Source of the DNA: Streptomyces sp. SCSIO 30461
Lineage (GTDB): Bacteria > Actinomycetota > Actinomycetes > Streptomycetales > Streptomycetaceae
Reading direction: 5' to 3'
Length of the DNA stretch: 64,000 nt
NCBI RefSeq assembly: GCF_037023745.1
Contig: NZ_CP146101.1
Location: forward strand, 4,890,001-4,954,000
Part shown: positions 1 through 64,000 of the stretch, in pieces
Numbering within the stretch: position 1 is the first letter of the stretch
Layout: each line of letters starts with the position of its first letter
The notes under the pieces: generated by a model
Seen by the model: only the letters and a program-made list of their open reading frames with translations
Database searches by the model: none
What the model was told of the DNA's origin: nothing
Translations under genes and position numbers: made by a program

Positions 1-1587
1 GGTTTCGTACGGAGCGCGGTGGTCGTCGCAGCACTGGGGACGGCCCTGCTCGCAGACGCCTACAACGTCGCCAACACCGTGCCGAACATCGTCTACATCC
101 TGCTCATGGGCGGGGCCCTCAACTCGGTCTTCGTACCCGAGCTGGTGCGTGCCGCGAAGGAACACGAGGACGGCGGGGTCGCGTACACCGACCGGCTCAT
201 CACCCTCTGCCTGGTCGCGCTCACCGCGATCACCACGGTGGCCGTGCTCGCGTCGCCCTGGATCGTCACGGCGTACACGGACTACAGCGGCGCCCAGCGC
301 GATCTCACGGTGGCCCTGGCCCGCTACTGCCTGCCGCAGATCCTCTTCTACGGCGCCTTCACCGTGCTCGGTCAGGTACTCAACGCCCGGGGCCGGCTCG
401 GCGCGATGATGTGGACGCCGGTCCTCAACAACGTCGTCGTGATCGCCGTCTTCGGGATCTACCTGGTGGTGGCCGCGACGGCGACCGGAGCCGGCGCGGT
501 CACCGAGGGACAGCTGCTCCTGCTCGGGATCGGCAGCACGGCGGGGATCGCGATGCAAGCGCTCGCCCTGCTGCCCGCCCTGCGGTCGGCGGGATTCCGG
601 TGGCGCCCGCGGTTCGACTGGCGCCAGGCGGGACTCGGCCGGCCGGTGCGGGCCGCGGTGTGGACGCTGCTGCTCGTGCTCGTGAACCAGGTCGCGTACT
701 GGGTGGTGACCCGGCTCACGACGACGGCCGGGCTGCGGGCGGACGCAGAGGGCATCGCGGCGGGTGTCGGGTACACGGCGTACAGCAGCGCGTACCAGCT
801 GTGGGTCGTCCCGCAGGGCATCATCACGGTCTCCCTGGTGACGGCCCTGCTGCCGGTCATAAGCCGCGCGGCGGTCGACGGCGACCCCGGCCGGATCGGC
901 GCGGAGCTCACCCGCTGCCTGAAGACCACGGCGGTGGCGATCGTCCCCGCCGGCATTGTCTTCCTGCTCCTCGCACCTCGCCTGACAGGCGTGGCCTACC
1001 AGTACGGACAGGTCACCGAGGCCGACGCGCAGGCGATCGGCTGGGTCCTCGCCGCTTTCGCTCCCGGCCTCGCGGCGTTCTCCGCGCAGTACGTACTCGC
1101 CCGTGGCTTCTACGCACTGGGTGACACCCGTACGCCGTTCTTCCTCACCCTCGTGATCGCCGGTCTCAACACGGGCCTGTCGCTGGCCGCGTACGCACTG
1201 CTGCCGGCGCGCTGGGCCGTGGTCGGGATCGCCGGGGCGTACGCCGTCGCGTGCACGATCGGACTCGCGTGTACGGCAACGGTGCTACGGCGTCGTCTGG
1301 GGCGGGGCTTCGAGGGCACGCTCGGTACGCACGTACGGCTCGCGGTCGCGTGCCTGCCGGGTGCCGGGGCGGCGCTCGCCGTCGACCGGCTGAGCGTCAG
1401 TGTGCTGGGCGGCGGGCCGCTCGTCGACGGCGGTGCGCTGCTGGCGGGTGCGGCGTGCATCGGTCTGTCCGTGCTGCTGCTCGCCCGCCCTCTCGGCGTG
1501 CGCGAGGTGGACGCCCTGCTCGCACCGCTGCGCCGGCGGCTGGGAGTGCTCGGCCGACGCCGAGGGGAACGAGGAGCGGGCGGCTGA
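1..1587 (+). CDS. MurJ/MviN-type lipid II flippase, 5' end cut by the window
   Basis: The reading frame is open from base 1, so the gene begins before the window; about 529 residues are visible. It is a many-span membrane protein of the MOP superfamily with MurJ-like stretches such as NVANTVPNIVYILLMGGALN near the visible start and WVVPQGIITVSLVTALLP in the middle. MurJ flips the lipid II peptidoglycan precursor across the membrane. There is no long cytoplasmic pseudokinase tail as in mycobacterial MviN. Its TGA overlaps the ATG of the sigma factor gene by one base, so the two are probably translated together. The family is clear. Whether this is the main or a second MurJ cannot be told from the window. 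Confidence 0.88.
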   Translation, partial: GFVRSAVVVAALGTALLADAYNVANTVPNIVYILLMGGALNSVFVPELVRAAKEHEDGGVAYTDRLITLCLVALTAITTVAVLASPWIVTAYTDYSGAQRDLTVALARYCLPQILFYGAFTVLGQVLNARGRLGAMMWTPVLNNVVVIAVFGIYLVVAATATGAGAVTEGQLLLLGIGSTAGIAMQALALLPALRSAGFRWRPRFDWRQAGLGRPVRAAVWTLLLVLVNQVAYWVVTRLTTTAGLRADAEGIAAGVGYTAYSSAYQLWVVPQGIITVSLVTALLPVISRAAVDGDPGRIGAELTRCLKTTAVAIVPAGIVFLLLAPRLTGVAYQYGQVTEADAQAIGWVLAAFAPGLAAFSAQYVLARGFYALGDTRTPFFLTLVIAGLNTGLSLAAYALLPARWAVVGIAGAYAVACTIGLACTATVLRRRLGRGFEGTLGTHVRLAVACLPGAGAALAVDRLSVSVLGGGPLVDGGALLAGAACIGLSVLLLARPLGVREVDALLAPLRRRLGVLGRRRGERGAGG

Positions 1588-2162
1588 TGAGCGCTCCCTT
1601 GCACGACTCCACCGAGCGGGACTTCGAGAGGTTCTACGCGGACAGCGTGCGGCGCATGGTCGTGGTCGTGTACGCGGTCACCGGTGACATCGCCGAGGCG
1701 GAGGACGCCGTGCAGGAGGCATACGCGCGAGCCTGGCCGCGCTGGAAAGAGCTGGCCGAGCAAGGAGATCCCACCCCCTGGGTGCGGACGGTCGCCCTGC
1801 GGCTGGCGGTGAGTTCGTGGCGACGGGCCCGCAACCGCGTGAAGGCTCACTTCCGACACGGCCCGCCCGCGGACGTTCCCGGTCTCGACCCGGACCACGT
1901 GGCCCTGGTCGCGGCGCTCCGGCGCCTCTCCCCCGAGCAGCGACGCGCGGTCGTCCTTCATCATCTCGTCGACCTGCCCGTGGACGAGGTGGCCCGGCAG
2001 ACCGATTCGACCAGCACGGCGGTACGCTCGCGCCTCATGCGCGCCCGGCGCATCCTGAACAGCCATCTTTCCGACACCGCCCTGCCTGCACCTCCAGCGC
2101 GGGTCCGCCCGCGGGCGGTCGCACCGTACCGGCCTCGACAGGAGGCGTATCCCCATGAATGA
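1587..2162 (+). CDS. ECF-type (SigE-like) RNA polymerase sigma factor
   Basis: The 191-residue protein has sigma region 2 at about residues 11-80 (DFERFYADSVRRMVVVVYA, then a DAVQEAYARAW helix) and region 4 at about 104-160 (LSPEQRRAVVLHHL followed by the helix-turn-helix VDEVARQTDSTSTAVRSRL). This is the domain order of small group 4 sigma factors. The ATG overlaps the flippase stop codon, and the 3' end overlaps the next gene by 8 bases, so the three genes form a tight unit. The following membrane protein is in the position usually held by an anti-sigma factor. The target promoters cannot be inferred here. Confidence 0.88.
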   Translation: MSAPLHDSTERDFERFYADSVRRMVVVVYAVTGDIAEAEDAVQEAYARAWPRWKELAEQGDPTPWVRTVALRLAVSSWRRARNRVKAHFRHGPPADVPGLDPDHVALVAALRRLSPEQRRAVVLHHLVDLPVDEVARQTDSTSTAVRSRLMRARRILNSHLSDTALPAPPARVRPRAVAPYRPRQEAYPHE

Positions 2163-2979
2163 CGGCAGGTCCATACCTCTCGCCAGTGAACTGGATTCGC
2201 GGCTCCAAGAGTTCGCGACCGAGGTCGATCCCCTGGTCGCCCCCGCCGGCGGAGTCGTGGACGTGCGCCTCCGCGCGGTCCGGCGCCGTGCCCGCCGTCG
2301 CGCGGGAGTGGGGACCGTCGCCGTCGCCGTGGCGCTCACGGCCGGCTGGTGGATCCTCCCCGACCCCACGGACGCACGCGTCTCGGCGCAATCAGGGCTG
2401 GCAGACGGCCAGCTGGTCGCAGCGGCCTCCATCCTGCCTTCCTCCGGCGCGGATCGCGGGCTGGCACCCAGAGCCCTGCTCTCCCCAGCGGCCCTGCCGT
2501 GGAACGCGACGTACCGGTGGCGGGCGGTCATGACCGGGGACGGGTCGACCGCGACCCTGCCGAGCCAGGGCACCCACCCGTGCACCCTCGTCTGGTTCTC
2601 CGGATCGAGCGCGAGGGACCAGATCGTCCGCACGTACAGCGGCCAGGGTCGCGCCACGGCTCAGCACCGGATCGTCGGCTTCCCCACCGAAGACGCGGCA
2701 CGGCGGAGCGTCGGCGAGGCGGCCAAGGCACTGGCGCGGTGCGGATGGCACGGATCCCGGACTTCCGGGGACGGCCACGGCCCGGACTCGCCGGTCGTGT
2801 ACGACTACGCCCTGAGCGGCGGCTCGGGAACGCCGCTACGCGTCACGCTCGTCCAGTCGGACCACCGCGTCGCCGTGCTGGCACTGGGCGCGGCGCACAG
2901 TGCCGACCCGACACACACCGATCCACGCACCGAGCGCTGCCTGGGGGCGAGGCAGAACTCGCCACGGGCACATTGTTGA
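2155..2979 (+). CDS. single-span membrane protein downstream of the sigma factor gene
   Basis: The 274-residue protein has a short cytoplasmic head with an Arg-rich run (RRRARRRA), one transmembrane helix at about residues 51-68, and an extracytoplasmic domain of about 200 residues containing three Cys. No anti-sigma zinc motif (HxxxCxxC) is seen. Its ATG lies 8 bases before the end of the sigma gene and has an upstream GGAGG. By position it could be an anti-sigma or sensor partner of the sigma factor, but that is inference; the extracytoplasmic domain is not recognised. Confidence 0.72.
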   Translation: MNDGRSIPLASELDSRLQEFATEVDPLVAPAGGVVDVRLRAVRRRARRRAGVGTVAVAVALTAGWWILPDPTDARVSAQSGLADGQLVAAASILPSSGADRGLAPRALLSPAALPWNATYRWRAVMTGDGSTATLPSQGTHPCTLVWFSGSSARDQIVRTYSGQGRATAQHRIVGFPTEDAARRSVGEAAKALARCGWHGSRTSGDGHGPDSPVVYDYALSGGSGTPLRVTLVQSDHRVAVLALGAAHSADPTHTDPRTERCLGARQNSPRAHC

Positions 2980-2991
2980 GGCGTAAATTTA

Positions 2992-3007
2992 TTTCTTAGT
3001 TTCTTAG
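2992..3007. repeat. tandem direct repeat TTTCTTAG x2
   Basis: Two perfect back-to-back copies of the 8-mer TTTCTTAG sit in an unusually AT-rich stretch (GTAAATTTATTTCTTAG...) between the membrane protein gene and the first DUF6153-like gene. The TTAG core recurs in the dyads at 14061 and 18906. It may be a regulator site marking the left edge of the metal region, but no dyad is complete here. Confidence 0.4.
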
Positions 3008-3091
3008 TAAAGACCCTGACCGGCCCCTCCAAATCGGACAATCAACCGAGGTCCTCAACGACTTATTCACGCCATGTTTCGGATGGAATTC

Positions 3092-3119
3092 CGAACCACC
3101 CGGAAGGGATGGTTAAGAT
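3092..3119 (+). promoter_or_regulatory. promoter with imperfect dyad before the first DUF6153-like gene
   Basis: An imperfect inverted repeat (AACCACCC-GGAA-GGGATGGTT) is followed at once by a -10 box TAAGAT at 3114-3119. Exactly six bases separate the box from the GTG at 3126, so transcription should start on the start codon (leaderless mRNA). A near copy of the dyad occurs at 46968-46988. Confidence 0.5.
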
Positions 3120-3125
3120 AACGGC

Positions 3126-3521
3126 GTGATTACAGCCCGGTCGCGCTCGCGTGCGCCGCAATCCCGCCGTTCGGCGGGTCTGCGGCGTCTACTCGGCCTG
3201 GCCGCACTCCTGTTCGGCCTCCTGGCCGGGCACGGAGTGAACGTGGACGAGGCCGCGGTTGCCGCGTCGCCCGCCATGACCAGCCTTTCCCACAGCATTG
3301 AGATCGAGGGAAGCTCCGGCGACCACGGTCCGGTACACCCGGCACATGAATGCTCGCCAAGGCCGCCAGAGGGAACACCGGCACCCAATACGCCGTGTTC
3401 CGCGCGACAGGCCGATGCGCCCTGCTCTGCCGGGCCCTGTCCCCGAACCAATGCCGACATGGCCGCGGCGACCACTGCGCCGACGGCCGCGCCCAGAGCC
3501 TCGACAGTCCTTCAGGTGTAG
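3126..3521 (+). CDS. DUF6153-like small exported protein (copy 1)
   Basis: The 131-residue protein has a basic N-terminus, one hydrophobic helix (LLGLAALLFGLLAGHGV) and a soluble part with His and Cys residues (paired HxxH and Cys-Pro spots), ending in a hydrophobic tail TVLQV. Two similar proteins in this window (12829-13245 and the minus-strand gene 8712-9116) share the helix, the LFGL/LLGL...HG/HA signature and a hydrophobic C-terminal tail ending in LRI. I recognise the group as the streptomycete DUF6153 family, whose function is not established. The metal-gene setting and the His/Cys residues suggest metal binding outside the membrane. The GTG start is supported by the -10 box spaced for leaderless transcription. 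Confidence 0.65.
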   Translation: MITARSRSRAPQSRRSAGLRRLLGLAALLFGLLAGHGVNVDEAAVAASPAMTSLSHSIEIEGSSGDHGPVHPAHECSPRPPEGTPAPNTPCSARQADAPCSAGPCPRTNADMAAATTAPTAAPRASTVLQV

Positions 3522-3670
3522 AACGCCCCGCGTCTCGCTCCCTGCGGCCACGCGCACTCGCGCCCGGGAGTAGACAAAGGACGCGCATCACCCCCACACC
3601 CCTGATTTGCCGCGGATACCGCTCCGTCCTGCCTTCATGGGACCCAGAGGTACTGCCGCCCGGAGGAACT

Positions 3671-4081
3671 GTGCCACGCCGCCCCCGCAACCCCTTACTC
3701 GCCGCTGTCGTCGGCGCACTCCTGTTGTCGGCAGCCCTCTGCTTCACGCCCCTCGGCGACGCCGTACACCACCAGGTCGGCAGAGCCGCCGTCACGGCCG
3801 TCACAGCCGGTCTCGAACTCGACGTCGACCTCGGCCACAACGACCACCGAGGCCCACAGCATCAGCACCACGACCACCAGGCCGGCTGCTCTTCACCGGG
3901 CCTCGCGCCTCAGCTCCTCTTCACGGCACGGCACGCGCCTGACACCAGCGCACTCGCCACCTCCTTCGGCGACTACCCGCACGCCCTCGGACCTCAGCCA
4001 CAGCCGACGGCCGACGGTGCGGCACCCATAGCCAGTTCCGGTCGGTCGACGCAGATCCGCGTCTGCCGGTGGCGCATCTAG
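3671..4081 (+). CDS. LpqS-like His-rich exported protein
   Basis: The 136-residue protein starts at a GTG with GGAGG seven bases upstream. It has one N-terminal hydrophobic helix (LLAAVVGALLLSAALCF), then a His-rich segment (DVDLGHNDHRGPQHQHHDHQ) and a short C-terminal tail with Cys (RVCRWRI). The layout (signal helix, LD..GHxxH segment, Cys-bearing C-terminus) and the position directly before cysK2 and an MFS gene match mycobacterial LpqS (Rv0847), a copper-induced RicR-regulon protein. Sequence identity is too low for me to be sure from reading alone. A periplasmic or surface copper-binding role is inferred. Confidence 0.6.
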   Translation: MPRRPRNPLLAAVVGALLLSAALCFTPLGDAVHHQVGRAAVTAVTAGLELDVDLGHNDHRGPQHQHHDHQAGCSSPGLAPQLLFTARHAPDTSALATSFGDYPHALGPQPQPTADGAAPIASSGRSTQIRVCRWRI

Positions 4082-4162
4082 ACCGTTCGACTCCCGGCCG
4101 CGCACGACGCGGACGGCCCTCGAACGAGTACCCGATACGCACACCGAAATGAGAGCGGAATC

Positions 4163-5314
4163 ATGCATTCCTCGACCACCGACGTCACACCCCCCACCCG
4201 CTCCGCCCTGTCCGGGCTGGTAGGCAACACTCCTCTCCTCCGCGTCTCGGAGCCGCTCGCCCCGGCGGGCCGCGGTTTCTGGGCGAAGCTGGAGGGCTTC
4301 AACCCCGGCGGCATCAAGGACCGCCCGGGTCTCCACATGGTCGAGCGGGCCCGCGCCCGGGGCGACCTGCGCCCCGGCGCACGGATCATCGAGTCCACCA
4401 GCGGCACGCTCGGACTCGGCCTCGCCCTCGCCGGCATGGTCTACGGACACCCCGTCACCCTGGTCACCGACCCGGGCCTGGAGATGTCCATGACCCGGCT
4501 GCTCACCGCGTACGGAGCCCAGGTCAACGTGGTCTCCGAGCCGCACCCCACCGGCGGCTGGCAGCAGGCCCGCCGCGACCGCGTCGCCCAGCTCCTCGAA
4601 CAGCACCCCGGGTCCTGGTGCCCGGACCAGTACAACAACCCCGACAACACCACCGCGTACACCCCGCTCGCCCTCGAACTCGCCGCCGAACTGGGACACA
4701 TCGACGTCCTGGTGTGCAGCGTGGGCACCGGCGGGCACTCGGCCGGCGTCTCCCGCGTCCTGCGCCAGCTCTACCCGGACCTGACCCTGGTCGGGGTCGA
4801 CACCATCGGCTCCACGATCTTCGGCCAGCCGGCCCGGCCGCGGCTGATGCGCGGCCTCGGGTCCAGCATCTACCCGCGCAACGTCGCGTACGACCGGTTC
4901 GACGAGGTGCACTGGGTGGCGCCGAGCGAGGCGGTGCGGACCTGCCGGCAGCTCGCCACCTCGCACTACGCCACGGGCGGTTGGAGCGTCGGCGCCGTCG
5001 CTCTCGTCTCCGGCTGGCTCGCCCGTTCGCTCCCGAAGGAGACGAGGATCGCGGCGGTCTTCCCCGACGGGCCGCAGCGCTACCTCGGCACGGTGTACGA
5101 CGACGACTACTGCGCCGCCCACGGACTCCTCGACAACCCGCCCGCGCCCGAGCCGGAGGTCATCGGCCGCCTGGACGAGAAGGAGGTCACTCGCTGGACC
5201 CGGTGCGCCACCGTCGTCGACCCGCTCACACTCGCCGATGAGGGCTCGGCCGGAGCCGAGGACGGCCACGCCGACGACGCCGGCCTCGCGGACGCCGCGG
5301 AGGAGCGGGTCTGA
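4163..5314 (+). CDS. CysK2-like PLP-dependent cysteine synthase family enzyme
   Basis: The 383-residue enzyme has the fold-type II PLP signature: [10 protein letters not shown] at about residues 19-28, the Schiff-base lysine K52 in [26 protein letters not shown] for the substrate loop, and the glycine-rich phosphate-binding loop [10 protein letters not shown]. The C-terminus is longer than in CysK. In M. tuberculosis the homologous gene next to lpqS (cysK2, Rv0848) encodes an S-sulfocysteine synthase using O-phosphoserine and thiosulfate. The same reaction is a reasonable inference here but is not proven. The MFS gene starts inside its stop codon (TGATG), so the two are co-translated. A low-molecular-weight thiol product could buffer copper or be exported by the transporter. 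Confidence 0.8.
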
Positions 5315-6609
5315 TGAAGGGCACCTTCTCCCAGTTCCGCTCGTACGAACTCAGCGTGCGGCTGTTGATGGTGAACCAGTTCACCATCAACCTCGGCTTC
5401 TACATGCTGATGCCCTACCTCGCCGCCCACCTCGCCGGGCCCCTGGGCCTCGCCGGCTGGCTGGTCGGCCTCATCCTCGGCGTACGCAACTTCAGCCAGC
5501 AGGGCATGTTCCTGGTCGGCGGCACCCTCGCCGACCGGCTCGGCTACAAGCCGATGATCATCGCCGGTCTCGTCCTGCGCACGGCCGGCTTCGCGACCCT
5601 GGGCCTGGTGGACTCCGTGCCCGCGCTGATCGCCGCCTCCGCGGCGACGGGCCTGGCCGGCGCGCTGTTCAACCCGGCCACCCGCGCCTACCTCGCCGCC
5701 GACGCCGGTGAGCGCAGGGTGGAGGCGTTCGCTCTCTTCAACGTCTTCTACCAGGCGGGCATCCTGCTCGGGCCGCTCGTGGGCATGGTGCTGACCGGGG
5801 TCGACTTCCGCGTCACGTGCCTCGTCGCCGCCGGCACCTTCGCCGTGCTGAGCGTGGTGCAGATCCGCGCCCTCCCTGCCCGCCGGGCCAAGGTGACGAA
5901 GGAGAAGGAGGGGGCGAGTGTGCTCGCCGAGTGGCGCGGCATTCTCGCCAACCGCCCGTTCCTGCTCTTCTCCGTGGCCATGATCGGCTCGTACGTCATG
6001 TCCTTCCAGGTCTACCTGGCCCTTCCCCTGGAGGTGCGACGGATCGGCGGCGAAGGCACCTTCGGCACGGCGGCCGTCGCCGTCCTGTTCGCGGTGTCCG
6101 GGCTGAGCACCATCCTCTTCCAGACCAAGGTGACCGCCTGGTGCAAGGCCCGCATGGAGCCGGGGCGCGCCCTCACCTGGGGTCTGCTCACCATGGGCGT
6201 GGCGTTCGTGCCCCTGCTCGTCGCCACGGCGGTGCCCGTGCCGGGCGAAGGCATCGGCCTGTGGCTCCTCGCCTCCGTGCCGCCGACGCTCGCGGCGCTG
6301 CTCCTGGCGATCGGCACGATGATCGCGTACCCCTTCGAGATGGACACCATCGTCCGTCTCTCCGGAGACCGCCTCGTCGCCACGCACTACGGCCTTTACA
6401 ACACCATCTGCGGGGTCGGCATCACCCTCGGCAACCTGCTGACCGGAGCCGCGCTCGACGCCGCCCGGAAGGCCGGCCTTTCCGCACTGCCCTGGCTGGC
6501 GCTGACCGTGCTGGGCCTGGCGTGCACCGCCGCCCTGTACGGCCTGCACCGCACCGGCCGCCTCGCCGAGCCACCGACCAAGACCCGGCCGGAACCCGTG
6601 GCCGTCTGA
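5314..6609 (+). CDS. MFS transporter (partner of the CysK2-like enzyme)
   Basis: The 431-residue protein has about 12 hydrophobic spans and the MFS loop signature after span 2 (GGTLADRLGYKPMII). Its ATG overlaps the stop codon of the CysK2-like gene. The pair corresponds in order to Rv0848-Rv0849 of M. tuberculosis. The substrate is unknown; export of the CysK2 product or a related small molecule is one possibility. A strong hairpin terminator follows 15 bases after the stop codon, closing the lpqS-like/cysK2/MFS unit. Confidence 0.85.
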   Translation: MKGTFSQFRSYELSVRLLMVNQFTINLGFYMLMPYLAAHLAGPLGLAGWLVGLILGVRNFSQQGMFLVGGTLADRLGYKPMIIAGLVLRTAGFATLGLVDSVPALIAASAATGLAGALFNPATRAYLAADAGERRVEAFALFNVFYQAGILLGPLVGMVLTGVDFRVTCLVAAGTFAVLSVVQIRALPARRAKVTKEKEGASVLAEWRGILANRPFLLFSVAMIGSYVMSFQVYLALPLEVRRIGGEGTFGTAAVAVLFAVSGLSTILFQTKVTAWCKARMEPGRALTWGLLTMGVAFVPLLVATAVPVPGEGIGLWLLASVPPTLAALLLAIGTMIAYPFEMDTIVRLSGDRLVATHYGLYNTICGVGITLGNLLTGAALDAARKAGLSALPWLALTVLGLACTAALYGLHRTGRLAEPPTKTRPEPVAV

Positions 6610-6624
6610 CCTGACACCAACGGC

Positions 6625-6657
6625 AGGGGGCGGGCGCCCACGAAGCGCCCGCCCCCT
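6625..6657 (+). terminator. hairpin terminator after the MFS gene
   Basis: A perfect 13-bp GC-rich stem (AGGGGGCGGGCGC pairing with GCGCCCGCCCCCT) encloses a 7-base loop. There is no long U-run, as is usual in this kind of genome. Confidence 0.75.
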
Positions 6658-6688
6658 CTACCGCCATGCCCCCATTCGGGAGTGAACC

Positions 6689-7915
6689 TTGACGACCGTC
6701 CCGTCGCGGAAGGCACGAACCACCGTGCGGCTCCTTCCGTTCCGCGCCGTCCGATACGACCCGGCGCAGGCCGGCCGGCTCTCCGCCGTCCTCAGCGCCC
6801 CGTACGACGACATGAGCCCCGCCCACGCCCGCGCCCAGCGGGCCCGGCCCCACCACATAGCCCGCCTGCTCTACTCCCCCGATCCCCAGGACACCGCCGG
6901 CCAGCTGCAACGCTGGCTGGAGCGCGGAGTCCTGCGCCGCGACCCCGAGCCCTCCCTGTACGTCTACGAGCAACGGCTCGGCCCCCGGATCCTCCAGCGC
7001 GGCCTCATCGGCGAACTCGCCGTCTCCGGTGCCCACGCCGGTCCCGTCATCCCCCACGAGGACGTGCGGGAACACGTCGTGCGGCAGCGCGCCGCCCACA
7101 TGTCCGGCCTGCGAGCCCAGTTGGAGCCGCTGCTGCTCACCCACCGTTCCGTCGAAGGGACCGGCCGCCGACTGGCGGAGTGGGTCGCCGAACACCCACG
7201 CGTCGCCGCCGCCCAACTCGGCGGCGTCACACACTGCCTCTGGCAGTGCACCGACCCCGCCGACCAGGCCCTCCTCACCGCCGGCCTCGGCGGAGACCGG
7301 GCCCCGCTCCTCGCCGACGGCCACCATCGCCTGGCGGCCTGCCGACGAATGAGCCGGTGGCACGACGGCCTGTCCTGGCATCGCAGCCTGGCGCTGCTCA
7401 TCGACTCGACATCAACACCTTTGCGTCTGCAGGCGATCCATCGTGTCCTGCCGGGTCTGGACGCGGAGAAGGCCGCGCGAGCGGCGTCCGGCGTCGCGCG
7501 CGTCCGGCCTCTTCCGTCCGGGCCACGTCTACCCCGGACCGGCGAACTCTTGCTCGTCGGCGAAGGACGCGCCTGGATCGTGACGCAACCGCAGCCGTCC
7601 GCTCTGTCCGAGGCGCTGGCCGGACTGCCGACCGAGTGGCAGGCCCAGCCCGCAGCCGTCACCGACCGACTCCTCATCCAGGGCTGCTGGTCCATACCCG
7701 ACCTGCCCGGCACGGTCGTCCACATGCACGACGCCGATCGGGCTCTCGCCGCCGTGACCTCCCAGGGCACCGGCACCGCCGTACTCCTGCCGGCCCCCAC
7801 CGAGGACGGCGTACGAGGCCTCGCGGAGCAGGGCGTTCTCCTGCCCCGCAAGTCCACCTCGTTCGGCCCGAAACCCGCCGCCGGACTCGTGATGCGCGTT
7901 CTTCCACGCACGTAG
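6689..7915 (+). CDS. DUF1015 family protein
   Basis: The 408-residue protein has the family's typical opening (LLPFRAVRYDPAQAG, then SAPYDDMSP) and the conserved LLADGHHRLAA motif in the middle. The biochemical role of DUF1015 is not established. The start is a TTG with GGGAG six bases upstream; the alternative GTG at 6725 has no such site and would cut into the conserved opening. The gene stands alone between a terminator and a convergent hairpin. It has no obvious link to metals apart from its position. Confidence 0.8.
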   Translation: MTTVPSRKARTTVRLLPFRAVRYDPAQAGRLSAVLSAPYDDMSPAHARAQRARPHHIARLLYSPDPQDTAGQLQRWLERGVLRRDPEPSLYVYEQRLGPRILQRGLIGELAVSGAHAGPVIPHEDVREHVVRQRAAHMSGLRAQLEPLLLTHRSVEGTGRRLAEWVAEHPRVAAAQLGGVTHCLWQCTDPADQALLTAGLGGDRAPLLADGHHRLAACRRMSRWHDGLSWHRSLALLIDSTSTPLRLQAIHRVLPGLDAEKAARAASGVARVRPLPSGPRLPRTGELLLVGEGRAWIVTQPQPSALSEALAGLPTEWQAQPAAVTDRLLIQGCWSIPDLPGTVVHMHDADRALAAVTSQGTGTAVLLPAPTEDGVRGLAEQGVLLPRKSTSFGPKPAAGLVMRVLPRT

Positions 7916-7926
7916 GCACGACTGCA

Positions 7927-7956
7927 GGGCACGGCCGGAACATTCCTGCCGTGCCC
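7927..7956. terminator. hairpin between convergent genes
   Basis: A 9-bp stem (GGGCACGGC pairing with GCCGTGCCC) with a 12-base loop lies in the 64-base gap between the DUF1015 gene and the convergent DUF305 gene. It could stop transcription from both sides. Confidence 0.5.
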
Positions 7957-7979
7957 CGCACGTGCCGACCGGGCTTCGG

Positions 7980-8618
7980 TCAGCTCTTGCCGAGCATCTT
8001 GTTCATCTGCTCGATCTCGGCCGTCTGGGCCTTGATCACGTCATCGGCCATCTTGAGGGCGGGGCCGTACTTGCCCTCCGCCTTCAGCTTCTTGGCCATC
8101 TCGATGGCACCCTCGTGGTGCTTGATCATCATCTCGGCGAACATCTTGTCGAACTCGGCACCCTTGGCCTGCATGAGCTCGTCCATGTCCGCTTTGCTCA
8201 TCGAGCCGGGCATGCCGTTCGACATGTCGTGGCCCATGCCCGTCATGTCGGCCGGGACCTCCTCGCCCCACGAGGTGAGCCAGCCGGACATGGTCTTGAT
8301 CTCGGGGTCCTGGGCGCCCTTGATCTTCGCGGCCAGGTCCTTCGCCTCCGCGGACGAGGCCCTGGTGTCGGCCAGCTCGGCCATCTCCACGGCCTGGCGG
8401 TGATGCTGGATCATCTCCTTCGAGAAGGAGACATCGGCCGCGTTGTGGTCACCGGCCGTCGCGGGCGCGCTGGTGGCGGGAGCCGAGGACCCCGTTCCCA
8501 TGGATCCCATGTCGTGTCCGCCGGCGCTGCCGCCACACGCGGCGAGCACCAGGGCGGCGACGCCGGTGGCGGCGGCGACGAGGACGGTACGGCGGATCAG
8601 CTTGCGGTGCGTGTTCAT
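7980..8618 (-). CDS. DUF305 lipoprotein
   Basis: The 212-residue protein has a lipoprotein signal with lipobox LAAC (Cys28) and a four-helix DUF305 domain bearing the paired motifs MIQHHRQAVEMA and MIKHHEGAIEMA. There are many Met and His residues (MTGMGHDMSNGMPGSMSK). DUF305 proteins are ferritin-like helical proteins often found beside copper resistance genes. The ATG is chosen because AGGAG lies 7 bases upstream and the signal peptide starts there. It lies 93 bases downstream of the DUF6153-like gene on the same strand, so the two probably share a transcript. Lgt and Lnt encoded in this region would be its maturation enzymes. Confidence 0.9.
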   Translation of the reverse strand: MNTHRKLIRRTVLVAAATGVAALVLAACGGSAGGHDMGSMGTGSSAPATSAPATAGDHNAADVSFSKEMIQHHRQAVEMAELADTRASSAEAKDLAAKIKGAQDPEIKTMSGWLTSWGEEVPADMTGMGHDMSNGMPGSMSKADMDELMQAKGAEFDKMFAEMMIKHHEGAIEMAKKLKAEGKYGPALKMADDVIKAQTAEIEQMNKMLGKS

Positions 8619-8711
8619 GCGTGACTCCTGCGTTTGTTCTGGAAGGTATGCCGGTGCGCGCCGCCTCGCCCGGTGGACGGGCCACACGGGGTACGGCGCC
8701 GCGGGCGCTTC

Positions 8712-9116
8712 CTAGATCCGCAGGAGTTGAAGTTCGGACAGCGACGGAGGGGTACGGCCTCGGCCGGCTGAGAAGGTGTGCGGGGTGGCGAGGCCCGCGG
8801 TCGGCTCGGCGGGGCAGATCACCGTGGGCTGGGGCGCGGGCAGCGAGACCGAGGCCCCGACAGCGGCGGAGGCGCACGTCGGATCGGCGTGGTCGCCCTG
8901 TCCTTCGTGACCCGAGCAGTCGTGATCACAGTGCCCGGTCGCGTCGAGCATCACAGCCGCAGGCTGGTTCGAGCCGCTCGGCTGCGCGATCGCAGATACG
9001 GGCGCCATGGCGTGCATGCCCAGCAGCCCGAGGAGTACGGCCAGGACAAGAAGCCCATGCGGACGCAGCCTCTTCGGCGGCTCTGGGCACTTCTTGTCGG
9101 CACTCACGGGCCTCAT
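8712..9116 (-). CDS. DUF6153-like small exported protein (copy 2)
   Basis: The 134-residue protein has a basic head, one hydrophobic helix (LLVLAVLLGLLGMHAMAP), a His/Cys-rich soluble segment (CDHDCSGHEGQGDHADPTC) and the C-terminal tail LQLLRI. It is the best DUF6153 match of the three copies in this window. It is followed on the same strand by the DUF305 lipoprotein gene. The clustered Cys and His residues suggest metal binding outside the membrane; this is inference. Confidence 0.72.
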   Translation of the reverse strand: MRPVSADKKCPEPPKRLRPHGLLVLAVLLGLLGMHAMAPVSAIAQPSGSNQPAAVMLDATGHCDHDCSGHEGQGDHADPTCASAAVGASVSLPAPQPTVICPAEPTAGLATPHTFSAGRGRTPPSLSELQLLRI

Positions 9117-9462
9117 CGTAGGTCCTGCTTTCGTAGAGCTGTGGCCGGGTGGCGTGTAACGCTGCGTGACCGCCCTGGTCTTCGCTTCCCCGCCCGGGGT
9201 CTCGTTGAGCTGAGCGAGCAGTCTTGGTGGGAGAGGGCGGGAGTCCCGTCGGCGTACGGGCGCCGGACGGACACCGAGGAGGACCAGAAGCTGCTTTCCG
9301 CCTGGTGGGGCGTTCAGCTGTGCCCGGTGGAGCTGTCGCGGGATCGGCTGGCGGCGGTATCGGCCTGGCCTTCGCCCGGCCTGTGCCCACCGAACCACCT
9401 CCAGCGTCGCCGGGCCCCGTGCCGAGCGCCCCAGCGACGCCCCGGGAAGCCTGGAGCGGCTT
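9117..9462. other. 346-base stretch with no convincing gene
   Basis: This lies upstream of the minus-strand DUF6153-like gene and contains its promoter region, including TTTCGTAGA at 9129-9137, which is shared with the operator before 16881. A short plus-strand stretch reading GSAGGGIGLAFAR recalls the ATP-binding G2 box of histidine kinases. It is isolated, so it is at best a remnant. Confidence 0.4.
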
Positions 9463-10749
9463 TCAGCGGGTGAGGTCAGCCAGGCTGTTGAGCGCGGTGT
9501 CGATCTCTGCTGGAGTGTTGATGACGGCGGTGCCGATGCGGGTGTAGTTCAGGGTGGACAGCCGCACGTGGCGGGCGGCGGCGTGGTCGACGACCTGCTG
9601 ATGGGTGTATCCGGCCACGCTGAAACAGGTGATGCCCGCTGACAGCCCCGCGTCGGCGGGAGTGTGCACGGTGACCCCGGGGATGCGCCTCAGCCCTTGC
9701 TTCACCCGTGTCGACAGCTGCGTGATGCGGGCGGCGACGCGTGCTCGGCCCAGCTGCTCATGCAGCGCTACGGCCACCGGCAGGGCGAAGGCATGCTCGA
9801 ACGCCAGAAACCCGCCGGGTGACAGGGACGCCGCTCCCCCGCTCCCGATGAAGCTCACGAAGGTGGGCCGCAGCTGGTCGAGGACGTCCGGCGCCACCCA
9901 GATCAGCCCTGTTCCCCTGGGACCGAACAGCCATTTGTGCGTTCCGGCGATCACCACGTCCGCGCCCAGGCCGGCGGCATCCTCGTCGACCGCCGCCAGC
10001 CCGTGCACGCCGTCGACGACCAGAAGGCACCGGTCAGCGGGGCTGCGCCCTTCATTGGCCCGGCGCACTACCTCGGCCACCGCCCGCACCGGCATCCGAA
10101 GCCCCGTGCTGGACTGCACCCAGGTGATCCCCACGACTCTGGTGTTCCGGCGGATCGCCTCGCCGACCGCCGCCGCGATGCCTTCCGCCGCCGCGGTGGC
10201 CGGATCCGCGAACCAGGAGACCAGCCGCACCGTGTTGCCGTGCTTTTCGGCGGCCAGCCGGGCAGCGGTGCGATGAGAGATGTGGTCGAGCTCCGTCAAC
10301 AGGAACTCTTGTCCCGGACGGGTCACGACGCCGTTGTGGACGAGACCGAGCCCGATACTCGTGCTGGCCGTCATCGCGATCTCCTCGGCCCGGCCTCCCA
10401 GATAGGCCGCGAGCGCCTGGCGTACCCGGGGCCATCCGGTCGGGCCGTCGGGCAGCGCCAACCCCGCGGGCACCGACAGAGGGTTGGCGTCGACCTGTGC
10501 GCTCAGATGATCCACCGCGTCTCGCACGACCTTCGGATGCGAGGCCAGGTAGAACAACGCGAGGTTCGCCCATCCCGGCTCCAGACGAAACTGCGCCCGC
10601 AAGGCGTCCCAGTCCACTCGCCCCTCGGGCGTAGTGACCGGCCGCTCCCGCGATGTGCTCGCCCCTACCGCGCAGGAGCTGGGCGCGACGGTGACCGCCA
10701 GCGCTCCCGCGGATCTCGCCAGCAGATCACGCCGACTCGTCATCGACAT
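9463..10749 (-). CDS. Tat-exported class V aminotransferase-fold PLP protein
   Basis: The 428-residue protein begins with a twin-arginine-like signal (TSRRDLLARSAGALAVTVAP) and then an aminotransferase class V domain related to isopenicillin N epimerase and cysteine desulfurases. The PLP lysine lies in VIAGTHKWLFGPRGTGL and an aspartate in VVDGVHGLAAVDED. The start at 10749 has AGGGG seven bases upstream; 10743 is an alternative. Export of a PLP enzyme is unusual, since the cofactor must be loaded before Tat transport. The substrate is unknown. The gene is divergent from the blaI-type gene. Confidence 0.78.
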   Translation of the reverse strand: MSMTSRRDLLARSAGALAVTVAPSSCAVGASTSRERPVTTPEGRVDWDALRAQFRLEPGWANLALFYLASHPKVVRDAVDHLSAQVDANPLSVPAGLALPDGPTGWPRVRQALAAYLGGRAEEIAMTASTSIGLGLVHNGVVTRPGQEFLLTELDHISHRTAARLAAEKHGNTVRLVSWFADPATAAAEGIAAAVGEAIRRNTRVVGITWVQSSTGLRMPVRAVAEVVRRANEGRSPADRCLLVVDGVHGLAAVDEDAAGLGADVVIAGTHKWLFGPRGTGLIWVAPDVLDQLRPTFVSFIGSGGAASLSPGGFLAFEHAFALPVAVALHEQLGRARVAARITQLSTRVKQGLRRIPGVTVHTPADAGLSAGITCFSVAGYTHQQVVDHAAARHVRLSTLNYTRIGTAVINTPAEIDTALNSLADLTR

Positions 10750-10930
10750 CAGCACCCCTTTGCACCGCGACCGGCGAAGCGGTGGCGAATTGGCTGTCGG
10801 TGCCCTTCTCGTGACGACGTTACGCAAGGTGGCCGCGGGTGCCCACAGCGCCATCGCCCGAACGGCCTGAGCCGGGCCCGTCGGAACAGCCGCTCCACGT
10901 GGGCCGGGGCTGCACCGTGAGTTGCCCGTC

Positions 10931-10936
10931 TACTAT
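10931..10936 (+). promoter_or_regulatory. -10 box of the blaI-type gene
   Basis: TACTAT ends 8 bases before the ATG at 10945, so the message would have almost no leader. The stretch GTCTACTATGAATTCGAA around it may hold the repressor's own site. GTCTAC also occurs, inverted, in the dyad at 16775-16787. Confidence 0.4.
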
Positions 10937-10944
10937 GAATTCGA

Positions 10945-11343
10945 ATGCGGGATCAGCGGAGAGGACACGGGCCCATGCGACGGCTGGGGGAGCTTGAGGC
11001 GGAGATCATGGACCGCTTCTGGAGATGGGGCCGCCCCGCGACCGTGCGTGAGGTCGTCGACGACATCAACCTGCACCGCGACGTCGCCTACACCACCGTG
11101 ACCACTGTCACGACCATCCTCTTCCACAAGGGCCACCTCACACGGGCCAGGAACGGCCGGATCTGGTTGTACAAGGCCGCGGACACCCGCGAGGCGTACT
11201 CGGCCGCGCTCATGGAGGACGGCCTGGAGGTCAGCGAGGACCGGCCGGCGGCCCTGGTCCAGTTCGTGGAGAACCTCGACGACGACGAGATCGCGGCTCT
11301 CCGCAACGCCCTCCGGACCGTCGGGCGACGGGCGAAGCAGTGA
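10945..11343 (+). CDS. BlaI/MecI/CopY-family repressor
   Basis: The 132-residue protein is a penicillinase-repressor-type winged helix. RRLGELEAEIMDRFWRWGR is helix 1 and VAYTTVTTVTTILFHKGHL is the recognition helix region, followed by a C-terminal dimerisation helix. The family includes BlaI, MecI and the copper repressor CopY, which lacks its C-terminal Cys hook here. The next gene, an M56-type membrane protease, overlaps it by four bases, the arrangement of BlaI/BlaR1 pairs. The position in a metal region makes a copper or envelope signal more likely than a beta-lactam; no beta-lactamase is nearby. ATG 10945 fits a near-leaderless promoter; ATG 10975 is an alternative with a weak upstream GAGAGGA. 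Confidence 0.85.
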   Translation: MRDQRRGHGPMRRLGELEAEIMDRFWRWGRPATVREVVDDINLHRDVAYTTVTTVTTILFHKGHLTRARNGRIWLYKAADTREAYSAALMEDGLEVSEDRPAALVQFVENLDDDEIAALRNALRTVGRRAKQ

Positions 11344-12251
11344 ACGCGGCCCCAACCCTCCTGGGATACGCGGCTGTCGTGGGCGTCGCCACCCCACGCC
11401 TGATGGTGCGCAGTGCCTGGCCACACCGGGCACCGGCCCTCGCGGCAGTCGTATGGCTCGCCCTCATGGTGTCGTTCACGCTCGCGACCGCGCTCGCCGC
11501 CTCCCAGCTCGCAACCCGTACCGAGCATCTGCACGCCGGACTCGTGGGGCTGCTGCACGCCTGCGGCCTCGCTGCGGGCACCCCGGTGGTGCCCAACCCG
11601 ACCACCGCCGACCAGCTCGCCCTGGCGATGCCCCTCGCCGTTGTCACCGCCTTCGCCGGTGCCTTCCTCTTCCACCTCACGCGCGCGGGACTCATGCGCG
11701 CCCGGCACCGCGACCGGCTCGACATGGTGGGCGTGCGCTCCGACCGCCTGCGCGCCACCGTCCTACCGCACGGCACCCCCGCGGCGTACTGCCTTCCGGG
11801 CCTCCGCTCCCGCATCGTCGTGAGCGACGCCGCCGTACGACTGCTCACGGAAGAGCAGCTCGACGCCGTCCTGGAGCATGAGCGGGCGCACATCGCCGGC
11901 CGCCATCATCTGCTGATCGCGGCCGCGCAGGCGTTCGCCACGGTCTTCCCCTGGGTGCCGCTCGCGCGCCGCGCGCGGGAGGAGCTGGCAGTACTCCTCG
12001 AGATGATCGCGGACGACCGCGCCCTGCGAAGCCACTCGCACGAGGTCCTGGCCACCGCGATGTACGAGATGGCCGCCGGCCGGGCACCGAAGGGCGCATT
12101 CGGCGCGGGCGGCTCGACGGCCCTCCTCCGCATGAAGCGCATCCTGGGCCCGCGCCGGGCCCCTCACCCGGCCCTCTGGGGCTCGGTGGCCTCCGTCGCC
12201 CTAGCCGTCCCGCTGCTGCCACTGCTGGTCGCCTGCCCACCTGGCTTGTGA
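11340..12251 (+). CDS. M56/BlaR1-like membrane zinc metalloprotease
   Basis: The 303-residue protein has about four transmembrane segments and a zinc-protease motif H180-E-R-A-H184 in VLEHERAHIAGRHH, with a downstream glutamate in LLEMIADDRAL. It has no penicillin-binding sensor domain like that of BlaR1, so it must sense or be triggered another way. Its GTG overlaps the repressor stop codon (GTGA). In the known BlaR1 and MecR1 systems the protease is activated by a signal and leads to loss of the repressor. The same logic is inferred here. Confidence 0.82.
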   Translation: MNAAPTLLGYAAVVGVATPRLMVRSAWPHRAPALAAVVWLALMVSFTLATALAASQLATRTEHLHAGLVGLLHACGLAAGTPVVPNPTTADQLALAMPLAVVTAFAGAFLFHLTRAGLMRARHRDRLDMVGVRSDRLRATVLPHGTPAAYCLPGLRSRIVVSDAAVRLLTEEQLDAVLEHERAHIAGRHHLLIAAAQAFATVFPWVPLARRAREELAVLLEMIADDRALRSHSHEVLATAMYEMAAGRAPKGAFGAGGSTALLRMKRILGPRRAPHPALWGSVASVALAVPLLPLLVACPPGL

Positions 12252-12338
12252 CGGCACTCCCACGGGAGGGAGCCCCACGCAGGCCGCAGGCTGCAACGGC
12301 CGGGCCCCTGACAGTCACCTTCTGCCATTCTGCCTGCC

Positions 12339-12742
12339 ATGTCCGCGCGAAATCGAAGACTGCCCCGGCACCGTGCCTGGACCCTGACCACCACCGACAT
12401 CAACGAGTGTCTCGGCTCCCACATGGACCGCGTCACGGACCTGTAGTTCCTTACCGGGCCTGGCAGCGGGACCATCGTCCTGGGAGCGGCGTGGGTTGCT
12501 CCGCACCCCCGCAGCTACGGCCGCGGCGTCCACCCGGACATGGTCGGCTTCCGCATAGACGTCCATCCGGTCGATGCCACTGACCGTGCTGCCGCGCGCG
12601 CTGTTCTACGAGCGCATGCCTCCCGCAACTCCGCGAATGGATCACGCAGGCGATCGCTGCCGACGAGACCTGGCAGCTGACTCCTCACCAGCACTACTGG
12701 CGGCTCACCGACGGCCACCTCACCCACCGCGACGAAGCGTGA
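12339..12742 (+). pseudogene. decayed hypothetical protein gene
   Basis: An ATG frame starting MSARNRRLPRHRAWTLTTTD meets TAG at 12444-12446, continues in the same frame for about 55 codons (VGFRIDVHPVDATDRAAARA), then continues in another frame from about 12612 (LREWITQAIAADETWQL...WRLTDGHLTHRDEA) to TGA at 12742. The joined protein would be about 133 residues, so it carries one nonsense and one frameshift lesion. The family is not recognised. Confidence 0.6.
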
Positions 12743-12816
12743 ACCGAGTCCGGACGATCTCGACGATGTTTACTCTCTGCTCGGCACCCCGGTCCGACCA
12801 GGTCACCCGAGCTGGT

Positions 12817-12822
12817 TATGAT
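12817..12822 (+). promoter_or_regulatory. -10 box for leaderless DUF6153-like gene copy 3
   Basis: TATGAT is followed by exactly six bases and then the GTG start at 12829. This is the same geometry as TAAGAT before copy 1. Confidence 0.5.
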
Positions 12823-12828
12823 CACGCC

Positions 12829-13245
12829 GTGGTCACGGAACCTTTGGCGGCGAGGAAGCCCCGCACGCGGTCTCTGGTTCCGCCGTGGTCGCGTCTGCTG
12901 TGGCTCGGCGCCCTTCTTTTCGGGCTCCTGTACGCGCACGGCCTCCACGCCGACAGCAGTGCCGGGCACACGACACCCGGCGGTGTCGCCACAGCCCTCG
13001 TCGGCCACGTCCACGAGCGGCTTCAGACGTCCGTCAACGACCACGACACCGACGGATCGCCGACGCACGCCATACCAGACTGCGCGACCGGACAGCCCTG
13101 GGCAGGGTTCGACATCCTTCCGCCCGCCCTGTCCCCGCTTGACGCGGAGCTCGCTCTCGACGGCGCGGTCGGCACCACGAGCCCGTCGGGGACGGTTCCT
13201 CCCACGGCGGCACCCTGCCCGGCATCGGTCGTTCTGCGCATCTAG
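12829..13245 (+). CDS. DUF6153-like small exported protein (copy 3)
   Basis: The 138-residue protein has a basic head, one hydrophobic helix (LLWLGALLFGLLYAHGLHAD, very close to copy 1), a His-containing soluble part with two single Cys residues, and a C-terminal VVLRI. No ribosome-binding site precedes the GTG, but the -10 box is placed for leaderless expression. It is followed by the frameshifted His-tailed membrane protein gene. Confidence 0.62.
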   Translation: MVTEPLAARKPRTRSLVPPWSRLLWLGALLFGLLYAHGLHADSSAGHTTPGGVATALVGHVHERLQTSVNDHDTDGSPTHAIPDCATGQPWAGFDILPPALSPLDAELALDGAVGTTSPSGTVPPTAAPCPASVVLRI

Positions 13246-13309
13246 CGAGCGATCGAGGCGACGGGCCGCCCCTTGGGGCCAAGCCCTCTCATCCGCCTCA
13301 TCACCAGGT

Positions 13310-14004
13310 CAGCTCCCGGTACCCGGCGGACGTGCCGCCGCCCGGCGCGCCGCCCGGTCACACCGCCGCAAGCGCAAGACGCCCCTGGCCGGCCGTTACA
13401 TCGGCTACGTGCTCTACTTCGTCGGCGCGGGTCTGATCAGCGGTGCCGTGGTGCACCATCCCTTGGACCCCGCCCGCTACACCACGGTGGGGATCATCGG
13501 CGTCGGCGTGTTCCTGGTCGCCACCCTCGTCAACGAGTTCCTGCTGGCCACGGACCGGCCGCCGTTCGCCCGCGCTCTCGTGGTGATCGGCGCGTCGCTC
13601 CTGCTCTCATTCGGCATCGGCATGCTCAGCGGCGGCCTCCAGCACTTCGACGACTTCCCGGCACGCGGACCCCCTTCGTTCCGCTGGGGATCATCGTCGC
13701 CTTCGTCGCCTTCGTCCTCAAGGACGCGGAGACCTCCTCTCGCCACATCCTCAGCCCGCTCGGGCTGGTCGTGCTGCTCGTCGCGGGCGGCAGCTACCTC
13801 GGTCTGAACCCGATCGCGGCCGGGATGGCCGGCGAAGCTGCCGAGGGCGGCGGGCACAGCCACGGCGGCGGCGATCCGGAGACCGACGACCACGGAGCCG
13901 AGCCCGAACCGTCGAAGTCTTCCTCGACCGCCGAACCCAGCACGGCCGGAGAAGCAACCACGAGCGCCGAGCCCGAGCACGCGGACGACGGCCACGCCCA
14001 CTGA
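13310..14004 (+). pseudogene. frameshifted multi-span membrane protein with His-rich tail
   Basis: Coding similarity to a membrane protein runs in one frame from about 13370 (GRYIGYVLYFVGAGLISGAV) to 13666. It then needs one missing base near 13667 to continue as TPFVPLGIIVAFVAFVLKD and the His/Glu-rich C-terminus GGGHSHGGGDPETDDHGAE...DDGHAH. The joined product would have about five spans and a cytoplasmic or periplasmic His tail. A clear start codon is missing at the 5' end. This is either a recent mutation or a sequencing error; the family is not named. Confidence 0.6.
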
Positions 14005-14060
14005 ACTCCCGGTCCGCTTCCGTCAGTCGAGCGGGAACCGGACCGCGCCCCTATTCGTCT

Positions 14061-14079
14061 TCTAAGTCACTTAGATAAT
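14061..14079 (+). promoter_or_regulatory. operator/promoter of the L,D-transpeptidase gene
   Basis: There is a 15-base palindrome TCTAAGT-C-ACTTAGA at 14061-14075, overlapped by a -10-like GATAAT at 14074-14079. The core CTAA-N5-TTAG is repeated with the same spacing before lgt (18906-18918). The repressor encoded at 10945 is the obvious candidate to bind it. Confidence 0.6.
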
Positions 14080-14094
14080 TAGCTGGAAGGTGTC

Positions 14095-15297
14095 ATGAAG
14101 AACACGAGATCCCGCAACCAGCGCCGTGCCGTACCCATGCTCGCGCTGACCTCGGCCGCCGCTCTCCTCATCGCCGGATGCAGCTCCGCAGGGGCGACCG
14201 GCTCCGGCGCCGGGGAAGCCGGAAAGACGGCGCAGGAGGCCGCTCAGAGTGGCGGACCGTCCTCGATAGCCATCGACTCCGGGACGTCGGGGAAGATCAC
14301 GATCAAGGCCGACGGCGGCGTGCTGACCTCCGTGAGCGTGAGCGCGCCGGGACCTGGCAAGGTCGAAGGGGCGCTCTCCGACGACAAGTCCGTCTGGGCC
14401 TCGACCACACCCCTGACGCCCGGCACCACGTACACGATCTCCGTCCAGGGCACCGGCGGTGACGGCGCGCCGCTTACCAAGTCGTCGAGCTACACGACCC
14501 CGGCGGCCACCAGGACCTTCGTCGGCACGTACAACGTCGACAAGGGGTCCACCGTCGGCGTGGCCCTGCCGGTCTCGATCACCTTCAACAAGCCCATCCA
14601 CGACAAGGCCGCCGTCGAGCGGAAGCTCAAGGTGACCTCGGCCCCGGCGGTCGAGGGCGCCTGGAGCTGGATGCAGGACCGGGACGGCAAGGACCGGATC
14701 GACTACCGGCCGAAGGAGTACTGGAAGCCGGGCACCGACGTCACCCTCCGCATGGACCTCGCCGGCGTGGACGCGGGCGGCGGCGTCTACGGCACGCAGC
14801 AGCGCGTCGTGAACTTCCGCGTCGGCGACGCGGTGACCAGCACCGTGGACGTCGTGAAGAAGACCATGACCGTCTCCAGGAACGGCAAGGCGCTGCGGAC
14901 CCTCAAGGTCTCCACCGGCAAGGAGACCTTCGAGACCTGGAACGGCACCATGGTCGTCCTCGGCAAGGTCCCCTCGATCCGGATGAACTCCTCCACCGTC
15001 GGCATCTTCGGCCCCGAGGCGTACGACTTGGAGGACGTCAAGTGGGACGTCCAGCTCACCCCGTCGGGCACGTACGCGCACGCCGCGCCCTGGAACGAGG
15101 GCAAGTTCGGCCGCGTCAACGCCAGCCACGGCTGCATCGGGATGAGCACGGAGGACGCCAAGTGGTTCTTCGACCAGGTGCGCTTCGGTGACCCGGTCAC
15201 CGTCGTGAACTCCACGGACACGGTCGCGGTGAACAACGGCTACGGCGCCTGGAACGTGGATTGGGAGACCTGGAAGAAGGGCAGCGCACTCTCCTGA
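14095..15297 (+). CDS. L,D-transpeptidase lipoprotein (YkuD domain)
   Basis: The 400-residue protein has a lipoprotein signal with lipobox IAGC (Cys29), two Ig-like domains (about residues 50-240) and a YkuD catalytic domain. The active-site cysteine is C347 in ASHGCIGM, with an upstream His in YAHAAPWNEGKFG. L,D-transpeptidases make 3-3 crosslinks in peptidoglycan. The layout is that of actinobacterial LdtMt2-like enzymes. GGAAGG lies before the ATG. A metal-gene setting and a palindromic operator suggest regulated rather than housekeeping use. Its maturation needs Lgt, which is encoded 3.6 kb downstream. Confidence 0.92.
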   Translation: MKNTRSRNQRRAVPMLALTSAAALLIAGCSSAGATGSGAGEAGKTAQEAAQSGGPSSIAIDSGTSGKITIKADGGVLTSVSVSAPGPGKVEGALSDDKSVWASTTPLTPGTTYTISVQGTGGDGAPLTKSSSYTTPAATRTFVGTYNVDKGSTVGVALPVSITFNKPIHDKAAVERKLKVTSAPAVEGAWSWMQDRDGKDRIDYRPKEYWKPGTDVTLRMDLAGVDAGGGVYGTQQRVVNFRVGDAVTSTVDVVKKTMTVSRNGKALRTLKVSTGKETFETWNGTMVVLGKVPSIRMNSSTVGIFGPEAYDLEDVKWDVQLTPSGTYAHAAPWNEGKFGRVNASHGCIGMSTEDAKWFFDQVRFGDPVTVVNSTDTVAVNNGYGAWNVDWETWKKGSALS

Positions 15298-15339
15298 CCC
15301 CTCCGCCGCCAGTCCGACGAACACAGAGGAGCAAGCGAC

Positions 15340-16744
15340 GTGAGATGGCTTGTCGCGGGCACGACCAGCGGTCTGCTGGCCCTGTTCAGCATGTACTGGG
15401 ACGACTCACCGCACACCGACGAAGGCCGGGACACCTTCTGGAGCGCCCCGCACGTCCTGTTGTACGGCTCCCTGACCAGCACCCTCCTCTCCGCCGGCAG
15501 GGGGTGCGCGCGGCGGTCGCCGATCCACTGCTGCCCTGGGCCGCGGCGGCAGGTGCGGGGATCGGGATCGCGGCTCCGGCTGATGCCGCCTGGCACACGG
15601 CGTTCGGCCGCGACTCCTCTGGAGCCCGCCGCACCTGCTGGCCATCACGGCGACGTTCACGCTCTCGGTGGTCCTTCTACGGGCGATGGCGCGGGAAGGT
15701 GGAGGAACCGCGATCGTCCTCGGCTCGGCGCTCGTGCTGGCTGCCTCGCTCGCGCCGGTCATGGAGTACGAGTCGGATGTGCCGCAGTTCTCGGAGGTGT
15801 GGTTCCTGCCGGTCGCCGCCGGCGGGGTCACCCTCGCGGTCCTGCTGATCCGCCGGTTCGATCCGCACCCGTGGGCGGCGACTCGGGCCGCCCTGCTGGT
15901 GATGGGCGTACGGCCCCTCGTGGTTCCGGTCCTCGCGCTTCTGGGGTACTCGACGCCGATGGTGCCGCCGGTCCTGGGCGTGGCCGTGGCGGCAGACCTG
16001 GCCCGGCGCCGGTTCGCCTCGCCCTGGGCGCTCCCGGTCGTCGTGCCGCTCGTGTCGCACGCGATCGCGTTGCCCTTGCCGCCTCTCCTGCCGCACGTGA
16101 CGGCAGTGCCGCTCGACCGCGCGATCCCGTCACTGCTTCTGTCGCTGGCGGGGTCCGCGCTGGCCGTTCTCGCGGCGGAAGGGCCGCCTCGGGGCCAAGG
16201 ACAGGGAGCTCGGGTGGCGGCGATCGCCGTTGTCGCCACCGTCGCCACGCTTCAGTCTCTCCTCTCGCCAGGTCGGGCGTTGGCCCACGATCCCGGCCAG
16301 GGAGATGTGGTGGGCGAGGTGCGCTGGGACGTCTCGGTACGCGGCTCCGTCGTCGAGGTCCAGGTCGAGGCGACCGGACGGGAAGCTCTCCACACCCCCT
16401 CCCTCGTCGCCCGGCGCGCGGGCCGCGAGGTCACGAGTGCGCTGGCCCCCGATGATGCCGGGAGGTTCCGGGGCGCGATCACGCTGCGCGATACAGGGCG
16501 CTGGTTCGTGTACGCCGTCTTCCGGGATCCAGGGAACCGCACGGTCGAGTCCTGGGTCCCCGTAGGCCTGTCCGCGGGCGGGAGCGTACGCGGGACGCGA
16601 GCCCTCTACGTCCCCGCGGCGCCGGAACAGCGGGAGGCGGGCCGGACCGCCGCGGCTGTCGCGCTGTACGGCCTGTCGGGGGCGCTGCTCCTGCTCACGG
16701 CCCGGTCGGGGCGTCGACGGCCCCAGCCGGCCGTGGGAGAGTGA
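15340..16744 (+). pseudogene. CopC-like multi-span membrane protein, two frameshifts
   Basis: The gene starts at GTG 15340 with AGGAG upstream (RWLVAGTTSGLLALFSMYWD). It loses one base near 15496-15497, changing frame to QGVRAAVADPLLPWAAAAGA, and loses another near 15615 (DS-LWSPPHLLAITATFTLS). It then runs intact to 16744. The joined protein would have about ten spans followed by an extracytoplasmic beta domain (AHDPGQGDVVGEVRWDVSV...RGAITLRDTGRWFVYAVFRD) resembling CopC/YtkA-type domains, and a last span. The C-terminal 358 residues are still open from 15668. It is either two mutations or two sequencing errors. Confidence 0.65.
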
Positions 16745-16763
16745 CGGAGATCGCCGCTGCTCT

Positions 16764-16788
16764 TCTAAGAAGTTTCGTAGACTACGAT
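16764..16788 (+). promoter_or_regulatory. operator/promoter before the CPxC-lnt operon
   Basis: TCTAAGA at 16764 is followed by the perfect palindrome TCGTAG-A-CTACGA (16775-16787), which overlaps a -10-like TACGAT (16783-16788). TCTAA/TTAGA-type half-sites are shared with 14061 and 18906. Confidence 0.55.
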
Positions 16789-16880
16789 CGGTTCCGCCGT
16801 CGGCCGGTCCCTCTGAGCAGGCTCCCCCGCAGTGGCGTGCTCACCCGGCCGGCGGCTTCCCTCTTCGAAGGAGTACGTCC

Positions 16881-17336
16881 ATGGGCAGCTGGCCTCTGCG
16901 GAGATGGGCCGTCGCCGTGGCGGTGGCCCTGCTCGCGGCGATCGTGATCGGTGTGCCCACGGGCGTCGTCCCGTCACCGTTCTACACCCGGATGACGCCG
17001 GTCCTCTGGTGGAACTACCCCGTGTGGATCGCCAGCTCGGTTCTCGAGGGACTACTGGTGGCGACGTACGTCCGTGTGGGTCCCCGCCCTGCCGTCGAGC
17101 CCGCCCCGCAGGAGCGGCCGGTGACCGCGCGCGCCCTGGGCGCCGGCCTCCTCTCGGCCTTCGCCGTCGGCTGCCCCATCTGCAACAAGCTCGTCGTGCT
17201 CGCCATAGGCGTGAGCGGCGCCCTGTCCTTCTGGGCCCCGCTCCAGCCCGTCCTGGCGCTCGCTTCCGTGGGCCTGCTCCTGTACGCGCTGGTCCGCCGG
17301 CTCCGTACCGCCGAGAAGTGCCCCGTACCCGCGTGA
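16881..17336 (+). CDS. small membrane protein with intramembrane CPxC motif
   Basis: The 151-residue protein has about four hydrophobic spans. The third begins with the motif VGCPICNKLVVLAIG, placing two Cys and a Pro at the membrane face, a pattern used by metal-transport and redox membrane proteins. The family is not recognised by me. AAGGAG lies 8 bases before the ATG, and lnt starts inside its last codons (GTGA overlap), so the two are translated together. A role in moving or sensing a metal or thiol near the lipoprotein machinery is inference. Confidence 0.75.
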   Translation: MGSWPLRRWAVAVAVALLAAIVIGVPTGVVPSPFYTRMTPVLWWNYPVWIASSVLEGLLVATYVRVGPRPAVEPAPQERPVTARALGAGLLSAFAVGCPICNKLVVLAIGVSGALSFWAPLQPVLALASVGLLLYALVRRLRTAEKCPVPA

Positions 17337-18922
17337 CGCTCGACGTACAGCGCATCGGGCGGCCGGGGCGGCCCCCGCTGAAGCAGGCGTGGGGCCTGGC
17401 CGGCCTCGGGGGGATCGCGCTCTACGTCTCGTTCCCGCCGATCGGCCTGTGGTTTCTCGCACCGGTGGGACCGGCGCTCCTGCTGATCGCGGTCCGGGGG
17501 CGGTCCGCCCGGTCCGCCTTCACCGTGGGAGCCGTCTTCGGCGCCTTCTTCTTCGGCCCCCTGATCGCCTGGCTCGCCAACCTCGCCGTGGTCGCGTGGC
17601 TCGCCCTGACCGCGGCACAGTCTCTGATCGTGGCCCTGGCGACCATGCTGCTGCCGCGTCTGCTGCGGCTGCCCGGCTGGCCGTTGCTCGCCGCTTCCTG
17701 GTGGGTGGCGGTGGAGGCCGTGCGCGGACGGGCTCCGCTCGGCGGCTTCCCCTGGGGGCGGCTCGCCTTCGGCCAGGCCGACGCGCCGTGGGTCGACTGG
17801 GCGGCCGTCGGCGGCGCTCCCGCGCTCACCTTCGTCACAGCGCTCATCGGCTCGCTGCTGATGTACGGCATCACGGCGCGCCGGGCCGCGCGCGTGCGCG
17901 CCTGGGCGATCACCGCCTGCGGCACGGTCGCTCTCGCCTTGTCCTCGTCCCTGATCCCCGACGCGGCGGCGAGCGGCAGGAGCGCTGTGGTCGCGGTCGT
18001 GCAGGGCAACGTGGAACGCGCGCGGACTCTGGAGGAGCAGGCGCGTGTACGCGGTGTCGCCGAGAACCATGCCCGTGAGACCAGGAAGCTGGCCGACGAT
18101 GTCCGGGCGGGCAGGGTTCCGCGCCCGGACGTGGTCCTGTGGCCGGAGAACGCGCTGGACAGCGACCCCGAGGCCGACCCCGAGCTGGGCGGGCTCGTCG
18201 CGGACTCGGTCCGCGAGCTGGAGGCGCCGCTGCTGATCGGCGCGATCCTCGATGGGCCAGGGGACCGCTCGTACAACGCCGGGCAGCTCTGGCTTCCCGG
18301 GCAGGGACCTGTGGCCGCGTACGCGAAGCGGCAGCTGGTCCCGTTCGGCGAGTACATCCCGGCCCGGTCTGTCCTCGGCGGGCTCGGCGCTCTGCAGCTC
18401 ATCCCCCGGGACTTCGCCCCCGGCTCGTCCCAGGCCCCGCTGCCCGCCGGCCCCGTCTGGCTCGGTGACGTGATCTGTTACGAGATCGCGTACGACGGCC
18501 GGGTGCGGGACACCGTGCGGGCCGGCGCGAACCTCCTCGTCGTCCAGACCAACAACGCGACGTATGAGCGGGGCTTCCAGGGCGGACAGTCGGAGCAGCA
18601 GCTGGCGATGGCCCGCATCCGGGCCATCGAACACGGCCGTGCCGTCGCCCTCGCCTCGACGAGCGGGGTCAGCGCCATCGTGAGGCCGGACGGGACGGTC
18701 TCGGACCGGCTCGGAACGTGGCGCGGGGGCTACCTGGTGGAGCGGGTCCCGCTCCTGGGCGAGCGGACCATCGCAGCAAGCCTGGGCGGGTGGCCGGAGG
18801 CTCTGCTCGGCGCCCCGGCTCTGCTCGGCCTGATTCGGCGGCGCAAGCGGGCCCACACGCTGTCGGCCACGTCGGCCTGCCTGCCGAATGACGAGCAGGC
18901 TTTTACTAATCTCCTTAGATGA
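17333..18922 (+). CDS. lnt: apolipoprotein N-acyltransferase
   Basis: The 529-residue protein has an N-terminal multi-span domain and a C-terminal nitrilase (CN hydrolase) domain with the catalytic triad E272 (WPENALDSDPE), K332 (YAKRQLVPFGEYIP) and C382 (GDVICYEIAYDG). Lnt adds the third acyl chain to lipoproteins in the membrane. The GTG start overlaps the previous stop codon by four bases; the earlier in-frame GTG at 17318 is less likely. The operator for lgt is embedded in its last codons. Streptomycetes often carry more than one Lnt; this copy sits with metal genes and may serve the local lipoproteins. Confidence 0.93.
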   Translation: MTLDVQRIGRPGRPPLKQAWGLAGLGGIALYVSFPPIGLWFLAPVGPALLLIAVRGRSARSAFTVGAVFGAFFFGPLIAWLANLAVVAWLALTAAQSLIVALATMLLPRLLRLPGWPLLAASWWVAVEAVRGRAPLGGFPWGRLAFGQADAPWVDWAAVGGAPALTFVTALIGSLLMYGITARRAARVRAWAITACGTVALALSSSLIPDAAASGRSAVVAVVQGNVERARTLEEQARVRGVAENHARETRKLADDVRAGRVPRPDVVLWPENALDSDPEADPELGGLVADSVRELEAPLLIGAILDGPGDRSYNAGQLWLPGQGPVAAYAKRQLVPFGEYIPARSVLGGLGALQLIPRDFAPGSSQAPLPAGPVWLGDVICYEIAYDGRVRDTVRAGANLLVVQTNNATYERGFQGGQSEQQLAMARIRAIEHGRAVALASTSGVSAIVRPDGTVSDRLGTWRGGYLVERVPLLGERTIAASLGGWPEALLGAPALLGLIRRRKRAHTLSATSACLPNDEQAFTNLLR

Positions 18923-18934
18923 AGGCTTTAGGGT
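18906..18934 (+). promoter_or_regulatory. operator and leaderless promoter of lgt
   Basis: CTAA-TCTCC-TTAG (18906-18918) has the same half-sites and 5-base spacing as the dyad before the L,D-transpeptidase gene. It occupies the expected -35 position (17 bases from the -10). The -10 box TAGGGT (18929-18934) is followed by exactly six bases and the ATG of lgt. The whole promoter overlaps the 3' end of lnt. Confidence 0.55.
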
Positions 18935-18940
18935 GAAATC

Positions 18941-19804
18941 ATGGAGTTTGCTTACCTGCCCAGCCCGTCGACCGGGGTCCTCTACCTTGGGGCCCTTCCG
19001 CTGCGGGCGTACGCCTTCTGCATCATCGTCGGCGTCTTCGTCGCGGTCTGGCTCGGCAACCGGCGCTGGGTGGCGCGGGGCGGAGAGAAGGGCGTCATCG
19101 CGGACGTCGCCATCTGGGCTGTGCCCTTCGGCATCGTCGGCGGGCGGCTTTACCACGTGATCACCAGCCCCGACGCGTACTTCGGCGAGGGCGGCGAGCC
19201 GATCCGCGCCCTGTACGTCTGGGAGGGTGGCCTCGGCATCTGGGGTGCGATCGCCCTGGGCGGCGTCGGCGCCTGGATCGGCTGCCGGAAGTACGTCATC
19301 TCCTTCCCGGCCTTCGCGGACGCGGTCGCGCCCGGGATCGCCCTGGCCCAGGGGATCGGCCGCTGGGGCAACTGGTTCAACCAGGAGCTCTACGGCCGCC
19401 CCACCACACTCCCCTGGGGCCTGGAGATCGACCGCGCCAACCGCCCGGACGACATGCTCGACGTGGCGACGTACCATCCCACCTTCCTCTACGAGTCCCT
19501 GTGGGACGTGGGCGTGGCCGTGCTGGTCATCTGGGCGGGCCGCCGCTTCGCGCTCGGACACGGCAGGACGTTCGCCCTGTACGTCGCGGCGTACACCGTC
19601 GGGCGCTTCTGGATCGAATACCTGCGCATCGACGAGGCCCAGATGTTCCTCGGCCTGCGACTCAACAACTGGACCTCCGTCGTGGTCTTCCTGGGCACCG
19701 TCACCTACCTCGTGATCTCGGCCCGCCGGCGGCCGGGCGTCGAAGACGTGTCGCGGCCGGAGAGCCCGAGTGACACCCCAACCCAACAGACCACCGCAGC
19801 CTGA
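18941..19804 (+). CDS. lgt: prolipoprotein diacylglyceryl transferase
   Basis: The 287-residue protein has about seven membrane spans and Lgt signatures: GGRLYHVITSPDAYF, WEGGLGIWGAIALGG and the hallmark IGRWGNWFNQELYG. Lgt transfers diacylglycerol to the lipobox cysteine, the first step in lipoprotein maturation. Its promoter lies in the end of lnt and appears leaderless. Together with lnt and several lipoprotein genes (DUF305, L,D-transpeptidase, cupredoxin, Rieske) it forms a local lipoprotein assembly set. It may be a second copy in the genome; this cannot be seen here. Confidence 0.95.
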   Translation: MEFAYLPSPSTGVLYLGALPLRAYAFCIIVGVFVAVWLGNRRWVARGGEKGVIADVAIWAVPFGIVGGRLYHVITSPDAYFGEGGEPIRALYVWEGGLGIWGAIALGGVGAWIGCRKYVISFPAFADAVAPGIALAQGIGRWGNWFNQELYGRPTTLPWGLEIDRANRPDDMLDVATYHPTFLYESLWDVGVAVLVIWAGRRFALGHGRTFALYVAAYTVGRFWIEYLRIDEAQMFLGLRLNNWTSVVVFLGTVTYLVISARRRPGVEDVSRPESPSDTPTQQTTAA

Positions 19805-19817
19805 CCCCGAGGCGGAC

Positions 19818-20048
19818 ATGAGCGACAAGACCAAGATCAGCAAGATGCACGCCCGTTCGGTACCGAACCGGATCGTCGGCTGGACCCTGTTCTGGCTCGG
19901 GTTGATCGTCCTCGCGCTCAACTGGATCGAGGAGTTCAGCAAGTTGGACGTCCTGCCCGGCGGCCACTCCCCGTTCTACCTGGCCGGCGGCATCCTGGCC
20001 GCGATCATCGGCCTCTGGCGCGCCGGAGTCATGGACGCCAAGCACTAG
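19818..20048 (+). CDS. small two-span membrane protein
   Basis: The 76-residue protein has two hydrophobic helices (IVGWTLFWLGLIVLALNWIE and PFYLAGGILAAIIGLWRAGV) joined by a short loop. The ATG at 19818 has GAGG close upstream; a GTG at 19770, inside lgt, is an alternative that would add 16 residues. It follows lgt by 13 bases and is probably co-transcribed. I do not recognise the family. Confidence 0.6.
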   Translation: MSDKTKISKMHARSVPNRIVGWTLFWLGLIVLALNWIEEFSKLDVLPGGHSPFYLAGGILAAIIGLWRAGVMDAKH

Positions 20049-20293
20049 CCGGCACCGGAGCCGGCCGGGAATGGCAGCAACATCCGGTTTCGTACCGCCG
20101 TGGTGAAGACCGGCAGCGGATGGGCGGCCTCGCACGAGGCCGGAGGAGGTTACCGAGCCGCCGTGCGCACGTGCGGGTGAGCGACGGGGCGACCGGCCGA
20201 GTTCCGACGTGCCGGACCGGCCCGCAGGGGAGGCTGGTTACGAGCCGCGGTCTGACCGCCCGGCCCCTCTCGCTCGCCTCACCAGGGATTTCC

Positions 20294-20695
20294 ATGCCTC
20301 TTCTCCCCCGCTCGCACGGGGTCGGCGTCGCCGTACTCGGCTTCCTGTGTCTCGCGCCGCTCGTCACCGGCTGTGGAGACGGCGACGGCGGTACGTCTCC
20401 CACCGCGCCCAGCACGCCGTCCGCGAGCCCCACAGTGGCCGCCATCGACCGGATCGCCATCCAGGGTTTCGCCTTCAAGCCGGCGGATCTGATGGTCCGC
20501 CCCGGGGCGACCATCACTGTGGTCAACCAGGACTCGGCTCCTCACACGGTCACGGCCACGGAGGGCGAGGCGTTCGACACCGGCGAGATCGCGGGCGGGA
20601 AGTCGACCACCTTCACCGCCCCGGACGGGCCCGGCACGTACCCCTTCTTCTGCTCGATCCACCCGAACATGAAGGCGACACTCACAGTCGCCTGA
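20294..20695 (+). CDS. cupredoxin lipoprotein (type 1 copper)
   Basis: The 133-residue protein has a lipoprotein signal with lipobox LVTGC (Cys27), a Ser/Thr/Pro linker and a plastocyanin-like domain. The type 1 copper ligands are all present: H84 (SAPHTVTA), C120, H123 and M126 (FFCSIHPNM). It should carry electrons or bind copper outside the membrane. The start is set by the signal peptide and an AGGGA upstream. Maturation by the Lgt/Lnt pair encoded just before it is likely. Confidence 0.9.
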   Translation: MPLLPRSHGVGVAVLGFLCLAPLVTGCGDGDGGTSPTAPSTPSASPTVAAIDRIAIQGFAFKPADLMVRPGATITVVNQDSAPHTVTATEGEAFDTGEIAGGKSTTFTAPDGPGTYPFFCSIHPNMKATLTVA

Positions 20696-20763
20696 ATCGC
20701 GTGAGCGGCGCCGCCGTCCCTACGATGGAAGGGATGACCGCGGCCCCAGGAGGTGTGCCGCTC

Positions 20764-21097
20764 ATGGGATATCCGGGTTCGGACGACAAGTCGGCCGCTC
20801 GTCGTGCACAGGCGGAGGAGCCGCGCCGAGCGGAGCGCGCGGGAGCACCGTAGGCGGGTGACCACGTTCGCCGTCTCGGCGGCGATTCTGGCGGCGGCCG
20901 TCGGCGGTGTCGGGTACCTCGTGTCGACGAGTGACGACTCGGGCGGGAGTCGGGCCGCTCCGATCGCGGGCGAGCGCACATGGTCCGACCTGGGCAGGAA
21001 CCACGTCACCGGTGGCGTCACCTACCCGATGACCCCGCCCGCCGGTGGTGATCACGACCCTGGCTGGCAGAACTGCGATCGCACCATCAGAAAGTGA
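20764..21097 (+). pseudogene. truncated DUF3105 protein gene
   Basis: The frame starting at ATG 20764 reads a typical head (KSAARRAQAEEPRRAERA), shifts frame near 20839, continues with one membrane helix (FAVSAAILAAAVGGVGYLV) and the start of the DUF3105 domain (HVTGGVTYPMTPPAGGDHDP, WQNCD), then stops after RTIRK. The second half of the domain, with its conserved His residues, is missing. It is damaged at both ends. Confidence 0.7.
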
Positions 21098-21105
21098 GGC
21101 ACCCC

Positions 21106-21513
21106 ATGACCACGGCCAAGGACATCCTCGCCACCTACCCGGCCGATCTCGGAAACATCGACCAGGACAAGCTCGCACGCTGCGTCGAGGCATGCACGAT
21201 GTGCGCCCAGGTGTGTACGGCGTGCGCGGACGCGTGTCTGTCCGAAGGAATGGTCGGCGACCTGATCAAGTGCATCCGCACCGACATGGACTGCGCCGAC
21301 ATCTGCAACGTCACCGCTTCGGTGCTGTCCCGTCACACGGGCTACGACGCCAACGTCACCGCCGCGCTGCTCAAGGCGTGCGCGGTGGCCTGCAAGGCGT
21401 GCGGCGACGAATGCGCGTCACACGCGGACATGCACGACCACTGCCGCCTGTGCGCGGAGGCGTGCCGGGCCTGCGAAGCAGCATGCGACGAACTCCTCGC
21501 GGCCCTGGGCTGA
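21106..21513 (+). CDS. four-helix-bundle copper-storage protein (Csp/DUF326 type)
   Basis: The 135-residue protein contains 18 cysteines arranged as CxxxC and CxxC pairs along predicted helices (CVEACTMCAQVCTACADAC near the start, HCRLCAEACRACEAAC near the end), plus His residues. This is the pattern of Csp-type four-helix bundles that store many Cu(I) ions inside the bundle. There is no signal peptide, so it should act in the cytoplasm, like Csp3. GAGG lies 8 bases before the ATG. It is one of the strongest pointers to copper as the metal of the region. Confidence 0.92.
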   Translation: MTTAKDILATYPADLGNIDQDKLARCVEACTMCAQVCTACADACLSEGMVGDLIKCIRTDMDCADICNVTASVLSRHTGYDANVTAALLKACAVACKACGDECASHADMHDHCRLCAEACRACEAACDELLAALG

Positions 21514-21558
21514 CTAACGACAGGGGCCCAGGCTGTCCGCTCCGCACGGCGGCGCCGG

Positions 21559-21849
21559 GACGGTTCCTGTCTCCTCACTCTGGTGTGGGAAATGCACGAG
21601 GGGCACTTCGGGGACGTGCGGCTCGACGGCCTCGCGCTCGTAGCGCCGGGCGAGTTCGCCAGCAGCATGTGGGCGGAGAACACTGATTCCCTTATGAGCG
21701 TGATGTCCTATGCGGACGCCAAGGGAACTCCCTCGCAGCGCGACGCGCTGGAACACATCTTCCGGGGCGATGTCAGAGGATGGCCCGGCACCTTCGTTTC
21801 GCTGATCTGCGACGTGCGCGAGGGACGGTACGCGCCGATCAAACGGTAG
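21559..21849 (+). pseudogene. DUF1326-like fragment, N-terminus missing
   Basis: From about 21559 the frame reads DGSCLLTLVWEMHEGHFGDV and continues with DGLALVAPGEFASSMW and QRDALEHIFRGDVRGWPG. This matches the middle and end of DUF1326 proteins. Their N-terminal Cys motifs (CNC..CPC) are absent, and upstream codons are unrelated. A GTG at 21583 could still be used, but the protein would be incomplete. Confidence 0.55.
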
Positions 21850-21932
21850 TCGAACGAGCCGCCGGGCTTGATGTCGCGCTGGGTGAGGCCCGGGACGCCG
21901 TCCATGTCGTTGCGGAGGGCGAGCCCGTGCCA
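21843..21932 (-). pseudogene. fragment of a multicopper oxidase gene
   Basis: On the minus strand this reads WHGLALRNDMDGVPGLTQRD then IKPGGSFDYR. This is the type 2/3 copper-site region of a multicopper oxidase and is nearly identical in pattern to the intact gene at 25616 (WHGVALRNDMDGVPDVTQKA). Nothing of the gene remains on either side; it abuts the end of the DUF1326-like fragment. Confidence 0.65.
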
Positions 21933-21982
21933 CCTCTAGTGCGAGCGACGAGGTACGGGAAATGACCAGCTGATCTGCCTCG

Positions 21983-22645
21983 TCAGGCCACACCGTGGGC
22001 GGTCGTCGCGGCGACCGCACGCCGGGATCGCCACATCGAGACGACGGTGAGCGCCGTCAGCGCGACCATGACGCCGGCCGAGATCAGGAACGCCGGCGAG
22101 GTCGGCGACGAGGCGGAGGCTCCGGCGACCACGTAGGCAGCCGTACCGGGCAAAACACCCAGCGCCGTGGCGGCGGCAAAGGAGCGCAGCCGTACGCCGG
22201 AGAAGGCAGCGGCGAAGTTGACCGCCGGGAAGGGGACGCCGGGCACCGCCCTCAGCAGGAACACGCTACGAAAGCCCTGCTGGGTGAGCCGCCGGTCCAG
22301 GGCCGCCAGCACCTTCCCCTTCAGGAACGGCTGCAGCGCCTCGCGCCCGAGGCCCCGTCCCAGCCTGAAGGCCAGGACCGCGCCGAGCGTCGTCCCTGCC
22401 ACCGCCAGCAGCAGCCCCTCCGGGGCGCCGAAGAGGACCCCGGCCGCCACGTTGAGCACGGGCTTCGGGAAGAACGCCAGGGTGGCGATCGCGAACACGA
22501 GCACGAAGGCGAGCCCCGCCCAGACGGGCGGAACCTCGGAGGTGAGCTCCTGCGAGAGGACGCGCTGGGGGCTCCACAGGAGGAGGGAACCGGCCGCCGC
22601 TGCCAGGATCGCGACGAGCAGACCCAGCCGGACGGACGGTGTCAT
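21983..22645 (-). CDS. TVP38/TMEM64 (VTT domain) membrane protein
   Basis: The 220-residue protein has about five spans and the VTT/DedA-like core: FPKPVLNVAAGVLFGAPEG, GTTLGAVLAFRLGRGLGREA and the LRAVPGVPFPAVNFAAAFSG loop. The family is thought to act in lipid handling or small-molecule transport; the precise role is unknown. ATG 22645 is taken as the start; a GTG at 22711 would add 22 Arg-rich residues. It is close to a truncated MFS gene upstream. Confidence 0.82.
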   Translation of the reverse strand: MTPSVRLGLLVAILAAAAGSLLLWSPQRVLSQELTSEVPPVWAGLAFVLVFAIATLAFFPKPVLNVAAGVLFGAPEGLLLAVAGTTLGAVLAFRLGRGLGREALQPFLKGKVLAALDRRLTQQGFRSVFLLRAVPGVPFPAVNFAAAFSGVRLRSFAAATALGVLPGTAAYVVAGASASSPTSPAFLISAGVMVALTALTVVSMWRSRRAVAATTAHGVA

Positions 22646-22732
22646 ACGCACACGCCGAGTGTACGTGGCCGGCGTCAGGCCGGGCCGGTGGCGACGGACG
22701 CGCGTAACCACGCCGGGCCGGAACCGGGGAGC

Positions 22733-23190
22733 TCAGTGTGAGCGGCTCGAGGCTCGTTGTCGCCGCTGCCGGGGTTCGTCGTGAATGGTCACCGCCGCGA
22801 GTACCGCGGCGGCCAGCGCGATCGCGGCGTTGACCTGGAAGCCGGCTGCGATGCCGTCCGCGAACGCCTTGGGGTCGACGGAATCCGCCAGGTCACCTGG
22901 CCATTGCGCGGCCACGACCGCGCCCATGACGGCGATCCCGAGCGAGAGGCCGAGCATCCGGGAGGCGTTCAGGGTGCCGCTGGCGGTGTCGGCGTGTGCC
23001 GGTGGCACGTTGCCCATCGTCGCCGTCGTGACGGGGGTGGTGGTCCGTGCGATGCCCATGCCGGTGATGAGGAACCCCGGGAGCAGCTGACTCACTCCCC
23101 ACCCCGGGTCGATGCCGGCCAGGACGAGGAGCCCCGCCGCCGTCAGAACCATGCCGACGGTGATCAGGGGCCGGGCGCCGGTCGCGCAGC
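22733..23190 (-). pseudogene. C-terminal fragment of a DHA2-type MFS transporter
   Basis: This reads as the last quarter of an EmrB/QacA-type drug exporter (RPLITVGMVLTAAGLLVLAG, ASGTLNASRMLGLSLGIAVMG). The frame has no family sequence before about 23190, where it meets a GalT-like fragment on the other strand. An ATG at 23152 exists, but about three quarters of the transporter is missing. Confidence 0.75.
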
Positions 23191-23538
23191 GCCCCTTACG
23201 AGACCTGGATCGTGCCCCGCCGCCACCAGGCTTCCTTCGCCGACGCGCCCGACGAGATCATCGAGGAGACCGCAGCCGTGCTGCGCCGTCCGCTCGTCGC
23301 CCTGCGCGGCCTGCTCGGAGACGTCCCCTACAACTACGCGCTCATCAGCGCACCCAACGGCGAAGAGGCCACCGCCTACTTCGCGTGGCACCTTCAGCTG
23401 GTGCCTCGGCTGTCTGCCATCGCCGGATTCGAACTCGGCAGCGGGATGGCCGTCAATCCCGTCCCTCCCGAGGACGCCGCCGCTCAACTGCGTCGGGCCC
23501 TGGCCGAACAGCCCTTGCGTCAGGGTCTGCGCGGATAG
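23190..23538 (+). pseudogene. C-terminal fragment of a GalT-like uridylyltransferase
   Basis: From about 23190 this reads APYETWIVPRRHQASF, then VPYNYALISAPNG, FAWHLQLVPRLSAIAGFELG and MAVNPVPPEDAAAQLR. These are the metal- and substrate-site motifs of the second half of galactose-1-phosphate uridylyltransferases. The first half is absent. The junction with the MFS fragment marks an old rearrangement. Confidence 0.75.
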
Positions 23539-23680
23539 GAACACCGGGACGGCCACGCTTCCCGGCCACGGGGTCGACCCGTGGGACAGTGGAAGGCGGC
23601 TCACGCGGAACGGCTCCTCGCCAGGGCGAGGGCCGACGCGGAGTCCGACGAGACGCCCACGGACACATAAGGACGTCGAG

Positions 23681-24400
23681 ATGAGCGAGGGCCTGGTCGC
23701 GGCGCCGTCCCAGCGTGCCCTGGTGGTCGACGACGAGGTGGAGTTGGCCCGGCTGGTCGGTGACTACCTGTCCCGCGAGGGGTTCGCGGTCGACGTCGCG
23801 CACGACGGGGAGCACGCCCTCCGGCTGGCCCGAGCCGCAGCGCCGGACGTGGTGGTGCTCGACGTGATGATGCCCGGCATCGACGGCATGGAGGTGTGCC
23901 GACAGCTGCGCACCTTCACCGACGCCTACGTCATCATGCTGACCGCGCGGGCCGAGGAGGTCGACAAGATCGTCGGCCTGTCGGTGGGCGCCGACGACTA
24001 CCTGACCAAGCCGTTCAGCCCCAGGGAGCTCGTCGCCCGGGTCAAGGCGATGCTGCGCCGGCCCCGGGCCTCGCAGGCGGGGGCGAAGCACGCGCCACCG
24101 GTGCGCCGGTTCGGCGAGCTGACGATCGACCCCGAGGCCCGGGAGGTCACCGTCGCGGACCGCCGGGTGGAGCTCACCCGGCTGGAGTTCGACCTGCTGG
24201 AAGCGCTGTCGGCCCGCCCACGCATGGCCTTCAGCCGCCGGCAGCTGATCGAGCAGGTCTGGGCGAAGGGCTGGGGCGGCGACGAACACGTCGTCGACGT
24301 CCACATCGCGCACCTGCGGCGCAAGCTCAAAGACGCCCCGTCCGCGCCCCGCTATGTGATGACCGTGCGCGGCGTCGGCTACCGGATGGGGCCCGGCTGA
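23681..24400 (+). CDS. OmpR-family response regulator
   Basis: The 239-residue protein has a receiver domain with phospho-acceptor D61 (VVVLDVMMPG) and K110 (DDYLTKPFSPREL), and an OmpR-type winged helix with the recognition region HVVDVHIAHLRRKL. AAGGA lies 7 bases before the ATG. Its stop overlaps the ATG of the kinase gene (TGATG). The kinase and the multicopper oxidase follow directly, so a copper- or envelope-stress-responsive system (CutRS/CopRS-like) is likely by context. Confidence 0.93.
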   Translation: MSEGLVAAPSQRALVVDDEVELARLVGDYLSREGFAVDVAHDGEHALRLARAAAPDVVVLDVMMPGIDGMEVCRQLRTFTDAYVIMLTARAEEVDKIVGLSVGADDYLTKPFSPRELVARVKAMLRRPRASQAGAKHAPPVRRFGELTIDPEAREVTVADRRVELTRLEFDLLEALSARPRMAFSRRQLIEQVWAKGWGGDEHVVDVHIAHLRRKLKDAPSAPRYVMTVRGVGYRMGPG

Positions 24401-25503
24401 TGCCCCGACGGCTGGGCCTGACCGGTCAGCTGGTGCTCGCCCAGCTGCTCGCGGTCCTGGCCGGAGCCGCCGCCCTCGCCGCCGTCGCCCTCGCCATCGG
24501 CCCGCCCCTGTTCCGCAGCCACGTCCGCCGTGCGGTCGGCGCCGTCTCCCCACAGCTGTCCGATCACCTGCAGGACGCCTTCCTCGCCGCAGGCGGCATC
24601 TCCGTCGGCATCGGCATGGCCGCCTTCCTGCTCGCCGCCGTCACCGCCGGCCTGCTCATCACCCGCAGGATCTCCCGTCCCGTCAGGGCCCTCGCCGACG
24701 CGGCGGCCCGCCTGGCCGCCGGCGACCACAGCACCCGCCTGGGTCCGACAGGGCTCGGGGCGGACTTCGACACCCTCACCGACGCCTTCAACACCATGGC
24801 CACCGCGTTGGAAAGCACCGAACAGACCCGCCGACGACTGCTCGGTGACGTGGCGCATGAACTGCGCACCCCGCTGGCGACCATCGAGGCGTATCTGGAG
24901 GGGCTCGCCGACGGGGTGCGCACGCTCGACGCACAGACCCTGAGCGTGCTGGGCACGCAGACCGCCCGGCTGCACCGGCTGGTCGAGGACATCTCCCTGG
25001 TCTCCCGCGCCGAGGAACAGCAGCTCGCGCTGGCGCGGGCGATCGTCCCTGCCGGGCGGCTGGTCGAGGCCGCCGCGTCTGCTACCCGTCCCGCGTACCA
25101 GGCCAAGGGCGTGCACCTGCGCCTCGCCGTCAGTCCCCACGCCCCTGCTGTGGACGTGGACGAGGACCGGGTCGTCCAGGTGCTCGTCAACCTCCTCACC
25201 AACGCGCTGCGCCACACTCCCACCGGCGGCACGGTCACCATCACCGCCGAACCCGCCGAGACGGGCGCGCTGCTGCTCAGTGTGGCCGACACCGGAGAGG
25301 GCATCGCCGCGGAACACCTGCCGCACATCTTCGAGCGGTTCTACCGAGCCGACCCCGCCCGCGACCGTGCGCACGGCGGCTCCGGCATCGGCCTGGCCAT
25401 CGCCCGCGCTCTCGTCCAGGCCCACGGAGGCACGATCACCGCGAGCAGCCAGGGACCCGGCACCGGCGCCGTCTTCCGGATCAGCCTGCCGGCCGCTCCG
25501 TGA
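24400..25503 (+). CDS. sensor histidine kinase
   Basis: The 367-residue protein has two transmembrane helices (about 13-34 and 67-87) enclosing a very short extracytoplasmic loop of about 30 residues, a HAMP domain (RRISRPVRALADAAARLAAG), the phospho-accepting His153 in GDVAHELRTPLATIEAYLEG, and ATP-binding boxes (NLLTNALRHTP, DTGEGIAAEHLPHIFERFYR, GGSGIGLAIARALVQAHGG). The short loop resembles kinases that sense a membrane or metal signal rather than a large ligand. It is co-translated with the response regulator. Confidence 0.93.
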   Translation: MPRRLGLTGQLVLAQLLAVLAGAAALAAVALAIGPPLFRSHVRRAVGAVSPQLSDHLQDAFLAAGGISVGIGMAAFLLAAVTAGLLITRRISRPVRALADAAARLAAGDHSTRLGPTGLGADFDTLTDAFNTMATALESTEQTRRRLLGDVAHELRTPLATIEAYLEGLADGVRTLDAQTLSVLGTQTARLHRLVEDISLVSRAEEQQLALARAIVPAGRLVEAAASATRPAYQAKGVHLRLAVSPHAPAVDVDEDRVVQVLVNLLTNALRHTPTGGTVTITAEPAETGALLLSVADTGEGIAAEHLPHIFERFYRADPARDRAHGGSGIGLAIARALVQAHGGTITASSQGPGTGAVFRISLPAAP

Positions 25504-25615
25504 CGTGTGAACGCCGTCCGTTCGGGGCGGCCCGGCGGCTTGAGGCAAGCAGCGTCGAACCTTGACGGAATCTTCGTAAACGCCCGGAACCATCGGTGCC
25601 AGGAGGTTTCATTCC

Positions 25616-27229
25616 ATGAGCAACAGTTCCATGAGCAACAGATGGTTCCGCCCGCGCTGGCTGATCGCCCTGGTCGCCCTCATCACCGCTGCCGGTGTCG
25701 GCATCGGCCTGTGGACGACCGGGTCGTCGTCCGCCACGGCATCCACCCCGGTCAAACCGGACGACCCCGCCGTGAACGCGGCCGAGGCCGCCCGCCAGAA
25801 CCCGGACGCGCGGGTGCGGGACGTGACCCTGAACGCCGCTCCCACGACACTGCAGCTCGGCGGGAAGAAGGTCAGCACCTGGGCCTTCAACGGCAAGGTC
25901 CCCGGACCGGAGATCCGTCTGCGCGCCGGCGACGTCCTGCAGGCCAGGGTCAACAATGGGCTGCCCGACCCGCTGACCGTGCACTGGCACGGTGTCGCGC
26001 TGCGCAACGACATGGACGGCGTGCCCGACGTGACACAGAAGGCGATCAAGCCCGGCGGCACGTTCACTTACCGGTTCACCGTCACGGACCCGGGCACCTT
26101 CTTCTACCACTCGCACGTCGGCACACAGCTGGACCGCGGACTGTACGGGCCGCTGATCGTGGACGACCCCAGCGACACCGCCGCCCCGCGCCGCGACATC
26201 ACCGTGATGCTCGACGACTGGCTCGACGGCACCGGCCGCACCCCCGACCAGGTCCTCGACCGGCTCCGCTCCGGCAGCGCCGGCACCATGCCCGGCATGG
26301 CGGGCGACGGCATGGAGGGCCACGACATGGGTTCCATGCCCGGCATGAACGGCTCGGAAGACGGTTCGACATCGGACAGCTCGATGATGAGCGGCGACAC
26401 GCCGACCGGGGACAATCCGCTGGGCGGCGACACCAGTGACGTCACGTACCCGTACTACCTGATCAACGGACGCCCGCCAGCCTCCCCGGCCGCCTTCACC
26501 GTGAAGCCGGGTGAGCGCATCCGTCTGCGGATCATCAACGCCGCCGCGGACACCCCGTTCCGTGTCGCGCTCGGCGGCAGCCCCCTGACGGTCACCGCCA
26601 CGGACGGCTTCCCGGTCCGGCCCGCCGCAGCGGACGCCGTCCTGCTGGGCATGGGCGAACGGTACGACGCGGAGGTCACCGTGCCCGGGTCCGGAGTCTT
26701 CCCGCTGGTCGCCGCCGCCGAGGGCGCCGAAGACGAGTCGGCGCAGGCACTCGCGGTGCTCCGCGCCGCGCCCGGGCCGAACCCCATGCCCGACGTCAAG
26801 CCGAAGGAACTGAGCGGCCGGCTCCTGGCCCCCGGCGACCTGCACGCCACCCCGGCCGTCACACTGCCCGCACGCGAGCCCGACCGTACCTACACCGTCG
26901 GCCTCACCGGTGACATGAACACCTACAAGTGGGGCGTGACCGCCCCCGCGGAGCAGGGCACCACGCTGCCGGTCCGGCAGAGCGAGCGGATCAAGCTGGT
27001 GCTGGAGAACCGGAGCATGATGTGGCACCCGATGCACCTGCACGGCCACACCTTCCAGGTGGAAGGCGACGGCGCCCCGGGACCGCGCAAGGACACGGTC
27101 ATCGTGCCGCCCATGGGCAGGGTCACCGTCGAGCTCGACGCGAACAACCCCGGCCAGTGGCCGCTGCACTGCCACAACGCCTACCACGCGGAGGCAGGGA
27201 TGCAGACCATGCTCTCCTACGTGAAGTAG
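25616..27229 (+). CDS. multicopper oxidase (MmcO/CueO-like)
   Basis: The 537-residue protein has an N-terminal membrane anchor (LIALVALITAAGVGIGLW) and all four copper-site motifs: HWHGVALRNDMDGVP, FYHSHVGTQL, HPMHLHGHTFQV and HCHNAYHAEAGMQ. An insert rich in Met and His (GMAGDGMEGHDMGSMPGMNG) lies at about residues 223-260, a feature of Cu(I)-oxidising enzymes such as CueO. It should oxidise Cu(I) outside the membrane. No twin-arginine signal is seen. AGGAGG precedes the ATG by 9 bases. It follows the two-component genes by 112 bases. Confidence 0.93.
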   Translation: MSNSSMSNRWFRPRWLIALVALITAAGVGIGLWTTGSSSATASTPVKPDDPAVNAAEAARQNPDARVRDVTLNAAPTTLQLGGKKVSTWAFNGKVPGPEIRLRAGDVLQARVNNGLPDPLTVHWHGVALRNDMDGVPDVTQKAIKPGGTFTYRFTVTDPGTFFYHSHVGTQLDRGLYGPLIVDDPSDTAAPRRDITVMLDDWLDGTGRTPDQVLDRLRSGSAGTMPGMAGDGMEGHDMGSMPGMNGSEDGSTSDSSMMSGDTPTGDNPLGGDTSDVTYPYYLINGRPPASPAAFTVKPGERIRLRIINAAADTPFRVALGGSPLTVTATDGFPVRPAAADAVLLGMGERYDAEVTVPGSGVFPLVAAAEGAEDESAQALAVLRAAPGPNPMPDVKPKELSGRLLAPGDLHATPAVTLPAREPDRTYTVGLTGDMNTYKWGVTAPAEQGTTLPVRQSERIKLVLENRSMMWHPMHLHGHTFQVEGDGAPGPRKDTVIVPPMGRVTVELDANNPGQWPLHCHNAYHAEAGMQTMLSYVK

Positions 27230-27249
27230 CTCCCTCCGCGGTGCGGGAA

Positions 27250-27276
27250 CGGGCGGCGGGCCCGCCCGCGCCGCCC
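27250..27276 (+). terminator. GC-rich hairpin after the multicopper oxidase gene
   Basis: GGGCGGC pairs with GCCGCCC around a GC-rich loop that can form an alternative inner stem. It lies about 20 bases past the stop codon. Confidence 0.45.
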
Positions 27277-27406
27277 CCGTCCGTTACGGAACCGGCGCCC
27301 AGCAGGACCGGGGTTGCGGCCCGTACGACGGCACTGGAGCCTGAAGGTGTCCGCCCACGACATCGCCTGGCCGGTGCTTCACCCGGCCGAGAGGAGGCGG
27401 GCCGCG

Positions 27407-28183
27407 ATGACCAGCATCACCCGCCGCATCACCACCCTGTTCCGGGTCAAGGCGAACAAGGCCCTCGACAAGGCCGAGGACCCGCGCGAGGTACTGGACT
27501 ACTCCTACGTCCTGCAGCAGGAGATGCTGCAGAAGGTACGGCGTGGCGTGGCCGACGTGGCCACCAGCCGCAAGCACGTCGAATTGCAGATCGGGCAACT
27601 GGAGCAGTCCAGCGGCAAGCTGGAGGGGCAGGCGCAGCAGGCGCTGGCCGCCGGACGCGAGGACCTCGCCCGCGAGGCCCTGGCCCGGCGCACCGCCGTG
27701 GCCTCCCAGCTCGCCGACCTCCAGGGCCAGCACGAGACCTTGCAGGCCGAGGAGGAGAAGCTGACCCTCGCCGCGCAGCGCCTGCAGGCGAAGGTGGACG
27801 CCTTCCGTACCAGCAAGGAGACCATCAAGGCCCGCTACACCGCGGCCGAGGCCCAGACCCGTGTCACCGAGGCCGTCACCGGCATCGGTGAGGAACTGGG
27901 CGATGTCGGCCTGGCCATGCAGCGTGCCCAGGACAAGACCGAGGAGCTGCAGGCCCGCGCGGGCGCGCTGGACGAGCTGATCGCCTCCGGCGCCCTGGAG
28001 GACGCCACCCTGCCGGCCGGACGCGACGACATCCAGGCCGAACTCGAACGCGTCACCGCCGGCCAGGACGTGGAGACCGAGCTGGCCCGGATGAAGGCCC
28101 AGCTCCCGGCCTCCGCCACCCCACCCGCCGTGGAAGGCAAGGGCACCGCGGCGAGCACGCCGGACCAGGAGGCGACATCATGA
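27407..28183 (+). CDS. pspA: PspA/IM30 family phage-shock protein
   Basis: The 258-residue protein is almost entirely coiled coil (RKHVELQIGQLEQSSGKLEG and on) with the PspA N-terminal amphipathic helix ITRRITTLFRVKANKALDKA. PspA proteins bind and protect damaged membranes (ESCRT-III superfamily). GAGGAGG lies 8 bases before the ATG. The next gene overlaps its stop codon, and the set pspA-pspAA-htpX-pspAB is a known actinobacterial cluster. Its place directly after the multicopper oxidase suggests envelope protection under metal stress. Confidence 0.92.
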   Translation: MTSITRRITTLFRVKANKALDKAEDPREVLDYSYVLQQEMLQKVRRGVADVATSRKHVELQIGQLEQSSGKLEGQAQQALAAGREDLAREALARRTAVASQLADLQGQHETLQAEEEKLTLAAQRLQAKVDAFRTSKETIKARYTAAEAQTRVTEAVTGIGEELGDVGLAMQRAQDKTEELQARAGALDELIASGALEDATLPAGRDDIQAELERVTAGQDVETELARMKAQLPASATPPAVEGKGTAASTPDQEATS

Positions 28184-28458
28184 TCATGCGCATCCTGGGC
28201 GAGGGCCAGTATAAGATCGACGACAAGCACCTCGACCATCTCAACGAGCTGGACTCCGACCTGCAGTCGGCCGCCGACGCGGGCGACGAGACCGCCTTCG
28301 CCACCGCGCTGTCGGCCCTGCTGGACGCCGTACGCGCCCTCGGCACCCGACTGCCGGACGAGACGATCACGCCGTCCGACCTGATGCTTCCCGATGCGGA
28401 CACCAGCCTCACGCGGGTGCGGGCGCTGCTCTCGGACGAGGGCCTGATCCCGGGGTGA
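28180..28458 (+). CDS. pspAA: PspA-associated protein PspAA
   Basis: The 92-residue protein begins MIMRILGEGQYKIDDKHLDH, typical of PspAA, a small partner of PspA in actinobacteria. Its ATG overlaps the pspA stop codon by four bases, and the htpX remnant starts inside its last codon. It probably binds PspA or links it to the protease partner; no enzyme motif is visible. Confidence 0.85.
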   Translation: MIMRILGEGQYKIDDKHLDHLNELDSDLQSAADAGDETAFATALSALLDAVRALGTRLPDETITPSDLMLPDADTSLTRVRALLSDEGLIPG

Positions 28459-28767
28459 CGACGATGCGCAGCCGCTTCGAACCGGACCGGCAGCTGACCG
28501 CCCGGATGCTGGTCACCATGTTCCTGCTCGGACTGCTGTACGTGGCGTTCGTCGCCGTGCGCATCGGCCCTGACGAAGGTCACGGGCGACATCGCCCGCA
28601 TCCCCACCGAGGACCTGCGCACCGCCCAGGCGTTCAACGCCTTCTTCTTCACCCCGGCACTCGGTCCCCGCACCACGCTGGCCAACCTGTTCTCCACCCA
28701 CCCCACCCTGGAACGCCGCCTGGAAGCGCTCGCGGAGATCTCCGCGCGGCTGGGCGAAGGCGGCTGA
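28455..28767 (+). pseudogene. htpX: htpX remnant with large out-of-frame internal deletion
   Basis: The first about 35 codons match an HtpX N-terminus (RSRFEPDRQLTARMLVTMFL, LGLLYVAFVAV). From about 28567 a different frame carries the HtpX C-terminus (ALTKVTGDIARIPTEDLRTA, FNAFFFTPALGPRT, STHPTLERRLEALAEISARL) to TGA 28767. Everything between, including the membrane spans and the HExxH zinc site, is gone, and the two pieces are out of frame. The gene cannot make the protease. Confidence 0.85.
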
Positions 28768-28782
28768 GGAGGTCGATGGTCC

Positions 28783-29361
28783 GTGGGTTTCCTCGACGCG
28801 CTGTTCGGTCGGAGCAAACCGGTCAAGCCCGACCTCGACCAGCTCTTCGGCCTGCCGTCGGCGGCGATCACCCTCCAGGCAGCGATCGGCTTCCGCCCGA
28901 CCGGGACCGGTTCCGTGTGCTTCGCGAGCATCGAGGGCGGCGCCTTCGCCCAAGTCCAGGACGAGGTACGCGCACTGCTCGACGCCGATTCCCAACGGGG
29001 CGGCACGCCAGTGGAGTTCAGCCGCGACGACTACGGATACTCGTGGCTGCTCACCCGCCGGAGCCCGGACGATCTGCCCGGCCTCGTGGGTGACCTGCAC
29101 GCAGTGAACACCACCCTCCAGGACAGCGGCTTCGGACCCCAACTGCTCTGCTCGCTCGTCGCCTTCCACGACGCCGAGCTCCGGCCGCTCGCCCTGATCT
29201 ACCTCTACAAACGCGGTTCGTTCTACCCGTTCGCTCCCCTGCCCGGCGAGAAGCGCGACAACCCGCTCGAACTCCAGGTCAAGGCCGTTCTCAAGGACGA
29301 CCTCCGCATCGAGCAGGACCTGACCCGCTGGTTCCCCCTCTGGGGCGCGCCCGGCCTGTGA
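28783..29361 (+). CDS. pspAB: PspA-associated protein PspAB
   Basis: The 192-residue protein begins MGFLDALFGRSKPVKPDLDQ, the typical start of PspAB, and is full length. GGAGG lies before the GTG, only 15 bases after the htpX remnant. PspAB is a cytosolic partner of the PspA/PspAA/HtpX set with no known catalytic activity. Its survival next to a gutted htpX suggests that the Psp proteins still function without the protease. Confidence 0.85.
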   Translation: MGFLDALFGRSKPVKPDLDQLFGLPSAAITLQAAIGFRPTGTGSVCFASIEGGAFAQVQDEVRALLDADSQRGGTPVEFSRDDYGYSWLLTRRSPDDLPGLVGDLHAVNTTLQDSGFGPQLLCSLVAFHDAELRPLALIYLYKRGSFYPFAPLPGEKRDNPLELQVKAVLKDDLRIEQDLTRWFPLWGAPGL

Positions 29362-29420
29362 CCAGCCGCACGGGTTCTCCGCAGTACCCGAACGGCGTGA
29401 CCCGTTGACCCGGCGCGCCC

Positions 29421-29893
29421 ATGGGCGCTGCCCTGCGTCTGTCACGTCCGGCCGAGTCGGCGGCCGGCGCGGAACCCGAAATGGACATCATGGCCGACGA
29501 GTCCGCCGGATACCCGGAGGATCTGACCCCGCTCGAACGCGTACGGCGATCGGCCCGGAGGTGGCAGAAGGCACAGCTGGCCGTACTCGGGGCACCGGCC
29601 CTCTTCGGCGTGCTCAAGTCCCGTACCGAGTCCCCCGCGCCGTCCGGCATGCAGCTGGCCTCTGGCGTCCTGTCACTCGTGGCTCTGGGCATCGCCTGCT
29701 GGGCTGCCTTCCTCGTCGGCCGTGTCGCGTGGCCGCTGCCGGGCGGCGGCGTTCCGACGCAGGCCCGTGGGGATGCCGGTGCCGAACTGGCCCCGGTCAG
29801 CCGGAGACTACGCAGGGGGCAGATCCTGACCTACGTCGCCATCGGAACGGCGCCCTTGCCACCACCTCACTGCGGTGGCCCTCGCCGGCCTGA
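29421..29893 (+). pseudogene. small two-span membrane protein, probably frameshifted near the 3' end
   Basis: ATG 29421 (or 29481) opens a frame with an Arg-rich cytoplasmic head, one hydrophobic span (ASGVLSLVALGIACWAAFLV) and a second span that begins GQILTYVAIGTA. It then reads as Pro/Arg-rich noise unless the frame shifts near 29852, after which it continues [13 protein letters not shown] and stops at 29893. The unshifted frame runs to 30128 through an antisense CopA fragment. The family is not recognised. Confidence 0.4.
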
Positions 29894-29980
29894 CCCTCCG
29901 CGCTGGTCGGCGAGGCGCGTCAGAGGCGCAGCGCACGGCGCAGGACGGGGGCGAGCTCGGCCAGTCGCCGGCGGCGAGTG

Positions 29981-30212
29981 GGTGGCCAGGCCGAGCGCGC
30001 ACGGGCAGGCGATGATCAGGACCGAGACGGCCGAGACCAGCGCCAGGGTGAGCGCGGGGGCGGGACCGATCGTGAACCACAGCGCGAAGGTGACGATCGC
30101 GATGGCGATGACGGCGGGCACGAAGTAGGCGGAGACGGCGTCGGCGAGCCGCTGGATGGGGGCCATGGACGCCTGGGCCTGCTGCCGAGGCGCACGATCT
30201 GGGCGGCGCCAT
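29981..30212 (-). pseudogene. fragment of a copper P-type ATPase (CopA-like)
   Basis: On the minus strand this reads DGAAQIVRL, then after a frame slip [20 protein letters not shown], two membrane spans and the ion-binding motif [12 protein letters not shown]. These are the hallmarks of P1B-1 copper-exporting ATPases around transmembrane helix 6. Both ends are missing. It shows that a copper pump gene once lay here. Confidence 0.78.
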
Positions 30213-30522
30213 CGAATCCGTCGGTGGAAAGTCAGGGGCCCCGCCACAGCCCACCGGCATCCCCGCGTAGCCAGGGCAGCCAGAGGAGTCCGCCCATTCA
30301 GCCCACTGCGCGCGAGTCCAGCGGGCCTCGCGGCGGCCAACGTCTACTGGCGCGCCTGACCGCCCTGTCACGGGCGTACGGACTCACCGCGCAGCCTTGA
30401 CCGGAGCCGGCGGGCCGACAGTATCCGCTCTCCCGGCGTGGTCTTTGAACGTCGAGGGGCCAGGTCCCGTACAACAGAACGAACGGGCCCGATCCCGGGC
30501 CGCCGACGAAGAGGAGGCCCGC

Positions 30523-30996
30523 ATGAGCGGAACACAGGGACCGGCGCACACCGTGGCACGCCGCACCGTCGTCACGGCGGCGGGCGGAGCGGGGATGTGT
30601 CTGGCCCTCGCGGCCTGCGGTGGATCGAACGAGTCAGGCGCCGCCGGGGAACCCGCCGCCGACCAGAGCGCCAAGGACCCCGCCGGCAGCACGGGCGGCG
30701 GTAGCGGTGGCGGTGGGAAGGCACTCGCCAAGACCACGGACATCCCCGAGGGCGGTGGCAAGGTGATCGGCGATGTGGTGGTGACCCAGCCGAAGGCCGG
30801 GGAGTTCAAGGCATTCTCAGCGAAGTGCACCCATCAGGGCTGCTCCGTGAAGGGTGTATCCGACAATATGATCAACTGCCCGTGCCACAACAGCCTGTTC
30901 GACGCATCCGACGGCACGGTACACAAGGGTCCGGCGACCACCCCGCTGCCGGCCACGCCGATCGTGGTGGACGGGGACACGATCAGGCTGGCGTGA
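30523..30996 (+). CDS. Rieske [2Fe-2S] lipoprotein with Tat-like signal
   Basis: The 157-residue protein has a signal with an RR pair (VARRTVVTAAGGAG) ending in a lipobox-like LAAC, a Gly/Ser linker and a Rieske domain. The cluster ligands are in CTHQGC and CPCHNSLFD. The RR pair suggests the folded cluster protein is exported by Tat and then lipidated. GAGGAGG precedes the ATG. It is probably an electron-transfer protein on the outer face of the membrane. It ends the metal region. Confidence 0.88.
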   Translation: MSGTQGPAHTVARRTVVTAAGGAGMCLALAACGGSNESGAAGEPAADQSAKDPAGSTGGGSGGGGKALAKTTDIPEGGGKVIGDVVVTQPKAGEFKAFSAKCTHQGCSVKGVSDNMINCPCHNSLFDASDGTVHKGPATTPLPATPIVVDGDTIRLA

Positions 30997-31025
30997 ATCC
31001 GGCCTGGCCGATTCACGCCGTGTGA

Positions 31026-31676
31026 TCAGGTCCGGGCGATCCGCCCCGGCCCCTTCCAGCACGCGAGCACATCGTCGGTGGTGGTGACGGTGGCCACGAG
31101 AGCGAGCGTGTTCCTGATCATCTCGTGGGTGTACTCGGTGGGCACTCCCGCGATGGCGTCCGCGGGTACGACGGTCGTATAGCCGAGATTGACGGCGTCG
31201 AAGACCGCGTTCGGAATCGCCACATTGGCTGAGACTCCCGTGACGACCAGGCTCCGACAGCCCAGATTCCGCAGCAGGGCGTCCACGTCGGTGCCCGCGA
31301 TCGGGGACAGCCCGTGCAGTCTGCGAACGAGGATGTCCTCGTCCGCGACCTCGATGGGCGCTGCGACACGGACCGCCGCGGTGCCGGGGTGCTGCTGCAC
31401 CGGCAGGCGCCGCGCCGCCCGGAAGAGGCGTGCGTTGCGGTTCGACCCGCGCCCGTCAGGCCGCCGCTCCGCCACCGCGTGCAGCACCTGGACCCCCGCC
31501 TCGTGTGCCCCGGCGACCAGGCGGGCGATCCGCGCCGTCACTCCGGACGACCGTGCCTCGGCGGCTAGTTCGGGGAGGGCGCTGTCCGGTCCTATGACGC
31601 CGTTCTGGCACTCGACGGTCAGCAGTGCGGTGCTGTCCGGGTCGATCTGCTCGGCCAGTCGTTCGTGGGTGGGCAT
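31026..31676 (-). CDS. isochorismatase-fold protein lacking the usual Cys
   Basis: The 216-residue protein has the isochorismatase-like hydrolase fold: ALLTVECQNGVIGPDSALP at the position of the usual DMQ motif, and SLVVTGVSANVAIPNAVFDA where active members carry the nucleophilic Cys. Both the first Asp (Glu here) and the Cys (Ala/Ile here) are replaced, so a cysteine-hydrolase reaction is doubtful. GGAGG lies upstream of the ATG. The gene is convergent with the Rieske gene. Confidence 0.78.
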   Translation of the reverse strand: MPTHERLAEQIDPDSTALLTVECQNGVIGPDSALPELAAEARSSGVTARIARLVAGAHEAGVQVLHAVAERRPDGRGSNRNARLFRAARRLPVQQHPGTAAVRVAAPIEVADEDILVRRLHGLSPIAGTDVDALLRNLGCRSLVVTGVSANVAIPNAVFDAVNLGYTTVVPADAIAGVPTEYTHEMIRNTLALVATVTTTDDVLACWKGPGRIART

Positions 31677-31821
31677 CCTCCGGCCTCCACTTCCCCTGGC
31701 GGTCGGTGCGCGGGCCACAGCCGTCGCTCCGCGGGCGCGTGACAGTAGCGGGCATTGCGTGCGGAGGGAAGAGTCCGCATGATGTGCGACACGCCGTCAA
31801 CTGCCAGGAGGGGAAGCGAAC

Positions 31822-32289
31822 ATGCCCGCCACTCAGCGCCGTGGCCGCCGCATCATGATGACCTCCGACGAACTCGACGTCTTTCTCACCGAGCAGCGCA
31901 CCTGCCGTGTGGCGACGGTGTCCACCGACGGACGACCGCATGCCAGCACCCTGTGGTTCGCCTGGGACGGCACGTCCCTCTGGCTGTACTCCATCACCCG
32001 CAGCCGCCGCTGGGCGGATCTGCGCCGCGATCCGCGGGTCGCGGTGGTGGTGGACTCCGGTGAGGAGTACGGCGAACTGCGGGGTGCCGAGCTGTCAGGC
32101 AGCGTCGAGTTCGTCGGCGAGGCCCCGCGAACCGGCGAGCCGAATTCCTCCCTCGAACAGGTCGAGCGCTTGTTCGCCCAGAAGAACTTCGGCCTGGACG
32201 AGATGCCACACGACGGCCGGCACGCCTGGGTGAGGCTCACCCCCGAGTCGATCGCGTCCTGGGACTTCCGCAAACTGGCCACGCCGTGA
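31822..32289 (+). CDS. FMN/F420-binding split-barrel (pyridoxamine oxidase-like) protein
   Basis: The 155-residue protein has the family opening MTSDELDVFLTEQRTCRVAT, then GRPHASTLWFAWDGTSLWLY and SRRWADLRRDPRVAVVVDSG. The family uses FMN or F420 for reductions or oxidations of small molecules; the substrate is unknown. AGGGGAAG precedes the ATG by 5 bases. It is divergent from the isochorismatase-fold gene. Confidence 0.82.
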   Translation: MPATQRRGRRIMMTSDELDVFLTEQRTCRVATVSTDGRPHASTLWFAWDGTSLWLYSITRSRRWADLRRDPRVAVVVDSGEEYGELRGAELSGSVEFVGEAPRTGEPNSSLEQVERLFAQKNFGLDEMPHDGRHAWVRLTPESIASWDFRKLATP

Positions 32290-32345
32290 GCTGAGCGCGA
32301 CGGGCGACATGGCACGCCCTCGGAAGCCCGGCCCAAGGATGCGCT

Positions 32346-33254
32346 TCAGGAAGCAGCCACGCTCGCCGCGGCCCGGCGCAGCGCTTCGACCGCCGCCCGG
32401 ATGGAAGGGCGCCGGTCCGCGTCACCGCGCCAGACGGCGTAGATATGCCGGCGCATCTGCTGGCGTACGGGCACGAAGGTGACACCTTCCGGCACCGGCC
32501 CCCGGCCGAGTCGCGGGGTGACACACACCCCGAGTCCCGCGGCGATCAGCGCCAGCTGCGTATGGTGCTCCCCCGCCATGTGCGCGATCCGGGGCTCGAC
32601 CCCCTTCGAGCGAAGCGTGAAGACCAGCCACTCGTAGCAGAACTCGCCCTCGGGCCAGGACACCCACGGGTCGTCCGCGAAGTCCTCGAGGTCCACTTCG
32701 GCGCTCCTCGCGAGCGGATGGTCCACCGGCATGGCGACATCCGCCGCGTCGTCGAGAAGCTGTGCACGGGCCAGGCCACCGGGCACGGGCAGTCGCTTGT
32801 TGCTCCAGTCGAGGACCACGGCCAGATCGAGGTCACCGCCGACCACCTGCCGTACGGCGTCCTCCGGCTCCACCTCGCTGGCACGCACGCGCAGTTCGGG
32901 ATGGGCGTCGCGCAGGGCGGCGAGCGCTTCGGGGAACAGTCCGCGTGCGGCGGTCGGGAACGCGCCGATACGCGCCTCGCCGACGACCCGTCCGAGCTGT
33001 GCCTCGATGTCGGCCTGGGCGAGCTCCACCTGCGAGAGGATTCTGGCGGCGTGGTCGGCGAGCAGACGCCCCGCGTCGGTGAGTCGCACGCCCCTGCCGT
33101 ACTTGGCGAGAAGCTGCTGTCCGATCTCCCGCTCCAGCTTCGCCATCTGCTGGGACACGGCCGATGTGGTCACGTGCAGGCCTTCTGCCGCCGCGCTGAC
33201 CGAGCCGTGCCGTGCCAGTGCGTGCAGGGTGCGTAGCCGCTCCAGATTCAACAT
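32346..33254 (-). CDS. LysR-family transcriptional regulator
   Basis: The 302-residue protein has the LysR winged helix (LNLERLRTLHALARHGSVSA, TTSAVSQQMAKLEREIGQQL) and a substrate-binding-type effector domain. It is divergent from an EamA exporter gene with 72 bases between the starts, which hold an inverted repeat (33287-33305). It most likely controls the exporter and itself in response to an exported small molecule. Confidence 0.93.
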   Translation of the reverse strand: MLNLERLRTLHALARHGSVSAAAEGLHVTTSAVSQQMAKLEREIGQQLLAKYGRGVRLTDAGRLLADHAARILSQVELAQADIEAQLGRVVGEARIGAFPTAARGLFPEALAALRDAHPELRVRASEVEPEDAVRQVVGGDLDLAVVLDWSNKRLPVPGGLARAQLLDDAADVAMPVDHPLARSAEVDLEDFADDPWVSWPEGEFCYEWLVFTLRSKGVEPRIAHMAGEHHTQLALIAAGLGVCVTPRLGRGPVPEGVTFVPVRQQMRRHIYAVWRGDADRRPSIRAAVEALRRAAASVAAS

Positions 33255-33286
33255 GTAAGCAATGCTAATCCGACACGGAAGGAATT

Positions 33287-33305
33287 ATCGCTGGTCCTTA
33301 GCGAT
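33287..33305. promoter_or_regulatory. inverted repeat in the LysR/EamA divergent promoter
   Basis: ATCGCT-N7-AGCGAT is a perfect 6-bp inverted repeat of 19 bases with the size and symmetry of LysR operator sites. It lies between the two divergent starts. Confidence 0.6.
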
Positions 33306-33326
33306 TGAGCGGTCCACAGTGGTGGC

Positions 33327-34319
33327 ATGAGCGCCGCCTCCCCGCCCCCGACCACTCGCCGAAACCGCACTCCGGCTCCCCCTCCGACAACGACCCATCC
33401 GACCATGGCGGACTCCGCACCGGCCCCACAGTCCGGCCGCCGCCGCGGACTCGACTGGCGCATCAGGTTCGCGGCGCTCGCCCTGATCTGGGGCTTCAGC
33501 TTTCTGCTGATCAAGGTGGGTACGCATGGCTTCGCGCCGTTCCAGGTGACATTCGGCCGACTGTTCTTCGGTACGGCCGTACTGGCGGTGGCCATGGCGG
33601 TTCGGCGCGAGCACCTGCCGCGCGGGCTGCGCACCTGGGGCCATCTACTGGTCGCGGGCTTCTTCCTGAACGCCCTGCCGTTCTCGCTCTTCGCCTACGC
33701 GGAGCTGACGATTCCGTCCACGCTCGCCGGGATCTGCAATGCCACGTCCCCGCTCTGGGGCATGGCGCTGTCCTTGGTCGCGCTCTCGGAGGACCGTCCG
33801 ACCCGGCGCAGGGTCGCCGGTCTCGGTATCGGTTTCATCGGCGTGCTGACCGTGCTCGGTGCCTGGCAGGGCTTCTCGGGACTCGACGCGACGGGCACCG
33901 CGCTGGCACTGCTCGCCTCCCTGAGCTATCCGGTCGGCTGGATATACGTGCGCAGGACACTCGCGGGATCGTCCCACTCGCACCTCTCGCTGACCGGCGC
34001 GCAGCTGCTGCTCGCCACGCTCCAACTGGGCGTGGTGACACCGCTTTTCACCGCCATGCCAACAGAGTTTCCCGTGATGCCACTACTCGCCGTCGTCGCC
34101 TTGGGCGCGCTCGGGACCGGCCTGGCCATGCTTCTTCAGTACGGTCTGGTCGCCGAGGTCGGACCGACGACCGCGACCATGGTCACGTACTTCATCCCGG
34201 TCATCGCGACCGCCGCGGGTGTGCTGCTCCTGGACGAGCGGCTCGGGTGGAACACTCCGGTCGGGGCGCTCGTCGTACTGGCAGGCGCGGCGCTCACCCA
34301 GAGCAGACGTCAGCCGTAG
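33327..34319 (+). CDS. EamA/DMT-family exporter
   Basis: The 330-residue protein has about ten spans in two EamA repeats (FAALALIWGFSFLLIKVGTH; ALLASLSYPVGWIYVRRTLA) and a basic Pro-rich N-terminus. Such exporters move amino acids or other small metabolites out of the cell. A later ATG (33405) would remove most of the Pro-rich head. It is divergent from the LysR gene, its likely regulator. Its end overlaps the convergent MocR gene by 10 bases. Confidence 0.88.
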   Translation: MSAASPPPTTRRNRTPAPPPTTTHPTMADSAPAPQSGRRRGLDWRIRFAALALIWGFSFLLIKVGTHGFAPFQVTFGRLFFGTAVLAVAMAVRREHLPRGLRTWGHLLVAGFFLNALPFSLFAYAELTIPSTLAGICNATSPLWGMALSLVALSEDRPTRRRVAGLGIGFIGVLTVLGAWQGFSGLDATGTALALLASLSYPVGWIYVRRTLAGSSHSHLSLTGAQLLLATLQLGVVTPLFTAMPTEFPVMPLLAVVALGALGTGLAMLLQYGLVAEVGPTTATMVTYFIPVIATAAGVLLLDERLGWNTPVGALVVLAGAALTQSRRQP

Positions 34320-35641
34320 CTGCGCCGGGGCGCGGCCGCGGTCGCCGTGGCCACCGCCTCTGCGAGCGGCTCGATGTCCTCAGCGGTGAGCATGGACACG
34401 GTGAGCCTGATCCCCGGGGGCGCCGCCAGCCGGAAGCGCGCCCCGGGTGCCACCACCCACCCGGCATGCAGCATCCTGGCCACGGTGCCGGTCTCATCGG
34501 CGACCGGCACCCACACGTTCATCCCACTCCGTCCGCACGCCGCGATTCCCCGCCGCGCGAGCGCGGCGATCAGCGCGTCGCGCCGCTCCCCGTACGCCCG
34601 CTCAACGGCCGGAGGGTCGACGGCGCCCGAGGACCACAACTCCACCACGGCACGCTGCACGAGGCGGCTGACCCATCCGGGGCCGAGTTGCTGCCGGCCC
34701 CCCACCCGGTCGAGGGTGAGGGGGTCGCCCGTCATGAAGGCGAGCCGCAGATCGGGACCGTAGACCTTGGCGGCGGACCGGATGAGCACCCAGTGCCGTA
34801 CCGTACCGGCGAGCGGGTGGAGTGGGTCGGGGACGATGGCGTAGCCGTGGTCGTCCTCGACGAGCAGCAGGTCCGGATGCGCGGCGATGACATCCCGCAG
34901 CTCCCCTGCCCGTGCGGCGGTGATCACGCTCCCGGTCGGGTTCTGGGCCCGGCAGGTGACGATCAGCGCCTTGGACCCCTTGGCGAGAGCGTCCCGGACC
35001 CCGTCGGGGCGGGGCCCGTCGTCGTCCACGGGGACCGGAACGGGCCGCATCCCGAGCGCCGCGAGCAGGTCGAACACCCGTCCCCAGCCGGGATCCTCGA
35101 CGGCGACGGCGTCACCCGGGCGAAGGTGGGCGGCGAGCACCCGCTCGATGGCGTCAAGTGAGCCTGAGGTGACGGCGATCGAACCGTCCGGCACCCCGTC
35201 GGCGTCCAGCGCGGCCCTGGCAAGACGCGCCAAATCGGGATCCACGGGCGATGCGCCGTAGAGCATCGGACTGCGGTCCTGCTCGCGCGCGGCGGCGGCG
35301 AACGCGTCGTACAGCGGCGGCAGCAGAGCGGGGTCGGGGTTCCCATCAGCGACCTGCCGGGCACCGGGTGGGACTTCGAAGCCGAGCGAGTCGCGGATGG
35401 TGCTCGCCGGGCGTGAGCGCACCCGACTGCCCCGACGTCCCGCGGTCTCGATCACACCGCGCTCGCGCAGGGTGCGGTAGGCGGCGGCGACCGTATTGGG
35501 GTTGACCTCGAGAGCTGCGGCCAACTCGCGCATGGGTGGCAGAAGTCGACCCGGCGGGAGTGCGCCCGATCCGACTCCCTGCTCCACGCTCGCAGCGATC
35601 TCCGATGCACGACGCCCAACAATCCGATACTCTCCTAGCAC
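34310..35641 (-). CDS. MocR/PdxR-type GntR regulator with aminotransferase domain
   Basis: The 443-residue protein has a GntR winged helix (EIAASVEQGVGSGALPPGRL, LEVNPNTVAAAYRTLRERGV) fused to a fold-type I aminotransferase domain. The PLP lysine is in RSAAKVYGPDLRLAF and the Asn/Asp motifs in CRAQNPTGS and LLVEDDHGYA. MocR proteins sense PLP-linked signals. The GTG at 35641 lies inside a palindrome shared with the divergent FMN-barrel gene, so it should repress itself and that gene. The FMN-barrel neighbour makes a link to vitamin B6 or a related metabolite plausible. Confidence 0.9.
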   Translation of the reverse strand: MLGEYRIVGRRASEIAASVEQGVGSGALPPGRLLPPMRELAAALEVNPNTVAAAYRTLRERGVIETAGRRGSRVRSRPASTIRDSLGFEVPPGARQVADGNPDPALLPPLYDAFAAAAREQDRSPMLYGASPVDPDLARLARAALDADGVPDGSIAVTSGSLDAIERVLAAHLRPGDAVAVEDPGWGRVFDLLAALGMRPVPVPVDDDGPRPDGVRDALAKGSKALIVTCRAQNPTGSVITAARAGELRDVIAAHPDLLLVEDDHGYAIVPDPLHPLAGTVRHWVLIRSAAKVYGPDLRLAFMTGDPLTLDRVGGRQQLGPGWVSRLVQRAVVELWSSGAVDPPAVERAYGERRDALIAALARRGIAACGRSGMNVWVPVADETGTVARMLHAGWVVAPGARFRLAAPPGIRLTVSMLTAEDIEPLAEAVATATAAAPRRSYG

Positions 35642-35659
35642 AAAACCTATTTTGTACTA
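35636..35659. promoter_or_regulatory. operator between the MocR and FMN-barrel genes
   Basis: The perfect core ACAAAA-CCTA-TTTTGT (35640-35655) is extended by TAG and CTA flanks. It overlaps the GTG of the MocR gene and ends one base before an ATG on the other strand. It is a strong candidate for a GntR-type binding site controlling both genes. Confidence 0.7.
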
Positions 35660-35680
35660 ATGCAATGGAGATGTCAATCC

Positions 35681-36391
35681 ATGGTCCCGCAGCCGCCGTC
35701 ACCGCCCCAGGACGACTCCGCGCCCTACGCAACGACCGAGCGCAACCACCCCACACGTGGACGCGAGCGTGCCTCCTATGACCGGGCCGTGGTGCACTCG
35801 ATCCTCGACGAGGCCTACGTCTGCCATCTCGGTTTCCTTCGCGACGGTGCGCCGGTGGTACTGCCGACGCTCTACGGCAGGATCGGCGAGCGCCTGTACG
35901 TCCACGGCTCGACGGGCTCCCGCCCGCTGCGCATGGCGGGGCGACCGGGCCCGAACGGCCCGGACGACGCCCCGGGACTGCGGGTCTGCCTGACGGTGAC
36001 CCATGTCGACGGGCTCGTACTCGCCAGGTCGGCGTTCCACCACTCGATCAACTACCGCTCCGTCGTGGTCCACGGCACCGCCCACCAAGTGGTCGACCCC
36101 GAAGAGAAGCGAGTGGCGCTGGACGCACTCGTCGACCATGTCGTCCCCGGGCGATCCCGCGACTCCCGCCCGGCGAACGACAAGGAGCTCGCCGCCACCG
36201 CCGTACTCCGGCTCGACCTGGACGAGGCGTCGGCCAAGATCCGTACGGGCGGCCCCGATGACGAACCGGAGGACCTCGCCCTGCCGTACTGGACCGGAGT
36301 GATCCCGCTGGCGCCGCAGCACGGCGACCCGATCCCGGCCGACGACCTGGACCCGGCCGTCTCGCTGCCGGATTACCTGTCGGCTCTCTGA
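35681..36391 (+). CDS. FMN-binding split-barrel (pyridoxamine oxidase-like) protein
   Basis: The 236-residue protein has the family signature SILDEAYVCHLGFLRDGAPV, VVLPTLYGRIGERLYVHGST and FHHSINYRSVVVHGTA. A GGAG lies 11 bases before ATG 35681; ATG 35660 next to the operator is an alternative. It is divergent from the MocR regulator, as often seen for flavin-barrel genes of this group. A role in B6 or related cofactor metabolism is inferred from the partner, not from catalytic residues. Confidence 0.85.
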   Translation: MVPQPPSPPQDDSAPYATTERNHPTRGRERASYDRAVVHSILDEAYVCHLGFLRDGAPVVLPTLYGRIGERLYVHGSTGSRPLRMAGRPGPNGPDDAPGLRVCLTVTHVDGLVLARSAFHHSINYRSVVVHGTAHQVVDPEEKRVALDALVDHVVPGRSRDSRPANDKELAATAVLRLDLDEASAKIRTGGPDDEPEDLALPYWTGVIPLAPQHGDPIPADDLDPAVSLPDYLSAL

Positions 36392-36432
36392 CGGCCACCG
36401 TGGCGGCGCACGGGGGTCGCGGCCACGGGACA

Positions 36433-36464
36433 GGCGGGCTCGCGCTGCGAAGCGCGAGCCCGCC
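36433..36464. terminator. hairpin between convergent genes
   Basis: A perfect 14-bp stem (GGCGGGCTCGCGCT with AGCGCGAGCCCGCC) is closed by a GCGA tetraloop of the stable GNRA type. It probably ends transcription from both directions. Confidence 0.8.
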
Positions 36465-36492
36465 CCCGCGTCGGCGGGTGGGGCGCAGCCCC

Positions 36493-37560
36493 TCAGACAG
36501 TGGCCGATTCGGCTGCCTCGGGCGTTTCGGCTTCCTCCGGTGTTCCAACCGCCTCGGATGCTTCGACCGCCACGGGCGTTTCAGCGGTGTCGTCGGTTTC
36601 AGCGGTCAGGTCGTGCCGCGACACGGGCAGACGCGCTTCCTGCCAAGCCAGCGCGACGACCGCGGTGAGCAGCAGCAGGATCCCGGCCGCTGTCGCCGCG
36701 GACAACCGCTCGTCCAGCACGGTCACCGCGAGCACAGCCGCGCTGACCGGCTCCAGCAGCATGACCACGGACACGGTCGCGGCCCTGACGACCGCGGCCC
36801 CCGCGAAGTAGAGCGCGTAGGCGAGCGCTGTCGGCACCGCGGCGATGTAGAGCATCAGCCAGAACACACGAGCAGGCTCAGCCGTGTGCGGCAGCAGCCC
36901 TTCCACGAGTGCGATCGGCAGTAGCCCGGCAGCGCCCACGGCGAACGTCCAGGCAGTGGTGGCAAGCGCATCGCCGCCCGCGCCTTCCCTTCCCAGCCAC
37001 CGGGTGAGGAGAGTGACCGCCGCGTATCCCGTGGCGGACAGCATCGCGAGGGCCACTCCGACGGGCCGGACGGTGCCGGCCCCGCCCCCGAGCACCAGCA
37101 CGACCAGCCCGGCGAGCGCGCCGGCCACGGCTGCGGATCCGCCGCGCCCGAGCCTCTCGCCCATCGTGAGCCTGGCGCCGAGTGCGATGAGTACGGGGCC
37201 CGCGCCCAGTGTGACGACCGTTCCGACGGCGAGACCGGTCTGCTGGACCGCCGCGAAGTAGGCGCTCTGGAACACCGTCAGACAGATACCGGTGACGAGG
37301 ACGTGCGATACACGGCGCGATGAAGATGCCGACGCGCTCGTGCGGACCCGGCGCGGGCGCAGCGCCAACACAGCGGCGAGCAGGACAAGGCCGCCCAGGC
37401 AGCGCCAGAAGGACAGGGCGAGCGGCCCGAGATCGGTGGCCGTGTAGACGAGGGACGCGGCGGCTCCCGCCGTCCCCCAGGCGACACCCGCCACGGCGAG
37501 ATAGAAGAGGCTGCGTCCGGCGGTCAGGCCGAGGGCAGCGGCGGTTGAAGGGTTCGACAC
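36493..37560 (-). CDS. EamA/DMT-family exporter
   Basis: The 355-residue protein has about ten spans in two repeats ([40 protein letters not shown]) and a C-terminal Glu/Thr/Ala-rich tail. GGAG lies before GTG 37560; an earlier ATG would add 26 residues without a better site. The substrate is unknown. A second EamA gene lies upstream on the same strand, separated by a terminator hairpin, so the two are not one operon. Confidence 0.85.
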
Positions 37561-37746
37561 GTGACTTCTCCGTGCTGAATGTCCGGGGCGTAGCCCCGAG
37601 AGGCCCTCCCCCGGGTCACGGGGGGCGTGGAGGTCCACGAAGGGCCGACTGAAGACAGGACTGGTGGCCGCTGGGCTTCACGCGCAGGCAGCGACGAACC
37701 GCCCGGGGGGACACCACGCCCCGGGCCCGGTCTTCATCAGCGGTCG

Positions 37747-37772
37747 CCCGCCCGCGCTACGGCGCGGGCGGG
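37747..37772 (-). terminator. hairpin terminator after the second EamA gene
   Basis: An 11-bp stem (CCCGCCCGCGC with GCGCGGGCGGG) closed by TACG lies 31 bases beyond the stop codon of the gene ending at 37803. Confidence 0.65.
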
Positions 37773-37802
37773 GGAAGCACGGTGGAATGCACGGTCATCA
37801 CC

Positions 37803-38840
37803 CTATGTCCGGGCCGCAGCCTGGGACAACCGTGTTCCGGCGACGGCGTCCTCGGGCTCCTCGACACCCCGGCTCCCCGGTACGCTCCCGGGAACTCCCG
37901 GGCCCGGCCCGCCCGCCACCGGCCCTGACGGGGCCTTCGGCGTGGAGGACTGCGCGATCAGCGCACCGGCGAGTACCACGGCACCGCCCACGATCTGCGG
38001 CGCCGACAGGTGCTCGCCCAGCAGAACCCACGCCAGGGCGGTGGCAATGACAGCTTCGAGACAAGCGACGACTCCGGCAACCTGAGGTGACAGCCGGCGG
38101 ACCGAGACGACGCCGGTGACGTAGGCGACGACAGTGGCGATCAGTACGATCCAGCCGATGAGCAGCGCGGCCGGTACGGCGGCGCCGTCCATTCGGGCGT
38201 CGCCCGCGAGCACCGACCAGACCATGGTCCAGGGACGGGCGATGACGGTGAGCACCAGAGCGCCGATGAGGAGTCCGTACGCGATCACCCCCAGCGGATC
38301 GGGTGCGTCCTCGCCGTCGCTGCCCTGGTCGGAGAGGACGAAGTAGCCGACCTGGCAGCAGGCGGCGCAGAGCGCCAGCAGGATGCCGACCGCGCCGAAG
38401 CCGAGTCCGGCCCAGACCTCGACCACACAGGCGAGACCGCCGACTGCGAGCACCGCCCCCAGCGCCGCGGCCCGGGTGACGGGTCGCCGCTGGACGAATC
38501 GGACCCAGCCGAGTACCAGGGCGGGGGCGAGGTACTCGATGAGCAGGGCGACCCCGACCGGAATCCGGGAGAGCGCGGCGAAGTAGAACGCCTGGACACC
38601 CGCGACGGCGAGCAGTCCGAACCCGGCGAGCAGCGCCGGTTTGCGTATCAGCAGGTCACGATGGCGCCACATGAGGGGCAGCATCAGCAGCGCCGCGCCG
38701 GCCACACGGAGCCAGACCACATGCAGCGGATCGAGCCCCGCGTCGATCAGCGGCTTGGCCGCGACGCCCGAACCACCGAACGCGAACGCCGAGGCCAGGG
38801 CGAGGCCCAGGCCGGCGTTCTTTCCCTCTGACATGCGCAT
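37803..38840 (-). CDS. EamA/DMT-family exporter (RhtA-like)
   Basis: The 345-residue protein has about ten spans, begins MRMSEGKNAGLGLALASAFA and carries a Pro/Gly-rich tail. RIPVGVALLIEYLAPALVLG and QVGYFVLSDQG are typical of RhtA-type amino acid exporters. The ATG at 38840 or the second at 38834 could start it; neither has a strong ribosome site. It follows the Clp-N protein gene by 31 bases on the same strand. Confidence 0.83.
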   Translation of the reverse strand: MRMSEGKNAGLGLALASAFAFGGSGVAAKPLIDAGLDPLHVVWLRVAGAALLMLPLMWRHRDLLIRKPALLAGFGLLAVAGVQAFYFAALSRIPVGVALLIEYLAPALVLGWVRFVQRRPVTRAAALGAVLAVGGLACVVEVWAGLGFGAVGILLALCAACCQVGYFVLSDQGSDGEDAPDPLGVIAYGLLIGALVLTVIARPWTMVWSVLAGDARMDGAAVPAALLIGWIVLIATVVAYVTGVVSVRRLSPQVAGVVACLEAVIATALAWVLLGEHLSAPQIVGGAVVLAGALIAQSSTPKAPSGPVAGGPGPGVPGSVPGSRGVEEPEDAVAGTRLSQAAART

Positions 38841-38871
38841 CGGCCCATCATGGCAGGGAATGTCAGGACCG

Positions 38872-39411
38872 TCATGGCGGTGACACCTGTTGAGACAGCT
38901 TCGCAATCCGCACGTCGAGCAGCCCGGTGTCAACGCCCGCGCGCCTGAGCACCTCGACGGCCCGACAGTCCCGGTCCGCCATGATCGCGGCGAACAAGTC
39001 GAGGCCGGTGGCCCGCGCCTCGCCGCGCCTTGCCGCACGCTCCAGAGCCCCGTCGAGGGCAGCGGACGCCGAGGGGGACCATCCCGCGGACTCGACATCT
39101 CGCAGCAGCGGCACAGCACCCGAGTCCTCGACGGACCCCTGCCAGCGCAGCCCGTATCCGATGCTCCGCTGGACGAGATAGCCGAGCACCCGGGCCGTCT
39201 GCCCCGCGTCCTCGAATGCGGCGCGCACACCGGCGTCTTCTTCCAGCAGGGAGTGCAGCAGGTGGGCGGTGTCGATCTGCCGGTCGCCGTCGCGCAGCGC
39301 ACGCCGACGGGCGACCGCGACGACCGACGCCAGCCCCGCCGTGAGTCGCGCGTACGTCGACGCATGGAGCGGAGCAGGCTGGCGCGGCGGGCGAGGGACA
39401 GGAAGGTGCAC
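38872..39411 (-). CDS. Clp N-terminal-domain protein
   Basis: The 179-residue protein carries two Clp-N repeats (LASVVAVARRRALRDGDRQI, DTAHLLHSLLEEDAGVRAAF; ALDGALERAARRGEARATGL, DLFAAIMADRDCRAVEVLRR) without an ATPase domain. Such stand-alone Clp-N proteins may act as adaptors or decoys for ClpC. The GTG start is not backed by a strong ribosome site and the true start may be somewhat downstream. It lies divergent from the SRPBCC gene. Confidence 0.78.
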   Translation of the reverse strand: MHLPVPRPPRQPAPLHASTYARLTAGLASVVAVARRRALRDGDRQIDTAHLLHSLLEEDAGVRAAFEDAGQTARVLGYLVQRSIGYGLRWQGSVEDSGAVPLLRDVESAGWSPSASAALDGALERAARRGEARATGLDLFAAIMADRDCRAVEVLRRAGVDTGLLDVRIAKLSQQVSPP

Positions 39412-39494
39412 CCTGCCACCCCATCAGTCCGGGGGCGCCTGAGTCATCGACACACGGAATCATCTCGGCATCCCGCGGAAGGTGGGCGAGGTCT

Positions 39495-39526
39495 CTCTCA
39501 TCTCCTCCTTGGGGAGGAGATGAGAG
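39495..39526. repeat. perfect 14-bp inverted repeat in a divergent promoter region
   Basis: CTCTCATCTCCTCC and GGAGGAGATGAGAG flank a TTGG loop. It lies between the divergent Clp-N and SRPBCC genes, so it cannot be a normal end-of-gene terminator for either. It could be an operator or a leader hairpin. A TTCA-N7-TGAA dyad follows nearby (39540-39554). Confidence 0.6.
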
Positions 39527-39613
39527 CAGATCTGACTGTTCATCAGTATTGAATGTTCAAGGCTGCGCCACTACGTTCCGCGACACCGGTTTCCGACACG
39601 GAGGGGTGGCCCC

Positions 39614-40042
39614 ATGGCCGAGGTCAGCGCACAGGCACGCATCGATGCGCCAGCCGGGAAGATCTGGGCCCAGCTGACGGACTTCCCCGCTTACGGCCGC
39701 TGGAATGCCACCCACACGAACTTCCCCCAGGGCGGGCCGGACACCTTGGAGACCGGAGCCACCTTCGCCGAGAGCATGAAGCTGATGGGCTTTCCGGCCG
39801 AGGTGATGTGGACGGTGGCCGAGCTCGAACCCGAACGGGTCCTCGCCATCACCGGCAAGGGCCCGATGGGAGTGACCGTCGGCACACGGTACGCGCTCAT
39901 CCCCGACGGGGACGCCACGACCGTGCGCATCGAAGGTGAGTTCACCGGCGCCGCGGTGTCCCTGATGGCCGGCAAGCTCAAGGACTCCGCCACCGCCGCA
40001 CTCAATGAATCACTCAGGAAGCTGGGCTCACTGGTCTCCTGA
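39614..40042 (+). CDS. SRPBCC (START/Bet v 1-like) family protein
   Basis: The 142-residue protein begins AEVSAQARIDAPAGKIWAQL and has the TDFPAYGRWNATHTNF motif of polyketide cyclase/START-type ligand-binding proteins. GGAGGGG lies 9 bases before the ATG. The ligand is unknown. It is followed by the convergent PadR gene. Confidence 0.83.
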   Translation: MAEVSAQARIDAPAGKIWAQLTDFPAYGRWNATHTNFPQGGPDTLETGATFAESMKLMGFPAEVMWTVAELEPERVLAITGKGPMGVTVGTRYALIPDGDATTVRIEGEFTGAAVSLMAGKLKDSATAALNESLRKLGSLVS

Positions 40043-40096
40043 CAAGCGCCGGGACCGGCGTACCCATGCAGGGCAGCCGGTACGCCGGTACGCGCC

Positions 40097-40702
40097 TCAG
40101 CCCTCGTCGGCCAGGATCAGATACAGCTTCTTACGGGCGTCGTTGATGACGGCGATCGCCTTCGTCCGCTGCTCGGCGGTTCCGGTCTTCCAGACCTGAC
40201 CGAACGCCTCCATCAGCCCCATGCCGGCCGCTCGTATCTCGTGCATGGCATCCCAGTCGACACCGCGGCCCGCGCCCTCCCAGGGGGCGTCCGGGACCGA
40301 TTCGGCCTCGGCACGTCCGGCGTCGGTGAGCGTGAACAGTTTCTTGCCCCCGTCACTCTCGCTCGTGATCAGCCCCTCGTCCTCCAGCAACTGGAGAGTG
40401 GGATAGACCGACCCCGGGCTGGGCTTCCACGCCCCGGCACTGCGCTCGCCGATCTCCTGGATCATCTCGTAACCGTGCATCGGCCGGTCCTTCAGCAGTG
40501 CCAGGATCGAGGCGCGCACATCGCCGCGCCGCGCCCTCCCCCGACCGCCACCGCGCCCTCGTCCACCCCACGACGGCCCCCCGAAGCCCGGCCCGAACGG
40601 CCCGAAGGCGGCACGCCGCCCCTCGAACTCACCCCGCTCCTGGTGGCCGGGTCCGTGATGGCCGGGCCCGCAATAGCCGTGCCCATGTCCATGTGAACGC
40701 AT
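40097..40702 (-). CDS. PadR-family regulator with His-rich N-terminus
   Basis: The 201-residue protein has an unusual His/Gly-rich head (MRSHGHGHGYCGPGHHGPGH), a Gly/Arg linker and then a PadR winged helix (RASILALLKDRPMHGYEMIQ, KPSPGSVYPTLQLLEDEGLI) with a C-terminal dimer helix. The head holds at least seven His and one Cys in the first 20 residues and could bind a metal. AAGGAG lies 8 bases before the ATG. The promoter with an overlapping palindrome (40772-40800) suggests self-repression. Confidence 0.88.
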   Translation of the reverse strand: MRSHGHGHGYCGPGHHGPGHQERGEFEGRRAAFGPFGPGFGGPSWGGRGRGGGRGRARRGDVRASILALLKDRPMHGYEMIQEIGERSAGAWKPSPGSVYPTLQLLEDEGLITSESDGGKKLFTLTDAGRAEAESVPDAPWEGAGRGVDWDAMHEIRAAGMGLMEAFGQVWKTGTAEQRTKAIAVINDARKKLYLILADEG

Positions 40703-40771
40703 CGCTCTGCTCCTTCCATCGGTGATCCGCGCTCCCACGCGACACCATCGTTGCAATGTCGCGATGGCTCG

Positions 40772-40800
40772 ACGATATATCGGAACACATCGCTTGACAA
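40772..40800 (-). promoter_or_regulatory. promoter and operator of the PadR gene
   Basis: Read on the minus strand, -35 TTGTCA and -10 TATCGT are 17 bases apart. The palindrome CGATATATCG (40773-40782) overlaps the -10 box and is a likely PadR site. Confidence 0.6.
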
Positions 40801-40980
40801 GTGCCGAGCACAGCAGTCCGCTGACCTGTGACGGCGAACGTTGATCGATTGCCGCTGAAGGACGGTCGATGGCTGTCTGTGTCAGTGAAGGGTGACGACT
40901 TGCGGATTCGTGTCAGCCAAGGTCGGCCATCGGTGGCTCTGTCGTTCCGCACTGACAGGTCTCGTTAGGATCTCCTGATC

Positions 40981-41655
40981 ATGGATGTGATGACGGGCAA
41001 CGAGATGATCGCCATCCCGCCGGGGCAGGTGACGCTGTCGGACCGGCGGACACAGCGCAGCTGGTCGGTCGAGCTTGCGCCCTACCAGCTCGCGGCATTC
41101 CCCGTCACCGGGGGGCTGTACGCACAGATCACAGGCCAGCGGCCGAGTACCACCCCCGGGGATCGATTCCCCGTCGAGTGCGTCTCCTGGTGGGACGCGG
41201 TGCGGTTCTGCAACGCCTTGTCCCAGTCCACCGGCCTCACACCGGCGTACCACTTCCGCGCCGAGACCGAAGACATCGAGTGGGACACGTCCTCCGACGG
41301 GTATCGACTGCCGACCGAAGCCGAGTGGGAGCACGCCTGCCGGGCCGGGACGACCGGGCCGCGCTACGGGGATCTCGACGGGATCGGCTGGTACCGCGGC
41401 AACTCGCACGAGCGCGTCCACGAGGTGGGCGGCAAACTCCCCAACTCGTGGGGACTCCACGACATGCTCGGCAACGTCTGGGACTGGTGCTGGGACGTCT
41501 ACGACGCCGAGGTCTACGGCGCCTACCGGGTGCTCCGTGGCGGTGGTTGGTTCGATGAGCACTGGAGTTGCCGGGCCTCGGCGCGGCGCCGCAGCCACCC
41601 GACTTTCCAGGTCGACGACGTGGGATTCCGCGTAGCGCGTTCCGTCATGAGCTGA
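40981..41655 (+). CDS. FGE-sulfatase-fold protein without the catalytic Cys pair
   Basis: The 224-residue protein has the formylglycine-generating-enzyme fold: VSWWDAVRFCNALSQ, YRLPTEAEWEHACRAGTTGP, WGLHDMLGNVWDWCWDVYDA and RVLRGGGWFDEHWSCRASAR. True FGE enzymes bind Cu through two Cys in the last motif; here only one Cys remains (WSCRASAR). It is therefore more likely another member of the family, such as an EgtB-, SenA- or kinase-associated type, or a non-sulfatase oxidase. The ATG has no strong ribosome site. Confidence 0.8.
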   Translation: MDVMTGNEMIAIPPGQVTLSDRRTQRSWSVELAPYQLAAFPVTGGLYAQITGQRPSTTPGDRFPVECVSWWDAVRFCNALSQSTGLTPAYHFRAETEDIEWDTSSDGYRLPTEAEWEHACRAGTTGPRYGDLDGIGWYRGNSHERVHEVGGKLPNSWGLHDMLGNVWDWCWDVYDAEVYGAYRVLRGGGWFDEHWSCRASARRRSHPTFQVDDVGFRVARSVMS

Positions 41656-41743
41656 TCCACCTCGTGATCACTGGCACAGGTCGCCGCCGGCTTGTCCCGG
41701 CGTACGCGGGCGAACGCAGGCACCGGCGCACTACGGTGGCCGG

Positions 41744-42178
41744 ATGACAACGATCAAGCAGTTCCAAGTCACCTTCGACTGCGCTGACCCCGAGCGCGTC
41801 GCTCGTTTCTGGTGCGAGGTGCTGGGGTACGTCGTGCCGCCGCCCCCGGAGGGGTTCACCACTTGGGACGATTTCGACCGCTCGCTGCCGCCCGAGCGTC
41901 AGGGGTCGGCGTTCGCCTGCGTCGATCCCTCAGGTGTGGGCCCGCGACTGTTCTTCCAACGCGTTCCCGAGGGCAAGGCCGTCAAGAACCGGCTGCATCT
42001 CGATGTTCGGGTCGGCACAGGCCTGGTGGGTGAAGAGCGCCTCGCCGCACTCGAGGCCGAATGCGCACGACTGGTCGCGCTCGGTGCCGTCCACGTGCAA
42101 ACGCTGTATGCCGATGGCTACGACGAGTCGTGCATCCCGATGCTCGACGTCGAGGGCAACGAGTTCTGCATCGACTGA
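41744..42178 (+). CDS. VOC-superfamily (glyoxalase-like) protein
   Basis: The 144-residue protein begins KQFQVTFDCADPERVARFWC and has the NRLHLDVRVG and DVEGNEFCID motifs of glyoxalase-like domain proteins, with the metal-ligand His (HLDV) and Glu (NEFC) positions kept. It may be an enzyme or a binding or resistance protein; the substrate is unknown. It stands 88 bases after the FGE-fold gene. Confidence 0.83.
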   Translation: MTTIKQFQVTFDCADPERVARFWCEVLGYVVPPPPEGFTTWDDFDRSLPPERQGSAFACVDPSGVGPRLFFQRVPEGKAVKNRLHLDVRVGTGLVGEERLAALEAECARLVALGAVHVQTLYADGYDESCIPMLDVEGNEFCID

Positions 42179-42318
42179 GACGCCGCGGACGGACCGGCGG
42201 CAGCTCCGGCCCTCCCCTGGAAGCTGCCGGTCCACGGCATCCGGGAGGCCAAGGATCGATCCACCGTCATCGGATTGGCCTTGGCCCGCGGACTTGACCG
42301 GGCCCTACCGTCATCGGC

Positions 42319-43140
42319 ATGCGGATACGAATCGTGGATGCTTTCGCCGACCGGTCGTTCACCGGCAACCCGGCCGGGGTGCTCGTGCTCGACACACCGA
42401 CGTTCCCCGAGGACTCATGGCTTCAGAACGTGGCACGTGAGGTCAATCTGTCGGAGACCGCCTTCGCCCATCGGCTGCCGCCCGGCGGCCGTGCCGACTG
42501 GGCACTGCGCTGGCTCACGCCTTCGACCGAGGTCGACATGTGCGGCCATGCCACCCTCGCGACGGCGCATGTCCTGCACACCACCGGTGCCGCCACCGGC
42601 ACGGTGCGTTTCCTGGCACGGTGCGGAATCCTCACGGCGACGGCGCACGACGACGGCACGATCACCCTCGACTTCCCGGTGGCCCCGCTCTCTCGCACCG
42701 AAGCACCGACCGGGCTCGCCACGGCTCTGGGCTCCGCGCCGCTGACAGTCGAGGACACCGGCGAGCAGATCGGCGATCTCCTCGTGGAACTCCAGGACGA
42801 GGCGTCAGTACGGAATCTGGCGCCCGATCTCGCGGAACTCGCCCGGTGCTCACAGCGCGGCGTCATCGTCACCGCCCTTGCCGACGACCCGGGCAGCGGC
42901 TACGACTTCGTGTCCAGGGGCTTCTTCCCGAACGTGGGAATCGACGAGGACCCCGTCACCGGCAGCGCCCACACCGCGCTCGCCCCGTACTGGTCCGCTC
43001 GCCTCGGCCGCAACGAACTCATCGGCTTCCAGGCCTCGGCCCGCTCCGGACTGGTGCACACGGCTCTTCGCGGTGACCGCGTCCTGCTCACCGGGCGGGC
43101 CGTGACCGTGATCGACGGAGAACTCCTCAGCACTCCCTGA
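42319..43140 (+). CDS. PhzF-family isomerase/epimerase
   Basis: The 273-residue protein has PhzF signatures in both lobes: FADRSFTGNPAGVLVL, LSETAFAHRLPP with the catalytic Glu, DMCGHATLATAHVLH, and FFPNVGIDEDPVTGSAHTAL. PhzF-like proteins catalyse isomerisations, as in phenazine synthesis, but most homologues have unknown substrates. No other phenazine genes are present, so this is a lone metabolic enzyme. Confidence 0.88.
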   Translation: MRIRIVDAFADRSFTGNPAGVLVLDTPTFPEDSWLQNVAREVNLSETAFAHRLPPGGRADWALRWLTPSTEVDMCGHATLATAHVLHTTGAATGTVRFLARCGILTATAHDDGTITLDFPVAPLSRTEAPTGLATALGSAPLTVEDTGEQIGDLLVELQDEASVRNLAPDLAELARCSQRGVIVTALADDPGSGYDFVSRGFFPNVGIDEDPVTGSAHTALAPYWSARLGRNELIGFQASARSGLVHTALRGDRVLLTGRAVTVIDGELLSTP

Positions 43141-43249
43141 CGCACTCGCCGTCGGACGCCACTGGGAACACGAAGTGGTACGGCCGCCTCGGGCGCTCTG
43201 CCGACGAATCCCCGAGGCAGCCTTCGCTCGGCCTGACGCTCCGCCCCGG

Positions 43250-44119
43250 TCACCGCCCCGGAGTCGGCAGCCAGCTCACCCGACCGGCCAGCAGGGCGTA
43301 TCCGACGAACGCCACGATGTCGAGCAGCGCGTGCGCGACCACCAGCGGTCCCACTCGGCCCCAGCGCCGGTACAGCAGCACGAAGACGGCACCCATGACC
43401 ATGTTGCCGATGAACCCGCCGATCCCCTGGTAGAGGTGGTAGGAGCCGCGCAGCACGGAACTCGCCGCCAGCGCGGCCATGGGTGTCCATCCCAGTTGCC
43501 CCAGCCTGCGCAGCAGATAGCCGACCACGATCACTTCCTCCACCACGGAGTTCTGCACCGCGGAGAGGATCAGCACGGGAAGCTTCCACCACACGTCGGG
43601 CAGTGCCTCGGGCACCACGGTCAGGTTGAACCCCGCGGCCCTGGCGATGAGATAGAACGCAAGACCGGCGCTGCCGATCCCTGCCGCGACGAGTGCGCCC
43701 CGCCAGAGGTCGGGCCAGGGCCGCGTCCGGTCGAAACCGATGGCCCGCAGTCCCCCGGCGCCTTCCCGGAAGAGCAGATGGGCGACCAGCAGGACGGGCA
43801 CCAGCGCGCTGGCGATACCGAAGAGCTGCCAGGCCAGATCGAGCCAGGGCCGCCCCGGGGCGTGGGAGCTGTTGAGCGTGGCGGCTTGGTCCCTCAGCCC
43901 ACCCGGTTTGGTCAGCGAACCCACAAAGCTGATCAGCGAGGACAGAGCGCTGGCGCCGAGCGAGAGCGCGAGCACCAGCAGCGTTTCGGACCTCAGGGTC
44001 CTGGGCGACAGACTCCCCTCAGGGAGCGATCCGGGCACCCGTCCCGCCTCCGCCTGCACATGCGCCTCCCATTGCCTCGTCCAGCGGATCACAGCTTGCC
44101 CGACGAGGGCGCCTGACAC
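43250..44119 (-). CDS. CPBP-family intramembrane metalloprotease
   Basis: The 289-residue protein has about eight spans and the CPBP/Abi motifs: NSVVEEVIVVGYLLRRLGQL (EExxxR-like motif 1), SSVLRGSYHLYQGIGGF (motif 2) and VVAHALLDIVAF (motif 3). These form the putative zinc site of CAAX-protease-like enzymes. The substrate is unknown. The gene lies 79 bases downstream of the ligase gene on the same strand. Confidence 0.87.
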   Translation of the reverse strand: MSGALVGQAVIRWTRQWEAHVQAEAGRVPGSLPEGSLSPRTLRSETLLVLALSLGASALSSLISFVGSLTKPGGLRDQAATLNSSHAPGRPWLDLAWQLFGIASALVPVLLVAHLLFREGAGGLRAIGFDRTRPWPDLWRGALVAAGIGSAGLAFYLIARAAGFNLTVVPEALPDVWWKLPVLILSAVQNSVVEEVIVVGYLLRRLGQLGWTPMAALAASSVLRGSYHLYQGIGGFIGNMVMGAVFVLLYRRWGRVGPLVVAHALLDIVAFVGYALLAGRVSWLPTPGR

Positions 44120-44198
44120 GAAGGCGGGGCCCGAACAGCGGAGCAGGTCCGGTAGCCGGGGCGGTGACGGTGGCGGTCAGGTGGCGGGTACGGTGACG

Positions 44199-45701
44199 TC
44201 AGGCGGCCGACCAAGTGGGCCAGGTGTGTACGGGATCGCCCTGGTGCATCAGCTCGGTGTAGCTCCGTGTCACGGCGGCGAGCGCGGCTTCCCTGCCGAG
44301 CCCCGACTCCATCGCCCGGTGGAAGGCATCCACCTGCCAGGACGCGCCGTTGACCTTGCGGCGGCAGCGCCCTTCGATGATCCCGAGATAGAAGTCGCGG
44401 TCCACGGCTTCCACGTTCCACGCTTCGAGCCCGGCCGCGGCGAGCGGCAGCAGTTCGTCCCGTACGAGCTTGACGGCCGGCACCCGTGTCATTCCACCTC
44501 CGCGGCCCGGACGAGGCCACATCAACTCGACGTCGATGCCGTGGCGGCAGGCGGCGTCGAAATTCTCCGCGGCGACCTCGAACGGCATCCGGGTCCACAC
44601 CGGACGGGACTCCTCGGCCAGCGCGCGCACCATCCCGTAGTAGAAGGCCGCGTTCGCCACCACGTCGTTGACGGTCGGTCCGGCCGGCAACACCCGGTTC
44701 TCGACGCGCAGGTGGGGTACGCCGTCGGCGAGTCCGTACACCGGACGGTTCCAGCGGTAGACGGTTCCGTTGTGCAACACGAGTTCCTGGAGCCGCGGGA
44801 TGCCGCCGTCGTCCAACACTCGCAGCGGGTCCTCCTCGTCGCAGATAGGCAGCAACGCGGGGAAGAAGCGCAGGTTCTCCTCGAAGAGTTCGTACGCCGA
44901 CTCCACCCAGCGCTCACCGAACCACGTGCGGGGCCTGACGCCCTGCGCCTGGAGTTCCGGCGGCCTGGTGTCCGTGGCCTGCTGGAACAGGGGAGGCCGT
45001 GACTCGCGCCAGAGCTCCTTGCCGAAGAGGAAGGGCGCGTTGGCACCGACCGCGATCTGGACGGGTGCGATGGCCTGCGCGGCGTTCCACACCTGGGCGA
45101 ACCGGGCGGGCGTCACCTGGAGGTGCAGTTGCACCGAGGTGCAAGCGGCCTCGGGCGCGATCGACGTCGACGAACAGGTGAGATGCTCCACCCCGTCGAT
45201 GTCGAGGGTGAAGTCCTCGCCCCGCGCGGCGACGATCTGGTCGTTCAGCAGGACATACCGGTCGACCTCCGAGAGATTCGCGGAGACCAGGTCATTGGGC
45301 TCTATGGTCGGGAGGATCCCGACCATCACGATTCCGGCATCAAGCTCGGCGGCCTTGCGGTGGGCATACCCCAGGCTGGTGTGCAGTTCCTCGGCGAGCT
45401 GGTCGAAGACGCGTCCCTCAAGCCGGTGCGGGGCTATGTTGACCTCCAGGTTGAACATTCCGAGTTCGGTCTGGAAATCACGGCTCGCTATCCGGTCGAG
45501 CACTTCACCGTTCCTCATGCGCGGCATACCGTCGGCACCCGCGAGATTCAGCTCGATCTCCAGTCCCATCAAGTTCTTCGGCCGGTCGAACCTCTGCTCC
45601 GCCAGGAGCCTCCCCAGCCCCGCGAGACACTGCTGGAGCTTCCTCCGGTACCTCTGGCGATCCGACAGGTCGAACGTGCCTGCAACGACCTTCTCCCCCA
45701 T
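44199..45701 (-). CDS. GCS2-type glutamate-cysteine ligase-like carboxylate-amine ligase
   Basis: The 500-residue protein has the GCS2 opening LMGLEIELNLAGADGMPRMR, the LGMFNLEVNIAPHR loop and SSTSIAPEAACTSVQLHLQV. The family joins the side-chain carboxylate of glutamate or another acid to an amine with ATP. This large streptomycete type has no assigned substrate that I can name. AGGAAGG precedes the ATG at 45701. It is the first gene of a leftward pair with the CPBP protease. Confidence 0.82.
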   Translation of the reverse strand: MGEKVVAGTFDLSDRQRYRRKLQQCLAGLGRLLAEQRFDRPKNLMGLEIELNLAGADGMPRMRNGEVLDRIASRDFQTELGMFNLEVNIAPHRLEGRVFDQLAEELHTSLGYAHRKAAELDAGIVMVGILPTIEPNDLVSANLSEVDRYVLLNDQIVAARGEDFTLDIDGVEHLTCSSTSIAPEAACTSVQLHLQVTPARFAQVWNAAQAIAPVQIAVGANAPFLFGKELWRESRPPLFQQATDTRPPELQAQGVRPRTWFGERWVESAYELFEENLRFFPALLPICDEEDPLRVLDDGGIPRLQELVLHNGTVYRWNRPVYGLADGVPHLRVENRVLPAGPTVNDVVANAAFYYGMVRALAEESRPVWTRMPFEVAAENFDAACRHGIDVELMWPRPGRGGGMTRVPAVKLVRDELLPLAAAGLEAWNVEAVDRDFYLGIIEGRCRRKVNGASWQVDAFHRAMESGLGREAALAAVTRSYTELMHQGDPVHTWPTWSAA

Positions 45702-46204
45702 CGAAGCACCCTTCCTCGAGTGGGCGGCCTGCGGCACAGGCCGTTCGCGTCACGGACGATAATGCCCAGACCCACTGATCCATAACGCCCCGGGAGTGAT
45801 GACGACGCGATAGTGTTGATGCGGCATTCACGGGGCACATTCCGTCGGCATGAAGCAACGCGCAGTTACTCTCATGCAGACGTACCGCGGGAGTCGCCCG
45901 GATGTGGTGAGAATCGCCGATGAGATCCGGCCGACCACTGCCGGGATCGCTCCCCAGGTGACACCTCAGCACTCACGAAAGAGCCAGGAAAACGTCCGGC
46001 GAAAAAGGTCCTGATTCGGCCTTGCCCGCAATATCGGGCAGAGCTAGCTGAAACACCGCGTGAACACGCGTCGTATAAACTCGGCAAACGAGGGCGAGAG
46101 TTGACGCCCGGGCATGGCCTTCCAGCCCCCTCTGCACCACGATCACAGTGCCGTCCGCATCTGCCCTCGCATCACCGTGTCTCTTGAGTGAGAGGCGACC
46201 CACC
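45702..46204. other. 503-base intergenic region
   Basis: This lies between the divergent ligase gene and the hypothetical protein gene at 46205. It is AT-richer than its surroundings (for example CGTATAAACTCGGCAAACGA near 46070) and must hold both promoters. A 54-codon open frame at 45850 has poor codon use and no ribosome site, so I do not call it. Confidence 0.5.
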
Positions 46205-46795
46205 ATGCCGCTGAATGCCCCCCCGGCCCCTCAGCCTGCCCTGCGCAGCGTCCTCACGGCTCTCGGTTCCCCCGCCGCGGTGCGCCAGGCTCCCACACCC
46301 ACCCTCCGCTCCGTCCAGGGCGCGGTGAGTGCCGAACTCCCCCTGCCCGTGTACGTGTTGGAACAGGTCGTGCCCCGGCCCGGCCAGGCTCCCCGCACCA
46401 GGCTCGCCGGCTGGAGGTTTCTGATCCGCGCCGGCGAGAGATCCGTGGCCGCAGCTGACACGATGCTGACCCAGGATGGCTGGGCCTTCTCGCACTTCTT
46501 CGAAGGCCCCTACCTCGTCGCAACGGAACAGGCGCTGGTCCAGGCGGAAGCCCTGACCTCCGACTACCAGCCGCGGCTGCTGTCCGTACCGGAGCTCTAC
46601 ATGCTCACGCTGTGGCTGCACGGGGACATCACTGCCGACGCCTCGTCAGGCGCACCCGCGCCTGACGACCTGCTGGTGCCGCTCGCACCGGCCCCACCGG
46701 GCATCGCGGCCCACCGCCCCCACCGGGCCGCCGAGCTGCTTCCCGTCCTCACCCTGCGGGCGACACGCGCACCGCTCCTGGGCTCCCCTGCCTGA
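46205..46795 (+). CDS. hypothetical protein
   Basis: The 196-residue protein is Pro/Ala-rich at both ends, with a compact centre (RLAGWRFLIRAGERSVAAAD, GWAFSHFFEGPYLVATEQAL) and no signal peptide or membrane span. GAGAGG lies before the ATG. I do not recognise the family. A hairpin follows the stop codon. Confidence 0.65.
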   Translation: MPLNAPPAPQPALRSVLTALGSPAAVRQAPTPTLRSVQGAVSAELPLPVYVLEQVVPRPGQAPRTRLAGWRFLIRAGERSVAAADTMLTQDGWAFSHFFEGPYLVATEQALVQAEALTSDYQPRLLSVPELYMLTLWLHGDITADASSGAPAPDDLLVPLAPAPPGIAAHRPHRAAELLPVLTLRATRAPLLGSPA

Positions 46796-46849
46796 GGCTC
46801 TCGCACCGTGACAGCCCACGGCTGAACCTGCGACGGCACAGCGCACGAC

Positions 46850-46875
46850 GCCCCGTGGCCCTCGGGCCACGGGGC
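46850..46875 (+). terminator. hairpin terminator after the hypothetical gene
   Basis: GCCCCGTGGCC pairs with GGCCACGGGGC in an 11-bp perfect stem with a 4-base loop, 55 bases past the stop codon. Confidence 0.75.
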
Positions 46876-46967
46876 ATTGCCGCGTCGGATACCAGTCCGC
46901 CCGCATAGTCCCCGATGGCGGCCGAGGGCCCCGGCGAAGCCAGAAGAACTAGTCAGAGCGGTACCCA

Positions 46968-46988
46968 CGAACCACCCGAAGGGATGGT
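46968..46988 (+). promoter_or_regulatory. dyad motif AACCACCCGAAGGGATGG
   Basis: An imperfect inverted repeat (ACCACCC-GAA-GGGATGGT) differs from the sequence at 3092-3113 only by one inserted G. It lies about 190 bases before the DUF5999 gene. Its function is unknown; the near-identity of two sites 44 kb apart suggests a shared regulator. Confidence 0.45.
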
Positions 46989-47180
46989 GTGCTTCGGCTG
47001 AACCGTCCGCGCGGGTGATACGTCATTAAGTGGTAAGACGAGCTGCCGTGAAATCCCTGCGGATCGACGCCTGTGGGGCAACACTGGGATCGGATCGGAC
47101 CGATGAATACGGGGGCGGTCATGAACACCGCATCAAGCCACAGCACACTCCTCACCACACCGCAGCGAAAGAACCCCTCC

Positions 47181-47378
47181 ATGTGCCAGCACCAGCCACC
47201 CTGTCCCTCAGCCGACTCGCCCGACCGGGAGGCCGCCCGTCTCCTGGCGCACCACCCGGAGCAGGGCTGGAGCCTGCTGTGCAACGGCGTCCTGCTGTTC
47301 GAGGACACCGGTGAGCTGCTCCCGGACGGGCAGATCATCGCTCCGCACCGGCCGCAGACCGTGGCCACAGCCGCCTGA
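47181..47378 (+). CDS. DUF5999-family small protein
   Basis: The 65-residue protein begins MCQHQPPCPSADSPDREAAR and contains HHPEQGWSLLCNGVLLFEDT. I recognise this as the streptomycete DUF5999 family of unknown function, with Cys and His residues at the N-terminus that could bind a metal. Upstream in-frame ATGs (47103, 47121) would add a variable head; the family opening favours 47181, although its ribosome site is weak. Confidence 0.72.
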   Translation: MCQHQPPCPSADSPDREAARLLAHHPEQGWSLLCNGVLLFEDTGELLPDGQIIAPHRPQTVATAA

Positions 47379-47463
47379 GCGGGCGAAACGGCTGAGGGCC
47401 GGCTCGGAGAAGTGCACGCTCCGAACCGGCCACTTTGCGCATCAGAGCGCAGCCGCCGCGATG

Positions 47464-50349
<2,886 letters not shown>

Positions 50350-50404
50350 GTGAGGCCTCCTGGTCGATGCGACCTGCGAGGGGCACCACGGCGAGTGCCC
50401 GGAC

Positions 50405-50625
50405 GGCCTCCCCCTCTGTCATCTGACCTGAGAGCTTCACCGGTCCGCCCGCTCACTGGCATTCCGGTTTTCACCGTCGGTGAGTGCGTATGCCGTGCGG
50501 CATCCGCCCTGCTTTCCAGAGTGACCTCACCCGTGCGGTACTTGGGCCTGAGAGATTCCGGGGAGGATTTGCTCCTTCGGCGGCTCCGGTACGCGTCATG
50601 CATGTCCGGGGCGCTCTCCCGCGCG
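50405..50625 (-). promoter_or_regulatory. glycine riboswitch, tandem type
   Basis: Read on the minus strand, the leader contains GGGAGAG near the start, then CCGAAGGAGCAAATCCTCCC, GGAATCTCTCAGGCCCAAGTA and ACTCTGGA (first aptamer). A second, more divergent aptamer ends with GGTGAAGCTCTCAGGTCA and GACAGAGGGGGAGG. These are the conserved glycine aptamer blocks. It ends about 55 bases before the gcvP ATG and should switch the gene on with glycine. Confidence 0.9.
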
Positions 50626-50744
50626 GGGTCAACAGCCGTCTGCCAGCCTACCAGCGCGGTCTTCACCGGAAAGGTCGAGTGGCCGACCCCACAAAAGTGC
50701 ACTTTCGTAGTACTTACGGAGCAGTGCGACCATGTGGAGGGACC

Positions 50745-51179
50745 GTGCAGACCGATATCGATCCGCGCAGCCTGATAGGCCGCAAGGCATTCGACCGCAA
50801 CGGCACCAAGATCGGGACCGTGGACGAGGTGTACCTCGACGACGCGACCGGTGTCCCGGAGTGGGCAGCCGTGCGCACCGGCCTCTTCAGCAGGGACGCG
50901 TTCGTCCCACTGGAACCCAGCGAGCTGGCTACCGACGGACTGCACATCCCCTTCGAACGTGCTCTGATCAAGGATGCACCGGACTTCGGCGTCGGCCGGC
51001 ATCTCTCCCCGGAGCAGGAACTCCAGCTGTACCACCACTACGGTCTCGACCTCCCCACGCCTTCGGAGAACCCGACACCTCCGCCGCCCGCGCCGAGCGG
51101 CGGTGGGTCACCGGCCCCCGGCGCTCCGGGCGACCGCGACTTCGGCCGGCTGGCCGGCAACGACGACCGGGAGGGCTGA
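50745..51179 (+). CDS. PRC-barrel domain protein
   Basis: The 144-residue protein has one PRC barrel (LIGRKAFDRNGTKIGTVDEV, YLDDATGVPEWAAVRTGLFS), a helix pair and a disordered Pro/Gly-rich tail. PRC barrels bind RNA-processing or photosynthetic partners; the role in streptomycetes is unknown. GGAGG lies close before the GTG. The disordered tail overlaps the 3' end of dinB on the opposite strand by 142 bases. Confidence 0.85.
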   Translation: MQTDIDPRSLIGRKAFDRNGTKIGTVDEVYLDDATGVPEWAAVRTGLFSRDAFVPLEPSELATDGLHIPFERALIKDAPDFGVGRHLSPEQELQLYHHYGLDLPTPSENPTPPPPAPSGGGSPAPGAPGDRDFGRLAGNDDREG

Positions 51180-52597
51180 GCACGCGCATCGCCCGGTGAC
51201 GCTCCTTCCGCCGGAACAGCGGGGGGACTTCCGGGCATGACCAGGGGCAGCGGCTCCGACGGAGCCAGTTCGGGATCGTCCACGGCGAAGGTGCGCACCC
51301 GGCCCGGAGCGGTCGACCACGGTTCCTCGAAGCGGACCGTGACCCGTCCGAGGCCGCTGCCTTGCACCCAGCCGACACCGAAGCGGGCGTGTCGGACATC
51401 GTGCCCCGCTTGCCAGTGCCGCTCCGTCGGCGATTCGATCGGTGTCCGACCCGGATCGGCCTCCTCGTCGGCGGTGTCGCGCGGGACTCCCTCGTCCCCA
51501 CCGGCCTGGCCGCCGGTGGCCTCGGCAGCGGCCTGGGCGAACAGATCCTCCTGGGTGTAGTCGGCGAGACCGCTCACACCCACCCCGAGCAGTCGCACCC
51601 CGCCCGTGGTGTCCACCGCGTCCAGCAGCCGGGCCGCCGCCTCCCGCACCACGGCCGCGTCGTCCGTCGGCCCGCGCAGGGTCTCCGACCTGGTCAGGGT
51701 GGAGAAGTCGAAACGGCGCACCTTCAGCACAATGGTCCGCCCCGAATGCCCGGAGGTCCGCAACCGCCGGACGCAGCGGTCGGCCAGGCGCTCCACTTCC
51801 AGCCTGATACGGACCCTGTCGTGCAGGTCGACGTCGAAGGTGTCCTCCACCGACACCGACTTCGCGTCACGCTCGGCCACCACGGGGCGATCATCGTGCC
51901 CCAGCGCCATCCTGAACAGCGATGCGCCATGGGCCTTCCCCAGCAGCCGCACGAGTTCGTCCTCGCCGGCTTCGGCGAGGTCGTCGACGGTGGTCATGCC
52001 GGCCCGCCTCAGATGCTCCCCGGTCGCCGGACCCACGCCGGGCAGGATGCGCACCGGCATGGGCGCCAGCAGCTCGCGTTCGGTGCCTGGTTCGATCAGC
52101 ACCAAGCCGTCGGGTTTGGCCTGCTCCGATGCGATCTTCGCGAGCATCTTGGAACCGGCGAGGCCCACGGAGCCGGTCAGTCCCGTGACCGCGAGGATGT
52201 CCCTGCGCAGCCGTTCACCGGCCTCCCGCGCGGATCCGGAGCCATCGGCCGCACCACCCGCCTCCAGGTCCACGAACGCCTCGTCCAGGCTCAGCGGCTC
52301 CACCAGCGGTGACAGGCGGGCGAGCAATCCCATCACCTGGTCGCTCACCGAGCGGTAGAGCGAGAAGCGCGGGACGAGGTACGCGGCATTGGGGCAGCGG
52401 CGCCTCGCCTGCGCCATGGGCATCGCCGAGTGCACGCCGAAACTTCTCGCCTCGTACGACGCGGTGGCCACGACCCCACGGGGCCCGAGACCACCCACGA
52501 CCACCGGTTTTCCGCGCAGGCTCGGCTTCGCCGCCTGCTCGGCGGCGGCGAAGAACGCATCCATGTCCAGATGCAGGATCAGCGGCGCGGATCTCAC
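51038..52597 (-). CDS. dinB: DNA polymerase IV (Y family) with C-terminal extension
   Basis: The 519-residue protein has the Y-family motifs LHLDMDAFFAAAEQ and PLSLDEAFVDLE (catalytic acids), a helix-hairpin-helix LPGVGPATGEHL, and the little finger domain. After about residue 380 there is an SH3-like UvrD/PcrA-type end (GHDVRHARFGVGWVQGSGLG) and a disordered tail. It is a translesion polymerase. The tail is longer than usual because the frame runs 142 bases into the PRC-barrel gene antisense. The GTG start has only a weak ribosome site. Confidence 0.92.
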   Translation of the reverse strand: MRSAPLILHLDMDAFFAAAEQAAKPSLRGKPVVVGGLGPRGVVATASYEARSFGVHSAMPMAQARRRCPNAAYLVPRFSLYRSVSDQVMGLLARLSPLVEPLSLDEAFVDLEAGGAADGSGSAREAGERLRRDILAVTGLTGSVGLAGSKMLAKIASEQAKPDGLVLIEPGTERELLAPMPVRILPGVGPATGEHLRRAGMTTVDDLAEAGEDELVRLLGKAHGASLFRMALGHDDRPVVAERDAKSVSVEDTFDVDLHDRVRIRLEVERLADRCVRRLRTSGHSGRTIVLKVRRFDFSTLTRSETLRGPTDDAAVVREAAARLLDAVDTTGGVRLLGVGVSGLADYTQEDLFAQAAAEATGGQAGGDEGVPRDTADEEADPGRTPIESPTERHWQAGHDVRHARFGVGWVQGSGLGRVTVRFEEPWSTAPGRVRTFAVDDPELAPSEPLPLVMPGSPPAVPAEGASPGDARAQPSRSSLPASRPKSRSPGAPGAGDPPPLGAGGGGVGFSEGVGRSRP

Positions 52598-52669
52598 ACC
52601 CCAGATGCTGCCCTACGCCACTGACAATCGCCCGCACAGGCGTACGAACGGGGTACGCGCGCCGACCGG

Positions 52670-53269
52670 TCAGCCGGCCCTGTCCCGACGACGTCTGGCC
52701 AGTTCGTCCGACGGATGGTGCCCGACCAGCGTCTCACCGGTGTCGACACGCTCACCGTGCAGCTCCGACAGCGCCGCTTCCACATCGCGCCACACCACAC
52801 CCACGGCGATCCCGAAGATGCCCTGCCCGCCCTGGAGGAGGTCCACCACCTCATCGGGCGATGAGCACTCGTAGACGGTCGCGCCGTCGCTCATCAGGGT
52901 CAACCGCTCAAGGTCCGCGAAACCGCGTGCCCGCAGGTGCTGCACCGCCGCGCGGATGTTCTGCAGGGCGACCCCCGTGTCCAGGAAGCGCTTGACGATC
53001 TTGAGGACGACCACGTCGCGAAAGCTGTAGAGACGCTGGGTGCCCGAACCGTATGCCGCTCGGACACTCGGCTCCACCAGACCGGTACGCGCCCAGTAGT
53101 CGAGCTGCCGGTAGGTGATGCCTGCGGCGGCGCAGGCGGTCGGCCCCCGGTAGCCGACGGTCTCGGACGTGGCGTCATACGCCGCGTTCATGTGAAGCGG
53201 ATACGGCCCACCGTGCCCCGGATTGACTCCGAGGGACCCCCCTGCCGCACCGTCGCCGCTGGTTCTCAC
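52670..53269 (-). CDS. MerR-family regulator (Rv1830-like)
   Basis: The 199-residue protein has a MerR helix-turn-helix (GYRGPTACAAAGITYRQLDY, GSGTQRLYSFRDVVVLKIVK) and a C-terminal effector-type domain (YECSSPDEVVDLLQGGQGIF). GGAGG lies 7 bases before the GTG at 53269. Its place between dinB/gcvP and the DUF151 nuclease matches Rv1830 of M. tuberculosis, which affects cell division. No metal-binding Cys pattern is seen. Confidence 0.9.
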   Translation of the reverse strand: MRTSGDGAAGGSLGVNPGHGGPYPLHMNAAYDATSETVGYRGPTACAAAGITYRQLDYWARTGLVEPSVRAAYGSGTQRLYSFRDVVVLKIVKRFLDTGVALQNIRAAVQHLRARGFADLERLTLMSDGATVYECSSPDEVVDLLQGGQGIFGIAVGVVWRDVEAALSELHGERVDTGETLVGHHPSDELARRRRDRAG

Positions 53270-53449
53270 GCCGACCTCCGTCCTTGACCTGCAAACTCGA
53301 CGGTAGGCAGTCGCCCGGGGCGCGTCAACGATCGCCACACTCGGCACGCCGAGTGATAATCACCCGAAGAGTGGTTTTCGATGACCCCTCATCGGGAAGG
53401 AATCACCGGTTATGCGACCCCACTCGAACCGGTGACCGGCGTTGCCCGC

Positions 53450-53923
53450 TCACTGACTGCTGGAGCCGAAATCCTCGGGCGAGATCTGGTCGAGGAACTC
53501 GCGGAACTTCTCCACCTCGTCCTCCTGCTCGTCCGGGATCGCGATCCCCGCGTCGTCCAGCACACCGTCACTGCCGTAGATCGGCGTGCCGGTGCGCAGC
53601 GCGAGCGCTATGGCGTCGGACGGCCTCGCACTCACCTCCACCCCGCTGGCGAAGACCAGCTCGGCGTAGAACACACCCTCACGCAGGTCAGTGATGCGGA
53701 CCTCGGTGAGTTCCTGCCCGACCGCCTCCAGTACGTCCTTGAAAAGGTCATGGGTCAGCGGCCTGGCGGGGGCCATGCCCTGCTGGGCGAAGGCGATCGC
53801 GGTCGCCTCGCCGGGGCCGATCCAAATGGGGAGGTAACGATCGCCTCCCACTTCGCGCAGGAGCACGATCGGCTGGTTGGAAGGCATTTCCACCCGGACA
53901 CCCACAACATCGAGCTCGTTCAC
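53450..53923 (-). CDS. bifunctional nuclease (DUF151) family protein
   Basis: The 157-residue protein has the DUF151 core: REVGGDRYLPIWIGPGEATA, ARPLTHDLFKDVLEAVG and FYAELVFASGVEVSARPSDA, with an acidic C-terminal tail. Homologues have reported RNase and DNase activity. It corresponds to Rv1829 in the conserved order. The GTG start is preceded by AGGG. Confidence 0.92.
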   Translation of the reverse strand: MNELDVVGVRVEMPSNQPIVLLREVGGDRYLPIWIGPGEATAIAFAQQGMAPARPLTHDLFKDVLEAVGQELTEVRITDLREGVFYAELVFASGVEVSARPSDAIALALRTGTPIYGSDGVLDDAGIAIPDEQEDEVEKFREFLDQISPEDFGSSSQ

Positions 53924-53987
53924 ACAGCAACCCTAGGACGTGCCCGGCAGGTTTGGGTAGTCGGGTTCCCCCAAGATCAGCCCGAGC

Positions 53988-54731
53988 TCAGCGCAACCTG
54001 ACACCCAGGGCCGTCTGCACCAAGGCGGCGTGCAGCCTGACGGAGAGGTCGGCGAGCTCCTTGGTGGTGGCCTCCGCATGCGCCCTGGTCTGGGGATTGC
54101 GATGCCGTCGCAACGGTGCGACCACTTGTTCGACCAATCCGGCCTCGCGGTCGGCGGCAGCCTTCATGGCCCGCAGGTGTCGGGGTTCCAGACCGAAACG
54201 ACCCAGGTGCGCCACCAGTTTGGCCACCGTCACGGACTGCGCGTCATAAGCACCGTCCGCAGCGGAGGTGATCAGGCCGTACGACTCCCAGGTGGCCAGC
54301 TCGTCCTCGGTGATCTCAGCGGCGGCCAGCAGCTCCGACCTGCCCACCCGCGCCGCGGTCGGCCCCTCGCGCTCCGGGTCTTCCCCTGGCTGGTAGATGC
54401 CGTCCGGAGTGCTCTGGGATCGATGAGCGGGCGGGTCGCCTCGCTCCAGGGCATCGAGCTGCTCACGGATCACTTTGAGGGGCAGATAGTGATCCCGCTG
54501 CATCCGCAGGACCTGGGCGAGCCGCTCGACATCCTCCGGGCTGAACTTGCGATAGCCAGAAGCGGTGCGCCGCGGCTCGACCAGACCCTCGCTCTCCAGG
54601 AAGCGGATCTTGGAGATGGTGACTTCGGGGAACTCGTCCCGCAGCTGGTTCAGCACCGAGCCGATGCTGACCAGCCGGTCGCCACCGGCGGTGCCGCGCG
54701 CGGCACCGCCCGCCGGTTTTGTTCGCAGCAT
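53988..54731 (-). CDS. ftsR: MerR-family cell-division regulator FtsR
   Basis: The 247-residue protein has a MerR-type helix-turn-helix (FPEVTISKIRFLESEGLVEP, SGYRKFSPEDVERLAQVLRM) and a second helical region (LAAAEITEDELATWESYGLI). In Corynebacterium the orthologue FtsR activates ftsZ, and Rv1828 is the mycobacterial counterpart. Start 54731 is preceded by GGAAGG. A GTG at 54752 overlapping the FHA stop codon (GTGA) is an alternative that would add seven residues and couple the two genes. Confidence 0.88.
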   Translation of the reverse strand: MLRTKPAGGAARGTAGGDRLVSIGSVLNQLRDEFPEVTISKIRFLESEGLVEPRRTASGYRKFSPEDVERLAQVLRMQRDHYLPLKVIREQLDALERGDPPAHRSQSTPDGIYQPGEDPEREGPTAARVGRSELLAAAEITEDELATWESYGLITSAADGAYDAQSVTVAKLVAHLGRFGLEPRHLRAMKAAADREAGLVEQVVAPLRRHRNPQTRAHAEATTKELADLSVRLHAALVQTALGVRLR

Positions 54732-54748
54732 GGACCTTCCCTGAGGGG

Positions 54749-55582
54749 TCACACGCCCCGCTGGCTCGAGTAGAAGACCAGCCGGTACTTGCCGATCTGG
54801 ACCTCGTCACCGTTCGACAGCAGGACCGAGTCGATCGGCTCCCGGTTGACATAGGTACCGTTCAGGCTGCCGACGTCGGTGACGGTGAAGCTGCCGTCAG
54901 GCGTCCTGCGGAACTCCACATGCCGCCGGGACACGGTGAAGTCGTCCAGGAAGATGTCGCTCTGCGGATGCCGGCCCGCCGTGGTGAGCTCACCGTCCAG
55001 CAGGAAGCGGCTACCGGAGTTCGGCCCACGCCGTACCACCAGCAGCGCCGAGCCCATGGGCAGCGCGTCGACCGCGGCCTGCGCCTCGGGCGACAGCGAG
55101 GGAACGGCGGTCTGGCCCGTCACCTCGGCGTCGTATGCCTCGAGACCCGAGATGGAGATGGTCGACGTGGTCTCCGCCGCGCGCTCCGCCTGAGCCCCGG
55201 CCCGCAGCGGTGCCCCGCAGTTCGAGCAGAAACGGCTGGTCTCGGCGTTGCGGTGCCCGCACCGCGTACATACCGGCATGGACGGATCCTCCTGCCGCGG
55301 CTGCCCCGCGGGGGCCTGTGAGGCGTACGGATCCGAGGGAAACCCTCCACCCGTACTTGAGGTTGACGGTTCTCCGAAACCTATGCGGCCGGGACCGGCA
55401 GGGTCAACACCAGACGCGCCTTGGCCGCCCGGAATGTCACCGGCTCCACCGGGGGCCTCGTCCCGGAACAGCGGACGCTCGCCCTCCTGCTCCGCCTCCT
55501 GGCCATGGCGCGGTGCACGATGACGGGCGGAGCCGCCGTCCTCGCGTGCGCTCTTGCCGAACAACTTCGCAAACAACTTCAC
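54749..55582 (-). CDS. GarA-like FHA-domain protein with zinc ribbon
   Basis: The 277-residue protein has a basic N-terminal segment (MKLFAKLFGK), a zinc ribbon (Cys 105, 108, 119, 122 in CTRCGH and CSNCG), a kinase-target motif ETTST at 137-141 and a C-terminal FHA domain (GRHPQSDIFLDDFTVSRRHV, DVGSLNGTYVN). GarA, its mycobacterial counterpart (Rv1827), is phosphorylated at the ETT motif by PknB/PknG and controls glutamate metabolism. The same phospho-switch is inferred here. It is longer than GarA because of the N-terminal half. Confidence 0.9.
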   Translation of the reverse strand: MKLFAKLFGKSAREDGGSARHRAPRHGQEAEQEGERPLFRDEAPGGAGDIPGGQGASGVDPAGPGRIGFGEPSTSSTGGGFPSDPYASQAPAGQPRQEDPSMPVCTRCGHRNAETSRFCSNCGAPLRAGAQAERAAETTSTISISGLEAYDAEVTGQTAVPSLSPEAQAAVDALPMGSALLVVRRGPNSGSRFLLDGELTTAGRHPQSDIFLDDFTVSRRHVEFRRTPDGSFTVTDVGSLNGTYVNREPIDSVLLSNGDEVQIGKYRLVFYSSQRGV

Positions 55583-55768
55583 GGGCGATTCCCCTTGACC
55601 GAAACAGACCCGCCCGTAAGGCAGGAATCCCGATTGACCACGCCTGCCGACCCGGACAACTTCACAACGTCCGTACCCTCCGGACAGTTTCCACCACTCA
55701 GCACCCTTACGATGCGCCGACCCCCCGCAACCTCATGCCCTTGTCCGGTCCCCTCATGCTCTCCCGTC

Positions 55769-56713
55769 TCATGAAGAGGACGACTGAGCGTAGTCAGGCC
55801 GTTCCACCGATCGCAAGGCGTCCACAACGATCTTCTCCGACCGGGTCACCGTAGCCGTGGCCTGCTCCTTTTCCAGGGTCTGAACCACGCCTCCGGGGAT
55901 GTTCAACGCCGGTTCGAGGTCCTGCGGCTTGCCGATGACCCTGAACTCGTACGGAGCACTGATCTTCGTCCCGTCGATCCGGATGTCGCCACCGCTGCCG
56001 GAGAAGTAGGTGTCGGCGACCACCCGGACGTCGTTGATCTGGACAGCCTCGGCGCCCGCGGCGCGCAGCTCCTGGATGGCGTCCAGCAGCATGTCAGGCT
56101 CCACGGCTCCGGCATTGTCGATCGTCAGGGTGATGCCCGGGCCCTCAGCCTTCACCGTACCGGCGAGAATCCCCAGCTGACGCTCCTTTTCCTGGGTCTG
56201 ACGACGCGCCTCCTCGGCCTGGTCCGAACTGGTCTCCAGCTCGGTCCGCTGGTCCTCGAGACGCTGCTTCTCATCTTCCAGACGCTTGGTTCGGTCATCG
56301 AGTTCATCGAGGATGCGAATGAGATCCTCCTGGCGCGCTCCCCGCAGGGCGCTGTTGTCACTCGTGGACTGGACCTGGATGGCCAGACCGAGCCCCAGGA
56401 CGAACAGCAGCAGCGCGACCACCAGTTGCGCGCGCGTGACACGCGGCGGCCACAGGCCGGCGATCAGCCGCTGACGGCCGGTCATCTCTGCATCGGTGGG
56501 AGTGCCCGGCTCCTCCGCGGCCTCCGGACCATCGGCGCTCTCGGGCACATCAGCGGCCCGCGCCGGACTCACCGGCTCGTGGGCGCTCTCAGGCCCGGGC
56601 TGCCCAGCTCTCCCGGTGCTCGCTACGCGGTCGGCGCTCTCGGGGTGCTTGTGGCGCTCGCGGTTCCCAGGGTGCCCGTGGTTCTCGGGGTGCTCGGCGT
56701 TCCGCGCGGTCAT
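55769..56713 (-). CDS. DUF881-family membrane protein
   Basis: The 314-residue protein has a long charged cytoplasmic head, one span (LVVALLLFVLGLGLAIQV), a coiled coil (LDELDDRTKRLEDEKQRLED) and a DUF881 domain (GPGITLTIDNAG, AEAVQINDVRVVADTYFSGS). DUF881 proteins sit next to FtsR and small basic protein genes in actinobacteria and are thought to have an envelope or cell-division role. AGGAG precedes ATG 56713; ATG 56731 is an alternative. Confidence 0.88.
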   Translation of the reverse strand: MTARNAEHPENHGHPGNRERHKHPESADRVASTGRAGQPGPESAHEPVSPARAADVPESADGPEAAEEPGTPTDAEMTGRQRLIAGLWPPRVTRAQLVVALLLFVLGLGLAIQVQSTSDNSALRGARQEDLIRILDELDDRTKRLEDEKQRLEDQRTELETSSDQAEEARRQTQEKERQLGILAGTVKAEGPGITLTIDNAGAVEPDMLLDAIQELRAAGAEAVQINDVRVVADTYFSGSGGDIRIDGTKISAPYEFRVIGKPQDLEPALNIPGGVVQTLEKEQATATVTRSEKIVVDALRSVERPDYAQSSSS

Positions 56714-56736
56714 CGGCTCGTGCTCCTGCATCGGTC

Positions 56737-57069
56737 TCACGCCCGGAAGACATGGCGGCGGATGGCAGCCGCGTTGGAGAAGATCCGGATACCCAGCACC
56801 ACCACCACACCCGTCGACAGCTGGGCACCGACGCCCAGCTTGTCGCCGAGGAACACGATCAGGGCGGCGACCACGACGTTCGACAGGAAGGAGACCACGA
56901 AGACCTTGTCGACGAAGATCCCGTCGAGCATGGCGCGCAGACCGCCGAATACCGCGTCCAGGGCCGCGACCACGGCGATCGGCAGGTAGGGCTCGACCAC
57001 CGCCGGTACTTCGGGGCGGAGCAACAGTCCCGCCACGACTCCCACGACGAGGCCCAGTACGGCGATCAC
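56737..57069 (-). CDS. sbp: small basic protein family (DUF1290) membrane protein
   Basis: The 110-residue protein has three spans (IAVLGLVVGVVAGLLL, the central DKVFVVSFLSNVVVAALIVF and a last span) and the conserved LDAVFGGLRAMLDGIFVDKV stretch. It is the typical partner of the two DUF881 proteins. Its GTG overlaps the stop codon of the upstream DUF881 gene by three bases within GTGA. Confidence 0.92.
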   Translation of the reverse strand: MIAVLGLVVGVVAGLLLRPEVPAVVEPYLPIAVVAALDAVFGGLRAMLDGIFVDKVFVVSFLSNVVVAALIVFLGDKLGVGAQLSTGVVVVLGIRIFSNAAAIRRHVFRA

Positions 57070-57998
57070 GATGTGCCCTTCCCTGTCTCTGAGTCTTCCG
57101 TGCCCGGACGCGTGCCTGCCCGGGCATCAGCGGTCCTCGGCTGTGCGGTACGCACTATCAGGCTCGGCGCAGCCGGCAGGCGCACCTCTTCCTGGGGAGA
57201 GATGGTGCTTCGGATGCCGAAGTTCTCTTCCAGCGCGTGCAGATACTGTCCGTCGACGCTGTCCTGGAAGACCGTCCCCAGCTTCTTGGCGTTCCCGACG
57301 GCCAGGACCGTGTAGGGCGGCACCAGCGGCTTGTTGTCGACCAGTATGGCGTCACCCGCCGCCCGGATCGCGGACAGGGCGGTCAGCCGCTGGCCGTTGA
57401 TGGCGACGGCCTCGGCACCCGACTCCCACAGGCCGTTCACGACGCGCTGCATGTCCCGGTCGCGTACTCGGCCCGTGTCGGAGAACCCGGAGCTCTCACG
57501 GGGCCCGCCGCCGTCGGCCTCGGTGCCCTTGGCGTCGTCCACGACGAGCTTGACCCCCGGACCGTGCACCTCCGTGTCGCCGGAAAGCAGACCGACCAGC
57601 TCGGCCCGGTCACCGCCGTGCTTCTCCAGCGCCTTGCGCTGCCGCTCCCCCACCTCGTCACGAAGGCGCTCCACATCGGCTTCGAGTGTGTCGGCGGCCG
57701 CCGTCTCGGCATCGATGCGGTCGATGAGCTCCTCACGCTCCTTCGCCACCACCGGTGCCGATATCCGCGCCTGAGCCGCGCCCAACGTCACCACAAGTGC
57801 GGCCAGCACCAGGCCCGCGGCAAGACCGAGCTTGGCCCGCAGCGGCTTCGACAGGACTGCGCCCTCCGCGTCCCTGCGAGCAGCCGCCTCCGCATAGCCG
57901 TCATCCAGGCTGTGGTCCATCACGTTGGTCAGCAGCGACATCGACGCATCAGGACGAGTTGGCGGGGCTGTGCTCCGAACGGGGGGCTGCTGCGGCAT
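57066..57998 (-). CDS. DUF881-family membrane protein
   Basis: The 310-residue protein has a cytoplasmic head with the conserved MSLLTNVMDHSLDDGYAEAA, one span (LGLAAGLVLAALVVTLGAAQ), a coiled coil and the DUF881 domain (GPGVKLVVDD, AEAVAINGQRLTALSAIR). Start 57998 gives the family-typical head; 58007 would add three residues. It is first in the DUF881-sbp-DUF881 trio, whose genes overlap or nearly touch. Confidence 0.88.
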   Translation of the reverse strand: MPQQPPVRSTAPPTRPDASMSLLTNVMDHSLDDGYAEAAARRDAEGAVLSKPLRAKLGLAAGLVLAALVVTLGAAQARISAPVVAKEREELIDRIDAETAAADTLEADVERLRDEVGERQRKALEKHGGDRAELVGLLSGDTEVHGPGVKLVVDDAKGTEADGGGPRESSGFSDTGRVRDRDMQRVVNGLWESGAEAVAINGQRLTALSAIRAAGDAILVDNKPLVPPYTVLAVGNAKKLGTVFQDSVDGQYLHALEENFGIRSTISPQEEVRLPAAPSLIVRTAQPRTADARAGTRPGTEDSETGKGTS

Positions 57999-58118
57999 GC
58001 CGCACATCGTCGCACGTCGCCCCCGCTACCGCCGAATGGCCCCACCTGTGTGCCGGAAGGCGTTCCTCGCCGCCGCCTTCCGGCACACAGCTGCCTGCCT
58101 GGGGCTACGGCAGCGGCT

Positions 58119-60614
58119 TCAGTTCCCGGCGCTCTCCACGACACGCGACCACTCGTCGAGCAGCGCCTGAGCAGAGGCGTCATCAGGGCCCTCGGCCCAC
58201 AGATGGGTGACGGCCTCAGCCGGGTCGGGCAGCACCATGACCCAGCGTCCGTCCGCCTCGACCACGCGCACTCCGTCGGTGGTGTCGACGGAACGGTCTC
58301 CCGCCGCCTCGACCACCCTGCGCATGACAAGCCCCTTGACCGCCCACGGGGTCGCCAGATCACGCTTCAGCACATGCGCCCGCGGAATCCGGGCGTCGAT
58401 CTGGCTGAGTGTGAGCTGAGTACGTGCGACCAGCCCCAGCAGCCGGACAAAGGCCGCCGTGCCGTCGAAGACGCTGCTGAACTCCGGGATGATGAACCCG
58501 CCACGTCCGTCTCCGCCGAAGATCGTGGAGTCCTCCCGGCAGACCCGGGTCAGGTCGTCGGGCGATGTCGTGGTCCATTCGACCTGGGTCCCGTGGTAGG
58601 CGGCGACCTGCTCGGCGATACGCGTCGTGGTCACCGGCAGCGCGACCCGCCCGCTGCGCCGCTCCGCGGCGACGAGGTCGAGCATCACGAGCAGGGCCCG
58701 GTCGTCCTCCACGATCCGGCCACGCTCGTCGACGAGCGACAGCCGCTCACCCACCGTGTCGAAGCGCACTCCGAAGGCGGCCCGAGCCGATGCGACGATC
58801 TCCCCGAGCCTCACCAGGCCTCTCCTGCGCGCGTCAGTGGTCTCGGTGGGCCGTGATTCGTCCAGCCCCGGGTTGATCGTCAGCGCGTCCACGCCGAGCC
58901 GACCGAGAAGGCTGGGAAGGACGAGGCCCGCACTTCCGTTCGATGCGTCGACAACGACCTTGAGGCCGGCGTCGGAGATCCCCGTCGTGTCGAGCTGCCG
59001 CAGCAGGGTGCCCGTGTACGAGTCGAAGACGCTGGCCGGGAAGGAAAGGTCACCGATCTCACCGGGGAAGGCCCTACGGTACTCCTGGCGTGCGTAGACC
59101 CGGTCCAGCTTGCGCTGCCCGGCCTGGGACAGGTCAGCCCCTCGCTCGTCGAAGAACATGATGTCCACGGAGTCGGGCACCCCGGGCGATGTGCGGATCA
59201 TGATTCCGCCGGCGCTGCCGCGCGCCGTCATCTGACGTGCCACGGGGAGCGGCACGTTCTCGAGGTCGCGTACGTCGATGGCGCTGGCCTGGAGCGCCGA
59301 GATGACAGCCCGCTTGAGTGCCCGCGCGCCACGGGAGTGGTCACGTGCCGTGGTGACGGTCGCGCCCTTCTTCAGGGTGGTGGCGTACGCGCCCGCGAGC
59401 CGCACGGCCAGTTCCGGGGTGATCTCCACGTTCAGGATCCCCGAGACTCCGCGGGCGCCGAACAGGTTCGCCTGGCCCCGCGACTCCCAGATCACGGAGG
59501 TGTTGACGAAGGCGCCCGCCTCGATCGTCTTGAACGGGTAGACCCGCACATTGCCCTGGACAATCGATTCCTCACCGATGAGGCACTCATCGCCGATCAC
59601 AGCGCCGTCCTCGATGCGCGCGGCCCGCATGATGTCGGTGTTCTTCCCGATCACACAGCCGCGCAGGTTGCTGTGCTGCCCGATGTAGACGTTGTCGTGG
59701 ATGACGGCTCTGTGGAGGAAAGCGCCGCTCTTGACCACGACGTTGGAGCCGACCACGGTATGCTCGCGGATTTCCACGTCCGCTTCCACCTTGGCGTAGT
59801 CGCCGACATACAAGGGCCCGCGGAGTACCGCGTCGGGGTGCACCTCGGCCCCCTCGGCGACCCATACGCCCGGGGAGATCTCGAAGCCATCGATATCCAC
59901 GTCGACCTTGCCTTCGAGAACGTCGGCTTGCGCCTTGACATAGCTCTCGTGGGTGCCGACGTCCTCCCAGTAGCCGTCCGCGATATAGCCGTAAATCGGC
60001 TTGCCTTCCTTCATGAGCTGCGGAAAGACATCGCCTGACCAGTCCACGGACACATCGGCTTCGACATAGTCGAAGACCTCGGGCTCCATGACGTAGATAC
60101 CGGTGTTCACGGTGTCGGAGAAGACCTGCCCCCAGGTGGGCTTCTCAAGAAACCTCTCAACCTTTCCGTGCTCGTCGACGATCGTGATGCCGAATTCCAA
60201 CGGGTTCGGCACACGCGTCAGACACACCGTGACCATCGCGCCCTTTTCCTTGTGGAAGGCGATGAGGTCGGTCAGGTCGAAGTCGGTGAGAGCGTCTCCG
60301 GAGATGACGAGGAACGCGTCGTCCTTGAGTGCGTCCTCGGCGTTCTTCACGCTCCCGGCAGTGCCGAGCGGCTTCTCCTCATGGGCGTAGGTGAGCTCCA
60401 TCCCCAGTTCTTCACCATCGTCGAAATAGTTCTTGACGAGGGATGCGAGGAACTGGACGGTTACGACGGTCTCAGTGAGCCCATGCCGCTTCAGCAGGCG
60501 CAGCACATGCTCCATGATCGGCCGGTTCACCACCGGCAGGAGCGGCTTGGGCATGCTCGAGGTCATGGGGCGAAGCCGTGTTCCTTCGCCACCAGCCATC
60601 ACGACGGCCTTCAT
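58119..60614 (-). CDS. mannose-1-phosphate guanylyltransferase-like protein with degenerate PMM/PGM module
   Basis: The 831-residue protein has an N-terminal nucleotidyltransferase ([45 protein letters not shown]), a left-handed beta helix (about residues 240-370) and a phosphohexomutase-like C-terminal half. In that half the usual TASHNP phosphoserine loop reads [10 protein letters not shown], and the DGDADR metal loop reads FDTVGERL, so mutase activity is unlikely. The N-terminal half should make a nucleotide sugar for cell-wall or glycan synthesis. A good AAGGAGG-like site lies before the ATG. Confidence 0.9.
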
Positions 60615-60728
60615 GTCGGAAGCGTCCTCCTTGAAGAGACGACGGTCTAGCCGACTTCACCCATCCGGGCAGGCCCCTGTAGGTCTTGTACGGGCCGGCG
60701 GGATTCTGCACGACTCCGGGCAGATGGC

Positions 60729-61337
60729 TCAATCGGCCATGCGATCCGCCTTGACGAGTCGGCGGACCTGGACCACGTAGAGGATCCCTGCCCACCAATA
60801 CAGAGTTGTACCCCATCCAGCGAACGCCCATCCGAAAATCTGGGCAAGTGATGCAAGCCAGCTGTTTCCATCACTCAAGAGGAGCAATGGGAACGCGTAC
60901 ATCAGGTTGAAGGTTGCAGCTTTCCCGAGGAAGTTCACCTGCGGCGGGGGATACCCATGCCGGCGGAGGATTGCCACCATCACAAGCAGCATCACCTCTC
61001 TGGCCAGCAGGACCGCGGTAAGCCACAGCGGCAGGATCCCACGCCATGTGAGGCCCACGAGGGTGGAAAGAATGTAGAGACGGTCAGCAGCGGGATCGAG
61101 GATGCGCCCGAGGCTGCTGATCTGGTTCCAGCGACGGGCGAGCTTTCCGTCGAGGTAGTCGCTGATGCCGCTGAGCGCGAGCACGAGCAGTGCCCAGCCA
61201 TCGGCCTTCGGCCCCCCGAACTCGGGCAGGAGGATCAGCCACAGGAACAGCGGCACGCCGAGGAGGCGCGCCATGCTGAGAATGTTGGGGATGGTGAGCA
61301 CCCGGTCCGTCTGAACGCGAGTCTCCTGGACCTCCAC
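60729..61337 (-). CDS. CDP-alcohol phosphatidyltransferase
   Basis: The 202-residue protein has about six spans and the full CDP-alcohol transferase motif DYLDGKLARRWNQISSLGRI followed by LDPAADR (DGxxAR...GxxxDxxxD). It makes a phospholipid such as phosphatidylglycerol phosphate or cardiolipin from CDP-diacylglycerol; which one cannot be told. AGGAGG lies before the GTG. The gene follows the rRNA operon terminator on the same strand. Confidence 0.93.
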   Translation of the reverse strand: MEVQETRVQTDRVLTIPNILSMARLLGVPLFLWLILLPEFGGPKADGWALLVLALSGISDYLDGKLARRWNQISSLGRILDPAADRLYILSTLVGLTWRGILPLWLTAVLLAREVMLLVMVAILRRHGYPPPQVNFLGKAATFNLMYAFPLLLLSDGNSWLASLAQIFGWAFAGWGTTLYWWAGILYVVQVRRLVKADRMAD

Positions 61338-61420
61338 CCGGGGGCCTCCTGTGGTGAACGTGTCGATGATGCCCCTGACCTTACCTTCAGGCCTGGCGTG
61401 CCCGTAAAGAGGGGTAATGC

Positions 61421-61460
61421 AAAAAAGCCGTGACCCCGGACTATGTCCGGGGTCACGGCT
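61421..61460 (-). terminator. rho-independent terminator of the rRNA operon
   Basis: A perfect 15-bp stem (AGCCGTGACCCCGGA with TCCGGGGTCACGGCT) with a 5-base loop is followed on the minus strand by six T. It is the only classical U-tract terminator I saw in the window. Confidence 0.93.
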
Positions 61461-61469
61461 GAAGAATTG

Positions 61470-61587
61470 TTCGGCGGTGTCCTACTCTCCCACAGGGTCC
61501 CCCCTGCAGTACCATCGGCGCTGAAAGGCTTAGCTTCCGGGTTCGGAATGTAACCGGGCGTTTCCCTAACGCTATGACCACCGAAAC
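61470..61587 (-). rRNA. rrf: 5S ribosomal RNA
   Basis: On the minus strand it begins GTTTCGGTGGTCATAGCG, contains CCCGGTTACATTCCGAACCC and GAAGCTAAGCC, and ends GGACACCGCCGAAC. Length and motifs are those of actinobacterial 5S rRNA. The ends are set to within a few bases. Confidence 0.95.
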
Positions 61588-61670
61588 ACTATGAAGATAT
61601 CCAACACAAACCAGCAAACGGCCTGTTCGTTACTTCAGAACTAACACAGTGGACGCGAGCAACTGAGGAC

Positions 61671-64000
<2,330 letters not shown>

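Follow-up and report, generated by a model that had tools for sequence, protein, structure and literature searches.

Several promoters of copper-type and envelope genes in and near the window (the whole stretch of 64,000 bp analysed here) have a palindrome in common, with the consensus TACTAAGtnaCTTAGTA. It lies before the lpqS-cysK2-MFS operon, an L,D-transpeptidase (LDT) gene and lgt, and in related genomes its sites are found close to genes for a BlaI-family repressor and an M56 membrane peptidase. We regard it as fairly probable that this operator joins the copper-type and envelope genes in one BlaI-M56 regulon, which would be induced by copper through release of BlaI and would replace poisoned enzymes. 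Binding of BlaI to the operator is predicted from the proximity and conservation of the sites. Copper as the inducer, and the replacement of copper-poisoned thiol enzymes as the purpose, are suggested by what has been published on the action of copper on Lgt and LD-transpeptidases, and a His/Cys loop of the M56 protein is the candidate sensor. The original prediction had ascribed a joint program of copper response and envelope rebuilding to the entire 28 kb. The operator bears this out for lpqS-cysK2-MFS, LDT, lgt and, weakly, lnt; the 28 kb as a whole do not form a single regulon, since the genes for DUF305, cupredoxin, Csp, multicopper oxidase (MCO) and the Rieske protein lack the operator. 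A copper-plus-envelope regulon, probably worked by BlaI-M56, runs through the region and reaches outside, beyond the predicted bounds, to an NlpC/P60 gene.

Gene content of the region

The region is part of an 8.05-Mb Streptomyces chromosome. All genes named in the prediction were found in place (start codons were taken from our own gene caller and are uncertain), the name LpqS coming from the operon context and the M56 assignment lying under the Pfam cut-off. The copper-type operon begins with an LpqS-like small secreted protein (3126..3521, plus strand; unmatched in both Pfam and NCBIfam at E 0.01) and a second, His-rich LpqS-like protein (3665..4081, plus; no family match), followed by a CysK2-like PLP enzyme (PALP; 4163..5314, plus; PF00291, 180 bits) and an MFS permease (5314..6609, plus; PF07690). 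Within the lpqS-cysK2-permease set, PALP and MFS are thus confirmed by family, the LpqS-like protein having no family-model match. A DUF305 lipoprotein gene (7980..8618, minus) is followed by the genes for the BlaI-family repressor, the candidate regulator of the operator (10945..11343, plus), and the M56/M48-type membrane metallopeptidase, the proposed sensor (11340..12251, plus; HExxH, loop EHLHAGLVGLLHACGL). The LDT lipoprotein (14095..15297, plus) has Big_10 and YkuD domains and SHGC, the motif of L,D-transpeptidases of the YkuD type. The lnt operon starts with a small membrane protein with a GCPICNK motif (16881..17336, plus; sub-threshold MerT match only), before the apolipoprotein N-acyltransferase Lnt (17333..18922, plus; TIGR00546 224 bits, PF20154 (LNT_N), PF00795 (nitrilase)). 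The accessory prolipoprotein diacylglyceryl transferase Lgt (18941..19804, plus; PF01790 219 bits) has both the LGT domain and the Lgt motif GRxGN. A small membrane protein (19818..20048, plus) is encoded 3' of lgt, as in several sister islands. Further downstream are genes for a cupredoxin with lipobox (about 20294..20695), a DUF326 Csp with 18 Cys (21106..21513), the MCO, which adjoins its own two-component system (25616..27229), PspA/PspAA/PspAB (27407..29361), a CopA remnant (29867..30166, minus) and a Rieske protein with lipobox, absent from the original list (30523..30996). DUF305, LDT, cupredoxin and Rieske are the four lipobox products, in agreement with the expectation of at least four lipoproteins. 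The predicted clustering beyond chance was also confirmed, because in relatives this Lgt is surrounded by gene sets that overlap with the one seen here.

Operator copies in the window and the chromosome

Sites were scored with a matrix of 31 distinct sites, all outside the window; 39 distinct sites had been gathered, of which those of loci L203, L211 and L212 were chance-like and excluded. The top score in 60 order-2 Markov random windows was 14.6 bits. The copies are given without strand. The copy CTTAGTTTCTTAG (2995..3007) lies 125 bp before the lpqS-cysK2-MFS operon and scores 21.3 bits. LDT is preceded by CTAAGTCACTTAG (14062..14074; 24.3 bits), a match to the strict pattern, and by a second copy that overlaps it (at 14070; 16.8 bits). 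The copy before lgt, CTAATCTCCTTAG, is located within the 3' end of lnt (18906..18918) and reaches 26.0 bits, or 26.7 bits with a matrix trained without lgt sites. The weak copy before the lnt operon (16765..16777), at 12.8 bits, is within the null range for one window.

The strict pattern, which was composed after the sites of the window and the sister islands were known, has three locations in the 8.05 Mb, all inside 22.5 kb, and the two in the window were known beforehand; a reversed control pattern has the same frequency, with three occurrences. The third place, not known beforehand, is before the gene of an NlpC/P60 hydrolase without lipobox, 3.6 kb upstream of the window (L148:16531-17571; NLPC_P60, 88.2 bits). 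No operator was detected in the 300 bp upstream of DUF305, cupredoxin, Csp, MCO, the MCO two-component system or Rieske, where the best scores were -2.0 or lower, and the best score upstream of pspA was a sub-threshold 8.4 bits. Boxes of the CsoR/RicR type were rejected as the common control, as the window contains no TACCC-GGGTA box of the CsoR type; the Streptomyces CsoR consensus is given in the accessible part of PMC3902906.

Operator sites in sister islands

With the matrix trained without lgt sites, the operator was found before the window lgt and, in other copper islands, before 9 of 13 lgt genes, but before none of 23 other accessory and none of 101 housekeeping lgt genes, L037, L044, L057 and L061 being counted as housekeeping. 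Four copper-linked lgt genes that belong to another clade (L143 to L146) lack it. The window site is conserved in an alignment with eight other lgt promoters. In L012, the site is at -72 from the called start and at -36 from an upstream GTG. Copper-lgt loci, part of which had trained the matrix, held 40 sites of at least 14 bits in 0.25 Mb; housekeeping-lgt loci held one in 1.83 Mb, and the other accessory loci none in 0.45 Mb.

The genes behind the sites were surveyed in 59 loci from 36 genomes or records; as these had been picked by lgt, motif or BlaI, the counts are not an unbiased sample, and 43 of the 127 sites had no assigned gene. NlpC/P60 was the commonest gene behind the operator (20 of 36 genomes or records). 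The operator also precedes copZ in four genomes, one copy being weak, a cupredoxin-copper ATPase in three, csoR types in two, and a redoxin (thioredoxin-like) lipoprotein gene in sister islands. In S. roseicoloratus, lpqS1 has an operator of the same score as in the window, 21.3 bits. For the weak copy before the lnt operon, operators of 12.4 to 29.0 bits were found before the orthologous gene in nine genomes, including the window genome. Three genomes new to the motif contained 10, 3 and 0 sites of at least 14 bits per 60 kb; a fresh relative with a BlaI of 90 % identity (G528) had a single 12-bit site in 60 kb.

The BlaI-M56 pair

The repressor has a Penicillinase_R domain (PF03965, 78.2 bits versus a cut-off of 22.6). 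The peptidase scores 25.1 bits against Pfam M56, below the curated cut-off of 31, and 35 bits against Peptidase_M48, above the cut-off of 20.3. HExxH is present in all 28 aligned peptidases and the HxH loop in 22 of them; H63 and C75 are invariant in 16 of 16 aligned. The loop, placed between membrane segments 2 and 3 by a topology read by eye, is absent from four M56 proteins whose BlaI partners are 63-69 % identical.

Of the 28 strict sites in 27 BlaI-bearing genomes, 15 have a listed BlaI gene within 10 kb, where about 0.06 would be expected, and for 13 the distance is at most 2.3 kb; two of the 15 (G047, G184) are beside a BlaI of only 53-55 % identity. A cut at 149.5 bits had given 29 genomes, from which G000 and G096, both used in discovery, were excluded. 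Ten of the 27 genomes have no strict site. In a comparison set of 27 genomes, 19 without a BlaI match at E 1e-35 and eight with a weaker one (54-62 % identity), none of nine sites was near a listed BlaI; with a listed BlaI in only eight genomes, this comparison has little power. The BlaI identity ranges of the two sets overlap. In 10 of 20 loci, 15 of which were picked for a site near blaI, blaI-M56 adjoins an NlpC/P60 gene with a strong upstream site. BlaI-M56 probably works the operator, as judged from proximity and conservation. Autoregulation of blaI was rejected for this genome, where no operator precedes blaI; in G143 and G162, however, it would be compatible with the co-directional order site-NlpC-blaI-M56. 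Orthologous BlaI at E 1e-33 was restricted to Streptomyces, in five genomes, among 345 class-level genomes of 126 genera.

BlaR1-BlaI and MecR1-MecI likewise combine a repressor of PF03965 with an adjacent membrane HExxH peptidase, and their operators are palindromes of the TACA/TGTA type. Here, in contrast, the operator is CTAAGtnaCTTAG, no penicillin-binding sensor domain was found, and the targets include copper genes, lgt and lnt. CopY/TcrY of enterococci are BlaI-family repressors of copper export genes, and CopY is its own copper sensor by virtue of C-terminal cysteines. The BlaI of the window differs in having an M56 partner and no cysteine in its translation, hence no CopY-type C-terminal copper site.

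A proposed copper-induced regulon and its alternatives

BlaI would repress the promoters with TACTAAGtnaCTTAGTA and be held in check by the adjacent M56 peptidase. Its putative targets are lpqS-cysK2-MFS, LDT, the operon of the small membrane protein and lnt, lgt and NlpC/P60, and additionally copZ, the cupredoxin-copper ATPase, csoR and the thioredoxin-like lipoprotein in sister islands. Excess copper outside the membrane would be sensed by M56, perhaps via the His/Cys loop, upon which M56 would inactivate BlaI. Derepression would supply copper-handling proteins together with fresh envelope enzymes that act on or with a cysteine thiol; the thiol-linked steps blocked by copper may be the Lgt substrate, Lnt, YkuD and NlpC/P60. 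That BlaI-M56 senses external copper through this loop, and so runs a "target replacement" regulon along with copper export and binding proteins, is put forward tentatively, at somewhat less than even chance. The accessible parts of the sources report that copper treatment of E. coli resembles a depletion of Lgt (PMC6538781) and, citing another paper, that it inhibits LD-transpeptidases (PMC6593411).

Alternatively, BlaI-M56 could answer cell-wall damage, e.g., by beta-lactams, like BlaR1-BlaI, so that LDT, NlpC/P60, Lgt and Lnt were the true targets and the copper genes co-travellers of the island. Beta-lactam resistance is the best-known context of BlaI-M56 pairs, the recurrent core is blaI-M56-NlpC/P60, and NlpC/P60 leads the genes behind the operator. 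However, the operator itself precedes copZ, the cupredoxin-copper ATPase, csoR and lpqS-cysK2, and the domain search found in the 303 amino acids of the M56 protein neither a sensor nor an extracellular penicillin-binding domain besides the peptidase. We consider this explanation rather unlikely.

It is improbable that the local Lgt and Lnt serve just to increase the lipidation capacity for the copper lipoproteins of the island, with LDT and NlpC/P60 incidental. The four lipobox products and the redoxin lipoprotein encoded behind the operator in sister islands would fit, but the DUF305, cupredoxin and Rieske lipoprotein genes lack the operator, whereas lgt, lnt and the NlpC/P60 gene without lipobox have it. 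Moreover, a housekeeping Lgt, 69 % identical to the island Lgt, is encoded elsewhere in the genome at 5,895,751, and two other Lnt genes are present, so the need of the island lipoproteins for the local Lgt and Lnt, assumed in the original prediction, does not follow. An ordinary copper island, gathered by transfer and decaying, with each gene under its own control and no joint program, is very improbable: CopA, MFS and DUF3105 remnants, a frameshifted membrane gene and the MCO beside its own two-component system speak for it, but not the common, conserved operator that is rare outside such islands.

Accounts of copper resistance usually centre on export, oxidation and sequestration, yet in E. 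coli copper is known to block both lipoprotein lipidation and LD-transpeptidases. The operator before copper-type and envelope genes suggests that envelope enzymes poisoned by copper are renewed alongside metal handling. If true, a regulon adding replacement envelope enzymes would explain lgt in copper islands and would supply a signal for BlaI-M56 pairs without a known one. As far as accessible, the sources describe that in mycobacteria lpqS, cysK2 and the permease make up a locus of the RicR regulon that responds to copper (PMC10470581, PMC7924339); the window has a different operator and no TACCC-GGGTA box. In the available sections on the copper islands of Enterococcus faecalis and Pseudarthrobacter, an extra lgt lies beside a multicopper oxidase and copper genes, and no shared operator, lnt, LDT or NlpC/P60 is named (PMC4511184, PMC6256500). 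NlpE-Cpx of E. coli similarly ties copper to envelope repair and to failure at the Lgt step, but it is a two-component system with a lipoprotein sensor, and no dedicated replacement Lgt or Lnt is named in the accessible portions (PMC6538781, PMC6593411). Among the matches listed, no title or abstract start referred, for Streptomyces, to this operator or to a BlaI-M56 regulon linked to copper, most subscription papers being out of reach. The motif sequence of M. tuberculosis BlaI was not found in the parts available of PMC12565901, PMC8265638 and PMC4301838. The main text of a review on transferred copper genes in Staphylococcus and Listeria (PMC10233261) does not mention lgt, nor does the available main text of an S. 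coelicolor copper paper (PMC6414726) mention BlaI, lipoprotein or transpeptidase.

Accessory lgt genes in Streptomyces

Among 29 accessory lgt loci from 295 Streptomyces genomes, a set that left out both G075 copies, single-copy genomes and most fragments, six have copper neighbours, or eight if L138 and L141, with a CsoR-type gene alone, are included. The view that accessory lgt genes are generally copper genes was rejected, given that most loci have other neighbours and the 23 loci mentioned above lack the operator. A single origin of the copper-linked lgt genes was likewise rejected, because the tree, in which L012 and L121 drew long-branch warnings, needs at least three label changes on well-supported branches. 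The neighbours at most accessory loci are MarR-, MFS- or TetR-like, as read by eye from the sequence.

Gene content of the region

The window belongs to a complete Streptomyces chromosome of 8,047,498 bp. Gene calling together with Pfam and NCBIfam assignments bore out the genes that the original prediction had listed and added a Rieske lipoprotein, a VTT protein, a DUF1015 protein and an aminotransferase. The local envelope enzymes have to be seen as extra copies, since the genome encodes a housekeeping Lgt elsewhere (69 % identical to the window Lgt), three Lnt genes in total and six Big_10-domain genes. The third Lnt gene (G000:C1:4875211-4875681) lies about 11 kb left of the operator of an NlpC/P60 gene. 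Truncated genes for a DUF3105 protein (20858-21097), an MFS protein (22733-23152) and CopA (29867-30166) suggest that the island is eroding. A membrane protein gene at 12818-14004 shifts its reading frame; it is kept in copper islands (91 % in locus L004, open in L201).

The operator in this genome

An AT-rich palindrome was common to the upstream sequences of these copper and envelope genes. In its strict form, CTAAKNNNMTTAG, it is found three times genome-wide, in front of the L,D-transpeptidase gene, lgt and an NlpC/P60 gene situated 3.6 kb beyond the left end of the window. This count is what chance allows, because a reversed control pattern likewise had three matches. Two of the three sites had been known before the pattern was drawn up, and the third, at the NlpC/P60 gene, serves as the test; by our own calculation, the chance that one randomly placed site comes within 20 kb of the other two is about 0.005. 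A scoring matrix built from 31 sites, all outside the window, yielded 26.0 for lgt, 24.3 (and 16.8) for the L,D-transpeptidase, 21.3 for lpqS and 12.8 for the lnt operon, while the maximum per window in 60 order-2 Markov random windows averaged 6.7, with 14.6 as the highest. Among the 37 window genes scored, only lpqS1, the L,D-transpeptidase gene, the lnt-operon gene (a small membrane protein gene just before lnt) and lgt exceeded 10; the pspA upstream region reached 8.4, all others at most -2.0. The operator is closely followed by a TATAcT-like box, with about six bases between the end of this box and the lgt start codon, a layout that would suit a repressor and a leaderless lgt message. The multicopper oxidase gene is preceded (21983-25503) by the genes for the VTT protein and a two-component system of the OmpR type, probably a separate control.

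Between the NlpC/P60 gene and lpqS are situated MurJ (19-1587) and, just left of the window in sequence L148, a CbtA-like transporter whose gene is divided between two frames and a FemAB-type peptidoglycan enzyme (L148:17631-18344, 18565-19743). An operator-like site of 15 bits was present at the split transporter (L148:18500).

Operator, lgt and BlaI in other genomes

The original prediction took the 28 kb at 3126..30996 for a metal-response program that also rebuilds the envelope. This was right in kind, a copper-plus-envelope program being probable, and wrong in extent: the operator, not the 28-kb stretch, probably defines it. The judgement rests mainly on a scan of lgt promoters, the proximity of sites to BlaI and a survey of operator targets; arguments from genome-wide site clustering and from the comparison set are weakened.

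When 37 window proteins were searched for in the 80 loci that surround the closest Lgt relatives, seven of these loci (L004, L005, L006, L008, L009, L012, L014) held varying sets of blaI, M56, the GCPICNK protein (encoded just before lnt), lnt, a small membrane protein, cysK2, multicopper oxidase and L,D-transpeptidase; nearly all others had lgt alone. An Lgt match was present in 290 of 295 further Streptomyces genomes, and, counting the present genome, 30 Streptomyces genomes had two or more. When regions of at most 20 kb were retrieved for nearly every long lgt copy in these multi-Lgt genomes, clusters of CsoR, CopA, CopZ, BlaI, M56, DUF305 and L,D-transpeptidase genes were seen beside accessory lgt, and these clusters were absent from all 69 loci L015-L083. 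Only 6 of 29 accessory loci were copper-linked (L114, L121, L143-L146), or eight with L138 and L141, whose one copper gene is of the CsoR type. In the tree, copper-linked Lgts did not form a single clade. The copper-linked L143-L146 belong to a separate clade; copA, csoR and a two-component system adjoin their lgt, which has no operator before it; genome G256 has two Lgts of this type and one of the window type. Another accessory clade (L007, L115-L120; 80-83 % identity to the window Lgt) has, by eye, TetR-like and small membrane genes as neighbours, with no operator or copper genes noticed; the group L131-L142 has mostly MarR-like and MFS-like genes, also by eye.

A separate matrix trained without any lgt site matched at about -36 before the window lgt and 9 of the 13 other copper-island lgt genes, and before none of 23 other accessory and 101 housekeeping lgt genes. 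Ten genomes with a copper-island lgt contained 42 sites, compared with 15 matches of the control pattern. Of these sites, 29 were on the contig that had lgt together with the best BlaI match, three of the 29 in this single-contig genome. Three genomes new to the motif work had 10, 3 and 0 sites of at least 14 bits in the 60 kb covered for each, housekeeping lgt loci a single one in 1.83 Mb.

BlaI matches at E 1e-35 occurred in 43 of 199 Streptomyces genomes, in 29 of these with at least 149.5 bits. Twenty-seven of the 29 were examined and contained 28 strict sites, spread over 17 genomes; for 15 of the sites, against about 0.06 expected if one BlaI per genome is assumed, a listed BlaI was no more than 10 kb away, and for 13 of these 15 no more than 2.3 kb. 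In 27 comparison genomes 15 sites were found, and none of nine was near a BlaI in the only eight genomes with a listed, weaker BlaI. At 10 of 20 BlaI loci, 15 of which were picked because of a nearby site, an NlpC/P60 gene with a strong site before it adjoined blaI-M56; in G143 and G162 site, NlpC gene, blaI and M56 were all co-directional. Similar sites also adjoin weaker BlaI paralogues (L224, L225, L230, parts of G546), which suggests that related BlaI proteins may read the same sequence.

Genes behind the operator

The target survey covered 59 loci in 36 genomes or records, with sites of at least 12 bits up to 450 bp before a gene; the loci were selected, thus the counts express breadth, not frequency. 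The operator preceded genes for NlpC/P60 (20), lgt (10), the lnt-operon gene (9), L,D-transpeptidase (8), redoxin lipoprotein (6), copZ (4, one weak), cupredoxin-copper ATPase (3), two csoR types (2 and 2), lpqS (2) and blaI (1), while no gene was assigned to 43 of the 127 sites. Confirmed target families were HMA, P-type ATPase, metal-sensitive repressor, redoxin, DsbD_TM and NLPC_P60. In genome G291 one site lies about 0.3 kb before copZ.

Among the literature matches listed, none described this BlaI-M56 operator or regulon. Excerpted reports describe extra lgt genes likewise in copper islands of Enterococcus faecalis and Pseudarthrobacter (PMC4511184, PMC6256500) and, for Streptomyces CsoR, a G-tract operator unlike that of the window (PMC3902906). 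In mycobacteria, as far as the partial source goes, lpqS-cysK2-permease is a locus of the copper regulator RicR.

A possible role of copper

Lnt, YkuD and NlpC/P60 proteins use a catalytic cysteine. In E. coli, copper mimics the loss of Lgt, in line with a block of the thiol that Lgt acylates (PMC6538781, in part), and a commentary, also in part, reports copper inhibition of LD-transpeptidases via cysteine thiols (PMC6593411). Thus the regulon would join thiol-dependent envelope steps with copper genes, and in the simplest reading it would replace the envelope targets poisoned by copper. Reading of the hydrophobic segments placed the M56 loop between them outside the membrane. H63 and C75 were invariant in all 16 aligned proteins, and this His/Cys loop is at most a candidate copper site. 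HxH was present in the loop of 22 of 28 proteins; four of the six exceptions pair with a BlaI of 63-69 % identity, two with distant paralogues.
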